Below, in pieces: positions 1 through 42,657 of a stretch of 42,657 bases of DNA; position 1 is the first letter of the stretch, and each line of letters opens with the position of its first letter. Source of the stretch: a virus; IMG/VR virus record IMGVR_UViG_3300023242_000124, positions 1 through 42,657 of that record; one strand, 5' to 3'. The position numbers were made by a program, and so were the translations under genes. The notes beneath the pieces are model-generated. The model was not told the DNA's origin and ran no database searches. It saw nothing but the letters and a program-made list of their open reading frames with translations.

Positions 1-393
1 CTTAGCTGCGTTATACGCGGTTGTGGCGTAGGTAGCGATGACTGTAGACGCAGTGCTAGACGTAGTGGCAGTCTGGCTGTCGGAAAACCCTATGGCACTC
101 TGTAGATCATCCGCCGCTACCGACACATACACCACAGCAGCGCCTGTGAGGCTCAATAGAGCGCCTGTCGAGCTTTCCCCTAACGTGCGTGACAACGTAG
201 TCCCAGTGGCCGTATAGGTGCCCGAACCAATCTCCCAAGATACGCCGTCCTCAATGACGTAGCGAACCACATCAGCGTCAACCACGCCAGCATCAGCAAA
301 GGTCTGGTAGCCACTCTCAGCAGAGCCAAGCGTGATTGTACCAGTGCCAGTCGTGGCGGTAGCAACTTTGGCTCTGTTTACGAGAGTGACCAT
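1..393 (-). CDS. Virion structural protein, N-terminal part (runs off window)
   Basis: An open frame starts at ATG 393 with AAGGAC upstream as ribosome binding site and stays open for 131 codons to base 1, so the 3' end lies outside the window. The protein opens [20 protein letters not shown] and is rich in Thr, Gly, Ala and Ser with alternating hydrophobics, as in beta-rich tail or fibre-associated proteins. Similar openings (VNRAKV..., then a YVIEDG-type motif near residue 45) are familiar from small virion proteins of marine phages and alphaproteobacterial prophages; this is from memory and not searched. It is the last gene seen in the leftward structural operon. The exact role is unknown. 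Confidence 0.75.
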
Positions 394-403
394 TTTTATG
401 TCC

Positions 404-823
404 TTACGCGATGCGGAGGATAGCGTTCGATGCGTCCGCTACCGGGAACTGGATGGTGAAGTCGCCGTCAGTAGAGGTCTTGTCAGCCCCAAAATCAAGG
501 ATCGCAATAGCTCGATTGGCCTTAGATGCGTTGTATAGCATCGCACCGCGCGCAGTGATCGTCGAAGACGCCCACGTAGTATTGTCAAAGTCCACAATCG
601 CGGTTGTACCGCTGGAGCTAATCGTTGCCCCAGTTAGGGTGTTGCCCCCAGCGGTGTACCCGGTACCGGCAACCTCATTTGTTGTAGCATACGCTGTAGT
701 CGTCGCCCCGAGGGTCGCCGAGCTAGTAAACAGCGCAATTTTAATCGTGTCAGTGTCGAGGTCGTGCACGCCGCCAAGAAGCTCAGTCTTGAAACTTGTG
801 CACATCGCTTGTGTGATAGCCAT
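404..823 (-). CDS. Small virion/tail-associated structural protein
   Basis: A 139-aa protein starting at ATG 823 behind AGGAGATAAGAC, a strong ribosome binding site. It begins [18 protein letters not shown], then [19 protein letters not shown], and continues as a Thr/Gly/Ala-rich beta-type sequence without membrane segments or catalytic motifs. Proteins with this TSFKxELLxGxHxF/L plus IKIAL(Y/F)TSSATL layout are common in structural modules of marine phages, usually next to adaptor and fibre genes. Position after the 209-aa adaptor-like gene and before the fibre-like gene fits a tail or decoration role. Function is inferred only from context. Confidence 0.8.
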
Positions 824-834
824 GTCTTATCTCC

Positions 835-1464
835 TTAGCTCACGGCAGTGCGTACTTGGCCAGAACGGTATGTGTCCTGACGCATTTTGCCATCCCCGAG
901 ATTCTTGAGCAGCCCGATCGCAAGCACATACAGTTGATTGTACATGTTGACGACGTCCTGCTCGCCTTTCAAGAAGCGGATAGCTTCAACCAGCGCACCG
1001 TTTAGTAGCGCTGAATCAAACTCGTTCCCTAGCCACGTCGTACCTGCGGTAACGATGGACTCCGGGTAGTATCCGTAATGCAGTTCTACGGTGTAGTCCG
1101 CATTGGGTGTAGGGCCCAAAATAAATGCGTTACCGTCAAAAAACGCGTAGTGTTTGGGTACGCCAATACCCCCCGGCGCAGGGTAGGCTTCCCGGATAAA
1201 ATTTACGTCCTTGTTAAGCAAGTACGAATAATTACCGGACTCCTCTACAACCGCCATACTGAAAGAGTACAGGAAATCTTCGGGCATAGAAAGGTACTTG
1301 TTCCCAGAGGTTACCGTACCCGTCACGTTCTTGCGGAGTTCCGGAATCTGGACCGTATTGTATATTTTCTGCTCCGCCTGTTTAACAAACATGGCAAGCT
1401 GGTCGTCGGTGAACGACGTTTCACAGATATCTTCGATGTTTGCTTTCAGCTCGGCGTAATCCAT
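835..1464 (-). CDS. Head-tail adaptor-like protein
   Basis: A 209-aa protein starting ATG 1464 just after the stop of a 51-aa gene, with GGGGTAAGG as overlapping ribosome binding site. The N-terminal third is predicted helical (AELKANIEDICETSFTDDQL, then KQAEQKIYNTVQIPELRK), followed by a beta region with LSMPEDFLYSFSMAV. The C-terminal part is helical again (ALVEAIRFLKGEQDVVNMYN). This helix-bundle plus beta insert resembles the gp4/gp6-type adaptor or DNA-stabilising proteins that sit under the portal in short-tailed phages. The assignment rests on pattern and on location in the head-tail joining segment, not on a search. Confidence 0.65.
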   Translation of the reverse strand: MDYAELKANIEDICETSFTDDQLAMFVKQAEQKIYNTVQIPELRKNVTGTVTSGNKYLSMPEDFLYSFSMAVVEESGNYSYLLNKDVNFIREAYPAPGGIGVPKHYAFFDGNAFILGPTPNADYTVELHYGYYPESIVTAGTTWLGNEFDSALLNGALVEAIRFLKGEQDVVNMYNQLYVLAIGLLKNLGDGKMRQDTYRSGQVRTAVS

Positions 1465-1467
1465 ACC

Positions 1468-1623
1468 TTACCCCATTGGCCCGCGGGCCATGATACCTTT
1501 AGTGGCTGCACCGGTGCCACGGACCTTCGTGCCGCCAGATTTCTTGGCGGGCTTCTTCATCTTCTTCGTCTGGCTTTTGACTTTACCACCAGACATCATC
1601 TTCTTGGTTCCGCAGCTAGGCAT
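1468..1623 (-). CDS. Small Lys/Gly-rich basic protein (51 aa)
   Basis: A short gene with ATG at 1623, AGGAGATACACTC upstream and TAA at 1468-1470. The 51-aa product starts MPSCGTKKMMSGGKVKSQTK and ends with a KVRGTGAATKG motif. It is very rich in Lys, Gly and Met and has no hydrophobic core. The last third matches the C-terminus of the 123-aa protein encoded at 3059-3430 (KVRGAGMASKG), so the two are probably related. Tight spacing with both neighbours and the good ribosome binding site support it as a real gene. Its function is unknown; binding to packaged DNA is a guess from its charge. Confidence 0.7.
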   Translation of the reverse strand: MPSCGTKKMMSGGKVKSQTKKMKKPAKKSGGTKVRGTGAATKGIMARGPMG

Positions 1624-1634
1624 GAGTGTATCTC

Positions 1635-1946
1635 CTATGAAGTTATTACTGTGACTTGCCCGATAAATCCAGTGCCAACTATCTGCCGTACTGGGATGAT
1701 CTGTGCACGGCTTTGAGCGTATTCAGAGCTATCGGGGCGTGGGTTACGGAGGGCCTGCGGGTCCTCCACCGGAAACTCGCCTAACTTAAGCTGGGGGTGA
1801 TCCGGGTCCCAGCATGTTGAGCAAGATAACAAGTTTGTCTTACGACCCTTAACGAAGGTAGTGCGTAGCTTACGTAGCGGGTATTGAAACCCGCATATAT
1901 CGCATATGCCGATCGCTTTTTGGCTTGAGGCAAACCGATTACTCAC
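1635..1946 (-). CDS. Zinc-ribbon protein in structural operon
   Basis: A 103-aa protein with a GTG start at 1946. The GTGA sequence overlaps the TGA stop of the upstream gene, implying translational coupling; GAGGATGG precedes it. Two CxxC pairs (C15/C18 and C42/C45, the second as SCSTCWDPDH) form a likely zinc ribbon. The remainder is proline-rich with a short beta-like tail. Its place between two adaptor-like genes suggests a minor virion or assembly component. I do not recognise a named family, although similar small zinc proteins occur at this place in marine phages. Confidence 0.75.
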   Translation of the reverse strand: MSNRFASSQKAIGICDICGFQYPLRKLRTTFVKGRKTNLLSCSTCWDPDHPQLKLGEFPVEDPQALRNPRPDSSEYAQSRAQIIPVRQIVGTGFIGQVTVITS

Positions 1947-2626
1947 CGGACCATCCTCACGCTGGGCACGAACCGTATTGGAGCCTTCTCACGGTCTTCT
2001 TCGGCAGCAAGCCGGAATTGATCCTCGTATTCGGCCTTAAGGAGCGGGATACGGTCGATGAGCTCGGGCACCTTCATCGCGATGTAGTACGCCAGCCCCG
2101 CTACCAGACAGGGGAGAAAGCGGAAGTTCATATCCGCAGTTTGAACCCCGGAGCCCGCGTCTTGGACGCGGCGCATGCGCCAGTAAACAAACGTATAGTT
2201 GTTAGAGTCCGGCACCGGCCAGACATTAATCCGTGGGGCGTCACGGAGACGCTCAATCCACACCTGAATCGGCCTACCGGTGTTGGTCTTGTTAGGAATC
2301 GTGGAGTAGGTGCTAACGCTAATACGCGAGATATTAAGGTCTTGCTGCGTGCTGCCTGCCCCTGTGCGAATAACCTGCTCAAGTAGGTCGATGGTGTCCG
2401 CAGGTAGGGCGTACTGTGCTACACCTTGCGAAAGGCTTAGAACCCCCTCGTCGATGGTCCACATGTTGATGCCGCGGTTCTGCCACTCGATCGTCATCAA
2501 GTTCATAGACCGCCGCGCAGTGCGAAGGTCATAGCCAGACCGCATCTCGCGGCCCGCACGTTCCCATGCTTCCTCGGCGATCTCCGTGAAGTCCATGTTA
2601 AACGCTGTGGTACCGGATGTGGTCAC
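1943..2626 (-). CDS. Head-tail connector/DNA-stabilisation-like protein
   Basis: A 227-aa protein. The start used is GTG 2626, which overlaps the upstream TGA (GTGA); an ATG at 2596 (MDFTEIAEEAWERAG) is a possible alternative. The N-terminal region is helical, with EEAWERAGREMRSGYDLRTA followed by NLMTIEWQNRGINMWT. A beta-rich middle section contains the ALPADTIDLLEQV segment, and the C-terminus is helical. This order is typical of connector proteins that bind below the portal in P22- or N4-like short-tailed phages. No catalytic motif is seen. The family call is by pattern and context. Confidence 0.65.
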   Translation of the reverse strand: MTTSGTTAFNMDFTEIAEEAWERAGREMRSGYDLRTARRSMNLMTIEWQNRGINMWTIDEGVLSLSQGVAQYALPADTIDLLEQVIRTGAGSTQQDLNISRISVSTYSTIPNKTNTGRPIQVWIERLRDAPRINVWPVPDSNNYTFVYWRMRRVQDAGSGVQTADMNFRFLPCLVAGLAYYIAMKVPELIDRIPLLKAEYEDQFRLAAEEDREKAPIRFVPSVRMVR

Positions 2627-2901
2627 TTGCTACCCCGTTTTGCTGCTGACACCCTACGAGGTTTACCCGCTGGTTGCCCTAGTCGTTTCTTCTCAGCGAC
2701 CTTCTTGCTCTTCTCTGAAGAGCTCATTTCACCGCTAGTCTTAGGGGTCTTGCCAGACACCCGCTTGCTTGGTCTGCAATACGGAGTACCCCGACTTTCG
2801 CCCTCTTGGCGTCCGCAAGCCTTACCAGTGCGCACGTCTTTCCAGTCCTCTTTGAACCAGCGCTTCAGTGCCGCACCTTTCTCCGTCTTGCGAACCGCCA
2901 T
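2623..2901 (-). CDS. Small basic viral protein, DUF5872-like
   Basis: The start ATG at 2901 overlaps the previous stop as TGATG, giving 92 aa; a longer in-frame version from 2949 is less likely because it would overlap the upstream gene. Near the N-terminus is a conserved block, ALKRWFKEDWKDVRTGKACG, followed by RGTPYCRPSKRVSGKTPKTS. I associate this block with a small domain (DUF5872, number from memory) seen in cyanophages, other marine phages and some large eukaryotic viruses. The rest is Lys/Ser-rich. It is one of three adjacent small basic genes with conserved Cys residues. A role in binding DNA in the virion is only a guess. Confidence 0.75.
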   Translation of the reverse strand: MAVRKTEKGAALKRWFKEDWKDVRTGKACGRQEGESRGTPYCRPSKRVSGKTPKTSGEMSSSEKSKKVAEKKRLGQPAGKPRRVSAAKRGSK

Positions 2902-3059
2902 CACTTCGACCCTTTGTTGCCCCAGTTCTTTGCCCCGACCTTGCGGCACTTGGCAATAGCCCCAGAAGCATAGGCGGACGGAAAGACCTTATAGCGAGAT
3001 TTTACCTTGCTATAGCAGTCGTCTTTGACCGCCCCACCTTTCTTGTAGCGCTTGCGCAT
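2901..3059 (-). CDS. Small basic cysteine-containing protein (52 aa)
   Basis: A short gene whose ATG at 3059 overlaps the upstream TAA (TAATG) and whose TGA at 2901 overlaps the downstream ATG (TGATG), so both junctions look translationally coupled. The 52-aa product contains DDCYSKVKSRYKVFPSAYAS and then AKCRKVGAKNWG. This Tyr/Lys/Ala motif is, from memory, conserved in cyanophage and other marine phage proteins, sometimes as part of a larger basic protein. Two Cys residues and strong basic charge are the visible features. The function is unknown. Confidence 0.75.
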   Translation of the reverse strand: MRKRYKKGGAVKDDCYSKVKSRYKVFPSAYASGAIAKCRKVGAKNWGNKGSK

Positions 3060-3430
3060 TACATCATCTTGCAGGCGCGGACGCCCTTAGACGCCATACC
3101 CGCACCCCGTACTTTACCGCCAGCCTTCATTTTATGTGCGGAATCCTTCATCATGGTGCCGTCAGGCATTTTGTGCATGCCGACTTTACCGCCAGCCATC
3201 ATGCCTTCAGGCATCTCCATGGCTTCCCGCATCGACGCGCGGTTGCCGCGGCCTACAGCCGTGTCGGAGGACATCATGTCTTCAATTTCTTGGGGGCGCT
3301 TGCGGGGGCGGATCGACCGAGCCGGTGCAGCCGAGCTCCTACCTTCCATAAGGTCATCTGGACGCGCCTTTGGGCGCATTTTCGGGCGGTCAGACGATGC
3401 CATGCCGCCGTTCTGGTATTTCTTCATCAT
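3059..3430 (-). CDS. Lys/Met/Gly-rich basic protein
   Basis: The start chosen is ATG 3430 (MMKKYQNGGMASSD), which has GGAGATAAACTC upstream; the frame stays open to 3538 but would overlap the preceding gene. The 123-aa protein is low in complexity. It has a basic Arg/Pro middle (MRPKARPDDLM), two GGKV segments and a C-terminal KVRGAGMASKGVRACKM. That end is shared with the 51-aa protein at 1468-1623. No membrane segment or enzyme motif is visible. Such proteins recur in marine phage structural clusters and are probably minor virion components; this is inference. Confidence 0.65.
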   Translation of the reverse strand: MMKKYQNGGMASSDRPKMRPKARPDDLMEGRSSAAPARSIRPRKRPQEIEDMMSSDTAVGRGNRASMREAMEMPEGMMAGGKVGMHKMPDGTMMKDSAHKMKAGGKVRGAGMASKGVRACKMM

Positions 3431-3473
3431 GAGTTTATCTCCTACGCTTTGAGGTGCCCCGACTTCGGTGGCA

Positions 3474-3737
3474 TTAGCAGTTCCACGCCCGAAGGCTTTT
3501 ATTGATCCGAGAATCCGGGTCGTTCTTTGTCTTCTCACTTGTCAGCTTTTTCTTCATGCCAGACATCCGGGCACAGAAGCTCTTACGGCGGTTGCCGTCC
3601 TTTGTGCCAGCCTTGGCCTTGGGGGCCGGGGGCTTTAGGTTCATCCCCTGCTTTTTTGCAGACGCGCGGCCTTTGGCATTGAGCCCACCTTTTGGGTTCT
3701 TGCCTTCCTTACGCTGCCATGCTGGAGACTTCGCCAT
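3474..3737 (-). CDS. Small basic viral protein, DUF6321-like
   Basis: An 87-aa protein starting ATG 3737 behind AAGGTGCAGT. It carries AWQRKEGKNPKGGLNAKGRA at the N-terminus and RKSFCARMSGMKKKLTSEKT near the C-terminus, ending SRINKSLRAWNC. Both blocks are hallmarks of a small conserved viral domain (DUF6321, number from memory) found in cyanophages, marine phages and some large DNA viruses of eukaryotes. Two conserved Cys residues and many Lys/Arg suggest metal or nucleic acid binding, which is unproven. It is grouped with the other basic small proteins of this operon. Confidence 0.8.
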   Translation of the reverse strand: MAKSPAWQRKEGKNPKGGLNAKGRASAKKQGMNLKPPAPKAKAGTKDGNRRKSFCARMSGMKKKLTSEKTKNDPDSRINKSLRAWNC

Positions 3738-3745
3738 ACTGCACC

Positions 3746-4024
3746 TTAGCTGTAGAACACGGTCATGGCGCTAATGTTTGTAAGCGCCGTGATAAAGACA
3801 TCGGAAGAGCAACGAATCCCATAGTCTGGAATGTTGATTGAGTACGAGTCGGACGGGATAAAGTCGATGTCGAGAACCAGTGGGCCCCCGGCACCATCAG
3901 TCACGGTCAGCCGACCGGCACCGCCTGCAGTGGTAAAAACCTGAACCTGCCGGATGCGAGCTGGGCCTACAGCTAGCGACCCCGCTGCGGTGACGCGTTT
4001 TGTCCGAAGATCGGAGCTAGACAT
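3746..4024 (-). CDS. Small beta-rich structural protein
   Basis: A 92-aa protein starting ATG 4024, with GGAGGGCTAACGT upstream overlapping the stop of a 37-aa gene. The sequence alternates hydrophobic and polar residues (RIRQVQVFTTAGGAGRLTVT, then PLVLDIDFIPSDSYSINIP), as in a small beta-sandwich such as a decoration or fibre-tip protein. There are no transmembrane segments and no enzyme motifs. I do not recognise a named family. Operon position between the capsid gene and the basic-protein cluster suggests a virion role. Confidence 0.75.
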   Translation of the reverse strand: MSSSDLRTKRVTAAGSLAVGPARIRQVQVFTTAGGAGRLTVTDGAGGPLVLDIDFIPSDSYSINIPDYGIRCSSDVFITALTNISAMTVFYS

Positions 4025-4027
4025 ACG

Positions 4028-4141
4028 TTAGCCCTCCTTCTTTTTGGGGGCCACTTTTGGAGCTTTGATCGGGTTTCCATCCGCGTCGAGCCCGCGCGCT
4101 GCGAGTTCTTCCGGTGTCGGGAGTGTCCATTTAATTGTCAT
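4028..4141 (-). CDS. Tiny hypothetical protein (37 aa)
   Basis: ATG at 4141 is preceded by GAGGTGAGCT and the frame closes with TAA at 4028-4030, giving MTIKWTLPTPEELAARGLDA and a Lys-rich tail. It sits in the gap between two clear genes, on the same strand, with the next gene's ribosome binding site overlapping its end. These features suggest a real mini-gene. Nothing can be said of function. Confidence 0.55.
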   Translation of the reverse strand: MTIKWTLPTPEELAARGLDADGNPIKAPKVAPKKKEG

Positions 4142-4149
4142 AGCTCACC

Positions 4150-4398
4150 TCACGCTGCTGCGATGGTAGCGCCGGTATCCGACCGCTTCCAGTCAGTGCC
4201 ATTAGAGAACGCGAGAATCGGGGAACCCGCTGCGCCATTGGACACATAGATGATAGTGCCCGCGCCTGCTGTAGCCGCCGATGGGGCGTTCGCAACGGTG
4301 TATGTGGGGAGTTTGATTGCGCCAACAACATCGCCTGTGATGGAGCCAACAAAGCCGTTAGTCGAAACTACCGGTCCGCTAAACGTTGTAGTACCCAT
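4150..4398 (-). CDS. Small fibre-like structural protein
   Basis: An 82-aa protein starting ATG 4398 behind CAGGAGATACAC. It begins MGTTTFSGPVVSTNGFVGSI and continues with Gly/Ala/Thr-rich repeats. It ends in GTIIYVSNGAAGSP and a FSNGTDWKRSDTG segment. The pattern resembles short domains of phage tail fibres or fibre caps, common in marine phage structural modules. It is the first gene after the capsid terminator. The role is inferred. Confidence 0.75.
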   Translation of the reverse strand: MGTTTFSGPVVSTNGFVGSITGDVVGAIKLPTYTVANAPSAATAGAGTIIYVSNGAAGSPILAFSNGTDWKRSDTGATIAAA

Positions 4399-4470
4399 GT
4401 GTATCTCCTGTCGTGGGTCAAGTCAGCCACACTATGCGGCTGTCAGGAATGTAGGTAGAATACACGATAA

Positions 4471-4506
4471 CAAAACAAAAAGAAAGGGGCCACCGAAGCA
4501 GCCCCT
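4471..4506 (-). terminator. Rho-independent terminator after major capsid gene
   Basis: On the minus strand, AGGGGCTGC and GTGGCCCCT form a 9-bp stem (two G-U wobbles) closed by a TTCG loop (4485-4506). It is followed by TTTCTTTTTGTTTTG. It lies 21 bases past the capsid stop and probably limits read-through to the small downstream genes. Confidence 0.8.
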
Positions 4507-4526
4507 CCCTAACGGTGCCGGTGCGA

Positions 4527-5435
4527 TTAAGCGCCGGGCGAACCGAAGATACCCAGCGGGTCCGAGACACCGAACGAATAACGTTCACGTGCCTTGTAGC
4601 GCGAGTTACCTGTGTCGAAGTCAGCATCCATGGACGTCGACATCGGTGCACGGACGAAGTGCTTCAGGCCGTTTGGAACATCCGTCATCAGGAACCAAGC
4701 GTTGGTGTCCGTCAGATAGTGGTTGATCGTGTAGCCTTCAGGGATCGCCCCGTTGTTCCGGATAGCGTTCAGGTCGTTATCGGCGGTACCGACACGGCCT
4801 TCAGTCTCCAGTAGACGAGTAGCAACGAACTGCAGCGCAGGCGGGATAACCAGCTTGCGTGGCTGGGATGCAATGAGCATCCCGCGTTCGTCAGTCCAAG
4901 CCGCGATCTGGATAACCGCAGCCTCAAGCGAAGTCTCGTTGAGGTCAGCAGCAACCGAGGGGCGGTTAGAGTTAGTGCCACCCGAAACCAGCGGGTGGGC
5001 AGTGGAACAAAGCGTCTGGCCGTCACCGTAGGTGGTGCCTGCGTCAAACGCGTTGTTGAGGATTGCCGCTGCCTTTACCTGCTTGCTGTACGCCATAGCA
5101 CGGGCCAACGCCTTGGTATAACGAGACGACAGAGAGTCGTACAGGTTATCCTCGATGGCTTCCTCCGTGATGGCGAAGCCCATAGCGATGGTCTCGTGGG
5201 TGTAGCGAGCAGTCCATGCTTCCTGAGCATTGTCATACGAAATGGCGGAGCCTTCGTTTTTGACGGGTGCTGCAGAAAAGCCAGACAGCTTAGTTTCTTC
5301 TTCAAACGAGCGATCAGATGTCTCGGTCTCGAAGATTTCAGCGTGCTCTTCACCATACTTGGCGTACTCCAAACCGAACAGAGCGTTCAGCCCCGGAAGG
5401 AGTTCTTTGAGTAGCTGGGCGCGTGAAATTGCCAT
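4527..5435 (-). CDS. Major capsid protein
   Basis: A 302-aa protein starting ATG 5435 behind AAGGAGTAATGTAAC. It begins MAISRAQLLKELLPGLNALF and contains SYDNAQEAWTARYTHETIAM, then GFAITEEAIEDNLYDSLSSR and a long helix. That order (N-arm, E-loop strands, spine helix) is typical of HK97-fold major capsid proteins. A later IIA/IPPALQF-type strand region and a C-terminal SVDPLGIFG-like end (seen as GVSDPLGIFG) fit the A domain. It follows scaffold and decoration genes and is followed by a strong terminator. The function call is firm from context; the family call is by pattern. Confidence 0.88.
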   Translation of the reverse strand: MAISRAQLLKELLPGLNALFGLEYAKYGEEHAEIFETETSDRSFEEETKLSGFSAAPVKNEGSAISYDNAQEAWTARYTHETIAMGFAITEEAIEDNLYDSLSSRYTKALARAMAYSKQVKAAAILNNAFDAGTTYGDGQTLCSTAHPLVSGGTNSNRPSVAADLNETSLEAAVIQIAAWTDERGMLIASQPRKLVIPPALQFVATRLLETEGRVGTADNDLNAIRNNGAIPEGYTINHYLTDTNAWFLMTDVPNGLKHFVRAPMSTSMDADFDTGNSRYKARERYSFGVSDPLGIFGSPGA

Positions 5436-5448
5436 GTTACATTACTCC

Positions 5449-6048
5449 TTATACGCCGGTTGCATTTTGATACTGGTGCATGCCCCAATTCCACTTGACG
5501 ACCAGCTCAACAAACGTATCGGAACCAGTCTTGGTATCCGGAATAACGTCGATGACGCGAATCGGCAGAGTGTTCGTGGTGGCTGCAGAAGTCGAAAGCA
5601 CGGCGACTTTCGAGTTTCCAGTAGTGGTCGTCCCAGCGTTTTGTACCAGCGCCACGTTGTTACCAACGACGGTGCGGCCAACGCCTGCAATCACAGTCGT
5701 GCCAGACACGACGGCGACCTTAAACAGCTGGTCGGGATCATCCGCAACATACGCGACAATGTCGGATGCTACGGTGTTTGCGGGGAAATACTGGCTATAC
5801 AGCTCGTAACCCAGACTTGGGTCCGTGTATCTGCAGCCAAGAAAAATACCCACGGGGGTTGCGGTCGTAGTTCCGGTGTCTTTCTCCAGAGTACCGTCAC
5901 TTACGAGCTTAACAACGTCGCCATTCAGCAGGTTCGTTGCATAGCCCGAAGCAATAGGAATCTGGCGCGTAGCACCAGCGAACACCTGACCACCGATCAA
6001 ATTGATCGGCTTCAGCCCGTATGGGGCGTCAACGGTAGGATATGCCAT
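5449..6048 (-). CDS. Capsid decoration-like protein
   Basis: A 199-aa protein starting ATG 6048 behind CAGGAGCTAGAT. It begins MAYPTVDAPYGLKPINLIGG and is Thr/Val/Gly-rich with beta-type alternation; there is one aromatic C-terminal segment (KWNWGMHQYQN). Proteins of this type lie directly upstream of the major capsid gene in many marine phages and are thought to decorate or stabilise the head. The 13-base gap to the capsid gene suggests co-translation. No enzymatic motif is present. Confidence 0.75.
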   Translation of the reverse strand: MAYPTVDAPYGLKPINLIGGQVFAGATRQIPIASGYATNLLNGDVVKLVSDGTLEKDTGTTTATPVGIFLGCRYTDPSLGYELYSQYFPANTVASDIVAYVADDPDQLFKVAVVSGTTVIAGVGRTVVGNNVALVQNAGTTTTGNSKVAVLSTSAATTNTLPIRVIDVIPDTKTGSDTFVELVVKWNWGMHQYQNATGV

Positions 6049-6060
6049 ATCTAGCTCCTG

Positions 6061-6510
6061 TTAAGTTCCATTACCAAAGGTAACCCGTGTCTTCCGCTCG
6101 TTAAAAAGCGGCATACGCGGATCGTTCTCACGCATGAAGTTGTTGTCTACCGAACGCATCTGAGACTTAGTCTGGGTAGTGTAATATTCATTACGCTCCT
6201 CGACCAACTCTTTAGGTGCTTTGCAGAGCATCAATCCACCAATTACCACGTTTTCTGCAAACCGTTCATTCTCAACGGTGACCATGGTAATCTCTGGGTG
6301 ATCCACCGCTTTCACGGGTTCCCAACCTTCACGCAATTTCGAAGAAACATTCGTGGCGTCGACTTGCCCTTGCGTGCTTATGCGCACCCAGTGATAGTCA
6401 TAACCTGCCTCGGGATTCGGCGACGGAAGAACTTCCGGGCGCTGCCAAGTCCGTTTACGCGTGGTCTTTTCACGGGTGTCAAGCTCGCGGTCTATGCGAT
6501 TCTCAGCCAT
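6061..6510 (-). CDS. Conserved phage protein of head module (149 aa)
   Basis: Starts ATG 6510 with GAGGAAAC upstream, overlapping the scaffold gene by 8 bases. The N-terminus is charged (REKTTRKRTWQRP), then comes YDYHWVRISTQGQVDATNVS with the REGWEPV motif, and the C-terminal half is helical and polar. The YxxxWVR...N...R...GW(E/V)PV layout is one I recall from a conserved, unnamed family in marine phage head modules. Position between scaffold and decoration genes suggests a minor head or assembly factor. Function unknown. Confidence 0.75.
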   Translation of the reverse strand: MAENRIDRELDTREKTTRKRTWQRPEVLPSPNPEAGYDYHWVRISTQGQVDATNVSSKLREGWEPVKAVDHPEITMVTVENERFAENVVIGGLMLCKAPKELVEERNEYYTTQTKSQMRSVDNNFMRENDPRMPLFNERKTRVTFGNGT

Positions 6511-7507
6511 TTTGTTTCCTCATATCTATAGCAACCTGTTTGGCGTATTGTTCCGGGGTAAGTCCCAACCTCTTCGCAATCTGGACCTGTGTTTTGGTCA
6601 GTGTCACCCGGTTCGGCGCAGTACTGCGCGTTGCCGCGGCCACGACCGAGGTCTTCCGCTTCGGCTCTGGAGCCCTTTGTTTCGTGTCCTCGAACTGATC
6701 GGGGAACACTTGGCGCATACGAGTGTTAATCCGCTCGTAGTAGTCATCGCTTTGCGGGCTTACGCCCTCTTTGACGAGTTTATTGTGCAACCCCAGCGCA
6801 AAACTCGTCATCTCGTCATCGCTTTGGAACCAAGAATTGTCGTTCTTCCAATCCAAGGCCCGCTGGTCGACTTTAGGTGCCGGGGCGGGTTCTGCCTTAA
6901 CTTGTACAGGTGTTTCGCGCTCCTGTAAAGTTGGTACCTTGAGGTTGTTTATCTTTTCGAGCTTAAGCCTAGCAGTGGTTAGCTTATCCTGTGCATTAAG
7001 CACAGAATCCGCATCGCCAGAGTCATACGCAACTTTGTACCCAGCCTTCGCGGATTCCATATCCATCGCTGCGCTGCGCTTGGCCTGCTCGATAAGGGCC
7101 GCTTGGCTCTTGGTGCTGGAGGTCTTCAGCTTCTGATTTTCATTAAACAGCTGCTGCGTAAGGCGCTCAAGCTCCTCGCGCGCACGCAGGGCCTCTTCTT
7201 TAGCCCGCCGCTCGTCGTGGTAACCTTTACTAAAGTGCTTGATACGCTTCCGGACTTTGTCGGAATACTCTTCGAGCTCTTCGTCGGTTACATCCTCTGG
7301 GGGATCAGACGGTTTGCGGTTACGGTCGGCAGGGGGCGTATCGTCGACAACCTCTACTGCTATGTCGTCCTCGACAACTACCTCAATCTCTCCCTTCGCC
7401 TTGCCCGTCTTTACCATTGGCTCCGCGGAAGAAGACTCGATGTCGATTTCTACTGTCTCATCGTCGTCGTCGTTTGGAAACCCAAACTCTACTTTTTGAA
7501 AAGGCAT
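6503..7507 (-). CDS. Scaffold-like head assembly protein
   Basis: A 334-aa protein starting ATG 7507 behind AAGGAGCTAGACT. The first about 90 residues are very acidic (NDDDDETVEIDIESSSAEP). Residues about 90-200 are a long charged coiled coil (KEEALRAREELERLTQQLFN), and the C-terminal part is basic and helical, ending in an RLGLTPEQYAKQVA motif. Acidic start, coiled coil and a basic C-terminal capsid-binding tail are the usual layout of internal scaffolds. It lies between portal and capsid genes, as expected. Confidence 0.8.
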   Translation of the reverse strand: MPFQKVEFGFPNDDDDETVEIDIESSSAEPMVKTGKAKGEIEVVVEDDIAVEVVDDTPPADRNRKPSDPPEDVTDEELEEYSDKVRKRIKHFSKGYHDERRAKEEALRAREELERLTQQLFNENQKLKTSSTKSQAALIEQAKRSAAMDMESAKAGYKVAYDSGDADSVLNAQDKLTTARLKLEKINNLKVPTLQERETPVQVKAEPAPAPKVDQRALDWKNDNSWFQSDDEMTSFALGLHNKLVKEGVSPQSDDYYERINTRMRQVFPDQFEDTKQRAPEPKRKTSVVAAATRSTAPNRVTLTKTQVQIAKRLGLTPEQYAKQVAIDMRKQNG

Positions 7508-7518
7508 AGTCTAGCTCC

Positions 7519-7893
7519 TTACGCGCGCTGGATGCCGCGGGGGTCAGCAACCACCGCTTCAATCGAGTCATCATTCATCAGGCGATATTCAGTATCGCCC
7601 ATACGGAAACGCGTGCCCGAGTTCATGCGGAACATGACGTAGTCGCCGGGTTCGCACCATGCGCCGGTAGGAAACCGGTCTGCGTCAGAGTACGCCTGCT
7701 CGCCAACGTCAACAACAAGCCCAATGATCGACATGATATGGTCGCGGTCGCGCTCCTTATCCGTCTTGATAATGCTTGTACCCTCGTAGGTCTCTGAGAC
7801 TTGCGGGAGCGCAATGAGTACGCGGTACCCCACTGGTTTGGGCAGCTGTGCCTCAAACTCCTGTTCGTTAATCTTAACTGCTGCTTCAGTCAT
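7519..7893 (-). CDS. Phage-encoded GroES-like co-chaperonin
   Basis: The ATG at 7893 (MTEAAVKINEQEF, 124 aa) overlaps the previous gene's end by 8 bases; ATG 7896 is equally possible. The core PKPVGYRVLIALPQVSETYE matches the GroES start (P..DR/YRVL), followed by IGLVVDVGEQAYSDADRFP and GAWCEPGDYVMF. These match the beta-barrel strands and GDYV segment of Cpn10. A mobile-loop region lies at about residues 25-40 (TYEGTSIIKTDKE). Phage GroES homologues such as T4 gp31 work with host GroEL to fold the capsid protein. The location beside scaffold and capsid genes fits that role. Confidence 0.8.
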   Translation of the reverse strand: MTEAAVKINEQEFEAQLPKPVGYRVLIALPQVSETYEGTSIIKTDKERDRDHIMSIIGLVVDVGEQAYSDADRFPTGAWCEPGDYVMFRMNSGTRFRMGDTEYRLMNDDSIEAVVADPRGIQRA

Positions 7894-8083
7894 CATCGTT
7901 GTCCATATAGTTACGCGAGAGGTCTTCAATGTACGATTTGCTGGATTCGAGACCCCGAATTAATCCAACAACTTCCCTATACGCGGCGTAGTCCTTGGGA
8001 GACCCCCCGGCTAGGAATTGCGTTGCAGACGAGATTTGCTCGTCGATCTTATCTGTGAGCACGTCAAAGACGGTCTTTGCCAT
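7886..8083 (-). CDS. Small helical phage protein (65 aa)
   Basis: Starts ATG 8083 with GAGGAGATAAATAACCT upstream; the stop overlaps the GroES start. The sequence MAKTVFDVLTDKIDEQISSA followed by QFLAGGSPKDYAAYREVVG and a C-terminal helix ending in an acidic MDNDDD suggests two or three helices. Small proteins with a FLxxGxAxDYAxYR-type motif occur next to portal genes in many marine podoviruses, as I recall. No function is known; a portal-associated or assembly role is a guess from position. Confidence 0.75.
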   Translation of the reverse strand: MAKTVFDVLTDKIDEQISSATQFLAGGSPKDYAAYREVVGLIRGLESSKSYIEDLSRNYMDNDDD

Positions 8084-8086
8084 AGG

Positions 8087-10555
8087 TTATTTATCTCCTC
8101 TTGGCTTGTTCTGCTGCATGAGCTTAGCGACCTCGATAGCAGTCTTATCCTGAGCTTCGCGGCGGGCCCGGCTCATCTCGACGCCCTTTACTTCAGCGTC
8201 GATCGCCAGCTGGGTCTTGTCGACTTTCAGCTCCTCGGCCTTGAGCATCGCGTCCGTCATGCTCTTAGCTGTCTGCAGCTTAAGCTGTTCACCCTTGTAC
8301 TGGGCATCAGCCTGATCCTTCGCGGCCTTGCGCTGGACCTCCTGCGCCTTGATCTGGACCTCAGCCTGCTGGAGCTGGAACATGGGGTCTTGCTGCTGCT
8401 GCTGGGCTTGCTGCTGAGCTTGCTGCTGCTGGTTAGCCTGCGTGAGCTGGCGACCGGCATCGGCGACGAGGCGGGACAGCTGGACTTCGACTTCCTGCGG
8501 CAGCTCTGCGTTGGGATCAGGCAGCGGTGCCCCGAGCTTCTCCTCGATCTGCTGCCGGTACTGGAACCCGAGGTGCTCGGCGATGTGTGCCTGCAACGAC
8601 GTCATGATCTGCTGCGCCTGCGGGTTCTGGCCAATCATCTGTGCAATCATCGGGTCCTGCATAAACGACATGTGGGTCGCAATATGCGCTTGGTGGTCCT
8701 GATAGATAAACGACCGCATCGGCTTGCCAATCAGCGCGTCCATGTTCTCGCTGACCGGGTCAGTCGGCTTGGCATCGGCCTTTGTCGGCACGATCTTGTC
8801 CGCGTTCTTGATACCCAGCACCTCCATCATCTCGCGGTGGAGGACTGGCAGGTTGTAAATCTGCGGGGCCTGCTGGGACATCTGCAGCACAGCCTGATAC
8901 TGCACAACGCGCTGCGCCATGGTCGAGCTGTTAGGATCACTGACGGGGATCACGTCCACCATCATATAGTCCGACCGGCGTGCGCCCACCTCACCACGAG
9001 TGGGCTGGTAGGAGTACTCTTCTGGGGCATGCTCGGCGATGATCGCCTTGAGCATCTTGAACTCTTGCTTCATCGCGTAGTGCACACGCGACTGCACCGC
9101 AGCCATTGGCTTCAGGGTGCGCTCAAGCAGCGCCAGCGTCGTACCCACCGGTGCGTTTGCTGACATGTCGGAGATATTTAGATCACTGATAGCCCCGAGG
9201 CGGCGGCCTTCCTGTGTGATCCGGTCCAAGAGCTGCAGGAGCGTCTGCGACGGCTCTTTATAGGGCAGCGGCATGATATTATCGCGGATAGAGCCCGACG
9301 GGACGTCTACATCCTTGAACTCGCCCGGCTCGATCGGGCTATCGTCGCCCTTAATACGCAGGCCGCGGGTTTTCAGGCCCCCCGGCAGGTTAGATAGCGT
9401 GCCAGCGTCGACCAACTGGCGAATCAGCGACGTTCCTGCGCGTGAATAGCCCCCGATGATGTGAATCAGCCCCAGTCCGTAGAACCCAAACCCCGGAACG
9501 TAGGGGTAATGGACAAAAAACTGATTTTTCAGGGGGATTTCGGCGTCTTCTTCGTAGTTGCGGCGTACCGCCAGCACCTCACCTGAGCCCCGCTCGATAG
9601 TGACGACGTACGGCACCGGCATGTCATCCTCGTCGTCCACTCCGGGGACGCACATCTCTACATGGCACTCATAGAGTGCGTAGCGGTTGTCGTCAGTCAG
9701 GCTGAACCCGCCATCCTCGGCCTTTTTCTCCTCAACGTCGGAGTGGTACGGCACCGGCTCGCCCAGCTCGATGTCCCGATAGAAGCCCGCAGCCTGCAGC
9801 TTCTTCATCTCGTTCTTGGTTTTACGCATCACATGCGTAACGCGCTCTGCCGTCTCGATGTGACTCGCGCTGTAAGGCACGATAACGTCTTCTGCTGGTA
9901 TATAGAGCGCCACTTGACGCCCAAAGTTCGGGTCGAAGTACACTTTCTTGAACGCAGAGCCCGCCAGACCCAGAGAATAGAGCATCCGCTCGTGCTCGGA
10001 CCGGTACTCGACCATCCGCTCGGTGATCTCGTAGTTCATGTCGGCCTTGACGCGCTCCGCGGCCTCCAGCTTCTCCTTGCTCTCCTCGCCAAGCACCTTT
10101 ACCTTTACCGGCCCAGCGGCTGGGAAAGTCTCAGACATAGTCTCAGCTTGGAACCGGATGGCTGCTTCAGCCAGAATCGTAGAAAACACCCCACAGGCAC
10201 CCTCCCAAGGCTGCGTCCGCTCCTCGTACTTGAATCCCAGCACGTCCAGACCCTCGACGTAGGACTCAACCCACTCCTTCCGGCTCTGCATGTCGGCCTC
10301 GATCAGCCCCACGAGGTCGCTAGACAGGTCCCGCAGGTCCCCATCTTCCATGAAATCCGCTAGGTTTGCGTCAAATTCGGCCTCATCCACGGGTTCGGCG
10401 TCCGGAAACAGGATCACCTCCATGCTGCCGTCGTCCAGAATAACCGCCTCTGGGTCGACGATCTGAATCTCCAGATCAGATTCGAGGTCCATGCCCTCCA
10501 TCTCATCGTCGTCAATGCCCATTGGGGCGCTGTAAATGCCTTTTTCGATAGCCAT
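8087..10555 (-). CDS. Portal protein
   Basis: An 822-aa protein starting ATG 10555 behind GAGGGATAAGAC, 10 bases after the large terminase. An acidic N-terminus of about 90 residues is followed by the portal core with QPWEGACGVFSTILAEAAIR, a YIPAEDVIVPYSASHIETAE block and the FFVHYPYVPGFGFYGLGLIH segment. The C-terminal 150 residues form a coiled coil with a Gln-rich stretch (QQQQAQQQAQQQQQ). The size and motifs fit the large portals of P22-like or related short-tailed phages, which form the dodecameric DNA gate. The Gln-rich tail probably extends into the head as a barrel; this is inference. Confidence 0.85.
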   Translation of the reverse strand: MAIEKGIYSAPMGIDDDEMEGMDLESDLEIQIVDPEAVILDDGSMEVILFPDAEPVDEAEFDANLADFMEDGDLRDLSSDLVGLIEADMQSRKEWVESYVEGLDVLGFKYEERTQPWEGACGVFSTILAEAAIRFQAETMSETFPAAGPVKVKVLGEESKEKLEAAERVKADMNYEITERMVEYRSEHERMLYSLGLAGSAFKKVYFDPNFGRQVALYIPAEDVIVPYSASHIETAERVTHVMRKTKNEMKKLQAAGFYRDIELGEPVPYHSDVEEKKAEDGGFSLTDDNRYALYECHVEMCVPGVDDEDDMPVPYVVTIERGSGEVLAVRRNYEEDAEIPLKNQFFVHYPYVPGFGFYGLGLIHIIGGYSRAGTSLIRQLVDAGTLSNLPGGLKTRGLRIKGDDSPIEPGEFKDVDVPSGSIRDNIMPLPYKEPSQTLLQLLDRITQEGRRLGAISDLNISDMSANAPVGTTLALLERTLKPMAAVQSRVHYAMKQEFKMLKAIIAEHAPEEYSYQPTRGEVGARRSDYMMVDVIPVSDPNSSTMAQRVVQYQAVLQMSQQAPQIYNLPVLHREMMEVLGIKNADKIVPTKADAKPTDPVSENMDALIGKPMRSFIYQDHQAHIATHMSFMQDPMIAQMIGQNPQAQQIMTSLQAHIAEHLGFQYRQQIEEKLGAPLPDPNAELPQEVEVQLSRLVADAGRQLTQANQQQQAQQQAQQQQQDPMFQLQQAEVQIKAQEVQRKAAKDQADAQYKGEQLKLQTAKSMTDAMLKAEELKVDKTQLAIDAEVKGVEMSRARREAQDKTAIEVAKLMQQNKPRGDK

Positions 10556-10565
10556 GTCTTATCCC

Positions 10566-12116
10566 TCAGTAGAAGCCGCCCCGGCGTTGTTTGAAGTATC
10601 TCTGCTCGTCTTCCTCGTCGGTCGGCAGGCGGATAAACCCTCCGCTCCGGAACCGCATGAGGGCCATAACTGTAGAGTCCACCAAGTCATCATGCGACAT
10701 AAATGGAAATCCAGCAATCTCTTCGACCACTTCTTCGGCCCAGCGTGTCTGTGGAACCCAGCAGATACCCGATGCCACGATGTCTGCAACTGAATTTAGT
10801 CGCGCCAGCTTGTCACCTGACCCGCGGTGCGGTGTATATTCTGAGACTGGCAGCCCCATCCGACGCATCTCCTGATACAGTGCAGTGCCCGAACTCTTCT
10901 TCTCAACAATAAACGAGTCAGGCTCCCATTCACGGTACGCCTCCATCGCCATCTGTTTAAGCTCAGGGAACTCCATACGCTGCTTTATGCTATTTAACAA
11001 TATGATGTTGTGCGCGTTAGTCTCTTCGTTGAGGAACACACCCCAAGTTGTTAGTGCGGTGAAGTCGGCACGGTTGTGTTTCTCGGCTGCAGCGTCGAGC
11101 GACATGATTATATACTCACAGCTGGGCGCGTCGTCCTTCTCCCACTGCTGCCACCAATCCCGCTTGATGAGTGCGGCCTCTTCGGCGGTGGGCTGCTGCT
11201 GGTACTGCGCGTTCCACTGAAACACCGGCATGGATGCCTTGGTGCGCGCTAGCGCTGCCAGATCAAAGAACTCTGGCCAGAGCGGCTTTTGTATAATCTT
11301 CTTTGTTTTGGGGTCCTCGACGTCGAGGATCGCGGGGAACTCCACCACCTCATACTGGTCGGCCTCAGCGTTCTTCCCCATGTCACGTGTTACACGGCCT
11401 GTAAGGTCGTCAAGGTGCCAGCGCGTCTGCACGATAGCTACCCGTCCGCCCGGCATCAGGCGGGTACGCGCGCCGAATGTGAACCACTCATAGGCTCGCT
11501 CAAAGGCACTGAAGTTACCATTCAGCACGTCCTGCTCTGAGTGGGGGTCGTCCACGAGCAAAAGGTCAGCACCGCGGCCCGCGATCGAGCTACCGATGCC
11601 GCAGGCAAAATACTCGCCCTTCATGTTAGTGTTCCACCGCCCTGCAGACTTAGAGTCGGTAGCGAGCGAGACTGTGGGGAATATAGACTTGTACGTATCT
11701 GTCGCGATGAGGTTACGCACCTTGCGCCCGAAGTCCACGGCGAGGTCCGTGGTGTGAGACACCATCATAACCTTCTTGTCCGGGTTCCGCCCAAGGAACC
11801 ACGCAGGATAGAATATAGACACGAGCTGCGATTTACCGTGGCGTGGTGGCATGTTCACGCAGATACGGTCTTTATCCCCACGCTCAATGGCTGTCAGCAT
11901 GTTGGCAAGGATGCGGTGGTGCCGCCCCACAAGATAGTTAGGGTCCATCTTCTTGCAGAACGCTAGCAGGTCGTCATACGCATCCTGATTTGTTTTACGG
12001 TTAGCCAGCTCGTCAACCATCAGGTCGATCTCAGCCAGCTCCTCGGGGCTCATCCCGTCCAGATTCTCCAGCAGTGCTTCTATCTCGACATCGCCGAGGT
12101 CCATCAGCTTATTCAT
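10566..12116 (-). CDS. terL: Terminase large subunit
   Basis: Starts ATG 12116 (MNKLMDLGDVEIEALL, 516 aa), overlapping the small terminase by 8 bases; an upstream TTG at 12128 is less likely. The ATPase domain shows a Walker A-like MPPRHGKS (about 89-96), a VMMVSHTTDLAVDFGRKV segment and Walker B LLLVDD (about 185-190). The nuclease domain shows MSLDAAAEKHNRADFT with D341, and HDDLVDS (475-481). It packages DNA into the prohead and cuts concatemers. Length is normal for the family and all key acidic residues are present. Confidence 0.93.
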   Translation of the reverse strand: MNKLMDLGDVEIEALLENLDGMSPEELAEIDLMVDELANRKTNQDAYDDLLAFCKKMDPNYLVGRHHRILANMLTAIERGDKDRICVNMPPRHGKSQLVSIFYPAWFLGRNPDKKVMMVSHTTDLAVDFGRKVRNLIATDTYKSIFPTVSLATDSKSAGRWNTNMKGEYFACGIGSSIAGRGADLLLVDDPHSEQDVLNGNFSAFERAYEWFTFGARTRLMPGGRVAIVQTRWHLDDLTGRVTRDMGKNAEADQYEVVEFPAILDVEDPKTKKIIQKPLWPEFFDLAALARTKASMPVFQWNAQYQQQPTAEEAALIKRDWWQQWEKDDAPSCEYIIMSLDAAAEKHNRADFTALTTWGVFLNEETNAHNIILLNSIKQRMEFPELKQMAMEAYREWEPDSFIVEKKSSGTALYQEMRRMGLPVSEYTPHRGSGDKLARLNSVADIVASGICWVPQTRWAEEVVEEIAGFPFMSHDDLVDSTVMALMRFRSGGFIRLPTDEEDEQRYFKQRRGGFY

Positions 12117-12711
12117 CGTCGAACCCAAGCTCGGCGTCTACGTCGACAGCGTCGCCATCTATGATGATGGCATCTTCTATGTCTGGCTCTACCGGTTGCG
12201 GGGCTGTCAGTCTCTGCAGCTTCCTCCGCAGCTTCTCCTTTAGATCATCTGTCGTCTGGTGCGTGATCGTCACCTCGCTCTTCTCTGTGAAGAGCCCAAC
12301 GTCTGACATCTTACCAAGCAGCTCCAGCGCCTTGATACGCACCCTTGGGTCCGGGTTCTCGGTCTCCAAGATCAGCTTGTTAGTGACAAGGTGCCGTACG
12401 GTTATCGCCGAGTCCACCACCTGACGCCCGAACTCGTCGAGAATCTTGTGCGTCTCTTTGATAACTGCGGGGGTGAGCTGCGCGGTGCGGGCAGTGGTCG
12501 TAGCCTTAGACGTCTTTTCCGGGTTCTGCGCGTATGCCACAGCCAATGCAGCTGCGGTATCCCTATCCTCCGCGGTAGTGGAGGTGTCCAGCCCGTGTTG
12601 TGATAACAACTCAATGGTCTTCGCGCACGCAGCGGCGCGGTCCTTCAAGTCCAGTTTGGGTGCGCGTTTGCTAAGAGGCACCCCGGATTCGGGTGTGAGT
12701 TGTAGAGTCAT
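12109..12711 (-). CDS. terS: Terminase small subunit
   Basis: A 200-aa protein, ATG 12711, first gene after the structural promoter. It is mostly helical with a TAEDRDTAAALAVAYAQNPE stretch, a central long helix (ETHKILDEFGRQVVDSAITV) and PRVRIKALELLGKMSDVGLF. It ends in a highly acidic tail (EPDIEDAIIIDGDAVDVDAE). The central oligomerising helices and position directly before the large subunit support the call. The start lacks an obvious ribosome binding site and the leader from the promoter is short, about 25 bases. Confidence 0.82.
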   Translation of the reverse strand: MTLQLTPESGVPLSKRAPKLDLKDRAAACAKTIELLSQHGLDTSTTAEDRDTAAALAVAYAQNPEKTSKATTTARTAQLTPAVIKETHKILDEFGRQVVDSAITVRHLVTNKLILETENPDPRVRIKALELLGKMSDVGLFTEKSEVTITHQTTDDLKEKLRRKLQRLTAPQPVEPDIEDAIIIDGDAVDVDAELGFDDE

Positions 12712-12742
12712 TATACATCGCAGGCTGTTGGCCGATGTCGCA

Positions 12743-12771
12743 AGTATAGATGTTTAGGTACAATTTCGCAA
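12743..12771 (-). promoter_or_regulatory. Sigma70-type promoter for structural operon
   Basis: On the minus strand, -35 TTGCGA (12766-12771) and -10 TATACT (12743-12748) are separated by 17 bases. The predicted start near 12736 leads leftward into the small terminase gene at 12711. Confidence 0.75.
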
Positions 12772-12803
12772 GACTCCGTAGCGTAGCGACATTTCTGCAC
12801 CGG

Positions 12804-12819
12804 GGGACCCGTGGGTCCC
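12804..12819. repeat. GC-rich perfect palindrome
   Basis: GGGACCC and GGGTCCC flank a 2-base GT spacer. It lies upstream of the leftward -35 box and could bind a dimeric regulator or form a tight hairpin. Confidence 0.6.
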
Positions 12820-12884
12820 ATGACGGGGGGTGTTTCCCTGAGCGCGCCGAGCCCGCTGGGTAGCTAAACGCTAAGCCATTGATA

Positions 12885-12900
12885 ATAAAAAATTTTTTAT
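12885..12900. repeat. A/T-rich palindrome (A-tract/T-tract)
   Basis: ATAAAAAATTTTTTAT is a perfect 16-base palindrome and an A-tract/T-tract junction of the kind that bends or opens easily. Its role is unknown. Confidence 0.6.
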
Positions 12901-12988
12901 GGTCGTTTTCTGAGTGACGTGGGGGGTGCGGATTTATTCTTCTGGATTAGTAATATATAGGAAGTGGTGGGACTCCAAATCCTATTGC

Positions 12989-13010
12989 GGGGGGTAGGGG
13001 GCGGGTAGGG
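12989..13010 (+). promoter_or_regulatory. G-quadruplex-forming motif
   Basis: Four G-runs of 6, 5, 3 and 3 bases are separated by loops TA, C and TA. This matches the classical intramolecular quadruplex pattern with short loops, on the plus strand of the divergent control region. Confidence 0.6.
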
Positions 13011-13028
13011 TCGCGATCTGGCCGTTTT

Positions 13029-13045
13029 GTTAGTGCTGCCCTAAC
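13029..13045. promoter_or_regulatory. GTTAGTG box 1 (degenerate right arm)
   Basis: GTTAGTG-CTG-CCCTAAC, one mismatch in the right arm. First member of the repeated inverted-repeat family, in the divergent control region 133 bases before the first rightward gene. Confidence 0.7.
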
Positions 13046-13178
13046 AAGCCAAGACGTGATGCGCTACGCTTAGCAGGCGTTACCGTTCGGCGTTATCTCT
13101 TGTCATGTCATGCCATAACGTGTTACCTATTAGGCATCGGCAAACAAGTAAGACCGATATAACCCGAGAGGAAACACT

Positions 13179-13697
13179 ATGTCTAACATCACACTTACAG
13201 CCGCTGCCGCTGTCGCGATAACTTCCGCCGTGTCTGCCGTGGAAGGCGCATCACGCAAGATGCAGTCTAGCATCGACGCGCTAGTCGCGGCGGGCATGCG
13301 ATCGACCGACTTCGTATCACCTAAATCCAAAGACGGCGGCTCGACTTCATCGCCCGAGCAGTTCGAAGCGATAAACGCGGCGATCGTGGCGGGGTTCACG
13401 GCGCGCACTCAAAAGCTTCTGGTGGCACCAACCAAAGCGCTGCCCGAGGCGGACAAGGCAGAAAAGCGCTATGCGCAGCAGCAGATCGGTGCGCGCCGTA
13501 ACGACTTCAAGCGTGGCCTTGAAAAGCGTGAAGGCAAGGCGGACGACCGCGCACCACAACAACCTAAGTCGGCAGAGGACAAGATCCGCGCGATGATAGA
13601 GAGCATCGAAAAGCTGGTTCAAGGCGCGGAAGCTCTGACATTCGACGCGGCCGACTTTCTTAAGGCGCTTCGCGATCTGAACAAGATGGTCAAGTGA
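13179..13697 (+). CDS. Unknown helical early protein (172 aa)
   Basis: Starts ATG 13179 behind GAGAGGAAACACT. The sequence begins MSNITLTAAAAVAITSAVSA and is Ala-rich and helical, with a basic charged middle (QQQIGARRNDFKRGLEKREG) and a C-terminal helix ending LRDLNKMVK. There is no signal peptide cleavage pattern, membrane segment or enzyme motif. It is the first rightward gene and is followed by a strong terminator, so it is expressed as a separate short unit, probably early. I do not recognise the family. Confidence 0.8.
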   Translation: MSNITLTAAAAVAITSAVSAVEGASRKMQSSIDALVAAGMRSTDFVSPKSKDGGSTSSPEQFEAINAAIVAGFTARTQKLLVAPTKALPEADKAEKRYAQQQIGARRNDFKRGLEKREGKADDRAPQQPKSAEDKIRAMIESIEKLVQGAEALTFDAADFLKALRDLNKMVK

Positions 13698-13768
13698 GAC
13701 TGTCTGACATCTTCGGGGTGGTGGCGATCTTCGCCATCACCTACGCCTTCTTACTTATGACCCCGTGA
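13694..13768 (+). CDS. Possible tiny membrane peptide (24 aa)
   Basis: A GTG at 13694 overlaps the previous stop (GTGA) and opens 24 codons, VRLSDIFGVVAIFAITYAFL and a short tail, closing with TGA just before the terminator. The product would be one hydrophobic helix. The overlap and position inside the transcript support it, but there is no strong ribosome binding site and the length is minimal. Confidence 0.35.
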   Translation: MRLSDIFGVVAIFAITYAFLLMTP

Positions 13769-13772
13769 CACT

Positions 13773-13805
13773 GGCCCATCCGCTTCGGCGGGTGGGCCTT
13801 TTTTT
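13773..13805 (+). terminator. Strong rho-independent terminator
   Basis: GGCCCATCCGC and GCGGGTGGGCC form an 11-bp stem (one wobble) with a TTCG loop, followed by seven T. It ends the first rightward transcript. Confidence 0.9.
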
Positions 13806-13828
13806 GTGCCTGCCGTCACGCCTTCTTT

Positions 13829-13845
13829 GTTAGTGTCACACTAAC
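13829..13845. promoter_or_regulatory. GTTAGTG box 2
   Basis: GTTAGTG-TCA-CACTAAC, perfect arms, at the left edge of the first tandem hairpin unit. No gene follows directly. Confidence 0.85.
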
Positions 13846-13929
13846 AAATTGAGACCAGTTCTTAGGGGAGCGTCGAGCCGCAGCGCTGCGCGATAAGTCG
13901 TTCGCGGCGTGGTTGAGTGTGCTCTAGGA

Positions 13930-13952
13930 TTCGATACACTCCGTGTATCGAA
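13930..13952 (+). terminator. Hairpin A, terminator-like
   Basis: Perfect 10-bp stem with a 3-base loop (TCC), followed by CTTTT. The outer stem bases TTCG/CGAA differ from hairpin B but pair fully, so pairing is conserved while sequence is not. It may act as a weak terminator or an RNA structure. Confidence 0.6.
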
Positions 13953-13983
13953 CTTTTACCTGCGGTTGTCAAGCCCCTATTTT

Positions 13984-14000
13984 GTTAGTGTGACACTAAC
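13984..14000. promoter_or_regulatory. GTTAGTG box 3
   Basis: GTTAGTG-TGA-CACTAAC, perfect arms, at the left edge of tandem unit B, 155 bases after box 2. Confidence 0.85.
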
Positions 14001-14064
14001 ATACCGAAACCAGTTCTTAGAGGAGCGTCGAGTGTCACAGCTTGGGGTTGAGTGGCGTGCTGGA

Positions 14065-14087
14065 CTCCATACACGTAGTGTATGGAG
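14065..14087 (+). terminator. Hairpin B, terminator-like
   Basis: Perfect 10-bp stem with loop GTA followed by GTTTTT. It shares ATACAC/GTGTAT with hairpin A, while the outer four base pairs are changed on both sides (CTCC/GGAG). Confidence 0.6.
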
Positions 14088-14148
14088 GTTTTTCTTCTGG
14101 TTGTCAAGCCAAAAAAGCGCCTATCGTAAAGTATCATCTGATGGTGCG

Positions 14149-14469
14149 TGTTCGCGTAACCCATTGATATTCCACAATGTTCTCTATGTTCGCAAAATGG
14201 CCTTTTTGTAACCCATTGAAAACAAACAAATGTTCGCAAATGGTTTTTTGTAAGTCATTGAAAACAAACAAATGTTCGCAAATTGTCGAGAATGCAGTTA
14301 ATACATCCCAGCGCAGCTGCCCCCCCGCATGTTCGCAAATCACTAAATCCAAGAAGGGTTTTTAAGAGGTATATACTATTTTAACTAAAAAACGAACATC
14401 CGAACATTTCAATGAAATCAAGGCACTGCGCGTTCGCGACCTATTAGAAGTGAGAACATCCAAGAACAT
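14149..14469. repeat. Iteron-like array, candidate replication origin
   Basis: Forward elements related to ATGTTCGCAAA occur at 14149 (TGTTCGC only), 14177 (ATGTTC only), 14186, 14230, 14272 and 14329. Reverse elements GAACAT occur at 14394, 14402, 14454 and 14464. The copies at 14230 and 14272 lie in a 42-base direct repeat that also includes CATTGAAAACAAACAA. The two orientations face each other across an A/T-rich core (about 14356-14392). This layout resembles iteron or initiator-binding arrays of replication origins, but a repressor-binding array is an alternative. Confidence 0.6.
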
Positions 14470-14497
14470 ACGTCCCCTTACCTCCATTCACCATCAT

Positions 14498-14526
14498 TTG
14501 ACATAGCCTGATAGGCGTGGTATAGT
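14498..14526 (+). promoter_or_regulatory. Strong sigma70-type promoter P1 with operator
   Basis: TTGACA (14498-14503), a 17-base spacer and TATAGT (14521-14526). An inverted repeat GTGGTAT-N9-ATACCAC (14517-14539) overlaps the -10 box and predicted start, suggesting repressor control. GTTAGTG box 4 begins exactly 73 bases after the first base of the -35 box, the same distance as at P2. Confidence 0.8.
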
Positions 14527-14570
14527 TAAATCATACCACCAAATACTCCCCTGCAACACCCCGCGCCACT

Positions 14571-14587
14571 GTTAGTGACGCACTAAC
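14571..14587. promoter_or_regulatory. GTTAGTG box 4 (start-associated)
   Basis: GTTAGTG-ACG-CACTAAC, perfect arms, in the P1 leader. The following AAGGAA and ATG 14603 place it 15 bases before the start codon. Confidence 0.88.
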
Positions 14588-14602
14588 AAGGAACACCACC
14601 CG

Positions 14603-14884
14603 ATGTGTGAAAAGATGTTATCACAAGACAAGAACCAGCGACCCCTCGCTGGTCTCTCCAAGACCGAGCTGCGCACCCTGTGCGCCACCCACTATCGTGC
14701 CGCTGTCGCCCGAGAAGCCCAAGGCAAAGCGTTCATCCTGCGGGCCAAAGCAGGCGTCAAGACAGCCCCCCGTGCCAAGCACAAAGAGTGGAACCGCGAC
14801 GAGGCCGAGTCCCGCACCTTCGGTGCATTTAACAAGGCCAACCCACTAACACGAGAACGCTGGTCATACAGCGAGAACAAGTAA
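14603..14884 (+). CDS. Unknown early protein (93 aa)
   Basis: First gene after promoter P1, starting ATG 14603 with AAGGAACA upstream next to box 4. The protein is polar and basic, with a helical start (LAGLSKTELRTLCATHYRAA) and a C-terminal FGAFNKANPLTRERWSYSEN. One or two Cys residues are present but no motif is recognisable. It has no membrane segment. Early position and small size suggest a host-takeover or regulatory protein, which is inference only. Confidence 0.75.
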   Translation: MCEKMLSQDKNQRPLAGLSKTELRTLCATHYRAAVAREAQGKAFILRAKAGVKTAPRAKHKEWNRDEAESRTFGAFNKANPLTRERWSYSENK

Positions 14885-14894
14885 GGAGAAGAAG

Positions 14895-15101
14895 ATGAAA
14901 TGGTATATCGCAACTATCATGCGCGACTTCGCGTTCTATGGGTTCACCACCTGCCCGCTCACCGACGAGCAACTCACTGCACTCTACCGTGCCAACATCA
15001 AGGTCGATCAGGCCTACGGCATCGGGTGCGACGTGCATGCGGGTTTCAGCTTCGATGAGGCTGTTAGTGCCGCCACTAACAAGGAGAAAGAAGATGCCTG
15101 A
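14895..15101 (+). CDS. Unknown small protein (68 aa) carrying an in-frame box
   Basis: Starts ATG 14895 with AAGGAGAAGAAG upstream. The product begins MKWYIATIMRDFAFYGFTTC and has mixed helix/strand character. Box 5 (15063-15080) lies in its C-terminal end and is translated as VSAATN, followed by a Lys/Glu tail (KEKEDA). The last 8 bases overlap the next gene, so the box also serves as that gene's start-associated element. No family is recognised. Confidence 0.75.
   Translation: MKWYIATIMRDFAFYGFTTCPLTDEQLTALYRANIKVDQAYGIGCDVHAGFSFDEAVSAATNKEKEDA
15063..15080. promoter_or_regulatory. GTTAGTG box 5 (in-frame and start-associated)
   Basis: GTTAGTG-CCGC-CACTAAC, perfect arms. It lies inside the end of the 68-aa gene and 13 bases before the next ATG, immediately ahead of AAGGAGAAAG. 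Confidence 0.88.
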
Positions 15102-15297
15102 TTGTTATTGCCTCACCTGCGGTGACACCTATCCCGCTGCGCGGCGCGCGCTGGGCTACCAGACCTGCCTGTCATGCGGCGAGGAAGCCGCTATCGCGAT
15201 GCGCACCTCATGGTGCATCGTCCCCCTGCCAAAGCAGGGCTACACGCGGGTGAACAAGAAAGCCGAACTGAAACAACTTAACCAGAAGGTGCGATAA
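15094..15297 (+). CDS. Small zinc-finger protein (67 aa)
   Basis: ATG 15094 follows AAGGAGAAAGAAG and overlaps the previous gene by 8 bases. The product starts MPDCYCLTCGDTYPAARRAL and has CxxC pairs at C6/C9 and C25/C28, with extra Cys at 4 and 41. The pairs are spaced as in a small four-Cys zinc finger, similar to DksA/TraR-type fingers of phages. The C-terminus is basic (TRVNKKAELKQLNQKVR). It may modify host transcription or bind nucleic acid; this is a guess from the fold type. Confidence 0.75.
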   Translation: MPDCYCLTCGDTYPAARRALGYQTCLSCGEEAAIAMRTSWCIVPLPKQGYTRVNKKAELKQLNQKVR

Positions 15298-15298
15298 C

Positions 15299-15571
15299 AT
15301 GACGCCGCGATGGAAAGTGCGCCCCGAGACAAACGTAGAGCCCCTGATATTTCGTGGGCGGGCAGGCCCGTTGGATATATGGGAAGATACGTTTGACCTA
15401 TTCGCGCCTTTTCTCGCGGTCTACGAGGCGGGCGGGCGGACCGAGAGTTCGTGGTGCAGGGACGCCGAGCACGTAATCATGAAAGCCGAGCGGGCAGACA
15501 TACACCTCACGCTGCACGATCAGTGCAGGGTCCACCAGATATGTGCGGGAACCGCCGGCCGAGAACTTTGA
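15299..15571 (+). CDS. Unknown small protein (90 aa)
   Basis: Starts ATG 15299 just after the TAA of the zinc-finger gene, with a weak AAGGTGCG ribosome binding site. The protein contains PLDIWEDTFDLFAPFLAVYE and two His/Cys-rich segments near the end (HLTLHDQCRVHQICAG). No domain is recognised. The next promoter (P2) overlaps its 3' end. Coupled spacing supports it as a real gene. Confidence 0.65.
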   Translation: MTPRWKVRPETNVEPLIFRGRAGPLDIWEDTFDLFAPFLAVYEAGGRTESSWCRDAEHVIMKAERADIHLTLHDQCRVHQICAGTAGREL

Positions 15572-15596
15572 CATAGCGTGTGTAATACGCTATGAT
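15568..15596 (+). promoter_or_regulatory. Strong sigma70-type promoter P2
   Basis: TTGACA (15568-15573), 17-base spacer and TATGAT (15591-15596). ATACCAC at 15602-15608 lies at the predicted start, as in P1. Box 6 starts 73 bases after the -35 box, exactly as at P1. It should drive the DUF3150-like/MoxR/VWA operon. Confidence 0.82.
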
Positions 15597-15640
15597 AAGA
15601 TATACCACAAAAACACACTACAACAAACCAGCCGTCACTT

Positions 15641-15658
15641 GTTAGTGGCGGCACTAAC
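15641..15658. promoter_or_regulatory. GTTAGTG box 6 (start-associated)
   Basis: GTTAGTG-GCGG-CACTAAC, perfect arms, in the P2 leader, 17 bases before ATG 15676 and just ahead of GGAGAGAG. Confidence 0.88.
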
Positions 15659-15675
15659 ACTGGAGAGAGAACACG

Positions 15676-16557
15676 ATGCCTAATGATTTCAATACCCCGA
15701 CGATCTCGTCATCCTCGATGCTGGTCGAACTCAGCATCTCAACGTGGACTGGACGCAAGCTGGACAAGCGCGCATCCAAGGACATCACATCGCAGAACTA
15801 CGCGGCTGACGGCGTAGCTAACGTGAACAAGAAGCTGCTGGGCGACTGCGCCGAATTGAGCGCAGTGCAGAAGTTCACAGCCAACCTGCGAAACGCACAC
15901 TATTCCATGACCATGCCGTGGTCCGACACGGGGCTGCGCCTGCTGCCTACAGCGCAGTATTTCAAGTATCACGCGCAGATGACCGCGTTGCAGGCAGAAT
16001 ACGGGCGGCTCGTGGCGCTGTTCCTGAACGCATACGACTGGGAGATCATGCAGGCACAGACAAAGCTGGGCGACCTGTTCATCCGCGACGACTACCCCAC
16101 GACCGAGAGCCTGCATAACAAGTTTAGCTTCAGGCTGACTTACATCCCGCTGCCCGATGCAGGTGACTTCCGCATCGACATTGCCAACGACGCAGCCGAG
16201 GAACTGCGCGCGCACTACCAGAACTACTACACCACACAGTTGGGTGTCGCCATGAAGGACGTGTGGAAGCGGACATACGACGCGCTGTCCCGCATGAGCG
16301 AGCGGCTCGACTACGCCGACCACGAACAGAAGAAGGTGTTTCGTGACACACTCGTGGAGAACGTAGCCGAGATGATCGACCTGATGCGTGTGTGTAACGT
16401 GGCCAACGACATGCAGATGGCTGCGATGGCCGACAACCTCGAAGAAGCCATGCGTGGTGTGACACCCGATGCACTGCGTGAGGACGAGTGGCTGCGCCGC
16501 GAGACTAAGCGCAACGTGGACAAAGCGATCAAGGCCCTGCCCTCGCTCGACATCTAA
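15676..16557 (+). CDS. DUF3150-like protein of MoxR/VWA operon
   Basis: A 293-aa protein starting ATG 15676 with GGAGAGAGAACACG upstream. The N-terminus has LVELSISTWTGRKLDKRASK, which resembles the start I recall for DUF3150 proteins, followed by a NVNKKLL segment. The rest is long helices (AQMTALQAEYGRLVALFLNA; then NYYTTQLGVAMKDVWKRTYD) with no catalytic motif. Genes of this type often lie beside MoxR-like ATPases and VWA proteins in bacteria and phages, as here. A structural or adaptor role for the ATPase is inferred. The family name should be verified. Confidence 0.65.
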   Translation: MPNDFNTPTISSSSMLVELSISTWTGRKLDKRASKDITSQNYAADGVANVNKKLLGDCAELSAVQKFTANLRNAHYSMTMPWSDTGLRLLPTAQYFKYHAQMTALQAEYGRLVALFLNAYDWEIMQAQTKLGDLFIRDDYPTTESLHNKFSFRLTYIPLPDAGDFRIDIANDAAEELRAHYQNYYTTQLGVAMKDVWKRTYDALSRMSERLDYADHEQKKVFRDTLVENVAEMIDLMRVCNVANDMQMAAMADNLEEAMRGVTPDALREDEWLRRETKRNVDKAIKALPSLDI

Positions 16558-16592
16558 GATGTCGGCTAGTGAACCATAACAAAACAGGCGGC

Positions 16593-16610
16593 GTTAGTGC
16601 CGCCACTAAC
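16593..16610. promoter_or_regulatory. GTTAGTG box 7 (start-associated)
   Basis: GTTAGTG-CCGC-CACTAAC, perfect arms, 20 bases before ATG 16631 and followed by AACCAAGGAG. Confidence 0.88.
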
Positions 16611-16630
16611 ACAACCAAGGAGAACTACAC

Positions 16631-17722
16631 ATGACTACCGCACAACAGATGTATCACATCAACCTCGACCAGATCGCAGCACTCATCAAGGCGACGGGTC
16701 ACAAGCGCACCACACTGGTGCAAGGCCACATGGGCACAGGCAAGAGCAGCCTGCTGCGCACGCTCGCCAACGATCTACCACAACACACCGCGTGTTACTT
16801 CGACTGCACCACCAAGGACTTGGGTGACATCACGCTGCCTGAGATAATGAAGACGAGCGGGAAAGGATACGTGACCTATGCCACCAACGAGGAGTTGGGT
16901 GCGCACCATGGCGGGCCAATTATCCTGATGATCGACGAGTATGGCAAGGCTAATCCCGCCGTGAAGAACGCACTGTTACGTCTCATGCTGGAGCGCAAGA
17001 TCGGTAGCTACGAGCTGCATCCTGACAGCGTTGTGTTCGCCACCACTAACCTCGGTGCCGAGGGTGTCGGTGACTTGTTGCCACCTCATGCGCGTAACCG
17101 CATCACCGTGGTGACTGCGCGCAAGCCGAGCAACATGGAGTGGATCGAGTGGGGCATCAACAACGGCGTGGACCACACCCTGTTGGGCTGGTGCAAGGAC
17201 AACCCGCAGCTGTTCCTTGGCTTCGAGGACATCAAAGACCCCGAGGAGAACCCGTATATTTACCACCCCAAGGCACAGCGTGCAGCGTTCGTCACACCTC
17301 GCTCGCTCGAAGCTGCCTCGGATGTTCTCAAGGAACGCCACCTGATCGACCAGCAGACTACAACGGCGGCGCTCATGGGCACGATCGGTGACCGTGCGGC
17401 GATGGACCTGATGGCCTTTGTCAGTCTGGCTGACCAGCTGCCCTCGCTGGAGAGCATCAAGAAAGACCCGCTCAATGCACTGGTGCCTGCCTCTGCCGCA
17501 GCTGTTTGTATGGTGGTGTATCGGACACTTGCATCATTGGAGCGTGACTGGCTCGATGCGTGGATGGAATATATGCAGCGGCTCGACAAGGAAGCGCAGG
17601 GTATGTTCGCCAATGGTGTGCGTGCTCCCAAGTATTCCAAGCAGGCTATGGTGATGACCAACAAGAAGTTCACGGCGTGGGCCATGCAGAACAACTACCT
17701 GTTTGCAGCAGATAAGAAGTGA
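16631..17722 (+). CDS. MoxR/CobS-like AAA+ ATPase
   Basis: A 363-aa protein starting ATG 16631 behind AAGGAGAACTACAC. Walker A is GHMGTGKSS (32-40), Walker B is LMIDE (about 99-103), sensor 1 is FATTN (136-140) and HARNRIT supplies a likely arginine finger. A C-terminal helical region of about 180 residues completes the MoxR-type layout. Such ATPases usually act with a VWA-domain partner to remodel or load cofactors into target complexes (RavA-ViaA, CobS-CobT). Here the VWA partner is two genes downstream. Its target in this phage is unknown. Confidence 0.85.
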   Translation: MTTAQQMYHINLDQIAALIKATGHKRTTLVQGHMGTGKSSLLRTLANDLPQHTACYFDCTTKDLGDITLPEIMKTSGKGYVTYATNEELGAHHGGPIILMIDEYGKANPAVKNALLRLMLERKIGSYELHPDSVVFATTNLGAEGVGDLLPPHARNRITVVTARKPSNMEWIEWGINNGVDHTLLGWCKDNPQLFLGFEDIKDPEENPYIYHPKAQRAAFVTPRSLEAASDVLKERHLIDQQTTTAALMGTIGDRAAMDLMAFVSLADQLPSLESIKKDPLNALVPASAAAVCMVVYRTLASLERDWLDAWMEYMQRLDKEAQGMFANGVRAPKYSKQAMVMTNKKFTAWAMQNNYLFAADKK

Positions 17723-17733
17723 GGAGAGAAACA

Positions 17734-18054
17734 ATGGCTAAGAGATACAAGCGCAAGACGTCGAGTAACACCGGCACAGCATGGACGGACGAGCACACTG
17801 ACACATTGCTTACCATGTATCATGCAGGGTTTGACACGTGGGATATTGCCAAAGCACTTAACCGCTCGAGAGGCGCGGTGCAGCAGCGCATCTACGTCAC
17901 GGGCCTGCACAAGCAGCCGAAAAGATACGAGACTGTTAGTGTACCACTAACAAGTGAGGACGCAACTAAACACGTGGTTAGTGATACTAACACGTCGACA
18001 TTAAAACGCTGGTGGACCCGCTTGTTCGGCGGGTCAGATATGGGAGCACAATAA
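17734..18054 (+). CDS. Small HTH DNA-binding protein
   Basis: Start chosen at ATG 17734 (MAKRYKRKTSSNTGTAW), which has GAGGAGAGAAACA upstream; the frame extends to 17719. The 106-aa product has a Myb/GcrA-like helix-turn-helix: AWTDEHTDTLLTMYHAGFDT then WDIAKALNRSRGAVQQRIYV. A flexible tail follows that is encoded by two GTTAGTG boxes (VSVPLT and VSDTN) and ends in a short aromatic-basic segment. It lies between the ATPase and VWA genes. It is one candidate regulator of the boxes or of the operon, by inference. Confidence 0.75.
   Translation: MAKRYKRKTSSNTGTAWTDEHTDTLLTMYHAGFDTWDIAKALNRSRGAVQQRIYVTGLHKQPKRYETVSVPLTSEDATKHVVSDTNTSTLKRWWTRLFGGSDMGAQ
17935..17951. promoter_or_regulatory. GTTAGTG box 8 (in-frame)
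   Basis: GTTAGTG-TAC-CACTAAC, perfect arms, translated in phase GTT-AGT in the linker after the HTH domain. Confidence 0.82.
17977..17991. promoter_or_regulatory. GTTAGTG box 9 (degenerate, in-frame)
   Basis: GTTAGTG-A-TACTAAC with a single-base spacer and one arm mismatch, 26 bases after box 8 in the same gene and phase. Confidence 0.5.
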
Positions 18055-18055
18055 C

Positions 18056-19273
18056 ATGCTGATGATGGGTAACTTAACGCCAGACCAGAGGGTGCAGAAG
18101 GCTGTGATCGACATCATGGCTAACCTCAAATACAGGGCGCTGGTAGGTGTGCTAATGATCGGGGCACGACGTGTCGAGCATGACGCGCAGCGTTGTCCGA
18201 CTGCATATACCAACGGCAAGGACGAGGTGTATGGCGCTGACTTCATCGCCGACCTCAACGACAGACAGCTGCGCTTCCTTGTGCTGCACGAGGTGTATCA
18301 CAAACTCTATCGCCACCTCACCACGTGGCAACATCTCTACAAGGAGAACGCGCAGCTGGCCAACATGGCCTGTGACTACGTCATCAACGGTAAGCTGGTC
18401 GACGACAACGCTGACCTGTTCGCCACCATGGACGGCAAGCTGAGCATCGGGTGCTACGACGACAAGTATCGTGGGTGGGACAGCGCGCAGGTGTTCAACG
18501 ACCTCAAGAAGAACCCGCCCCCGCAGGGGCAGGGCAGTGGTGTTAGTGGCGGCACTAACACGGGAAATGGCTTCGATGAGCACGGCTGGGATGATGCGTC
18601 CGACATGACCGCAGAAGAACAGCGGGACTTGGCGCGTGAGATCGACGAGGCTGTGCGGCAAGGTGCGCTGGCTGCTGGCAAGCTGGGCAGTGGTGCTGAC
18701 CGCGACATGGTTGAACTGTTGCAGCCACAAGTGGACTGGCGCGAGGTGCTGCGTGACTTCGTGCAAACAACTTGTCAGGGCAATGACTACTCGACATGGC
18801 GCAGGCCCAACCGTCGTTACATCGGCGCGGGTATCTACCTGCCGAGTGGTATCAGCGAGAGTATCGGTGAGATCGTGGTGGCTATCGACACGTCAGGCAG
18901 CATCGGTGCGCGTGAACTGGGTGCCTTCCTCGCCGAAATCAAATCGGTGGCGGACACGGTGCACCCCGAGGCTATTCGCATCCTGTATTGGGACACGCGC
19001 GTGGCAGGTGACGAGCGGTATGAAGGGGCCGAAGCGGACAACATCGTGCAGTCTACCAAGCCCAAGGGCGGCGGCGGCACCGACGTGCGCTGTGTGCCAC
19101 AATACATCGCAGACAAACAGATCAAGGCGCAGGCAGTGATCGTGCTGACCGACGGCTATCTGTGCGGTGGCTGGGGTGAGTGGCACCACCCTGTGCTGTG
19201 GACTGTGTTGGACAACGAGCGGGCCAGCCCTGACGTGGGCAAGACCGTGCACATTGAATCGAGGGATATGTGA
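18056..19273 (+). CDS. VWA-domain protein with metallopeptidase-like N-terminus
   Basis: A 405-aa protein starting ATG 18056 with GGGAG upstream. The N-terminal domain (about 1-200) resembles DUF2201-type metallopeptidase-like proteins and has H78-E-V-Y-H82 in LVLHEVYHKLYRHL. A Gly-rich linker encoded by box 10 follows (VSGGTN). The C-terminal VWA-like domain has a MIDAS: D278-T-S280-G-S282, T342 in GGGGTDV and D366 in LTDGYLC. Partner of the upstream MoxR-like ATPase by analogy with ViaA or CobT. A third zinc ligand was not identified, so peptidase activity is uncertain. Confidence 0.82.
   Translation: MLMMGNLTPDQRVQKAVIDIMANLKYRALVGVLMIGARRVEHDAQRCPTAYTNGKDEVYGADFIADLNDRQLRFLVLHEVYHKLYRHLTTWQHLYKENAQLANMACDYVINGKLVDDNADLFATMDGKLSIGCYDDKYRGWDSAQVFNDLKKNPPPQGQGSGVSGGTNTGNGFDEHGWDDASDMTAEEQRDLAREIDEAVRQGALAAGKLGSGADRDMVELLQPQVDWREVLRDFVQTTCQGNDYSTWRRPNRRYIGAGIYLPSGISESIGEIVVAIDTSGSIGARELGAFLAEIKSVADTVHPEAIRILYWDTRVAGDERYEGAEADNIVQSTKPKGGGGTDVRCVPQYIADKQIKAQAVIVLTDGYLCGGWGEWHHPVLWTVLDNERASPDVGKTVHIESRDM
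18542..18559. promoter_or_regulatory. GTTAGTG box 10 (in-frame linker)
   Basis: GTTAGTG-GCGG-CACTAAC, perfect arms, translated VSGGTN in the Gly-rich linker between the HExxH and VWA domains. Confidence 0.82.
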
Positions 19274-19380
19274 AGCGGCGGCAGGTAGGCCTAGTCGTAA
19301 TAACAAGTGTGGCTCGGTGGGTAGCAAGCAGCCCACCAGACTACTTAACACCGAAACAGAAAAAGATATGGAGAAGAAAC

Positions 19381-19791
19381 ATGGGATACAGAAGTGACGT
19401 GTTGATCGCTGTGGCGTTCAAGAACAAGGCACAACGCGACGAGGTGTTGGCAGTCTATGTGATGGACCAGCGTGTGACGGACAACAACCTCGCACCTGCG
19501 AGGTGGAAGAACTACGACGAGGGTGAATACCCCGTGCTGTATTTCGAGGCCGAAGATGTCAAGTGGTATGACAACTACGACGACGTGCAGGGTATCGAGC
19601 ACCTGATCGACGTGGCGTCTAACTTCGCACAGGAACGTGGGCATCCGTTCGCTGCACTACACTATCGCATCGGCGAGGAACTCAGCGACATCGAAACCAC
19701 TGAGAAGAAGGCTGATCCCAGCGGGGAGATGATGAGTTTCTTATTCGACATGTGCGGCATCAAGCGCCGCCTCACACACAACTTCGGTTAG
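19381..19791 (+). CDS. Conserved phage protein (136 aa)
   Basis: Start chosen at ATG 19381 (MGYRSDVLIAVAFKNKAQRD) with GGAGAAGAAAC upstream; the frame is open from GTG 19270 but that start lacks a ribosome binding site. The MGYRSDV opening is one I recall from a family of small phage proteins. The middle is acidic and aromatic (YFEAEDVKWYDNYDDVQGIE). Its TAG stop lies inside box 11. No membrane segment or catalytic motif is visible. The function is unknown. Confidence 0.75.
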   Translation: MGYRSDVLIAVAFKNKAQRDEVLAVYVMDQRVTDNNLAPARWKNYDEGEYPVLYFEAEDVKWYDNYDDVQGIEHLIDVASNFAQERGHPFAALHYRIGEELSDIETTEKKADPSGEMMSFLFDMCGIKRRLTHNFG

Positions 19792-19803
19792 TGCGACACT
19801 AAC
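19787..19803. promoter_or_regulatory. GTTAGTG box 11 (provides stop; start-associated)
   Basis: GTTAGTG-CGA-CACTAAC, perfect arms. Its TAG ends the 136-aa gene and it lies 18 bases before ATG 19822, ahead of AAGGAGATATAAC. Confidence 0.88.
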
Positions 19804-19821
19804 AAACCAAGGAGATATAAC

Positions 19822-20871
19822 ATGGCACTTACTTACTCTACCTTCAACACGTTCGCTGACGTCGAATCGTGGTATGAGCGCATCAAGCCACTGGGCGGTG
19901 CAGCCAACGCAGGTAAAGACATACGACCAATCGGTGGTCGTAGGCGCAAGTGGGAGCGCATCGCCAAGGTCAGTGACAACTGCTACGCGCTGTCTGATGG
20001 CTTCCAATATGGCGACGAGTACTTCGGCAAGTGGCTCTACAGGGGGGATGTCGCATACACGCCGACACTCAAAGACATGGCGTTCTACGCACCGATCGTG
20101 TGGCGCAAGCACAAGGATGGCACCGAGACAATTACCTTCCGTAACGGGGCAGGCAATGGTGCCCACAACATGCGCTATGCGTTCTTATATAGACACACAC
20201 CGCATGGGGTCGGGTTCCGCAGCCGCAACGGCAAGCACTTCATCGAGGCTGCGGGCGGCACATACTATCTCGCTAAGGGTAAAACAGTGCCGCGCGTGGT
20301 GTGGGAGAACACACAAAAAGAACTCGCTACGGTGCGTGGTGGCAATACCCCCAAATGGCTCGAATGGCAGCGAGTCAAGGACGACGGGGCGTCGCTCACG
20401 TTCAAGCGCACTGACATAATGGGAGGGCGTGGCTATCTGTGGGAGTTTGTCAGTGGTGGCAAGCCAGTCCCTGTGCCTCCGAGGAAGCGTGTGGACCTCA
20501 AGACCAAGGCCAAGTTAAAGCCGCACGTCGAAGCGTTCCGTGACTGGGTACTAGCTGTTGGCCCGCTCATGCCGACGCGTGACTACCAATACGAGCGTAT
20601 CTTGCGTGACGGCTTAGCCGATTGGGGTAAGGAGACAGGCACTAAGGTTAGCAACACATGGAGCCTAGCGTATATGCTCGAACCAAAACTATCACGTCAG
20701 ATCATGGCGGATGAAGCGCACCCGATGCGGTTGCAGCTAGCCTATGTGGCTGTGACGCAGGCTGAACTTCTTACGCCATGCTTGGACGAGGACGACGTGA
20801 AGCAGGTCAAGGCAGCGTTTAACCGCTGGGTCAACAATCAGCTTGGCTTGGTAAAAGAAGTGAAGGGATGA
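19822..20871 (+). CDS. Unknown protein (349 aa)
   Basis: Starts ATG 19822 behind AAGGAGATATAAC. The first 60 residues include YSTFNTFADVESWYERIKPL and a basic GGRRRKWERIAK stretch; the middle is rich in aromatic residues and strands (TITFRNGAGNGAHNMRYAF). The last 130 residues look helical with a KPHVEAFRDWVLAVGPLMPT start. I recognise no domain. Together with the next two genes it may extend the ATPase/VWA operon; shared transcription is likely since no terminator is seen between them. Confidence 0.8.
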   Translation: MALTYSTFNTFADVESWYERIKPLGGAANAGKDIRPIGGRRRKWERIAKVSDNCYALSDGFQYGDEYFGKWLYRGDVAYTPTLKDMAFYAPIVWRKHKDGTETITFRNGAGNGAHNMRYAFLYRHTPHGVGFRSRNGKHFIEAAGGTYYLAKGKTVPRVVWENTQKELATVRGGNTPKWLEWQRVKDDGASLTFKRTDIMGGRGYLWEFVSGGKPVPVPPRKRVDLKTKAKLKPHVEAFRDWVLAVGPLMPTRDYQYERILRDGLADWGKETGTKVSNTWSLAYMLEPKLSRQIMADEAHPMRLQLAYVAVTQAELLTPCLDEDDVKQVKAAFNRWVNNQLGLVKEVKG

Positions 20872-20875
20872 AGCG

Positions 20876-21742
20876 ATGAGTAAGATGGAAGCAGCATACG
20901 TACGCCAGCTATTGGAAGAGCACGACAAGCGGGAGGAGCAAGTCCCGTATAACGCTGTGCTGCGTGACTTTCGCCGAGATGTAGAGGCGGCGATCCCCGG
21001 ATGCCGCACGACACTACGTAATAACAACTGGGCTTGGGTCTATATGCCAGAGGACCACATCGCCATGGGTGCCATAGGGTTCGGTAACTTCAGCCAGAAC
21101 GGCAAGGGCGGCAACGTCTACGCCGTGCATGCTCGCAACATTGTGAACGGTAAATACAGCAGCGGCTCCACGCAGCATAACATGGTGATGAGTTCTAACT
21201 GTAGTGTCGCCGTGAAGAGCGCCAAGAAGTTTCTGCGCAGGCTATCGCCGAAGGAGTTGGTGGAGCACACGTACTCACACGTCCGTGATGCCATCAGCCA
21301 GATGCGGCAGTCAGCGCGCGAGGTGATGACGAGCGAAGAGGTCAGACTATTTGGTGCAGGCCTCTATAACAGGAAGGACGCCCCTGTGCTAGTAGAACTC
21401 AAGCGCCTCATAACAAGCGAGCATACGTTTTTCGACACGACACTGACCGACAGGCTCACCGAGTATTTCGCACTGGGGGCCGAGAATGATAACGCACAGC
21501 AGCCCTACAACATGCTGTTTGTCTCGATCACGCAGGGTGGGGGTAAGCAGCGGTTCGATATTGTGCCCGTGGACAAAGCCGAGAACCACTGGCCCATGAT
21601 GGGTGAGATCGAGACATACTATGACGACTTGCCCGAGCATATACTTGGTCGGTTGGCAGTGATGAGTATGGTGGAGGACGGCGCGTTCGTGCCCGGCGTG
21701 GGCTTCAAACACACAGAGGGGATGTTTTATGTGGCTAGGTGA
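20876..21742 (+). CDS. Unknown protein (288 aa)
   Basis: Starts ATG 20876 behind AAGGGATGAAGCG, 4 bases after the previous stop. The N-terminus is charged and helical (YVRQLLEEHDKREEQVPYNA). A beta region with HIAMGAIGFGNFSQNGKGGN follows, and then a helical domain (HTYSHVRDAISQMRQSARE). There is no signal peptide, membrane segment or catalytic motif that I recognise. It is coupled to both neighbours. The function is unknown. Confidence 0.8.
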   Translation: MSKMEAAYVRQLLEEHDKREEQVPYNAVLRDFRRDVEAAIPGCRTTLRNNNWAWVYMPEDHIAMGAIGFGNFSQNGKGGNVYAVHARNIVNGKYSSGSTQHNMVMSSNCSVAVKSAKKFLRRLSPKELVEHTYSHVRDAISQMRQSAREVMTSEEVRLFGAGLYNRKDAPVLVELKRLITSEHTFFDTTLTDRLTEYFALGAENDNAQQPYNMLFVSITQGGGKQRFDIVPVDKAENHWPMMGEIETYYDDLPEHILGRLAVMSMVEDGAFVPGVGFKHTEGMFYVAR

Positions 21743-22109
21743 AAAAGATTTCGCTGACTACAGAGGTATGAAGTTTATAAAATACCGCGACCTAGTCCAA
21801 GCACATGGCTGGTACAGGTGTAGCCAGCGCGCGGCGTATTGGGTCGGCGATACCGAGAAGCTACCACCTGATGATAACATATACCGTGTTACTGTAGACG
21901 GTGTGATCGGACATGTTCGTGTAGCATGTATTGGCCTAGAAAGTGTTGACGCGATAGTAGATGGTAACTACGATGGTATCGAATCGCTTCCGGACTGGAT
22001 GCGAGAGAAGATTACCTTACTCAGTATGCTGAGCTGTACCCCACCGACTGAACCTGTCGAGGGTGTGGGTCGGCGTATCAACGACGAAACATATTGGGTG
22101 TTTTGTTAG
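21729..22109 (+). CDS. Unknown small protein (126 aa)
   Basis: Starts ATG 21729, overlapping the previous gene by 14 bases. The sequence MWLGEKDFADYRGMKFIKYR continues with a mostly beta segment (DNIYRVTVDGVIGHVRVACI). It ends YWVFC with a TAG stop supplied by box 12. No domain is recognised. It closes the run of unknown genes after the VWA protein and is followed by a UUCG-capped hairpin. Confidence 0.7.
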   Translation: MWLGEKDFADYRGMKFIKYRDLVQAHGWYRCSQRAAYWVGDTEKLPPDDNIYRVTVDGVIGHVRVACIGLESVDAIVDGNYDGIESLPDWMREKITLLSMLSCTPPTEPVEGVGRRINDETYWVFC

Positions 22110-22121
22110 TGCGACACTAAC
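22105..22121. promoter_or_regulatory. GTTAGTG box 12 (provides stop)
   Basis: GTTAGTG-CGA-CACTAAC, perfect arms. Its TAG ends the 126-aa gene. The following bases include a GGGGC-TTCG-GCCCC hairpin and an ACCGAAACCAGTT segment also found after box 3. Confidence 0.86.
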
Positions 22122-22122
22122 A

Positions 22123-22136
22123 GGGGCTTCGGCCCC
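22123..22136 (+). other. UUCG-capped hairpin after box 12
   Basis: GGGGC-TTCG-GCCCC-type stem with C-G closing pair directly follows box 12. There is no T-run, so it is more likely an RNA-stability or processing structure than a terminator. Confidence 0.55.
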
Positions 22137-22173
22137 CACCCACAAACCGAAACCAGTTACCGCGGAGAGCGCC

Positions 22174-22410
22174 ATGAAGAAAGACCCACACGACCTCGAA
22201 CGATTGAACAAGATGATAAGTCCGTACCAAGGGCCCGGATGGGCGGCTACGTCCCGCCCCGAGAAAGAGCGCATGCTGCGAGCGCAGTCCCGTAAGCGTC
22301 GCCAGATTAGGCGGGCCGAGGCACCCATCGACGCGCTGCATGTGTGGGCATACGTTATATTCTGCGTCTTTTTGGCAGGTATATTAATCGTAGAGTTGGG
22401 AGGGATGTAA
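22174..22410 (+). CDS. Small membrane protein (78 aa)
   Basis: Start chosen at ATG 22174 (MKKDPHDLERLNKMISPYQG) behind GCGGAGAGCGCC. The N-terminal 55 residues are polar and basic (RAQSRKRRQIRRAEAP); one C-terminal hydrophobic helix follows (VWAYVIFCVFLAGILIVELG). By charge the basic N-terminus should face the cytoplasm. Its stop overlaps the next ATG (TAATG). Small single-span proteins in phage early regions often modify the host envelope; that is inference. Confidence 0.65.
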   Translation: MKKDPHDLERLNKMISPYQGPGWAATSRPEKERMLRAQSRKRRQIRRAEAPIDALHVWAYVIFCVFLAGILIVELGGM

Positions 22411-22601
22411 TGAGTGACCCACAAGAACGTGTGGGCCGAGGTCAGTGGTTCAGCCACGATGGGCCCGTCTGGATTGATACGTTGGGCGATGAGTACCTGC
22501 TCAACTGCTACAAGACATGCTTGCGGCACGACAATATGAAGGCCGACGAGTTACTAGAAGAAATCAGAAACAGAAACATGGAATGGAGATTAGAGACATG
22601 A
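22410..22601 (+). CDS. Unknown small protein (63 aa)
   Basis: ATG 22410 overlaps the previous stop (TAATG) and AGGGATG lies upstream. The product starts MSDPQERVGRGQWFSHDGPV and ends in a charged helix (ADELLEEIRNRNMEWRLET). There are two Cys residues but no motif. Coupling on both sides (its TGA overlaps the next ATG as ATGA) supports it as real. Confidence 0.65.
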   Translation: MSDPQERVGRGQWFSHDGPVWIDTLGDEYLLNCYKTCLRHDNMKADELLEEIRNRNMEWRLET

Positions 22602-22999
22602 CTAAATTCAAAGCAGGCCAGAAGTGGCGGACACGGGGCGGGGATATTTGCACGATTAAGATGGTCAACAATGACCCGCAGTACGCAGATGAAACAGGAC
22701 TTTATGTAGACGATGGGACTTACCGCTACGCTGATGGTTCTTTTTACGATGGTGAGACTAATGAAGGAGACTTTGTAACCCTGATCGAAGATGCCCCCGA
22801 AGATGACCTGCACCCATGCCTTGAGCGCGTGGAAAAGCTGGTGGTTAAGGACGGTGTGTATGGGCCGTTTGTTGTCGGCAAGAAGTTGAACGGTCGTGTG
22901 TATGTTTATCTAAGCAAAGAAAACATCACACCAAACGATTTTGCCCAAGCCGCTGCGTTGTTCACGGCGCTGGCAATGGCTACTGAGGGGGTGGAGTGA
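22598..22999 (+). CDS. Unknown protein (133 aa) with beta-rich N-terminus
   Basis: Start chosen at ATG 22598 (MTKFKAGQKWRTRGGDICTI), overlapping the previous TGA as ATGA, with GGAGATTAGAG upstream. The first 75 residues look like a small beta-barrel (KAGQKWRTRGGD, then YRYADGSFYDG) of the kind seen in phage accessory proteins; the C-terminal half is helical with a KKLNGRVYVYLSKENITPND segment. No active site is visible. The function is unknown. Confidence 0.65.
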   Translation: MTKFKAGQKWRTRGGDICTIKMVNNDPQYADETGLYVDDGTYRYADGSFYDGETNEGDFVTLIEDAPEDDLHPCLERVEKLVVKDGVYGPFVVGKKLNGRVYVYLSKENITPNDFAQAAALFTALAMATEGVE

Positions 23000-23307
23000 T
23001 GGCTGACGCACCGGAACGGATACAAACGCTTGACGACTACGGGCAGTGGGCAACCGACTACGATGGCGGCGTTGAATACATTCGCGCCGATCTTGTTGAC
23101 GCCATCATCGCTGCGACGTTTGATCTGGCGGAGGGTAAATGTGCAGAGACACTCACTATGTTTGAAAACGAAAACCCAAACCGACCCGATGTAATGCCGT
23201 ATATTGATGATGCATGTGAGGCATGCGGCGACGCCATCCGCGCCCTCAACACCGAAGAAACCCGCGCCGCGATACTGGCGGACGCCATGAAAGGACAAAA
23301 ACCATGA
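22999..23307 (+). CDS. Unknown small acidic protein (102 aa)
   Basis: ATG 22999 overlaps the previous TGA (TGATG); a GTG one codon earlier is also possible. The protein contains the DDYGQWATDYDGGVEYIRAD segment, which I recall from small phage or prophage proteins, and a helical C-terminus with two Cys residues (DDACEACGDAIRALN). No function is known. It is strongly coupled to its neighbours. Confidence 0.65.
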   Translation: MADAPERIQTLDDYGQWATDYDGGVEYIRADLVDAIIAATFDLAEGKCAETLTMFENENPNRPDVMPYIDDACEACGDAIRALNTEETRAAILADAMKGQKP

Positions 23308-23495
23308 CATCACTATACATAATCATCTTCGCGATCGGCAGCATGGAAGTCGGTCACATCACGGGCAAAACGGTTGCAGTCTGCGACCAGATGCCTGCGA
23401 TGGTCGAAGCATTGGAGGCGCTTTGGGGCCAACAGGTGGACGCATACTGCCGCGATACAGGCATCCCTTTCCTGCGTCCGGTTGCACGGCCATGA
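23304..23495 (+). CDS. Small protein with hydrophobic N-terminus (63 aa)
   Basis: ATG 23304 overlaps the previous TGA as ATGA; AAAGGACAAAAACC lies upstream. The sequence begins MTSLYIIIFAIGSMEVGHIT and may be a signal anchor or a buried strand. Two Cys residues occur later (AVCDQ and AYCRD), a pattern seen in small exported proteins with one disulphide. Function unknown. The stop overlaps the next ATG. Confidence 0.6.
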   Translation: MTSLYIIIFAIGSMEVGHITGKTVAVCDQMPAMVEALEALWGQQVDAYCRDTGIPFLRPVARP

Positions 23496-23866
23496 TGGGT
23501 GATGACACGAGACGCGTTGCTGAACTGCACATGGCAGGTCACAGCCACGCTGCGATACAACTAGCCACAGGATTTGGTTACACCAAGGTTGTCCGGGCTG
23601 TTGTCATAGCACGCAAGGCGGGCATGGTCCCGCCACGCAAGAATAAATCAACACCGCGACAGCGGGTAAAATACCTGTTTGCCAACCGTAAGATTAAGTT
23701 GGGGTTTATGAGCGACATCCTGCTTGGGCTAACACCGGACCAGCTGGACTGGCTGGCGGTTGAGGCGGACAAAATCGGCTGCGCATCAGTGGCCGAATAC
23801 ATCACAGAAATGGTGCGCGACGCACATGCAGAGGGGGCCGCGAATGGCAATGACGCCGGAAGCTAA
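23492..23866 (+). CDS. HTH-type small protein (124 aa)
   Basis: Start chosen at ATG 23492, overlapping the previous TGA (ATGA); a second ATG follows directly. Residues about 5-45 look like a helix-turn-helix (RRVAELHMAGHSHAAIQLAT followed by YTKVVRAVVIARKAG). A basic linker leads to a helical C-terminal half with LTPDQLDWLAVEADKIGCAS. The second part resembles small CopG/MetJ-type segments only weakly. A DNA-binding regulator is likely but unproven. Confidence 0.6.
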   Translation: MMGDDTRRVAELHMAGHSHAAIQLATGFGYTKVVRAVVIARKAGMVPPRKNKSTPRQRVKYLFANRKIKLGFMSDILLGLTPDQLDWLAVEADKIGCASVAEYITEMVRDAHAEGAANGNDAGS

Positions 23867-24152
23867 AGTTAAAAAGGTCGTGGTGCAGCAGCTTAAGGAC
23901 ATGGGTGCTTACTACTTCTACCCCGTGACTGGAGGCTATGGTACCAGCGGCGTACCCGACATCGTGGGCTGTTATCGAGGAACGTTCTTCGGGATTGAGT
24001 GCAAGGCAGGCAAGAACAAGCCGACACCCTTGCAAGAAAAGAACCTTAAGCACATCGCCGAAACCGGCGGGGTGGCGTTAGTAGTCAACGAGGACAACAT
24101 GAAACATGTTAGGGATACACTAACAAAGGCGGTGCCAGATGGCATCGAGTAA
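23844..24152 (+). CDS. VRR-NUC nuclease
   Basis: Start chosen at ATG 23844 (MAMTPEAKVKKVVVQQLKD, 102 aa) with GAGGGGG upstream. It has the VRR-NUC pattern: YYFYPVTGGYGTSGVPDIVG with the active-site Asp, then GIECKAGKNKPTPLQ with the Glu-x-Lys pair, then VALVV. Small stand-alone VRR-NUC proteins are common in phages and are PD-(D/E)xK nucleases that may act on branched DNA. Degenerate box 13 is in its C-terminal end (VRDTLT). Confidence 0.85.
   Translation: MAMTPEAKVKKVVVQQLKDMGAYYFYPVTGGYGTSGVPDIVGCYRGTFFGIECKAGKNKPTPLQEKNLKHIAETGGVALVVNEDNMKHVRDTLTKAVPDGIE
24108..24124. promoter_or_regulatory. GTTAGTG box 13 (degenerate, in-frame, start-associated)
   Basis: GTTAGGG-ATA-CACTAAC with one arm mismatch, in the last codons of the nuclease gene and 14 bases before ATG 24139. 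Confidence 0.65.
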
Positions 24153-24282
24153 ATCACAGAAGTATTTTGAAGTTGAGATGTGGTGCCACATGGCGTTGGT
24201 CATGGCCCCGAAGTGGTCACCCTATAAACTACTATGGAAATTTGGAATTTGGTATGCGCAGAGAAAACAACGTGGCCTATAA
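24139..24282 (+). CDS. Small aromatic/basic protein (47 aa)
   Basis: ATG 24139 overlaps the nuclease gene by 14 bases and is preceded by AAAGGCGGTGCCAG and box 13. The frame closes with TAA at 24280-24282. The product, starting MASSKSQKYFEVEMWCHMAL, is rich in Trp, Tyr, Met and Lys. Its overlap with the following gene and box-linked start suggest a real mini-gene. No function can be given. Confidence 0.5.
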   Translation: MASSKSQKYFEVEMWCHMALVMAPKWSPYKLLWKFGIWYAQRKQRGL

Positions 24283-24724
24283 CCTGACAGAAGAAAGAGT
24301 ATGGGCATACCTGCTGAAGAACCGGCAGGCCACGGCGTACGACGTAGGAATTAATTGTGACGTTAGCGAGGAGTTTGCGGAGCAAACGATGGCCCGTATC
24401 TCGTCGCCCAACTGGAGCGAGGAGGTTAGTGTGCACACTAACAAAACACCGAGTGCGTTAGACAACCAAGTCGGTGGCGCGCATTATAAGGACATGGCTG
24501 TGCAGCCTTGGGAAGCTATGGAAGCATGGCTCACACCAGAAGAGTACCGCGGATACCACAAGGGTGTAGCGATCGCCTACCTCGCACGTGAGCGAAGCAA
24601 AGGCGGGATGCAGGACATACAGAAAGCTGTGCACCACCTGCAGCGGCTGATTGAGATGCAAGGAGAAGCAGATGACCGACCCAATACCGAAGCAAGTCCA
24701 CCCGCTAATACGAGAAACGATTAA
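24254..24724 (+). CDS. Winged-helix-like domain fused to DUF3310
   Basis: Start chosen at ATG 24254 (156 aa); upstream Met codons in the frame give an unlikely basic Trp-rich extension. Residues 1-55 (NLTEERVWAYLLKNRQATAY) resemble a winged helix. Box 14 encodes the linker VSVHTN. The C-terminal part has HYKDMAVQPWEAMEAW, then KGVAIAYLARERSKGGMQDI and a final helix, matching DUF3310 (SaV-type) proteins common in phages. The DUF3310 function is unknown. The box at the exact domain junction suggests an old gene fusion. Confidence 0.75.
   Translation: MRRENNVAYNLTEERVWAYLLKNRQATAYDVGINCDVSEEFAEQTMARISSPNWSEEVSVHTNKTPSALDNQVGGAHYKDMAVQPWEAMEAWLTPEEYRGYHKGVAIAYLARERSKGGMQDIQKAVHHLQRLIEMQGEADDRPNTEASPPANTRND
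24425..24442. promoter_or_regulatory. GTTAGTG box 14 (in-frame linker)
   Basis: GTTAGTG-TGCA-CACTAAC, perfect arms, translated VSVHTN between the winged-helix-like and DUF3310 parts. Confidence 0.82.
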
Positions 24725-24905
24725 GCAGCTGGATGACGGGTGGGAAGTAGTGAAGAAGCGCGATCACTACTTCCTGCATCACAACGGACAGCGGGTTGTT
24801 TGCATCGGCAACAACTCGTCGAAGCCCAACGACTATCAAGCAAAGAAAACCCTGCACTCACTGCAGCGATATATGGGGAACACAAATGGACCTGATAACA
24901 CTTGA
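24672..24905 (+). CDS. HicA-like small protein (77 aa)
   Basis: Start chosen at ATG 24672 (MTDPIPKQVHPLIRETIKQL) behind AGGAGAAGCAG. The middle, GWEVVKKRDHYFLHHNGQRV followed by a VCIG strand and a C-terminal helix, resembles the GW...H...H...G pattern of HicA/YcfA-type dsRNA-binding-fold proteins. No HicB antitoxin lies next to it, so toxin function is doubtful. Its final 20 bases (from 24886) are a near copy of the polymerase gene start. Confidence 0.6.
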   Translation: MTDPIPKQVHPLIRETIKQLDDGWEVVKKRDHYFLHHNGQRVVCIGNNSSKPNDYQAKKTLHSLQRYMGNTNGPDNT

Positions 24906-24906
24906 C
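24884..24906 (+). repeat. Left copy of polymerase-start duplication
   Basis: AAATGGACCTGATAACACTT and the next three bases match 25449-25471 at 22 of 23 positions. The right copy is the true start of the DNA polymerase gene. The HNH gene lies between the copies. Confidence 0.8.
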
Positions 24907-24936
24907 TATAGGCATGTAGACTGTTTATGAGTAACT

Positions 24937-25449
24937 ATGAGCAAGAAAAACACTCCCGAAAACTTTTGGTCCCGCGTACGACAGGGGGCCAGCATCGAGT
25001 GCTGGGAATGGCAAGGAGCTACTACCAGCAGCGGTTATGGTAACCTGTCGTGGCACGGGCACAATGTGCAAGCACATCGCGTGGCTTATGCCCTGACCTA
25101 TGGTGGTATAGCTTTACAAATGGGGTTTAGGCACGAAGGAAAGGCAAAGCGCTACAGACGGTTTGTCCTGCACAAGTGCGACAACCGGCTGTGCTGCAAC
25201 CCCAAACACCTATTTCTTGGCTCGATGCGCACCAACCTGCTCGACGCCTACACAAAGGGTCGCAAGGTGCAACCACGGAGCGGCCACGCAAACGCAAAGC
25301 TCTCCGCCACGCAGGTGGTGGATATACGCAAGGCATATGACGCCGGGGGGACTCGGCAGGTGGACCTAGCCGCAAAATACGGTGTCAGCCAACGCGTCAT
25401 AAGCCTCCTTGTTCGTCGTGAAACCTATAAAGATATATCGGAGGACTAA
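24937..25449 (+). CDS. HNH homing-type endonuclease
   Basis: A 170-aa protein starting ATG 24937. The N-terminus has FWSRVRQGASIECWEWQGAT and the HNH core is AHRVAYALTYG, then FVLHKCDNRLCCNPKHLFLG with the expected His, Cys and Asn residues. A C-terminal helix-turn-helix (RQVDLAAKYGVSQRVISLLV) should bind DNA. Free-standing HNH genes of this kind are mobile and cut DNA at the allele lacking them. Here the gene is placed exactly at the start of the polymerase gene and is flanked by a 23-base duplication of that start. Confidence 0.87.
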   Translation: MSKKNTPENFWSRVRQGASIECWEWQGATTSSGYGNLSWHGHNVQAHRVAYALTYGGIALQMGFRHEGKAKRYRRFVLHKCDNRLCCNPKHLFLGSMRTNLLDAYTKGRKVQPRSGHANAKLSATQVVDIRKAYDAGGTRQVDLAAKYGVSQRVISLLVRRETYKDISED

Positions 25450-25471
25450 AATGGACCTGATTACACTTGAC
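25449..25471 (+). repeat. Right copy of polymerase-start duplication
   Basis: Matches 24884-24906 with one mismatch; contains the ATG of the polymerase gene. Confidence 0.8.
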
Positions 25472-27280
25472 ATGGAGACTTATTATGACAAGGACTACTC
25501 CCTGTCGAAGATGACGACCGAAGGGTATATCCGCGACGAGCGGTTCGAAGTCGTTGGCGTCAGCGTTAAGGTAAACAACGGTGAGCCCGAATGGGCCAGC
25601 GGGACCATGGGGCAGATCAAGAAGTATCTGCAGCGGTTTGACTGGGCGGGCAGCATGATGCTGGCGCACAACACCATGTTCGACGGTGCCATAGCGTCGT
25701 GGCACTTCGACGTTCACCCCAAGGCGCTAGCCGACACGATGCACATGGCGCGTGCACTGCACGGGGTCGAAGCCTCTGCATCCCTCAAGGCTGTGGCCGA
25801 CCGCTATGGCGTAGGCGTCAAGGGCACCGAGGTAGTGCGGGCCATGGGCAAGCGACGTCTGGACTTCTTACCAGAAGAACTCAGCACCTACGGGGACTAC
25901 TGCATCAACGATGTGGAGCTGACTTACAGCCTGTTTCAGATCATGGCCAAGAAGTTCCCGATGAAGGAGCTTCGCCTGATCGACCTGACCCTGCGCATGT
26001 TTACTGAGCCGACGCTAGAGCTAAACAAGTCACAGCTAGAAGCGCACCTCGTAGCGGTGCAGGAACGCAAGGAGAAGCTGCTCGTCGATGCAGGCATCGA
26101 GGACAAGAGCGACCTCATGTCGAACCCGAAGTTTGCGCTCATGCTAAACATGCTAGGCGTCGCTCCGCCCATGAAGGTAAGCCCCACGACGGGCAAGGAG
26201 ACCTTCGCCTTTGCCAAGAATGACGAAGAGTTTAAGGCGCTTCTAGAGCACGATGACGATCGGGTGCAAGCACTCGTGTCTGCGCGGATGGGCACCAAGT
26301 CCACGCTAGAAGAGACAAGGACGCAGCGGTTCATCGGCATCGCCGAGCGCGGCAAGCTACCTGTCCCTGTGCGTTACTATGCTGCGCATACTGGGCGCTG
26401 GGGTGGCGACGATAAGATCAACCTGCAGAACCTGCCGAGCAGGGGGCCCAACGCCAAGTCGTTGAAGAAGGCGATCATCGCGCCCCAAGGGCATACGGTT
26501 ATTGAGGCCGACTCCGCACAGATCGAGGCACGGGTGCTTGCATGGCTGGCTGGGCAGGAAGACCTTGTTAGTGCGTTCACTAACAGAGAAGACGTCTACA
26601 AGAAGATGGCGTCAACAATCTACGGTGTAGCGGTAGACGACGTGACCAAGGACCAGCGCTTTGTTGGTAAGACCACAATCCTCGGTGCGGGCTACGGCAT
26701 GGGTGCGGTCAAGTTCCAAGCGCAGCTAAAGACGTTCGGGTTTGACATGCCCCTCGACGAAGCACGGCGGGTCATCAACATCTACCGCGACGCTAACTGG
26801 AACATCAGCAACCTGTGGAAAGAAGCGCAGGTCATGCTGCGTTACATGGCGCAGGGGGACAAGGTGACCTTCGGCAAATCTGGTGTGATCGGAGTGGACC
26901 CCGCCAATAAGGCACTCATTATGCCGAGCGGGTTGCCTATGTACTACAGCGGACTGTTCGCAGTCGAGGAAGAAAAAGGCCCGCAGTATTACTATAAGGT
27001 ACGCAGGGGAGACAATAAAATCTACGGCGGCAAGGTGGTAGAGAACGTCTGCCAAGCCATAGCACGCTGTATCATTGGTGAGCAGATGTTACGTATTGCC
27101 AAGAGATACAAAGTAGTGTTGACTGTGCATGACTCTATCGTATGCTGCGTACCCGACGCCGAAACTGACGCGGCCAAGGCATACATCGAAGACTCAATGC
27201 GTTGGGTTCCGGACTGGGCCGCTGGTCTACCCGTGGACTGCGAAGCAGGAACAGCAAAAAGCTACGGAGAATGTGAATGA
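25451..27280 (+). CDS. polA: Family A DNA polymerase with 3'-5' exonuclease
   Basis: Start chosen at ATG 25451 (609 aa) behind GGAGGACTAAA. Exonuclease motifs: D7/E9 in LDMET and HNTMFD near residues 73-79. Polymerase motifs: GRWGGDDKINLQNLPSR, motif A with D354 in EADSAQIE, O-helix R403, K407, L411 and Y415, and motif C VHD (559-561). It should replicate the phage genome. Leu at 411 equals E. coli residue 762, a variant known in marine viruses. Box 15 is encoded as VSAFTN just after motif A. No 5'-3' exonuclease domain is present, which is normal for phages. Confidence 0.93.
   Translation: MDLITLDMETYYDKDYSLSKMTTEGYIRDERFEVVGVSVKVNNGEPEWASGTMGQIKKYLQRFDWAGSMMLAHNTMFDGAIASWHFDVHPKALADTMHMARALHGVEASASLKAVADRYGVGVKGTEVVRAMGKRRLDFLPEELSTYGDYCINDVELTYSLFQIMAKKFPMKELRLIDLTLRMFTEPTLELNKSQLEAHLVAVQERKEKLLVDAGIEDKSDLMSNPKFALMLNMLGVAPPMKVSPTTGKETFAFAKNDEEFKALLEHDDDRVQALVSARMGTKSTLEETRTQRFIGIAERGKLPVPVRYYAAHTGRWGGDDKINLQNLPSRGPNAKSLKKAIIAPQGHTVIEADSAQIEARVLAWLAGQEDLVSAFTNREDVYKKMASTIYGVAVDDVTKDQRFVGKTTILGAGYGMGAVKFQAQLKTFGFDMPLDEARRVINIYRDANWNISNLWKEAQVMLRYMAQGDKVTFGKSGVIGVDPANKALIMPSGLPMYYSGLFAVEEEKGPQYYYKVRRGDNKIYGGKVVENVCQAIARCIIGEQMLRIAKRYKVVLTVHDSIVCCVPDAETDAAKAYIEDSMRWVPDWAAGLPVDCEAGTAKSYGECE
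26567..26584. promoter_or_regulatory. GTTAGTG box 15 (in-frame in polymerase)
   Basis: GTTAGTG-CGTT-CACTAAC, perfect arms, encodes VSAFTN from residue 373 of the polymerase, in a region that normally aligns without a gap. Confidence 0.82.
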
Positions 27281-27942
27281 GCGCAGCGCCTTGGTCCTAC
27301 AGTAAACTGAAGTCTTTCGAGACCTGCCCCAAGCAGTTCTACCATGTGAACGTCCTCAAGCAGTTCCCGTTCGCGGAGACCGAAGCAATCCGCTACGGCT
27401 CCGAGTTCCACAAAGCTGCCGAGGAGTTCATGCGGGACGACAAGCCGATCCCGCCGAAGTTCAGTTTTGTGACCAAGGTGCTCGACTCACTCAAAGCCCG
27501 CACAGGTGAGAAGTTGTGTGAGCGTAAGATGGGACTTACTGAAAACCTAACTCCGTGTGGGTTCTTTGATAAAGACGTTTGGTTCCGTGGTATCGCCGAC
27601 CTCATCATCCTTGATGGCGACCTTGCATGGATCATTGACTACAAGACTGGGAAGTCCGCGCGGTACGCAGACAAGGGCCAGTTGGAGTTGATGGCACTGA
27701 CAGTGTTCGCACACTTCCCGCAGGTTAAGCGCATCCGTGCAGGGTTGCTGTTTGTGGTAGCCAACGACCTTGTCAAAGCAAACTACACTGAGTTCAATAA
27801 GGAAGAGCTGTGGCGCAAGTGGCTAGCAAAACACGCTGCCATGAAGAAGGCTTTTGATGTAGATGTATGGAACCCGAGGCCGAGCGGCCTGTGCCGCAAA
27901 CACTGCCCGGTTTTAGAGTGTCCACACAACGGAGCAAACTGA
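27277..27942 (+). CDS. RecB/Cas4-like PD-(D/E)xK nuclease with Fe-S cysteines
   Basis: A 221-aa protein starting ATG 27277 and overlapping the polymerase stop (ATGA). Active-site motifs: H45 region GSEFHKAAEEF, D108 in GIADL, D121-Y-K123 and Q135 in KGQLELMA. One N-terminal Cys (C17) and three C-terminal Cys (C206, C210, C215) match the four-Cys Fe-S cluster arrangement of Cas4 and AddB nucleases. It probably processes DNA ends with the polymerase and helicase. The phage form is a stand-alone nuclease; no CRISPR array is present. Confidence 0.87.
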   Translation: MSAAPWSYSKLKSFETCPKQFYHVNVLKQFPFAETEAIRYGSEFHKAAEEFMRDDKPIPPKFSFVTKVLDSLKARTGEKLCERKMGLTENLTPCGFFDKDVWFRGIADLIILDGDLAWIIDYKTGKSARYADKGQLELMALTVFAHFPQVKRIRAGLLFVVANDLVKANYTEFNKEELWRKWLAKHAAMKKAFDVDVWNPRPSGLCRKHCPVLECPHNGAN

Positions 27943-28226
27943 TGCCATATACAAAGAAGCCCCGTCCGTACAAGAAAGAGTACGAACAGCAGAAGTCCCG
28001 CGGCGAGCATACTGATCGAATGGAGCGGCAACGCGCCCGCCGCGCCATGGACAAGACCGGCAAGGATGCCAACGGTAACGGTAAAGCCGATAAGCGTGAG
28101 GGTAAAGACATCGCGCATAAGAAGCCGCTCTCTAAAGGCGGCACGAACAAGGACGGGTACACCGTGCAAAGCCAGAGTAAAAACAGAGCTGCAGGCGGTG
28201 CACTGAGCAGCCCCAAAAAACGTTAG
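27942..28226 (+). CDS. Small basic HNH-like protein (94 aa)
   Basis: ATG 27942 overlaps the previous TGA (TGATG). The protein is strongly basic with RMERQRARRAMDKTGKDANG, then KDIAHKKPLSKGGTNKDGYT and a SKNRAAGG end. The H-K-K-P-L-S-K-G-G-x-N segment resembles the active-site core of small phage HNH proteins, with N in TN and SKNR. No zinc-binding Cys pairs are present. Nuclease activity is likely but unproven. The TAG stop is provided by box 16. Confidence 0.7.
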   Translation: MPYTKKPRPYKKEYEQQKSRGEHTDRMERQRARRAMDKTGKDANGNGKADKREGKDIAHKKPLSKGGTNKDGYTVQSQSKNRAAGGALSSPKKR

Positions 28227-28238
28227 TGCCTCACTAAC
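28222..28238. promoter_or_regulatory. GTTAGTG box 16 (provides stop; start-associated)
   Basis: GTTAGTG-CCT-CACTAAC, perfect arms. Its TAG ends the 94-aa gene and it lies 12 bases before ATG 28251, just ahead of TGGAGAGAAC. It is the last box in the window. Confidence 0.88.
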
Positions 28239-28250
28239 ACTGGAGAGAAC

Positions 28251-29786
28251 ATGAAGATCATCAACGGCAAGGCGCTGCTGCTTAAGTTGCGCAATCCAAA
28301 ACGTGTCACTGAAACGATCCCTAAGAGTAAGGCAACCGGACCGCACGAAGTAGCGGTAAGCTGGGGCGTCGACGAGGTGCAGACCCTCCGCAGTCTGGGG
28401 GTCAAGGCACCCTCACCGATCTCTGGGCGATACGACTGGCCGGGCCGGTACAAGCCGATGGACCACCAGAGGACAACCGCCGAGTTTCTCACGCTGCATA
28501 GGAAGTCCTTCTGCTTCAACGAGCAGGGCACTGGCAAGACCGCATCGGCTATCTGGGCTGCAGATTTCCTGATGAAGCAAGGCAAGGTACGTCGCGCACT
28601 GGTTATCTGCCCGCTGTCTATTATGGACTCCGCGTGGCGCGCTGACTTGTTCGAGGTGGCTATGCACCGGACGGTAAGCGTGGCCCATGGCGACGCCAAA
28701 AAGCGCAAACAGATCATCAACGCTGGCGCTGAGTTCGTCGTCATTAACTTCGATGGCGTCGAGATCGTCGAGGAAGAGATACGCAACGGCAAGTTCGACC
28801 TCATCATTGTTGACGAGGCGACGCACTACAAGAACTCACAGAGCAAGCGGTGGAAATGCCTAAACCGACTAATCACTGACGACACATGGCTCTGGATGAT
28901 GACGGGTACACCAGCGGCGCAGTCGCCGCTCGATGCGTTTGGCTTAGCCAAGCTGGTCAACCCCAGCGCTGTCCCGCGGTACTTCGGGTCGTTCCGCGAC
29001 CAAGTGATGATGAAGATCACGCAGTTCAAGTGGATGCAGAAGCCGGGTGCCACCGAGACTGTCTACAACGCACTGCAGCCAGCTATCCGGTTTACCAAGG
29101 ACGAGTGCCTAGACTTGCCAGACATGACCTATGTGAAGCGGGTCGTTGAGTTAACACGCCAGCAGAAGAAGTACTACAACGAGCTGAAGAACAAGCTCGT
29201 CATGGAAGCGGCTGGCGAGGAAGTCACCGCGGTCAACGCAGCGATCGTGCTGAACAAGCTACTGCAGATCAGCGCAGGGGCGGTCTACACCGACGACGGC
29301 TCGACGTTAGAGTTCGACATCAAGAACCGGTACAACGTACTGAAAGAAGTCATCGACGAAAGCAGCCAGAAGGTGCTGGTGTTTGTACCGTTCCGGCACA
29401 CGATCGACATTCTTGTGGACAAGCTGCGCAAGGACGGGGTGACCACCGAGGTGATTCGCGGCGACGTGCCTGTAACGCGGCGGACCGAGATATTCAAACG
29501 CTTCCAAGAGACCCCTGACCCCAAGATATTGGTGATCCAGCCCCAGTCAGCAGCACATGGTGTGACTTTAACCGCAGCCAATACTGTCGTATGGTGGGGG
29601 CCAACATCCTCACTGGAGACCTATGCACAGGCTAACGCGCGGGTCCACCGGTCGGGACAAAAGCACCCATGTACTGTCGTGCAGCTGCAGGGCTCTGCTG
29701 TAGAAAAACACGTGTACGCGCTGCTTGATAACAGAATTGACGTACACACAAAAATTATCGACTTATACAAACAGATACTTGACTAG
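28251..29786 (+). CDS. SNF2-family DNA helicase/translocase
   Basis: A 511-aa protein starting ATG 28251. Motif I is NEQGTGKTAS (90-99), motif Ia LVICPLSIMDSAW, motif II VDEATH (187-192) and motif III MTGTPA. The second lobe has LVFVPFRHTIDILVDKL, a QSAAHGVTLTAANTVVWWGP segment and motif VI ARVHRSGQ (463-470). It lacks accessory domains, as usual for phage SNF2 proteins. It probably moves on duplex DNA during replication or recombination. Its neighbours are nuclease and replication genes. Confidence 0.92.
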   Translation: MKIINGKALLLKLRNPKRVTETIPKSKATGPHEVAVSWGVDEVQTLRSLGVKAPSPISGRYDWPGRYKPMDHQRTTAEFLTLHRKSFCFNEQGTGKTASAIWAADFLMKQGKVRRALVICPLSIMDSAWRADLFEVAMHRTVSVAHGDAKKRKQIINAGAEFVVINFDGVEIVEEEIRNGKFDLIIVDEATHYKNSQSKRWKCLNRLITDDTWLWMMTGTPAAQSPLDAFGLAKLVNPSAVPRYFGSFRDQVMMKITQFKWMQKPGATETVYNALQPAIRFTKDECLDLPDMTYVKRVVELTRQQKKYYNELKNKLVMEAAGEEVTAVNAAIVLNKLLQISAGAVYTDDGSTLEFDIKNRYNVLKEVIDESSQKVLVFVPFRHTIDILVDKLRKDGVTTEVIRGDVPVTRRTEIFKRFQETPDPKILVIQPQSAAHGVTLTAANTVVWWGPTSSLETYAQANARVHRSGQKHPCTVVQLQGSAVEKHVYALLDNRIDVHTKIIDLYKQILD

Positions 29787-29807
29787 CGTAAGATTAGGTA
29801 GTATCTA
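29779..29807 (+). promoter_or_regulatory. Possible weak promoter
   Basis: TTGACT (29779-29784), 17-base spacer, TATCTA (29802-29807), before the 132-aa gene. The -10 matches poorly, so activity is uncertain. Confidence 0.3.
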
Positions 29808-29832
29808 AGACTTCTAGCTAAAGGAGAACACC

Positions 29833-30231
29833 ATGAGCGATACCACTATATCGGTCGAGAAGCTGACGCGCGTCTATATAAAAATAAGAGACAAGCGCGC
29901 GGAACTGTCGGCCACATTCAAGCAAGAAGACGACCACCTCAAAGCACAGCAAGACAAGGTCAAGCGCGCGTTGCTGGACCACTGCAAAGAACACAACGTC
30001 GAGAGCGTTCGTACCTCGGAAGGTTTGTTCTACCGCAGTGTAAAGAAGCGCTACTGGACCAGTGACTGGGACTCCATGAACAAGTTTATTCTTACAAATG
30101 CAGTGCCAGAGTTCTTTGAGAAGCGTCTGAACCAGACTGTTGTTAAGCAGTTTCTGGACGAGAACCCCGACACTGTACCTCCGGGCCTTAACGTGGACTC
30201 GGAGTACGCAATCTCTGTGAGGAAAAAATGA
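29833..30231 (+). CDS. Conserved phage replication-region protein (132 aa)
   Basis: Starts ATG 29833 behind AAAGGAGAACACC. The N-terminal half is a long charged helix (FKQEDDHLKAQQDKVKRALL). The second half has EGLFYRSVKKRYWTSDWDSM, then FFEKRLNQTVVKQFLDENP, and ends LNVDSEYAISVRKK. I recall this pattern from phage genes next to ssDNA-binding and helicase genes. It overlaps the next gene by 4 bases. A recombination-accessory role, as for Gp157-like proteins, is only a suggestion. Confidence 0.75.
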   Translation: MSDTTISVEKLTRVYIKIRDKRAELSATFKQEDDHLKAQQDKVKRALLDHCKEHNVESVRTSEGLFYRSVKKRYWTSDWDSMNKFILTNAVPEFFEKRLNQTVVKQFLDENPDTVPPGLNVDSEYAISVRKK

Positions 30232-30548
30232 CGGAGACCCAAGACAAAAGCCCGTTCGTAACCATTGAGAGCCTCGCGCAGTATTTCTGCGTGTCGGTCT
30301 CTACCATCCGTGCGTGGGTGCGGCAGGGTCACATCCCTGAGAGTACCTACATCAAACTCGGCAACACATATCGCTTCAACCGTGCAGATGTGCAGACCGC
30401 TCTGATGGCAATGCAGAAGGAAGAAAGTGAAACACAAAGTACCACCGTCGCTGTTACCGGCGTCGAAGGTTCCGTACTGTCCATGGGTGAACCCATGGTT
30501 GATGAAGTGCAGCTCGAATTTGATTTCGATGCTGACGAAGACGCGTAA
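30228..30548 (+). CDS. Excisionase/MerR-type HTH protein (106 aa)
   Basis: ATG 30228 overlaps the previous TGA (ATGA) behind GAGGAAAAA. Residues 10-60 form a winged helix-turn-helix: TIESLAQYFCVSVSTIRAWV, RQGHIPESTYIKLGNTYRFN, then a helix. This is the HTH_17/excisionase-like type that reads short DNA sites. The C-terminal 45 residues are acidic and disordered. No integrase gene is in the window, so a transcription or replication role is more likely than excision. It is a candidate regulator of the GTTAGTG boxes, by inference. Confidence 0.8.
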   Translation: MTETQDKSPFVTIESLAQYFCVSVSTIRAWVRQGHIPESTYIKLGNTYRFNRADVQTALMAMQKEESETQSTTVAVTGVEGSVLSMGEPMVDEVQLEFDFDADEDA

Positions 30549-30559
30549 GGAGAACGCAC

Positions 30560-31459
30560 ATGAGTGACCTAGAACTCTTTAAGGGCAACAGCCTTGTGAA
30601 CAGTGACCTGTTCAAGTTGCTGCTGCAGGCCAACGACAACCTTGCTGGCGGTGGCGGCTCGATGCGCCGTATCAGCTTCAAGGGCTCACGTTTCCGTGAG
30701 CTGGTTGGTGGCGAACAAGTCAGCGTGAACAGCAGCGGATCGCTGAACGTCGTCGTGCTCGACGCTGCCAAGGTGTCTCGCACCTACTATGCTGGCGTCT
30801 ACGACCCTGAGAAAGCGGCTCCGCCTACATGCTGGTCCGCCGATACTGAGCGTCCTGCACCGAACGTGCCCGAGGATCAACGTCAAGCGTCACGTTGCGC
30901 AGACTGCGCAATGAACGTCCGCGGCTCCGGCCAAGGTGAAACACGTGCTTGCCGCTTCTCGCAGCGTATCGCTGTGGCGTTGGAGAACAGCTACGATAAG
31001 GTCTACCAAGTCCAGCTGTCGGCTACCTCGGTGTTCGGCGAAGCCAAGAACGGCAACATGCCGATGCAGGCATACGCCCGCTACCTCAAGGCCCATGGCG
31101 CACCGATCCAAGCAGTCGTCACTACCCTGCTCTTCGACGAGGATAGCGATGTACCCAAGCTGTTCTTTAAGGCAGCGCGCCCACTGGATGAGGGTGACCT
31201 CAAAGAAGTCCTCAAGCTGCGTGAGCACGAAGACGTCACACGTGCACTGACTATGACTGTGTCGAAAGTAGACGGCGTGAAAGCTTTGGAGAAGGCTGAG
31301 CCGAAAAAGGCTGAGCCCAAGAAGTCTAACAACGTCCTTGCAGATGAGGACGAAGGCGAAGCCGTAGAAGAGCCAAAGAAGGTGTCGAAAAAAGAGGAAG
31401 TAAAAGCCTCTGGCGATGACCTCGGTGATCTTGTCGAAGCATGGGACGACGACGAGTAA
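30560..31459 (+). CDS. ssDNA-binding protein-like, with zinc-type cysteines
   Basis: A 299-aa protein starting ATG 30560 behind AAGGAGAACGCAC. The core (about 35-215) is beta-rich, with MRRISFKGSRFRELVGGEQV, and holds four Cys at 91, 113, 116 and 131 that could bind zinc. A linker of EKAEPKKAEPKK repeats leads to an acidic C-terminal tail (ASGDDLGDLVEAWDDDE). Acidic tails are typical of ssDNA-binding proteins and recruit partner proteins. It lies directly before the primase-helicase. The assignment rests on architecture and context. Confidence 0.7.
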   Translation: MSDLELFKGNSLVNSDLFKLLLQANDNLAGGGGSMRRISFKGSRFRELVGGEQVSVNSSGSLNVVVLDAAKVSRTYYAGVYDPEKAAPPTCWSADTERPAPNVPEDQRQASRCADCAMNVRGSGQGETRACRFSQRIAVALENSYDKVYQVQLSATSVFGEAKNGNMPMQAYARYLKAHGAPIQAVVTTLLFDEDSDVPKLFFKAARPLDEGDLKEVLKLREHEDVTRALTMTVSKVDGVKALEKAEPKKAEPKKSNNVLADEDEGEAVEEPKKVSKKEEVKASGDDLGDLVEAWDDDE

Positions 31460-31469
31460 TCACTTAACG

Positions 31470-31496
31470 GGCCGTGGCTACCTAGTGGTCACGGCC
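31470..31496 (+). terminator. Hairpin between ssDNA-binding and primase genes
   Basis: GGCCGTG and CACGGCC pair around a 13-base loop that can itself form ACC/GGT. TCCTCTTCT follows, so it is a weak terminator or an attenuator that would give more ssDNA-binding protein than primase. Confidence 0.5.
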
Positions 31497-31518
31497 TCCT
31501 CTTCTGTGGGCACGAGCA

Positions 31519-34341
31519 ATGGAAACAAAAAGATTTTTGCAGAGCGTGCTGGCCCGCGAAGGCTGGTACTGCGTCCTTGCAATACATGCGGAAACGAGCC
31601 GCCGTAAACAAAAGTTCTACGACTCGATAGATCAGCTCATGGACGCCAACACGGCGTTTGACCAGAACGGCTACAATTCTTACTATGCGGTCGGCACTTT
31701 CGGCACCGATGCTTCCCGAGAAGCTGACAACATAGCGCGCAAGCGCGCGTTCTACCTCGACCTCGACTGCGAAGCATATAACCCCAAGAAGTTTCCTGAC
31801 CAAGCAACCGCACTGCAAGAGCTCCGCCGCTTCTGCAAAGTGATGCGGTTGCCTAAGCCGATTACGGTAGACTCGGGCCGAGGGATACACGTCTACTGGC
31901 CGCTCAATGAAGACGTGACGCTGGCCGAGTGGGTGCCTGTGGCTGAGCGCCTCAAGGCAAAGTGCAAGGAGCATGGCTTCAAGGCTGACCCCGCAGTAAC
32001 GTCTGATGCAGCGCGTATCCTACGCATGCCGGGCACTCATAACCATAAGGACAACCCACCTAAACGCGTTAGGGTTTTAGGTATGGACGCGGTAGCGCCT
32101 GTATCTTTCGATAAATTTTCAGAGCTTATGGGCAACGACCCGATACCAGTTCCAAAGAAGTTTACGCCGGTCAGCGGTAGCAACGCTGTGATGGACGCGC
32201 TCATGGGCAACCGCGAGCATTACTTTAAGGACATCATGCTGAAGACCGCGAAGGGTAAAGGCTGCATGCAGCTGGCCTATATCTACCGCAATCAAGAGAC
32301 TATGTCGGAGCCGCTGTGGCGGGCAGGGCTGTCGATCGCCAAGCATTGTGCCGATGGGGATAGCGCAGCTACTAAGATTTCGCAGCGGCATCCTGAGTTC
32401 ACGCCGGACGAGATGTTCAATAAGATGGACCGCATCAAGGGCCCATACCTCTGCACAACGTTCGACGAGTACAACGACGGCGTCTGCAGCGGGTGCCCGC
32501 TGTGGGGTAAGATCAAGTCGCCGGTTGTCCTTGGCTCACGAACCCGTGAGGCCACTGAAGCAGACAACGTGATTGAGGTCGCACCGAGCCCCAAAGCCGC
32601 GCCCGCTGCGCAGCCAGAGATTTATGTTATACCGACATACCCCAAGCCCTACTTCCGTGGGGCCAACGGGGGCATCTATGTCCGAGGCGAAGACGCTGAC
32701 GGCGACACCATTGAGAAGTGCATATACCATAACGACCTATACATTGTGCGGCGGGTGACTGACGGCGACGCCGACGCGCTGGTGTTCCGGCTGCATCTAC
32801 CAAAGGACGGGGTGCGTGAGTTCACCGTCCCGCAGATCGCTGTAACGTCTAAGGACGAATTTCGTAAAGCTATTGGGGCCAAGGGCGTCACCGCCTTCGG
32901 TAAAAATCTGGAGGAACTTATGGCCTACACTATCCGCTGGATCGAAGAGCTGCAGCAGCAAGGCGCAGCAGACATAGCGCGCGCACAGTTCGGCTGGGCT
33001 GATGATAACTGCGGCTCGTTTATCCTTGGCGACAGGGAGATATTCCCAAACAAAATAGACTTTAACCCTGCATCCACTAAGACCGCAGGCTTGTTCGACG
33101 CGCTTACCCCGCGCGGCACCCTCGACGGGTGGAGACAGAACGCAGAGTTCTTTAACAAGCCGGGCATGGAGCTCTATCAATTCGCACTGTGCGCCAGTTT
33201 CGGCAGCGCGCTGATGCACTCCTCGCCGATGAACGGCGGGCTCCTGCACATGTTTAGCAAGGACTCCGGCCTTGGGAAGACCACGGCTATGTTCATGGCA
33301 CTATCTGTGTGGGGTCGCCCAATGGGTCTGCTGCTGAAAGAGCGGGACACCATGAACCACCGTATGAACCGTGCAGAGGTGTACAAGAACATCTTGTTCG
33401 CTACCGATGAGATCACTAACATGCGGCCCTTGGCTGCATCGGACATGACTTACGCGATTACCGAGGGCATGCAGCGGGGCCGCATGGAAGGCGGGGCGAA
33501 CCAAGAGCGCACCCGTGGGTTTGAGTGGAAGTTTCTAGCCCTCTCGACCGGCAACATGAGCCTCGTGGAAAAGATCACATTGGCGAAAGCCGCGCCGAAA
33601 GCAGAGGCCCAGCGAGTGCTGGAAGCGCGCGTTGATAAGTTCTTCGACGGCAGTGGTGACAAGGCGATGACTGACGACTTCTCAAAGAACGTGCCGCTAC
33701 ACTACGGCCACGCTGGGGTGGTGTTTGTCCAGCACTACATGCAGAACATGGACGGCATAAACGCACTGGAAGAGAAGGTGCGTGAGCGCGTCGACATTAA
33801 GTGTAACTTGGGTTCGTCGAATCGCTTCTGGTCGGAGTACATCACTAAGACCATGACCGCTGCCATCATTGCCAAGAAGCTCGGGCTTGTGAACTACGAT
33901 ACAGCAGCGATGTTCAAGTTTGCGATTGAGCTGGTGCGCTATAACCAAGGCGTTACCGAAGACATGACAACATCTTCTAGCCAGATTTTGGCGGACTTCT
34001 TTGCCGAGCATAACGGCAACCTACTCATCATCAAGCGCAACGGCGACGTCAACGGCATAGACGCCCTGATTATGCCAGAGGCAAACCCGCGTACGAAGCT
34101 GGTCGCGCGGTACGAGTCCGACACCAAGAAAGCCTTTATCCTGCTGAAACCGTTTAAGACATGGTGCCTTGAGCAGCAGATCGACTACTCGTCGTGCATC
34201 CTCGACCTCGTGAAAAACAAGGGCGCTACGAAGCGTAAGATGCGGATCACCAAAGGCACCAACCTGCGCCTACCGCCGGTGGATGTAATCGAGGTCGATT
34301 TTGAGTTGGATGTAGAGGATGCCGATGGTTCAGATACCTAG
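31519..34341 (+). CDS. Primase-helicase (AEP primase plus DUF927-like helicase)
   Basis: A 940-aa protein starting ATG 31519, with weak ribosome binding sequence. The N-terminal primase of the archaeo-eukaryotic type has D81-L-D83 in FYLDLD, S119-G-R-G-I-H124 and a RILRMPGTHNHK segment. A Cys-rich zinc stretch follows (CSGCPLWG near 320). The C-terminal AAA+ helicase has Walker A SKDSGLGKT (580-588) and a FATDEITNM Walker B-like segment, matching DUF927-type helicases. It should prime and unwind DNA at the fork. Both halves appear complete. Confidence 0.88.
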   Translation: METKRFLQSVLAREGWYCVLAIHAETSRRKQKFYDSIDQLMDANTAFDQNGYNSYYAVGTFGTDASREADNIARKRAFYLDLDCEAYNPKKFPDQATALQELRRFCKVMRLPKPITVDSGRGIHVYWPLNEDVTLAEWVPVAERLKAKCKEHGFKADPAVTSDAARILRMPGTHNHKDNPPKRVRVLGMDAVAPVSFDKFSELMGNDPIPVPKKFTPVSGSNAVMDALMGNREHYFKDIMLKTAKGKGCMQLAYIYRNQETMSEPLWRAGLSIAKHCADGDSAATKISQRHPEFTPDEMFNKMDRIKGPYLCTTFDEYNDGVCSGCPLWGKIKSPVVLGSRTREATEADNVIEVAPSPKAAPAAQPEIYVIPTYPKPYFRGANGGIYVRGEDADGDTIEKCIYHNDLYIVRRVTDGDADALVFRLHLPKDGVREFTVPQIAVTSKDEFRKAIGAKGVTAFGKNLEELMAYTIRWIEELQQQGAADIARAQFGWADDNCGSFILGDREIFPNKIDFNPASTKTAGLFDALTPRGTLDGWRQNAEFFNKPGMELYQFALCASFGSALMHSSPMNGGLLHMFSKDSGLGKTTAMFMALSVWGRPMGLLLKERDTMNHRMNRAEVYKNILFATDEITNMRPLAASDMTYAITEGMQRGRMEGGANQERTRGFEWKFLALSTGNMSLVEKITLAKAAPKAEAQRVLEARVDKFFDGSGDKAMTDDFSKNVPLHYGHAGVVFVQHYMQNMDGINALEEKVRERVDIKCNLGSSNRFWSEYITKTMTAAIIAKKLGLVNYDTAAMFKFAIELVRYNQGVTEDMTTSSSQILADFFAEHNGNLLIIKRNGDVNGIDALIMPEANPRTKLVARYESDTKKAFILLKPFKTWCLEQQIDYSSCILDLVKNKGATKRKMRITKGTNLRLPPVDVIEVDFELDVEDADGSDT

Positions 34342-34549
34342 ACTGGACGACCTGCATCCCGATGGTGTTCGGATCATCATCCCTTGGGACGGTATGAAGG
34401 TGGGCATGTCAGTGTTCGTACCCTGCGTTAACACCGCGCTCGCAGAGAAGCAGCTTAGCAAAATTGCTGCGCGGCGTAAGATTTCTATGCAGGTGCAGGA
34501 GCGTATCGAGGACGGTCGATTTGGGCTACGCGTGTGGCGTACGTTGTGA
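34319..34549 (+). CDS. Unknown small protein (76 aa)
   Basis: ATG 34319 overlaps the primase end by 23 bases; a second ATG at 34325 is possible. The sequence includes DGVRIIIPWDGMKVGMSVFV, then CVNTALAEKQLSKIAARRKI and ends FGLRVWRTL. It looks like a compact alpha/beta fold, with a strand-turn-strand start and basic helix as in small DNA-binding phage proteins. It is the last rightward gene before the terminator. Function unknown. Confidence 0.65.
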   Translation: MPMVQIPRLDDLHPDGVRIIIPWDGMKVGMSVFVPCVNTALAEKQLSKIAARRKISMQVQERIEDGRFGLRVWRTL

Positions 34550-34610
34550 TACAGTGAAGTTGTTCATGGAGAAGCCGCTAGGTTTCTGTATGTTCTCCTC
34601 CTCCCTGACT

Positions 34611-34641
34611 AGCCCCCCACCTCACCGTGGGGGGCTTTTTT
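34611..34641 (+). terminator. Rho-independent terminator at convergent junction
   Basis: AGCCCCCCAC and GTGGGGGGCT form a perfect 10-bp stem around CTCACC, with a six-base T-run on the plus strand. It stops rightward transcription just before the convergent 2,322-aa gene. The minus-strand side has no T-run. Confidence 0.9.
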
Positions 34642-37600
34642 AATCAAAGAGTTGGAACCCTTGGTTCCACTCGTCACGGCTCTCATCCAACGCACGGCGC
34701 ATGTTCGGGCTGATCGAGATGCCGTTATACATCGTAGCTGATGTCTCCATGTGCTGCCGCATAGACCGACGCAGGGAGTCAGCGTCGATACGGGCCGTGG
34801 GATGCCTACGGTTAAAGTCCTTGATGCGCTGCATCATGGCACGCCGCTCGTCGGAGTCACCCATGCGGGTAGCCACATAGTAACGACGCAGTATCGTAGT
34901 CCGTGCGCTGTTTACTGCCCGGTCGACGTTCTTGGTCTGCTGGTTCATCTCCTGCGTACGGGTGTAATCGGCAGGGGCGAAGCCGACAAACTTCGCAGCA
35001 AGTTGGCCGAAGGACAGGTCGTCCATGATCGGGTCGCCGCGGCGGGTCAAGATGCCTTCGTCGTTGGGGAAGCGGAACGCAGCCTGATACATGTTGCGGA
35101 TACCGGCAGGGATCATGGCCTCAACACCACGCTCGATCTCACCGTTCATAATGTCTTGGCGACCCCGATTAAACCCAGAAATGGTACTCCACGCAGGGCC
35201 CCCAAGATAGTGGAACACGTCCTCTTCGAGCGAGGCATCGTGGTTAAACCGGTTAGCCTGCAGGATGAGGCCCGACAGACCGATACGGCTGGACAAGTCG
35301 ACGCCGAGAAGCGCAGTTGCGGGGCCTTTGTAGAACCCTTCGCCGATCGCTTTGCGCAGCTGTGTCTCCGCGGTGTCTTCTTCTTCGTCAAAGAACAGCA
35401 GGTTCATCAGCTGCAAGAGCTCACGCGCCAGCGGCATGCCGACGACTCCTGCCAGTAAGAACGACGCCCCAGTCACCCCAGCGAACTGCCGAAGTGCTTC
35501 ATTGCGCGCGTCTTTATCCCCGGCGAAGTGCGCCTCCATGCCGTCGCGGACGGTCTTGAACATGGAGTAGTACATCTGGATGCCGTAGGTCTTATACATA
35601 AGCGCGACGCGCCCGATCCCCTGCTGGCCGAGCCGTGGCGCAGTCTCAAGCACCGACCCGCCGTTAGTCCTTTGCGTATCCTCCAATGCCTGCTCTGCGG
35701 CCTTTGTCTGCATCTCTGTAGTGGACAGGGTTGGCTCTGCTTTCTTAAGGCGCGCGAGCTCAAGCTGATACGCCGAGATGGCTGTGACCTGCCGGTTAAA
35801 GACTTCTACGTTGTGGAACATGAACGCCGAAGCCGCGGTAGCCATGTCGATAATACCGCGCTCCCGGCCAGAGCTGTCGATGCCAAGGTTATCGGCAAAC
35901 AGCGACCGGTTTAGCTGGCCACGAGCCGCCATCATCGCAACAAGCGGCTTTAGCTCTTCAACCTTAGCGATGACTTCAGGCTCTAAGTCCAAGTCCTTGC
36001 GCACGACGTAGTCGCCGTTGGCATCGAGCTCAAAGTAGTTGTCGATGCTTGGCATCGCGCGGACCTTGATGTTCTTCTCATTGCCGTAGGGGGCGACCAT
36101 GTCGCTCTTACGATTGAACCCACTGCTGGTAACGAGCTTAGACGCATCCATGATGGCGCGGCCTGCAGCGCCGTATCCATACTTGCCAGCAAACATCGGG
36201 TAGACGAACATAGGCAGCTGCGAGAGGTTGACCCCAGCGGACGAAGCGTTGAAGCCGATCGTGAAGATAAACGCAGCTCGGTTAGCAGCTTGGGCCAGCC
36301 CATCCCTCGGAGGGTTACGTGCGAAGTCGGCGCGCAGGTTTAGCTCGTCTACGATGTACTTGTTTTCTTCTGTCAGGTTGGGCCGGTTATCCTCATTGAT
36401 GCTATCCTGCAGGGTGCGGAGTTTGGCGCTGTACCGCAGGCGCTCCACCTGCCGACCAAGATCGAAGGCTTTGGTCTTGAGCGCGAAGATCGCATCTTCT
36501 TGGTACCCTGCGGTGCCCTTACGCCGCTGGAGCGATTTAGCAAACGACGTCTCTGGCAGCGTCTCGATGAACAGCCGCATGATCTCAGCTTGCACGTCAT
36601 CGGGCACCCTATTTGCCCGAAGGGTTTGCAGTGTCTGACCCACGAACGACGACGGCGGTGCTTTGGCGTAGCTTGCGTTGTTTATGTTGACGAACTTCTC
36701 GACGTCCTTAACTGATGTATCAGCCTTTAGGTCAGTTATCGCACGGTCCCGCTCTGCCATGGTCTCAAATGCTTCGACGGTGAACTCACCCTCGGCAACA
36801 TAGGACAGCCAGTAGTTACCCGCACGTGTCAGTGGGAAGTAAGGCTCGATGGTGCCGCTCTCAAACAGGCGTGCGTACACCTCGTTCTTCAGCTTCTTAC
36901 GCGCAGCTTCATCGGTGATCGTCTCGTCGATCTTGCCGTAGATTACGTCGCGCATCTTCTCGTACTGTTTTTTGTACGTGTCGCGCATCTGGGCGTACAC
37001 CTTGTCGCCACCCGTAGAGGACAGCGCGCGCCAGTCGTTGCGCATGTCACGCCACGCCTTAGCTTTTTCTGGGTCGTTGGCGTACGCTGATATCGGCTTC
37101 GAGGGGTCAACCTGCTCGATGGTGCTCTTATAGACCACACGGTTCAACGCATCGACTTGGTTTTGATGTGACTTCACCCAGTTGGCGACAGACTTTAGGA
37201 CGCCTTCAACGGCTTGGTCTGACTTGTTGATAGCGCCACGCTGCTCTTCCATGAGCTTGTGCAGGTCCATGGCACCTTTGATACCGCTGCGTTCAGCAAC
37301 GTCTGCCACCGCCTGCGATGGTAGGAAGCCGAGCATGCCGCGCTTCGCTTTGTCAGTGGCGGTGCCCCGCAAGAACTCGCGGGTATTGTCTGCAAATTTC
37401 TGCGCAAACTCCTTAGTCACTGGCTTGGACTGCTTTTGTATGTCCCCAAGCATTTCCGCGATGCGCTTACCTGCAGCTACTGGCGACAGCATGAAGAACT
37501 CACCGGTGCCGATGTTACCCGGTGCGGGGGCGAGGATGTTGTCGATGATGCTGGTGGTTTGCTCCAACGCCGATTGAACCGGCTTAACAGGTTTACCGAC

Positions 37601-40600
37601 AAGCGAGCGTAGGAAGTTGGAGATCGCAGCTTTGATCTTTGCGAACGGGGTGAGTGGGTCGCCCTTAATCTTGAGCCCCGCCAGCATGGACTGGAACTCG
37701 GGGTTTGAAAATGCTTCGGCCACGAACTCTTCGATACTGGTAGAGCCATACGCAGTGGGCATAAACTCTTTGGTTTCTTCGAAGATTTTCTTCAGCTTGC
37801 GGGTCAGCGGGTGGCCCTTGTTTACAAGTGTGAACGCCGTGGCAGCGTGCGTCATCTCGTGCAGGAGCACGTGGGTGTTAAGGCCACCATCGAGCTTCAA
37901 TTTGTTTGTGGGTTCGGCCAACGAGATCGTATTAGTTGCCGCAGTAAACCGCCCAAGTACGCCGGGGGCGATTGACTTAACCACCTCGACTTTGGTATCA
38001 CCAACGACCTTGGCTAGCTTCTCTGCCACGGCAGCGACTTCGGGATCGGCACTGGATGCAGCGACGGAGCGGAGCGCTCCTGCGAGATCGCCCTTACGGA
38101 GTAGCGCTACAGTGACTTGTGACAGCGGGTGGCGCGACGGGGGCACCGCCATGTTAAACATGCCCCCCTTATAGAGCATGCTGCGGACCATCGGGTCGGA
38201 CTCATCGAGTCCCAGCTTCTCCAGCACGTCGGCGAGGCGCTTGTTGTCTGCATCCTTGGTAGGGTCGAACCCACCCTCGAAGGCTTTCTCTAGTTCGCGC
38301 CGCGTAGCGACAAGGTCAGTAGACTCAAACGCCTCTATAGCCTGCATGGCGTTCTTCGACTCGACGATTTTACCAGCGGTCCACCGTTTGGTGGCTTCAG
38401 ACATATTCTTGCTGGCCCAATCAAGCACGTACTGGGCTGCGTTCTTACCCCGTGCGGGGGTCTTACCGTCCTTGGTCGCCCCAAAAAACTCCGACTCTCC
38501 GTCGGTCATGTCTTCTGTACGGCGGAAGTTAGGCGTCTGCGCCACTACGTCGTCGATTGCATCCTGCAGGCCGAGGGCCGGGTCAGGATATGCACCGAGA
38601 TACTTCTTAAGCGCACCGATGGTGGTCTTGTTTTCCTTCGTCGACTTCGTGTTGAGCTGCGCTAAGATAGCGGCCTTGTCGGCGATCGTTAACGGGCTTG
38701 TGATCGACATGCCCAAGTTCTTGCCGAACTGTTTGGCCGGTGCCGAGACGTTAGCCTCGTACCAATCCTTCAGCTGCTTGGTGACTTGGTCACCGCTGAC
38801 CTTGGGTTCAGATTTTGCTGAAATCTTTTCGCGCGGTGCAAGAGCACGAGACGTCGGGCCGACACGCTCTTCGCCGATTGGCTTTAGAGTTTTTGGGTCG
38901 ATTATCGGACGCCGCGGCAGCGTCGGCATAACATTACGACGCGTACCGCCTTCCCCTAGTGTACTACGCTCTGCAGCTTTTGGTGCTGCAGCAGGTACAG
39001 CGCTCGCGATACTTGCTCCCAGTCCTCTGGGCTCAGGTGCTGTAGGTGTTCTGGCACCTCCCCCCGTACCTCCGACCCCTCCGGGTCCTGCCACGCCGCG
39101 TCCACCACCGCGAACGCTTGCTCGATCTCTTTGCTGGTTAGGTGCTGCAGTGCCATCTGTAACCCCTTGTGCGGTCTCTGGGAAAAGTTCAAGTTGTTGC
39201 GGGGCGTTCTGCTGCGCACTAGGTGCTGGCTGAGCTGCGGGGCCTGCAGGTGTTTGTTGCGGAGCTGGCTGCGCAGCTGCGCTACGTCTTCCGCTAGGTG
39301 CGAAGAGGTCGGGTTGCTCTTCGGGAACCCCCTCAAGGCGGCGGCTAATACCCAACTCTGCAGTCTGAGAAGTACGTGGCTGATTCGCAAAAGAAGTAAG
39401 GATTTCGCGCGTTGTAGGGTCATTTAAGTCCTTACCACGTAGGCGCTGCCGAATGGGCGACCGCGGAGCGATACCCATCTGGTCAAGCATCTCGTCGGTT
39501 ACAGTTTCTGGTGCGGCTTGCGCCTCTGGGGCCATGCCCTCACGCGCGGGTGCTTCTTGAATCCGGCGACGGATACCGGGCATACCAAGCTGTTCTGGCT
39601 CGCGCTGCGCTGCGCGCTCAGGGATGCGCGACTCCATCTCCTGCAGCTGCGTAGCTTCAGGCGGCAGCTCAATCGGCTCTGCAACAGGCGACACTGGCTC
39701 AGGGCGCTCGGCCCGCTGTACGTTAACAGCACGCTGAATAGTTTGGATTTCCGCCTCAGTCGGTTTGGCTTTATCGCCCTGATAACCCGCCTTTGTGAGC
39801 GCATCCTCGTACATCCGAGACACGCGGTTGTAGTTGCGGCTCGGGGTCTTCTTAATAACATCTTGTAGGATGCTACGCCGACCTTGCTCGGTGGCTTGCT
39901 GCCGCTGCGTTTCCTGCTGGCCGGTGATGGTCTCAATGTCTGACTCAGCGCGCAGTGCCGCGGCTTGTTGCTGCTGCGCGCCTTCTTCAGCGTCGATAGC
40001 GGCGAGCTGGTCTGCGATGTCGGCATCTTCTGCCGCTGTGCGCTGGCGCTGGTCCGCCATATCCACGAGATCACCCATGGCAGCGGGCTGCTCGGGCGTA
40101 ACTGTCTCCGCCGCTTCCGGCACATCCATGAACTGGTCGGGCCGACGCAGCTCTTCAGGTCCAAGCCGACGGCGCTCTTGTTCTTGCTGCAGTGCAAACA
40201 AGTCAGGCTGCTCAAATGCAGCTTCGTCACCACGTCCAGCGGCGCGAAGTCCTTCACGCTCGCGGGCGGCTGCCTGAGCACGCTGTTCTTCTTCCGGGAT
40301 TGTCGCCGCTTCGAGTTCGCGGATCATATCCCGCTGTTCAGGCTCCGCCTGCTCGGGCCTTTGTAGCCCAGCTATCCCTGCACGAGCTGCATCTCTTTCG
40401 GCTTTGGTACGCTCTAAGAACGGGTCACCTTCCGACTCGAACTCAGATATGGGGCGCTCCATAAGGCGGGCGCGCTCTTCATCCGCGCGGCGCGCGGTGC
40501 GGGCAAACGCTGCCGATTGTTGATCCTGCGCGCTAAACAACTCGCCTTGACGCTCGTCTGGACGCTCGGGTGCCATACCCAAGTCTTCCTCGGGGAACAT

Positions 40601-41608
40601 CTCACGCTGGTCACCCATGACACGGGTGGGCGCTTGGCCAAGATCAGCGCCGGGGAACAACTCACCTTGCGCTGGACCTTCTGGTGGCGGAGTGGCACCG
40701 CGCGCACGGCGGCCAACAAACAAGTCCACGAGTACCTGAATGGTCGCACCGGCACCGCCGCCCAAGGCAGCTGCTTCGCCCGCACCCTCGAGAACGGCTT
40801 GGTGGATGTTGTAGCCACGCTCGATAAGGTTCTGTGCGATGCCCGCTACGGCTTCCTGTGCGGCTTCTTCGCCACCAGTGCGGAACGCGCTGAATACGCG
40901 CTGGCGGAAAGTCCGAACCAATTCTTCGCCGAGGTCGCCGGTTAGCTTGCCCAGAATACGGCGAAGCGGAAGCGCTTCGGAAGCACCGACTGGGATGGCT
41001 TGCATAATTGCGCGGTTGCGTTCTTCTTGGGTGGCTCCGGCGGCGCGAGCACGCTCACTTGCCTCACCAGTAGCTGCACCAACACCAAGGGTACCCGCGC
41101 CGACAAGGCCCGCGATACCTGCACCGGCAACGCCAAGACCGAGAGCGCCCGCACCATACGTAACGGCGGCACCTGCACCGATAAACCCGGCGATCGAGCC
41201 GAAGGTAGAGCCGATTTTGTAGGCGAGGTCTTCCTCGTCGCCCATACTGGGCCGAATGGCGCTGGCCGCGTTCTGGATGCGCTCACGCGCTGCGAGTTCT
41301 TGCTCCTCGTCGAGCAGCGTAGCGGCACCGAGGGCTGCAGTCTCGCCGATATTGACGACGCCCGCGCCGAAACCCCCGACTAAATCCCCGAGGAAGCCAG
41401 TTTCTGGCTCCCGCGGCGGGGGCCGCATTGCGTCCAATTCGGCAAGTTGCGTTTGGCGCTCTGCAGTGCGTGCGTCCCTACGCTCGTTCATCCCGCGGAC
41501 GGACATCTGTTGATTGGCGCGGCGTAGGATTTCCGCTTGGGAAGCGCCTGCTGGTGCCTCTACTTCAAACGCAGAGCCATCCTTAAGCGTGAGATTATAC
41601 CGCGCCAT
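34640..41608 (-). CDS. Giant polyvalent virion protein with HExxH peptidase motif
   Basis: A 2,322-aa protein starting ATG 41608. Residues about 70-300 contain Gly/Ala-rich membrane-active helices (FGSIAGFIGAGAAVTYGAGA). Residues 330-870 are low-complexity Gln/Glu/Arg/Pro-rich. Near 1248 is LLHEMTHAATAF, a zinc-peptidase HExxH, with IEEFVAEAF about 45 residues later as a possible third ligand. The C-terminal 700 residues include FTIGFNASSAGVNLSQLPMF, typical of large polyvalent proteins injected with phage DNA. It probably enters the cell at infection to protect DNA or cut host proteins; this is inference. Confidence 0.8.
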   Translation of the reverse strand: MARYNLTLKDGSAFEVEAPAGASQAEILRRANQQMSVRGMNERRDARTAERQTQLAELDAMRPPPREPETGFLGDLVGGFGAGVVNIGETAALGAATLLDEEQELAARERIQNAASAIRPSMGDEEDLAYKIGSTFGSIAGFIGAGAAVTYGAGALGLGVAGAGIAGLVGAGTLGVGAATGEASERARAAGATQEERNRAIMQAIPVGASEALPLRRILGKLTGDLGEELVRTFRQRVFSAFRTGGEEAAQEAVAGIAQNLIERGYNIHQAVLEGAGEAAALGGGAGATIQVLVDLFVGRRARGATPPPEGPAQGELFPGADLGQAPTRVMGDQREMFPEEDLGMAPERPDERQGELFSAQDQQSAAFARTARRADEERARLMERPISEFESEGDPFLERTKAERDAARAGIAGLQRPEQAEPEQRDMIRELEAATIPEEEQRAQAAAREREGLRAAGRGDEAAFEQPDLFALQQEQERRRLGPEELRRPDQFMDVPEAAETVTPEQPAAMGDLVDMADQRQRTAAEDADIADQLAAIDAEEGAQQQQAAALRAESDIETITGQQETQRQQATEQGRRSILQDVIKKTPSRNYNRVSRMYEDALTKAGYQGDKAKPTEAEIQTIQRAVNVQRAERPEPVSPVAEPIELPPEATQLQEMESRIPERAAQREPEQLGMPGIRRRIQEAPAREGMAPEAQAAPETVTDEMLDQMGIAPRSPIRQRLRGKDLNDPTTREILTSFANQPRTSQTAELGISRRLEGVPEEQPDLFAPSGRRSAAAQPAPQQTPAGPAAQPAPSAQQNAPQQLELFPETAQGVTDGTAAPNQQRDRASVRGGGRGVAGPGGVGGTGGGARTPTAPEPRGLGASIASAVPAAAPKAAERSTLGEGGTRRNVMPTLPRRPIIDPKTLKPIGEERVGPTSRALAPREKISAKSEPKVSGDQVTKQLKDWYEANVSAPAKQFGKNLGMSITSPLTIADKAAILAQLNTKSTKENKTTIGALKKYLGAYPDPALGLQDAIDDVVAQTPNFRRTEDMTDGESEFFGATKDGKTPARGKNAAQYVLDWASKNMSEATKRWTAGKIVESKNAMQAIEAFESTDLVATRRELEKAFEGGFDPTKDADNKRLADVLEKLGLDESDPMVRSMLYKGGMFNMAVPPSRHPLSQVTVALLRKGDLAGALRSVAASSADPEVAAVAEKLAKVVGDTKVEVVKSIAPGVLGRFTAATNTISLAEPTNKLKLDGGLNTHVLLHEMTHAATAFTLVNKGHPLTRKLKKIFEETKEFMPTAYGSTSIEEFVAEAFSNPEFQSMLAGLKIKGDPLTPFAKIKAAISNFLRSLVGKPVKPVQSALEQTTSIIDNILAPAPGNIGTGEFFMLSPVAAGKRIAEMLGDIQKQSKPVTKEFAQKFADNTREFLRGTATDKAKRGMLGFLPSQAVADVAERSGIKGAMDLHKLMEEQRGAINKSDQAVEGVLKSVANWVKSHQNQVDALNRVVYKSTIEQVDPSKPISAYANDPEKAKAWRDMRNDWRALSSTGGDKVYAQMRDTYKKQYEKMRDVIYGKIDETITDEAARKKLKNEVYARLFESGTIEPYFPLTRAGNYWLSYVAEGEFTVEAFETMAERDRAITDLKADTSVKDVEKFVNINNASYAKAPPSSFVGQTLQTLRANRVPDDVQAEIMRLFIETLPETSFAKSLQRRKGTAGYQEDAIFALKTKAFDLGRQVERLRYSAKLRTLQDSINEDNRPNLTEENKYIVDELNLRADFARNPPRDGLAQAANRAAFIFTIGFNASSAGVNLSQLPMFVYPMFAGKYGYGAAGRAIMDASKLVTSSGFNRKSDMVAPYGNEKNIKVRAMPSIDNYFELDANGDYVVRKDLDLEPEVIAKVEELKPLVAMMAARGQLNRSLFADNLGIDSSGRERGIIDMATAASAFMFHNVEVFNRQVTAISAYQLELARLKKAEPTLSTTEMQTKAAEQALEDTQRTNGGSVLETAPRLGQQGIGRVALMYKTYGIQMYYSMFKTVRDGMEAHFAGDKDARNEALRQFAGVTGASFLLAGVVGMPLARELLQLMNLLFFDEEEDTAETQLRKAIGEGFYKGPATALLGVDLSSRIGLSGLILQANRFNHDASLEEDVFHYLGGPAWSTISGFNRGRQDIMNGEIERGVEAMIPAGIRNMYQAAFRFPNDEGILTRRGDPIMDDLSFGQLAAKFVGFAPADYTRTQEMNQQTKNVDRAVNSARTTILRRYYVATRMGDSDERRAMMQRIKDFNRRHPTARIDADSLRRSMRQHMETSATMYNGISISPNMRRALDESRDEWNQGFQLFD

Positions 41609-41611
41609 ATG

Positions 41612-42657
41612 TTACTCTTCTCCGTCAAGCTGCTCGATACGCGCAATATCTTTCATGGATAGCATAGACGCACCGGTGCCCGTAAACGAGAGCAATTCTG
41701 CAGCAAGCAGGTTGCGTGTCTCTACGCCGCGCATAACGTCAAAGATTTGTTCCGCGCGAATAGCTACACGCGCCTCTTCAGCTGCTATTTCTTCCTGTAT
41801 GTTTGCGGCTTCTTCTTCGTCCGTCGCCAGCATAAGCTGATCTTGTAAGATTGGCAGTTGAGAGGCTTCTACCACATACTCGCGAACCGCGGCTTCCTGA
41901 TCCTGAACACGGTCAAGGGCTAGGGACACAGCAGCAAAAGTACGCGTGGCGTTTTCCGCCGCGGTCAGCGCCTGAGTAGCTTCATTACGAGCCTGCTCGA
42001 TTTCAAGCTCACGCTCTTGCAAGCCAAAGCTACGGTTGTCCTTCAGTTTATCATACTCGAGCTTCGCGCGATCGACCTCGGCTCGTAGCTCTGAGGACCG
42101 CAATGACGCAGCGGCGGAAAGCGCAGCGCGCTGGTTGGCCATAACCTCAGAATACATCGACTGCCCAAGACGCAGTCCACCCTCAGCAAGTGCAGTGTCA
42201 AGTGTCATACCACGCTCCGCCATCTCGAAGACGTCTTGCAGGCGCTTGCGACGGTCCGCCTTCTGGCTCCGCCGCATGTTAAGCGACGCCAACGTACCAC
42301 CGGCCATGGTTGAGCCGAAGTTGGTCGTGTTGGCAGTGCCCGCCAAGAACGCTTTGAGCTGATCCCGGCGCTCCTCGCGCGGGTCGTAGAGCTCTGCATC
42401 GAGGGCCCGCATCTCGGATTCCATATCCTCGTAGCGGCCAGCTTTTTCTGCGCGTCCGGTGTATTGGTCAGAAATCTGGAACCCACGCTCCACCGCAGCA
42501 TCTGCACCGCCCCCGCCAAGTCCGGGTAGGCCGCCAAGTCCGGGTAGGCCGCCAAGTCCGGGTAGGCCGCCACCAAGCCCCGCAATACCAGAGCTAGCCG
42601 CATCAGGTGTCCCCGCCGCCGTGTCAGGGCCTAGCGTAGAGATGCCCCCCGTAGTTG
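41612..42657 (-). CDS. Coiled-coil virion protein, 5' end cut by window
   Basis: The frame is open from the right window edge to TAA at 41612-41614; a GTG at 42493 is in frame but lacks support as a start, so the gene likely continues outside. The cut protein begins with a Gly/Pro/Leu region holding three GGLPGL repeats, then a long charged coiled coil (RAEVDRAKLEYDKLKDNRSF, and EIEQARNEATQALTAAENAT). It ends in helices near LLSFTGTGASMLSMKDIARI. Position directly before the polyvalent protein suggests an internal or ejection virion component. No enzyme motif is seen. Confidence 0.75.
   Translation of the reverse strand, partial: TTGGISTLGPDTAAGTPDAASSGIAGLGGGLPGLGGLPGLGGLPGLGGGGADAAVERGFQISDQYTGRAEKAGRYEDMESEMRALDAELYDPREERRDQLKAFLAGTANTTNFGSTMAGGTLASLNMRRSQKADRRKRLQDVFEMAERGMTLDTALAEGGLRLGQSMYSEVMANQRAALSAAASLRSSELRAEVDRAKLEYDKLKDNRSFGLQERELEIEQARNEATQALTAAENATRTFAAVSLALDRVQDQEAAVREYVVEASQLPILQDQLMLATDEEEAANIQEEIAAEEARVAIRAEQIFDVMRGVETRNLLAAELLSFTGTGASMLSMKDIARIEQLDGEE
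42513..42566. repeat. Three tandem 18-bp repeats (GGLPGL)
   Basis: CCGCCAAGTCCGGGTAGG is present three times in tandem without change, encoding three GGLPGL hexapeptides on the minus strand. Such in-frame repeats can change copy number by slippage. Confidence 0.9.

Follow-up and report, generated by a model that had tools for sequence, protein, structure and literature searches.

Inverted repeats in the early arm

The window (the whole stretch of DNA that we analyzed, 42,657 nucleotides) is one part of a phage genome of about 60 kb and contains a rightward early arm whose first gene, gene 1 (13179..13697), encodes a 172-amino-acid candidate box-binding protein. By boxes we mean the 16 copies of the inverted repeat GTTAGTG-N3/4-CACTAAC that are spread over this arm from 13029 to 28238; the boxes, gene 1, and the promoter-like sites described here are all on the plus strand. 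A first-pass annotation had reported these 16 copies, 13 of them perfect with a spacer of 3 or 4 bases and three (at 13029, 17977, and 24108) with one mismatch in an arm, and we found every one of them as described. Its estimate that chance would give far less than one copy agrees with our finding none in 100 dinucleotide shuffles. Also, the structural arms do lack paired boxes: outside of 13029–28238 there are only unpaired exact half-sites (GTTAGTG at 4971, 11050, 11625, and 12379 and CACTAAC at 33414).

Box 1 (13029..13045; GTTAGTG-ctg-CCCTAAC, with one mismatch) begins 150 bp upstream of gene 1. Boxes 2 (13829..13845) and 3 (13984..14000) open the first and second units of a 155-bp near-repeat, and each unit comprises a box, a CCAGTT element, and a terminator-like hairpin. 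Boxes 4 (14571..14587) and 6 (15641..15658) each follow a promoter-like site by 44 nt (TTGACA-17-TATAGT at 14498..14526 and TTGACA-17-TATGAT at 15568..15596, both 11/12), in a scan that was no richer for the window than for shuffles (11 vs. 9.3). These two boxes precede the starts of ORFs 14603-14884 (by 15 nt) and 15676-16557 (by 17 nt); the latter has a DUF3150 match just under the cut-off. ORF 15094-15297 starts 13 nt after box 5 (15063..15080), and box 7 (16593..16610) lies 20 nt before the gene for a MoxR-like ATPase (16631-17722), where many relatives also have a box. Box 13 (24108..24124; GTTAGGG-ata-CACTAAC, with one mismatch) is 14 nt before the ATG at 24139 of a 47-aa ORF. Three boxes overlap a stop codon and also precede another gene: box 11 (19787..19803; stop of ORF 19381-19791, 18 nt before ORF 19822-20871), box 12 (22105..22121; stop of ORF 21729-22109, 52 nt before ORF 22174-22410), and box 16 (28222..28238; stop of ORF 27867-28226, followed after 12 nt by the SNF2-type helicase gene 28251-29786).

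The other boxes are within genes. Box 8 (17935..17951) and box 9 (17977..17991) are in the GcrA-like gene 17719-18054; box 9 is degenerate and is better read as GTTAGT/ACTAAC, with 6-bp arms and a 3-base center. Box 10 (18542..18559) is in frame in a Gly/Ser-rich stretch of the metallopeptidase/VWA gene 18056-19273, box 14 (24425..24442) is in ORF 24167-24724, and box 15 (26567..26584) is in frame in the family A DNA polymerase gene 25409-27280. Three of the in-gene boxes are compatible with the frame of the gene that contains them.

The arms are fixed and the spacer is variable. At 13029 and 24108, the mismatch replaces T by G at position 6 of one half-site, as also happens repeatedly in relatives. 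The right arm is followed by A in 16 of 16 boxes and the left arm is preceded by T in just 11 of 16, so the box has a direction.

Boxes in related phages

We found no near DNA match to the window, nor any match to gene 1, among 50,697 phage records, and the window's primase had only distant matches, the best at 30%. Its ATPase and metallopeptidase/VWA proteins resemble those of several phages of 70–80 kb, which we take to be N4-like. A collection of genome contigs contained no relative as judged by ATPase or terminase patterns; the hosts may be unsampled. In nine of nine large relatives (59.8–65.9 kb), the integrase families PF00589 and PF00239 had no match.

In relatives, boxes are found at equivalent places, often as another palindrome, with types that range from GTTAGTG to TTTACGG and TTCGGGC. 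Each phage has about 8–20 boxes dispersed across the early arm, usually of one type, and there are a few mixed cases. The first-pass annotation had staked its reading on conservation at syntenic places, and this is what we see: in comparisons between phages of different box type, 8/10, 8/9, and 7/8 of the testable boxes were no more than 60 nt from the aligned position. Among GTTAGTG boxes, which are not independent of each other, 323 of 328 have A on the right and 238 of 328 have T on the left.

Many boxes are close to starts: 146 of 389 (37.5%) are followed within 45 nt by a start that has a Shine-Dalgarno-like motif, most often 12–22 nt away, as compared to 14.4% for random places and 13/389 on the opposite strand. 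Of 59 distances measured, 57 put a promoter-like site upstream of the box. These counts, and those of mismatches and of arm and spacer variation, omit four near copies (G001, L143, L016, and L025) and two records in which the finder failed (L148 and G009). We did not use gene calls to classify the boxes, as this was noisy due to spurious minus-strand ORFs. A box starts 121–161 bp before gene 1 in 34 of 42 rows, not counting seven rows with uncertain or truncated starts and those with fewer than 330 bases before gene 1. In L055, the best promoter-like site lies downstream of this box; promoter calls in other rows are weak, and the top-scoring site (9/12) overlaps or abuts the box in L034 and L039.

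Gene 1 and the type of box

The first-pass annotation looked to the phage's helix-turn-helix (HTH) proteins for the partner of the boxes, and we considered two candidates. Using tblastn with a positive control, we found matches to the GcrA-like protein in just 5 of 21 records (G000, G001, G002, G003, and weakly G008). The box-bearing G005, G007, G009, G010, and G011 (61.8–65.9 kb) gave no match; several of the other records are fragments. An earlier search, which had no positive control, found it in none of 15 relatives. The HTH_17 protein (30228-30548) is present in 15 of 21 records, and the rest are fragments of 17.2–26.3 kb (the first search found it in 3 of 15). Over 50 residues, the copies in G006 and G019, whose boxes are TTTACGG and GTTAGTG, are 96% identical, so this protein does not track the box type. 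The partner is likely not one of the recognizable HTH proteins.

Gene 1 does track the type. It belongs to an undescribed family without clear database relatives, and it lies at the same place with every type of box that we saw except for GTTATCC. The two GTTATCC phages (L029 and L033) have no gene-1 match, but only 3.5 and 0.5 kb before the ATPase is covered. Of 136 loci that extend 5 kb or more upstream of the ATPase, some of which share a contig, 132 have a gene-1 match; the exceptions are L038, L311, L276, and L312. L276 and L312 are one contig, and its longer version (L009) does contain gene 1. L311 has a diverged protein at the gene-1 place, with Asp in the apparent matching helix, along with TTTAGGG boxes, which is what the residue-base code described below predicts; we judged this by eye and did not count it. 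L038, which also showed no family of boxes, was rejected as a negative control: two diverged proteins occupy the position of gene 1, and there are CCCAC/GTGGG-like repeats nearby.

Like the boxes and their conserved places, the match between the version of gene 1 and the type of box is apparent from the sequences themselves. After removing ATPase distance, the association of box type with gene-1 distance has r = 0.61 (48 records, 0/5,000 permutations). For four other genes, r was 0.48, 0.13, 0.15, and 0.24; the highest value is for the DUF3150-like gene (0/2,000 permutations). Among pairs whose ATPases are at least 85% identical, the mean identity of gene 1 is 0.70 if the boxes are of the same type (65 pairs) and 0.23 if they are of different types (8 pairs). 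The clearest pair is G016 and G017, which are both fragments: their ATPases are 97% identical, their boxes differ (those of G017 are TTTACGG), and 23 of 24 ORFs match, gene 1 being the sole exception. The left 13 kb of these two is 96–99% identical and the right part is 89% identical, which implies a crossover near gene 1. Another contig, L227, is a mosaic with two types of box.

The predicted structure of the gene-1 protein is all-helical, and a helix at residues 90–117 contains D109. Fold searches matched no known DNA-binding fold, which does not amount to a new fold. There was no sequence match in PDB at E = 1; Foldseek comparisons of the whole model and of residues 40–122 to PDB gave nothing under E = 0.001; and the VIA Z scores of these two queries were at most 5.0 and 3.7. 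Among viral models, the best hit for the whole model was A0A6J5RDQ4 (E = 0.025, probability 1.00, TM 0.39), an uncharacterized protein from an uncultured phage that is perhaps a relative. Of 50 gene-1 proteins, two weakly matched a PHROG annotated as HTH DNA binding protein (best E = 0.0033); one weakly matched Pfam's HTH_TbsP_C (E = 0.00017).

Residue 109 goes with base 7 of the box. Across 61 rows with Asp or Lys (leaving out L002, L143, L148, and the mosaic L227), Asp occurs with G in 48 and Lys with C in 13, and none are crossed; L015 is one of the records with Lys. Base 7 changed independently only three times, with all three changes concordant (p = 0.25), or once or twice in the first set. 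In 26 gene-1 proteins that are less than 60% identical, residue 109 and base 7 share full information; L148 was omitted from this test and from the first-set change count. Another 24 proteins comprised 16 with Asp/G, four with Lys/C, one with Asp/C (on the mosaic contig), and three with other residues. For the 61 rows, the 26 proteins, and the counts of changes, the box labels were assigned by hand from box listings: L047 and L054 were treated as GTTAGTC, although their position 6 is a mixture of T and G; L020, which mixes G and C at position 7, was entered as GTTAGTG; and L009, in which base 7 is not fixed, was given no base-7 label.

Discussion

We think it fairly probable that the boxes serve the gene-1 protein as operators in double-stranded DNA and act on the early arm much as stoperators do. 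Of the parts of this proposal, we infer most strongly that the gene-1 protein binds the box, which the helix at 90–117 would read with its residue 109 opposite base 7. Probably, two copies of the protein would each read one half-site (GTTAGTG here), and the bound protein at leaders, at gene junctions, and inside early genes would hinder host RNA polymerase that is under way. The box before gene 1 would probably set the level of gene 1 itself. Our suggestions of dimer binding, of autoregulation, and of repression by roadblock rather than activation are weaker. Some observations do not fit neatly: the polarity of the box (A vs. T in the flanks) is superfluous for a plain symmetric operator, and it is unusual for a rigid dimer to have spacers of 3 and 4 within the same phage.

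The placement of boxes on one strand, close to starts and Shine-Dalgarno motifs, would also suit a role in RNA. The boxes might form hairpins before ribosome-binding sites, bound by the gene-1 protein or another factor, and tune early translation or RNA decay. The single direction of the box (A after the right arm) and the 3–4 base spacers, which would suit loops, are consistent with this. But if the stem mattered, then changes in one arm should tend to preserve pairing, and they mostly break it: of 60 single-mismatch boxes, 51 have transversions, four have wobble changes, and five have non-wobble transitions. We see no excess of the wobble pairs that would keep the stem of an RNA hairpin operator. 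T/G swaps at position 6 account for 31 of the 60, and in L013 and G008 the half-sites mix T and G at this position independently. These non-pairing changes fit independent half-sites in DNA and favor them over stems in RNA. Furthermore, some boxes are inside genes, and the box before gene 1 in L055 is upstream of the best promoter-like site, although the calls in other rows are weak. So we consider a role in RNA to be unlikely. The first-pass annotation was right about a regulatory-looking family that is confined to the rightward arm, but its statement that arm sequence and pairing both matter, which suggests a stem, lacks support in that form.

A less probable alternative is that the boxes are operators of another protein and that gene 1 merely travels with the box type at a recombination joint. 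There was a crossover near gene 1 in G017/G016, an unseen gene could be the partner as both are fragments, and the DUF3150-like gene is also associated with box type. However, linkage alone does not predict a match between one residue and one base, and this match held in further proteins. Also, only gene 1 is unmatched between G017 and G016, and neither the GcrA-like nor the HTH_17 protein follows the boxes. It seems quite improbable that the boxes organize the genome (for anchoring, replication, or packaging) instead of controlling genes: they are inverted repeats that are confined to one arm of the window, and some are in genes, but anchoring does not require placement before starts or downstream of promoter-like sites. 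Selfish palindromes that spread by copying themselves would explain the many near-identical copies per phage, but we give this almost no credence, as the places are kept while the sequence differs and three in-gene boxes fit the gene's reading frame.

If the boxes are indeed operators of the gene-1 protein, then a broader scenario is possible, which we put forward tentatively. Gene 1 may found a new class of sequence-specific DNA-binding proteins with a simple residue-base code at position 109 (Asp for G7 and Lys for C7). Non-lysogenic phages may use it as a type-specific switch with 8–20 dispersed operators, and the phages would diverge into mutually blind types by exchange of gene 1 and conversion of all of the operators; L227 might be an exchange that is half-way. 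This raises the question of how a phage changes a regulator and about ten scattered operators together.

Lambdoid operators also consist of half-sites, are about 17 bp in all, and are clustered at two promoters, and related lambdoid phages differ by swapping the repressor along with its sites (heteroimmunity). Our boxes are of similar size and also appear to be swapped together with the proposed regulator, but there are about 8–20 of them, dispersed along the arm, and the protein is from another family. The promoters of the N4 virion RNA polymerase are short hairpins with 3-base centers in early regions, in which the loop is kept and the stem varies. The boxes are likewise short inverted repeats in early regions with 3-base centers, but it is the arms that are fixed and the center that varies. 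A GcrA regulon does not fit, as a GcrA homolog accompanies the boxes in just 5 of 21 records.

The first-pass annotation compared the boxes to mycobacteriophage stoperators and start-associated sequences, and both comparisons seem apt. Cluster A phages such as L5 and Bxb1 form lysogens and have a short site that is repeated many times per genome, mostly in one orientation to transcription; the repressor is monomeric, with two DNA-binding domains and an asymmetric 13-bp site; motif and repressor distances have been compared; and a site near the repressor gene of L5 was proposed to be for autoregulation (PMC6550527, PMC9283540). The stoperator repressor is an HTH protein of the cluster A Rep family and halts the elongation of transcripts at its sites. 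The boxes share the large number of short sites and, given the polarity of their flanks, the single orientation. They differ in being 17/18-bp inverted repeats that are asymmetric only in the outer flank, instead of a 13-bp asymmetric site, in having a candidate binder without a clear relative, and in lacking an integrase match in the nine records. If our proposal is correct, this is a second stoperator-like system, which is palindromic, lies outside of the mycobacteriophages, and apparently operates without lysogeny. In the literature that we searched (mostly titles and the starts of abstracts, with subscription journals largely outside it), we did not recognize a description of the boxes or of the gene-1 family. 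An undescribed family of phage proteins gains a likely job and a target site by sequence comparison alone, and the residue-base prediction could be tested with a single binding assay.

The start-associated sequences of cluster K (SAS and ESAS) are inverted repeats that lie immediately upstream of starts and are restricted to the non-structural arm, with a consensus that differs by subcluster; in the available part of that report, their function is left open and no binding partner is named (PMC3203893). The ESAS has imperfect 17-bp arms and spacers of 4–13 bp and is tied to a 13-bp sequence at the start, GGGATAGGAGCCC (PMC3203893), which had no match in the window with up to two mismatches allowed. 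Our boxes, too, are inverted repeats that precede starts in the non-structural arm, with a consensus by subgroup, but they have 7-bp arms, spacers of 3–4, and a gene for a candidate partner. Our results also suggest a route by which the partner of the cluster K repeats might be sought.

Boxes in the window and their genomic setting

The first-pass annotation had reported 16 inverted repeats with the pattern GTTAGTG-N3/4-CACTAAC, which we call boxes. All of them were recovered where it had placed them: 13 perfect sites, from 13829 to 28222, and three with a single mismatch (13029, 17977, and 24108). In 100 dinucleotide shuffles, there were no matches to the pattern. The annotation had also claimed that the structural arms contain only unpaired half-sites, and this holds: outside the box stretch, there are five exact arms, all unpaired, and no additional box is present elsewhere in the window beyond the 16.

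The window's record in IMG/VR is 42,657 bases. A close relative (G001, 94-99% identical across the longer aligned parts) is 60,681 bases long and has a 127-base terminal repeat, which puts the full genome at about 60.5 kb; the window is about 70% of this. No near DNA match to the window was found among 50,697 phage records. Portal and terminase genes lie in the left part on the minus strand. The rightward arm begins with gene 1 at 13179 and continues with small genes, a protein with a weak match to DUF3150, a MoxR-like ATPase, a GcrA-like protein, a metallopeptidase/VWA protein, an HNH nuclease, a family A DNA polymerase, a PD-(D/E)XK exonuclease, an SNF2-type helicase, an HTH_17 protein, and a primase/helicase-like protein. 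Given the distribution of GcrA, the match to this cell-cycle regulator (17719-18054, with two boxes inside; Pfam GcrA E 7.3e-6, exactly at the cut-off) hints at an alphaproteobacterial host. None of nine relatives of 59.8-65.9 kb matched tyrosine integrases or serine recombinases, in searches that gave matches in 14/14 and 10/14 control genomes. We also note a 2322-aa protein with a DarB-like antirestriction match (34640-41608, minus strand) and an Rfam Mu-gpT-DE RNA (4396-4448, minus strand, 68.9 bits), which suggests that the capsid module is Mu-like.

Different boxes at the same places

We fetched the best 80 of 301 relatives of the ATPase from IMG/VR. GTTAGTG boxes were present in at least three copies in 41 of these 80, in one or two copies in 2, and not at all in 37. 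Of the 80, 79 had some inverted arm of 6-7 bases in at least three copies (low-complexity arms are still counted here), and relatives without GTTAGTG have different palindromes in the same kinds of place. These box types include GTTAGGG/CCCTAAC, GTTAGG-N6-CCTAAC, GTTAGTC/GACTAAC, half-sites GTTAGY, TTTACGGAATTCCGTAAA, TTTACGC, GTTATAG, and GTTATCC, and later loci added TTTAGGG, GTTATAC, TGTAGTG, and TTCGGGC. There is usually one box type per phage, with boxes of 17 or 18 bp in all; the exceptions are L013 and G008 (T/G at position 6), G005 (G/C at position 7), and L227 (two types). For 50 of the 53 distinct records with gene 1, an automatic finder identified at least three boxes of a single type, with a runner-up palindrome score of at most 3.5. 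The three failures were G009, which has GTTAGY half-sites (visible as L050), and L148 and L149, whose sequence hardly extends rightward beyond gene 1.

L227 (contig IMGVR_UViG_3300032087_000515) is a mosaic: close to gene 1 its boxes read TGTAGTG, and those more to the right read GTTAGTC. It may be either a recent recombinant or a chimeric assembly. L038 has a tandem pair of diverged proteins at the place of gene 1 (4826-6328) and CCCAC/GTGGG-like repeats in place of the usual box.

To compare placement, we projected box positions through DNA alignments and counted agreement within 60 nt. For G006 (TTTACGG), 10 of 11 boxes were testable against G016 (GTTAGTG), and 8 of these coincided with a G016 box; against G019 (GTTAGTG), 8 of 9 did so. 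The TTTACGG boxes of G017 coincided with G016 boxes in 7 of 8 cases. Every comparison includes two boxes that share one target. So the conservation at syntenic places that the first-pass annotation had proposed as a check was found, though the box type differs.

The first rightward gene follows the box type

G017 and G016 are 96-99% identical across the left 13 kb and 89% identical on the right. A single module is unmatched between them, and it encodes the first rightward gene: among 24 G017 ORFs, only gene 1 lacks a G016 match. An iterative profile search for this family, to which the window's gene 1 (13179-13697) belongs, gave 80 open frames and 53 distinct proteins. The family accompanies all observed box types but GTTATCC, for which little upstream sequence was available.

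With ATPase distance removed, gene-1 distance correlated with box type (r 0.61, 48 records, 0/5000 permutations). Among control genes, the DUF3150-like gene gave r 0.48 (n=48, 0/2000 permutations), the VWA gene 0.13 (n=45, 42/2000), gene 19822 0.15 (n=22, 181/2000), and gene 20876 0.24 (n=28, 36/2000); two more had too few records. Part of the signal is common to other right-arm genes, probably through linkage. Where ATPases are at least 85% identical, gene-1 identity was 0.70 for same-type pairs (65) versus 0.23 for different-type pairs (8, including L080/G017, which differ merely as TTTACGC versus TTTACGG); for the DUF3150-like gene, the values were 0.89 versus 0.76.

The gene-1 protein is confidently modelled as all-helical (pLDDT 90.6, pTM 0.65), with helices at 8-37, 42-45, 59-71, 75-82, 90-117, 132-149, and 157-170; residues 40-122 modelled alone gave the same helices (pLDDT 91.9). 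The window's protein has no match in Pfam or PHROG, and single family members have weak matches, two HTH models among them. Gene 1 had no sequence match in the PDB or in phage records and no clear PDB fold match. Full box type is tracked most closely by columns 105, 110, 109, 68, and 112, and the spacing of 105, 109, and 112 matches one face of the modelled helix 90-117.

Residue 109 and the last arm base

The first set comprised 26 of 27 gene-1 proteins less than 60% identical (L009 was excluded because its base 7, the last arm base, is not fixed). In these 26, the column of D109 carries full information on base 7: with G there are 15 Asp, 1 Ala, 1 Arg, and 1 Thr, and with C there are 7 Lys and 1 Glu (z 12.3; 8.0 for the second-best column). 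The Arg protein, L020, has boxes that mix G and C at base 7 (this case appears above as G005). A further 24 proteins, all below 90% identity with the first set and with one another, gave Asp/G 16, Lys/C 4, and one each of Gln/G, Gln/C, Thr/C, and Asp/C; the 10 of these below 60% identity gave Asp/G 6, Lys/C 1, and 3 others. The Asp/C case is L227, whose gene 1 and five nearby boxes are of the TGTAGTG type (base 7 is G), with GTTAGTC in four distal boxes. Over 70 rows, there were 48 Asp/G, 13 Lys/C, and no crossed combinations. Only 3 pairs are independent, all concordant (3/3, p 0.25), and the first set had just 1-2 pairs. Asp opposite the C, or Lys opposite the G, of the other strand would be a chemically ordinary contact.

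How the boxes may act

The boxes might instead act in RNA: they have polarity, and they often lie directly before starts (146/389, versus 14.4% of random places), so we retain this as a rival. A selected RNA stem is expected to favour wobble changes. However, in 47 retained records, with 329 exact boxes and 60 with one mismatch, 51 of the 60 mismatches are transversions, 4 are G-T wobble transitions, and 5 are non-wobble transitions; 31 swap T and G at position 6 of just one half. This pattern argues for a protein rather than a selected stem: a protein that reads each half-site separately and tolerates T or G at position 6 would explain it. Of the first-pass claim that arm sequence and pairing both matter, the part about pairing is therefore not supported, with no wobble preference seen. 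A box starts 121-161 bp ahead of gene 1 in 34 of 42 rows, near copies included. In L055, this box is upstream of the strongest promoter-like call (TTGACA-17-TACAGT, 10/12); calls in other rows reach at most 9/12, and the highest-scoring site overlaps or abuts the box in L034 and L039.

Such a protein could block initiation or block a moving polymerase. Two promoter-like sites in the window (11/12) have their ends 44 nt ahead of the boxes at 14571 and 15641, respectively, which is weak evidence because the scan found 11 sites versus 9.3 in shuffles. Across all records, 57 of 76 promoter-like sites (at least 10/12) have a box within -60 to +150, and in 57 of their 59 distances the box is downstream, most commonly by 38-68 or 110-129 nt; many come from close relatives. 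The boxes inside three genes (polymerase, VWA, and GcrA-like) are in frame. Because boxes lie inside genes and downstream of promoters, a block to a moving polymerase seems to suit them better than a block to initiation.

Judging from sequence, the boxes would be dispersed phage operators, a known kind, with a new partner family, that of gene 1. In their working they most resemble the stoperators of cluster A, which have one predominant orientation and were compared by motif and repressor distances in PMC6550527; unlike stoperators, boxes lack the defining asymmetric site. Like the ESAS of cluster K, which are inverted repeats differing by subgroup and whose function PMC3203893 treats as unknown, boxes are inverted repeats that vary by subgroup, but the 13-bp element of ESAS is absent from the window.

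A second non-coding repeat (approximately GA[AT]ACCAGTTCY...GCG..GAGCC) occurs at 13851, 14006, and 22149 in the window and in many relatives. In phages with several different box types, this CCAGTT element comes after a box or a hairpin and lies on the forward strand; a loose pattern has 181 forward versus 27 reverse matches, and it is present in 48 of 53 records. The stretch 13829-14087 has two near-repeat units, offset by 155 bp; both combine a box, a CCAGTT element, and a terminator-like hairpin, and they could be short RNA genes.
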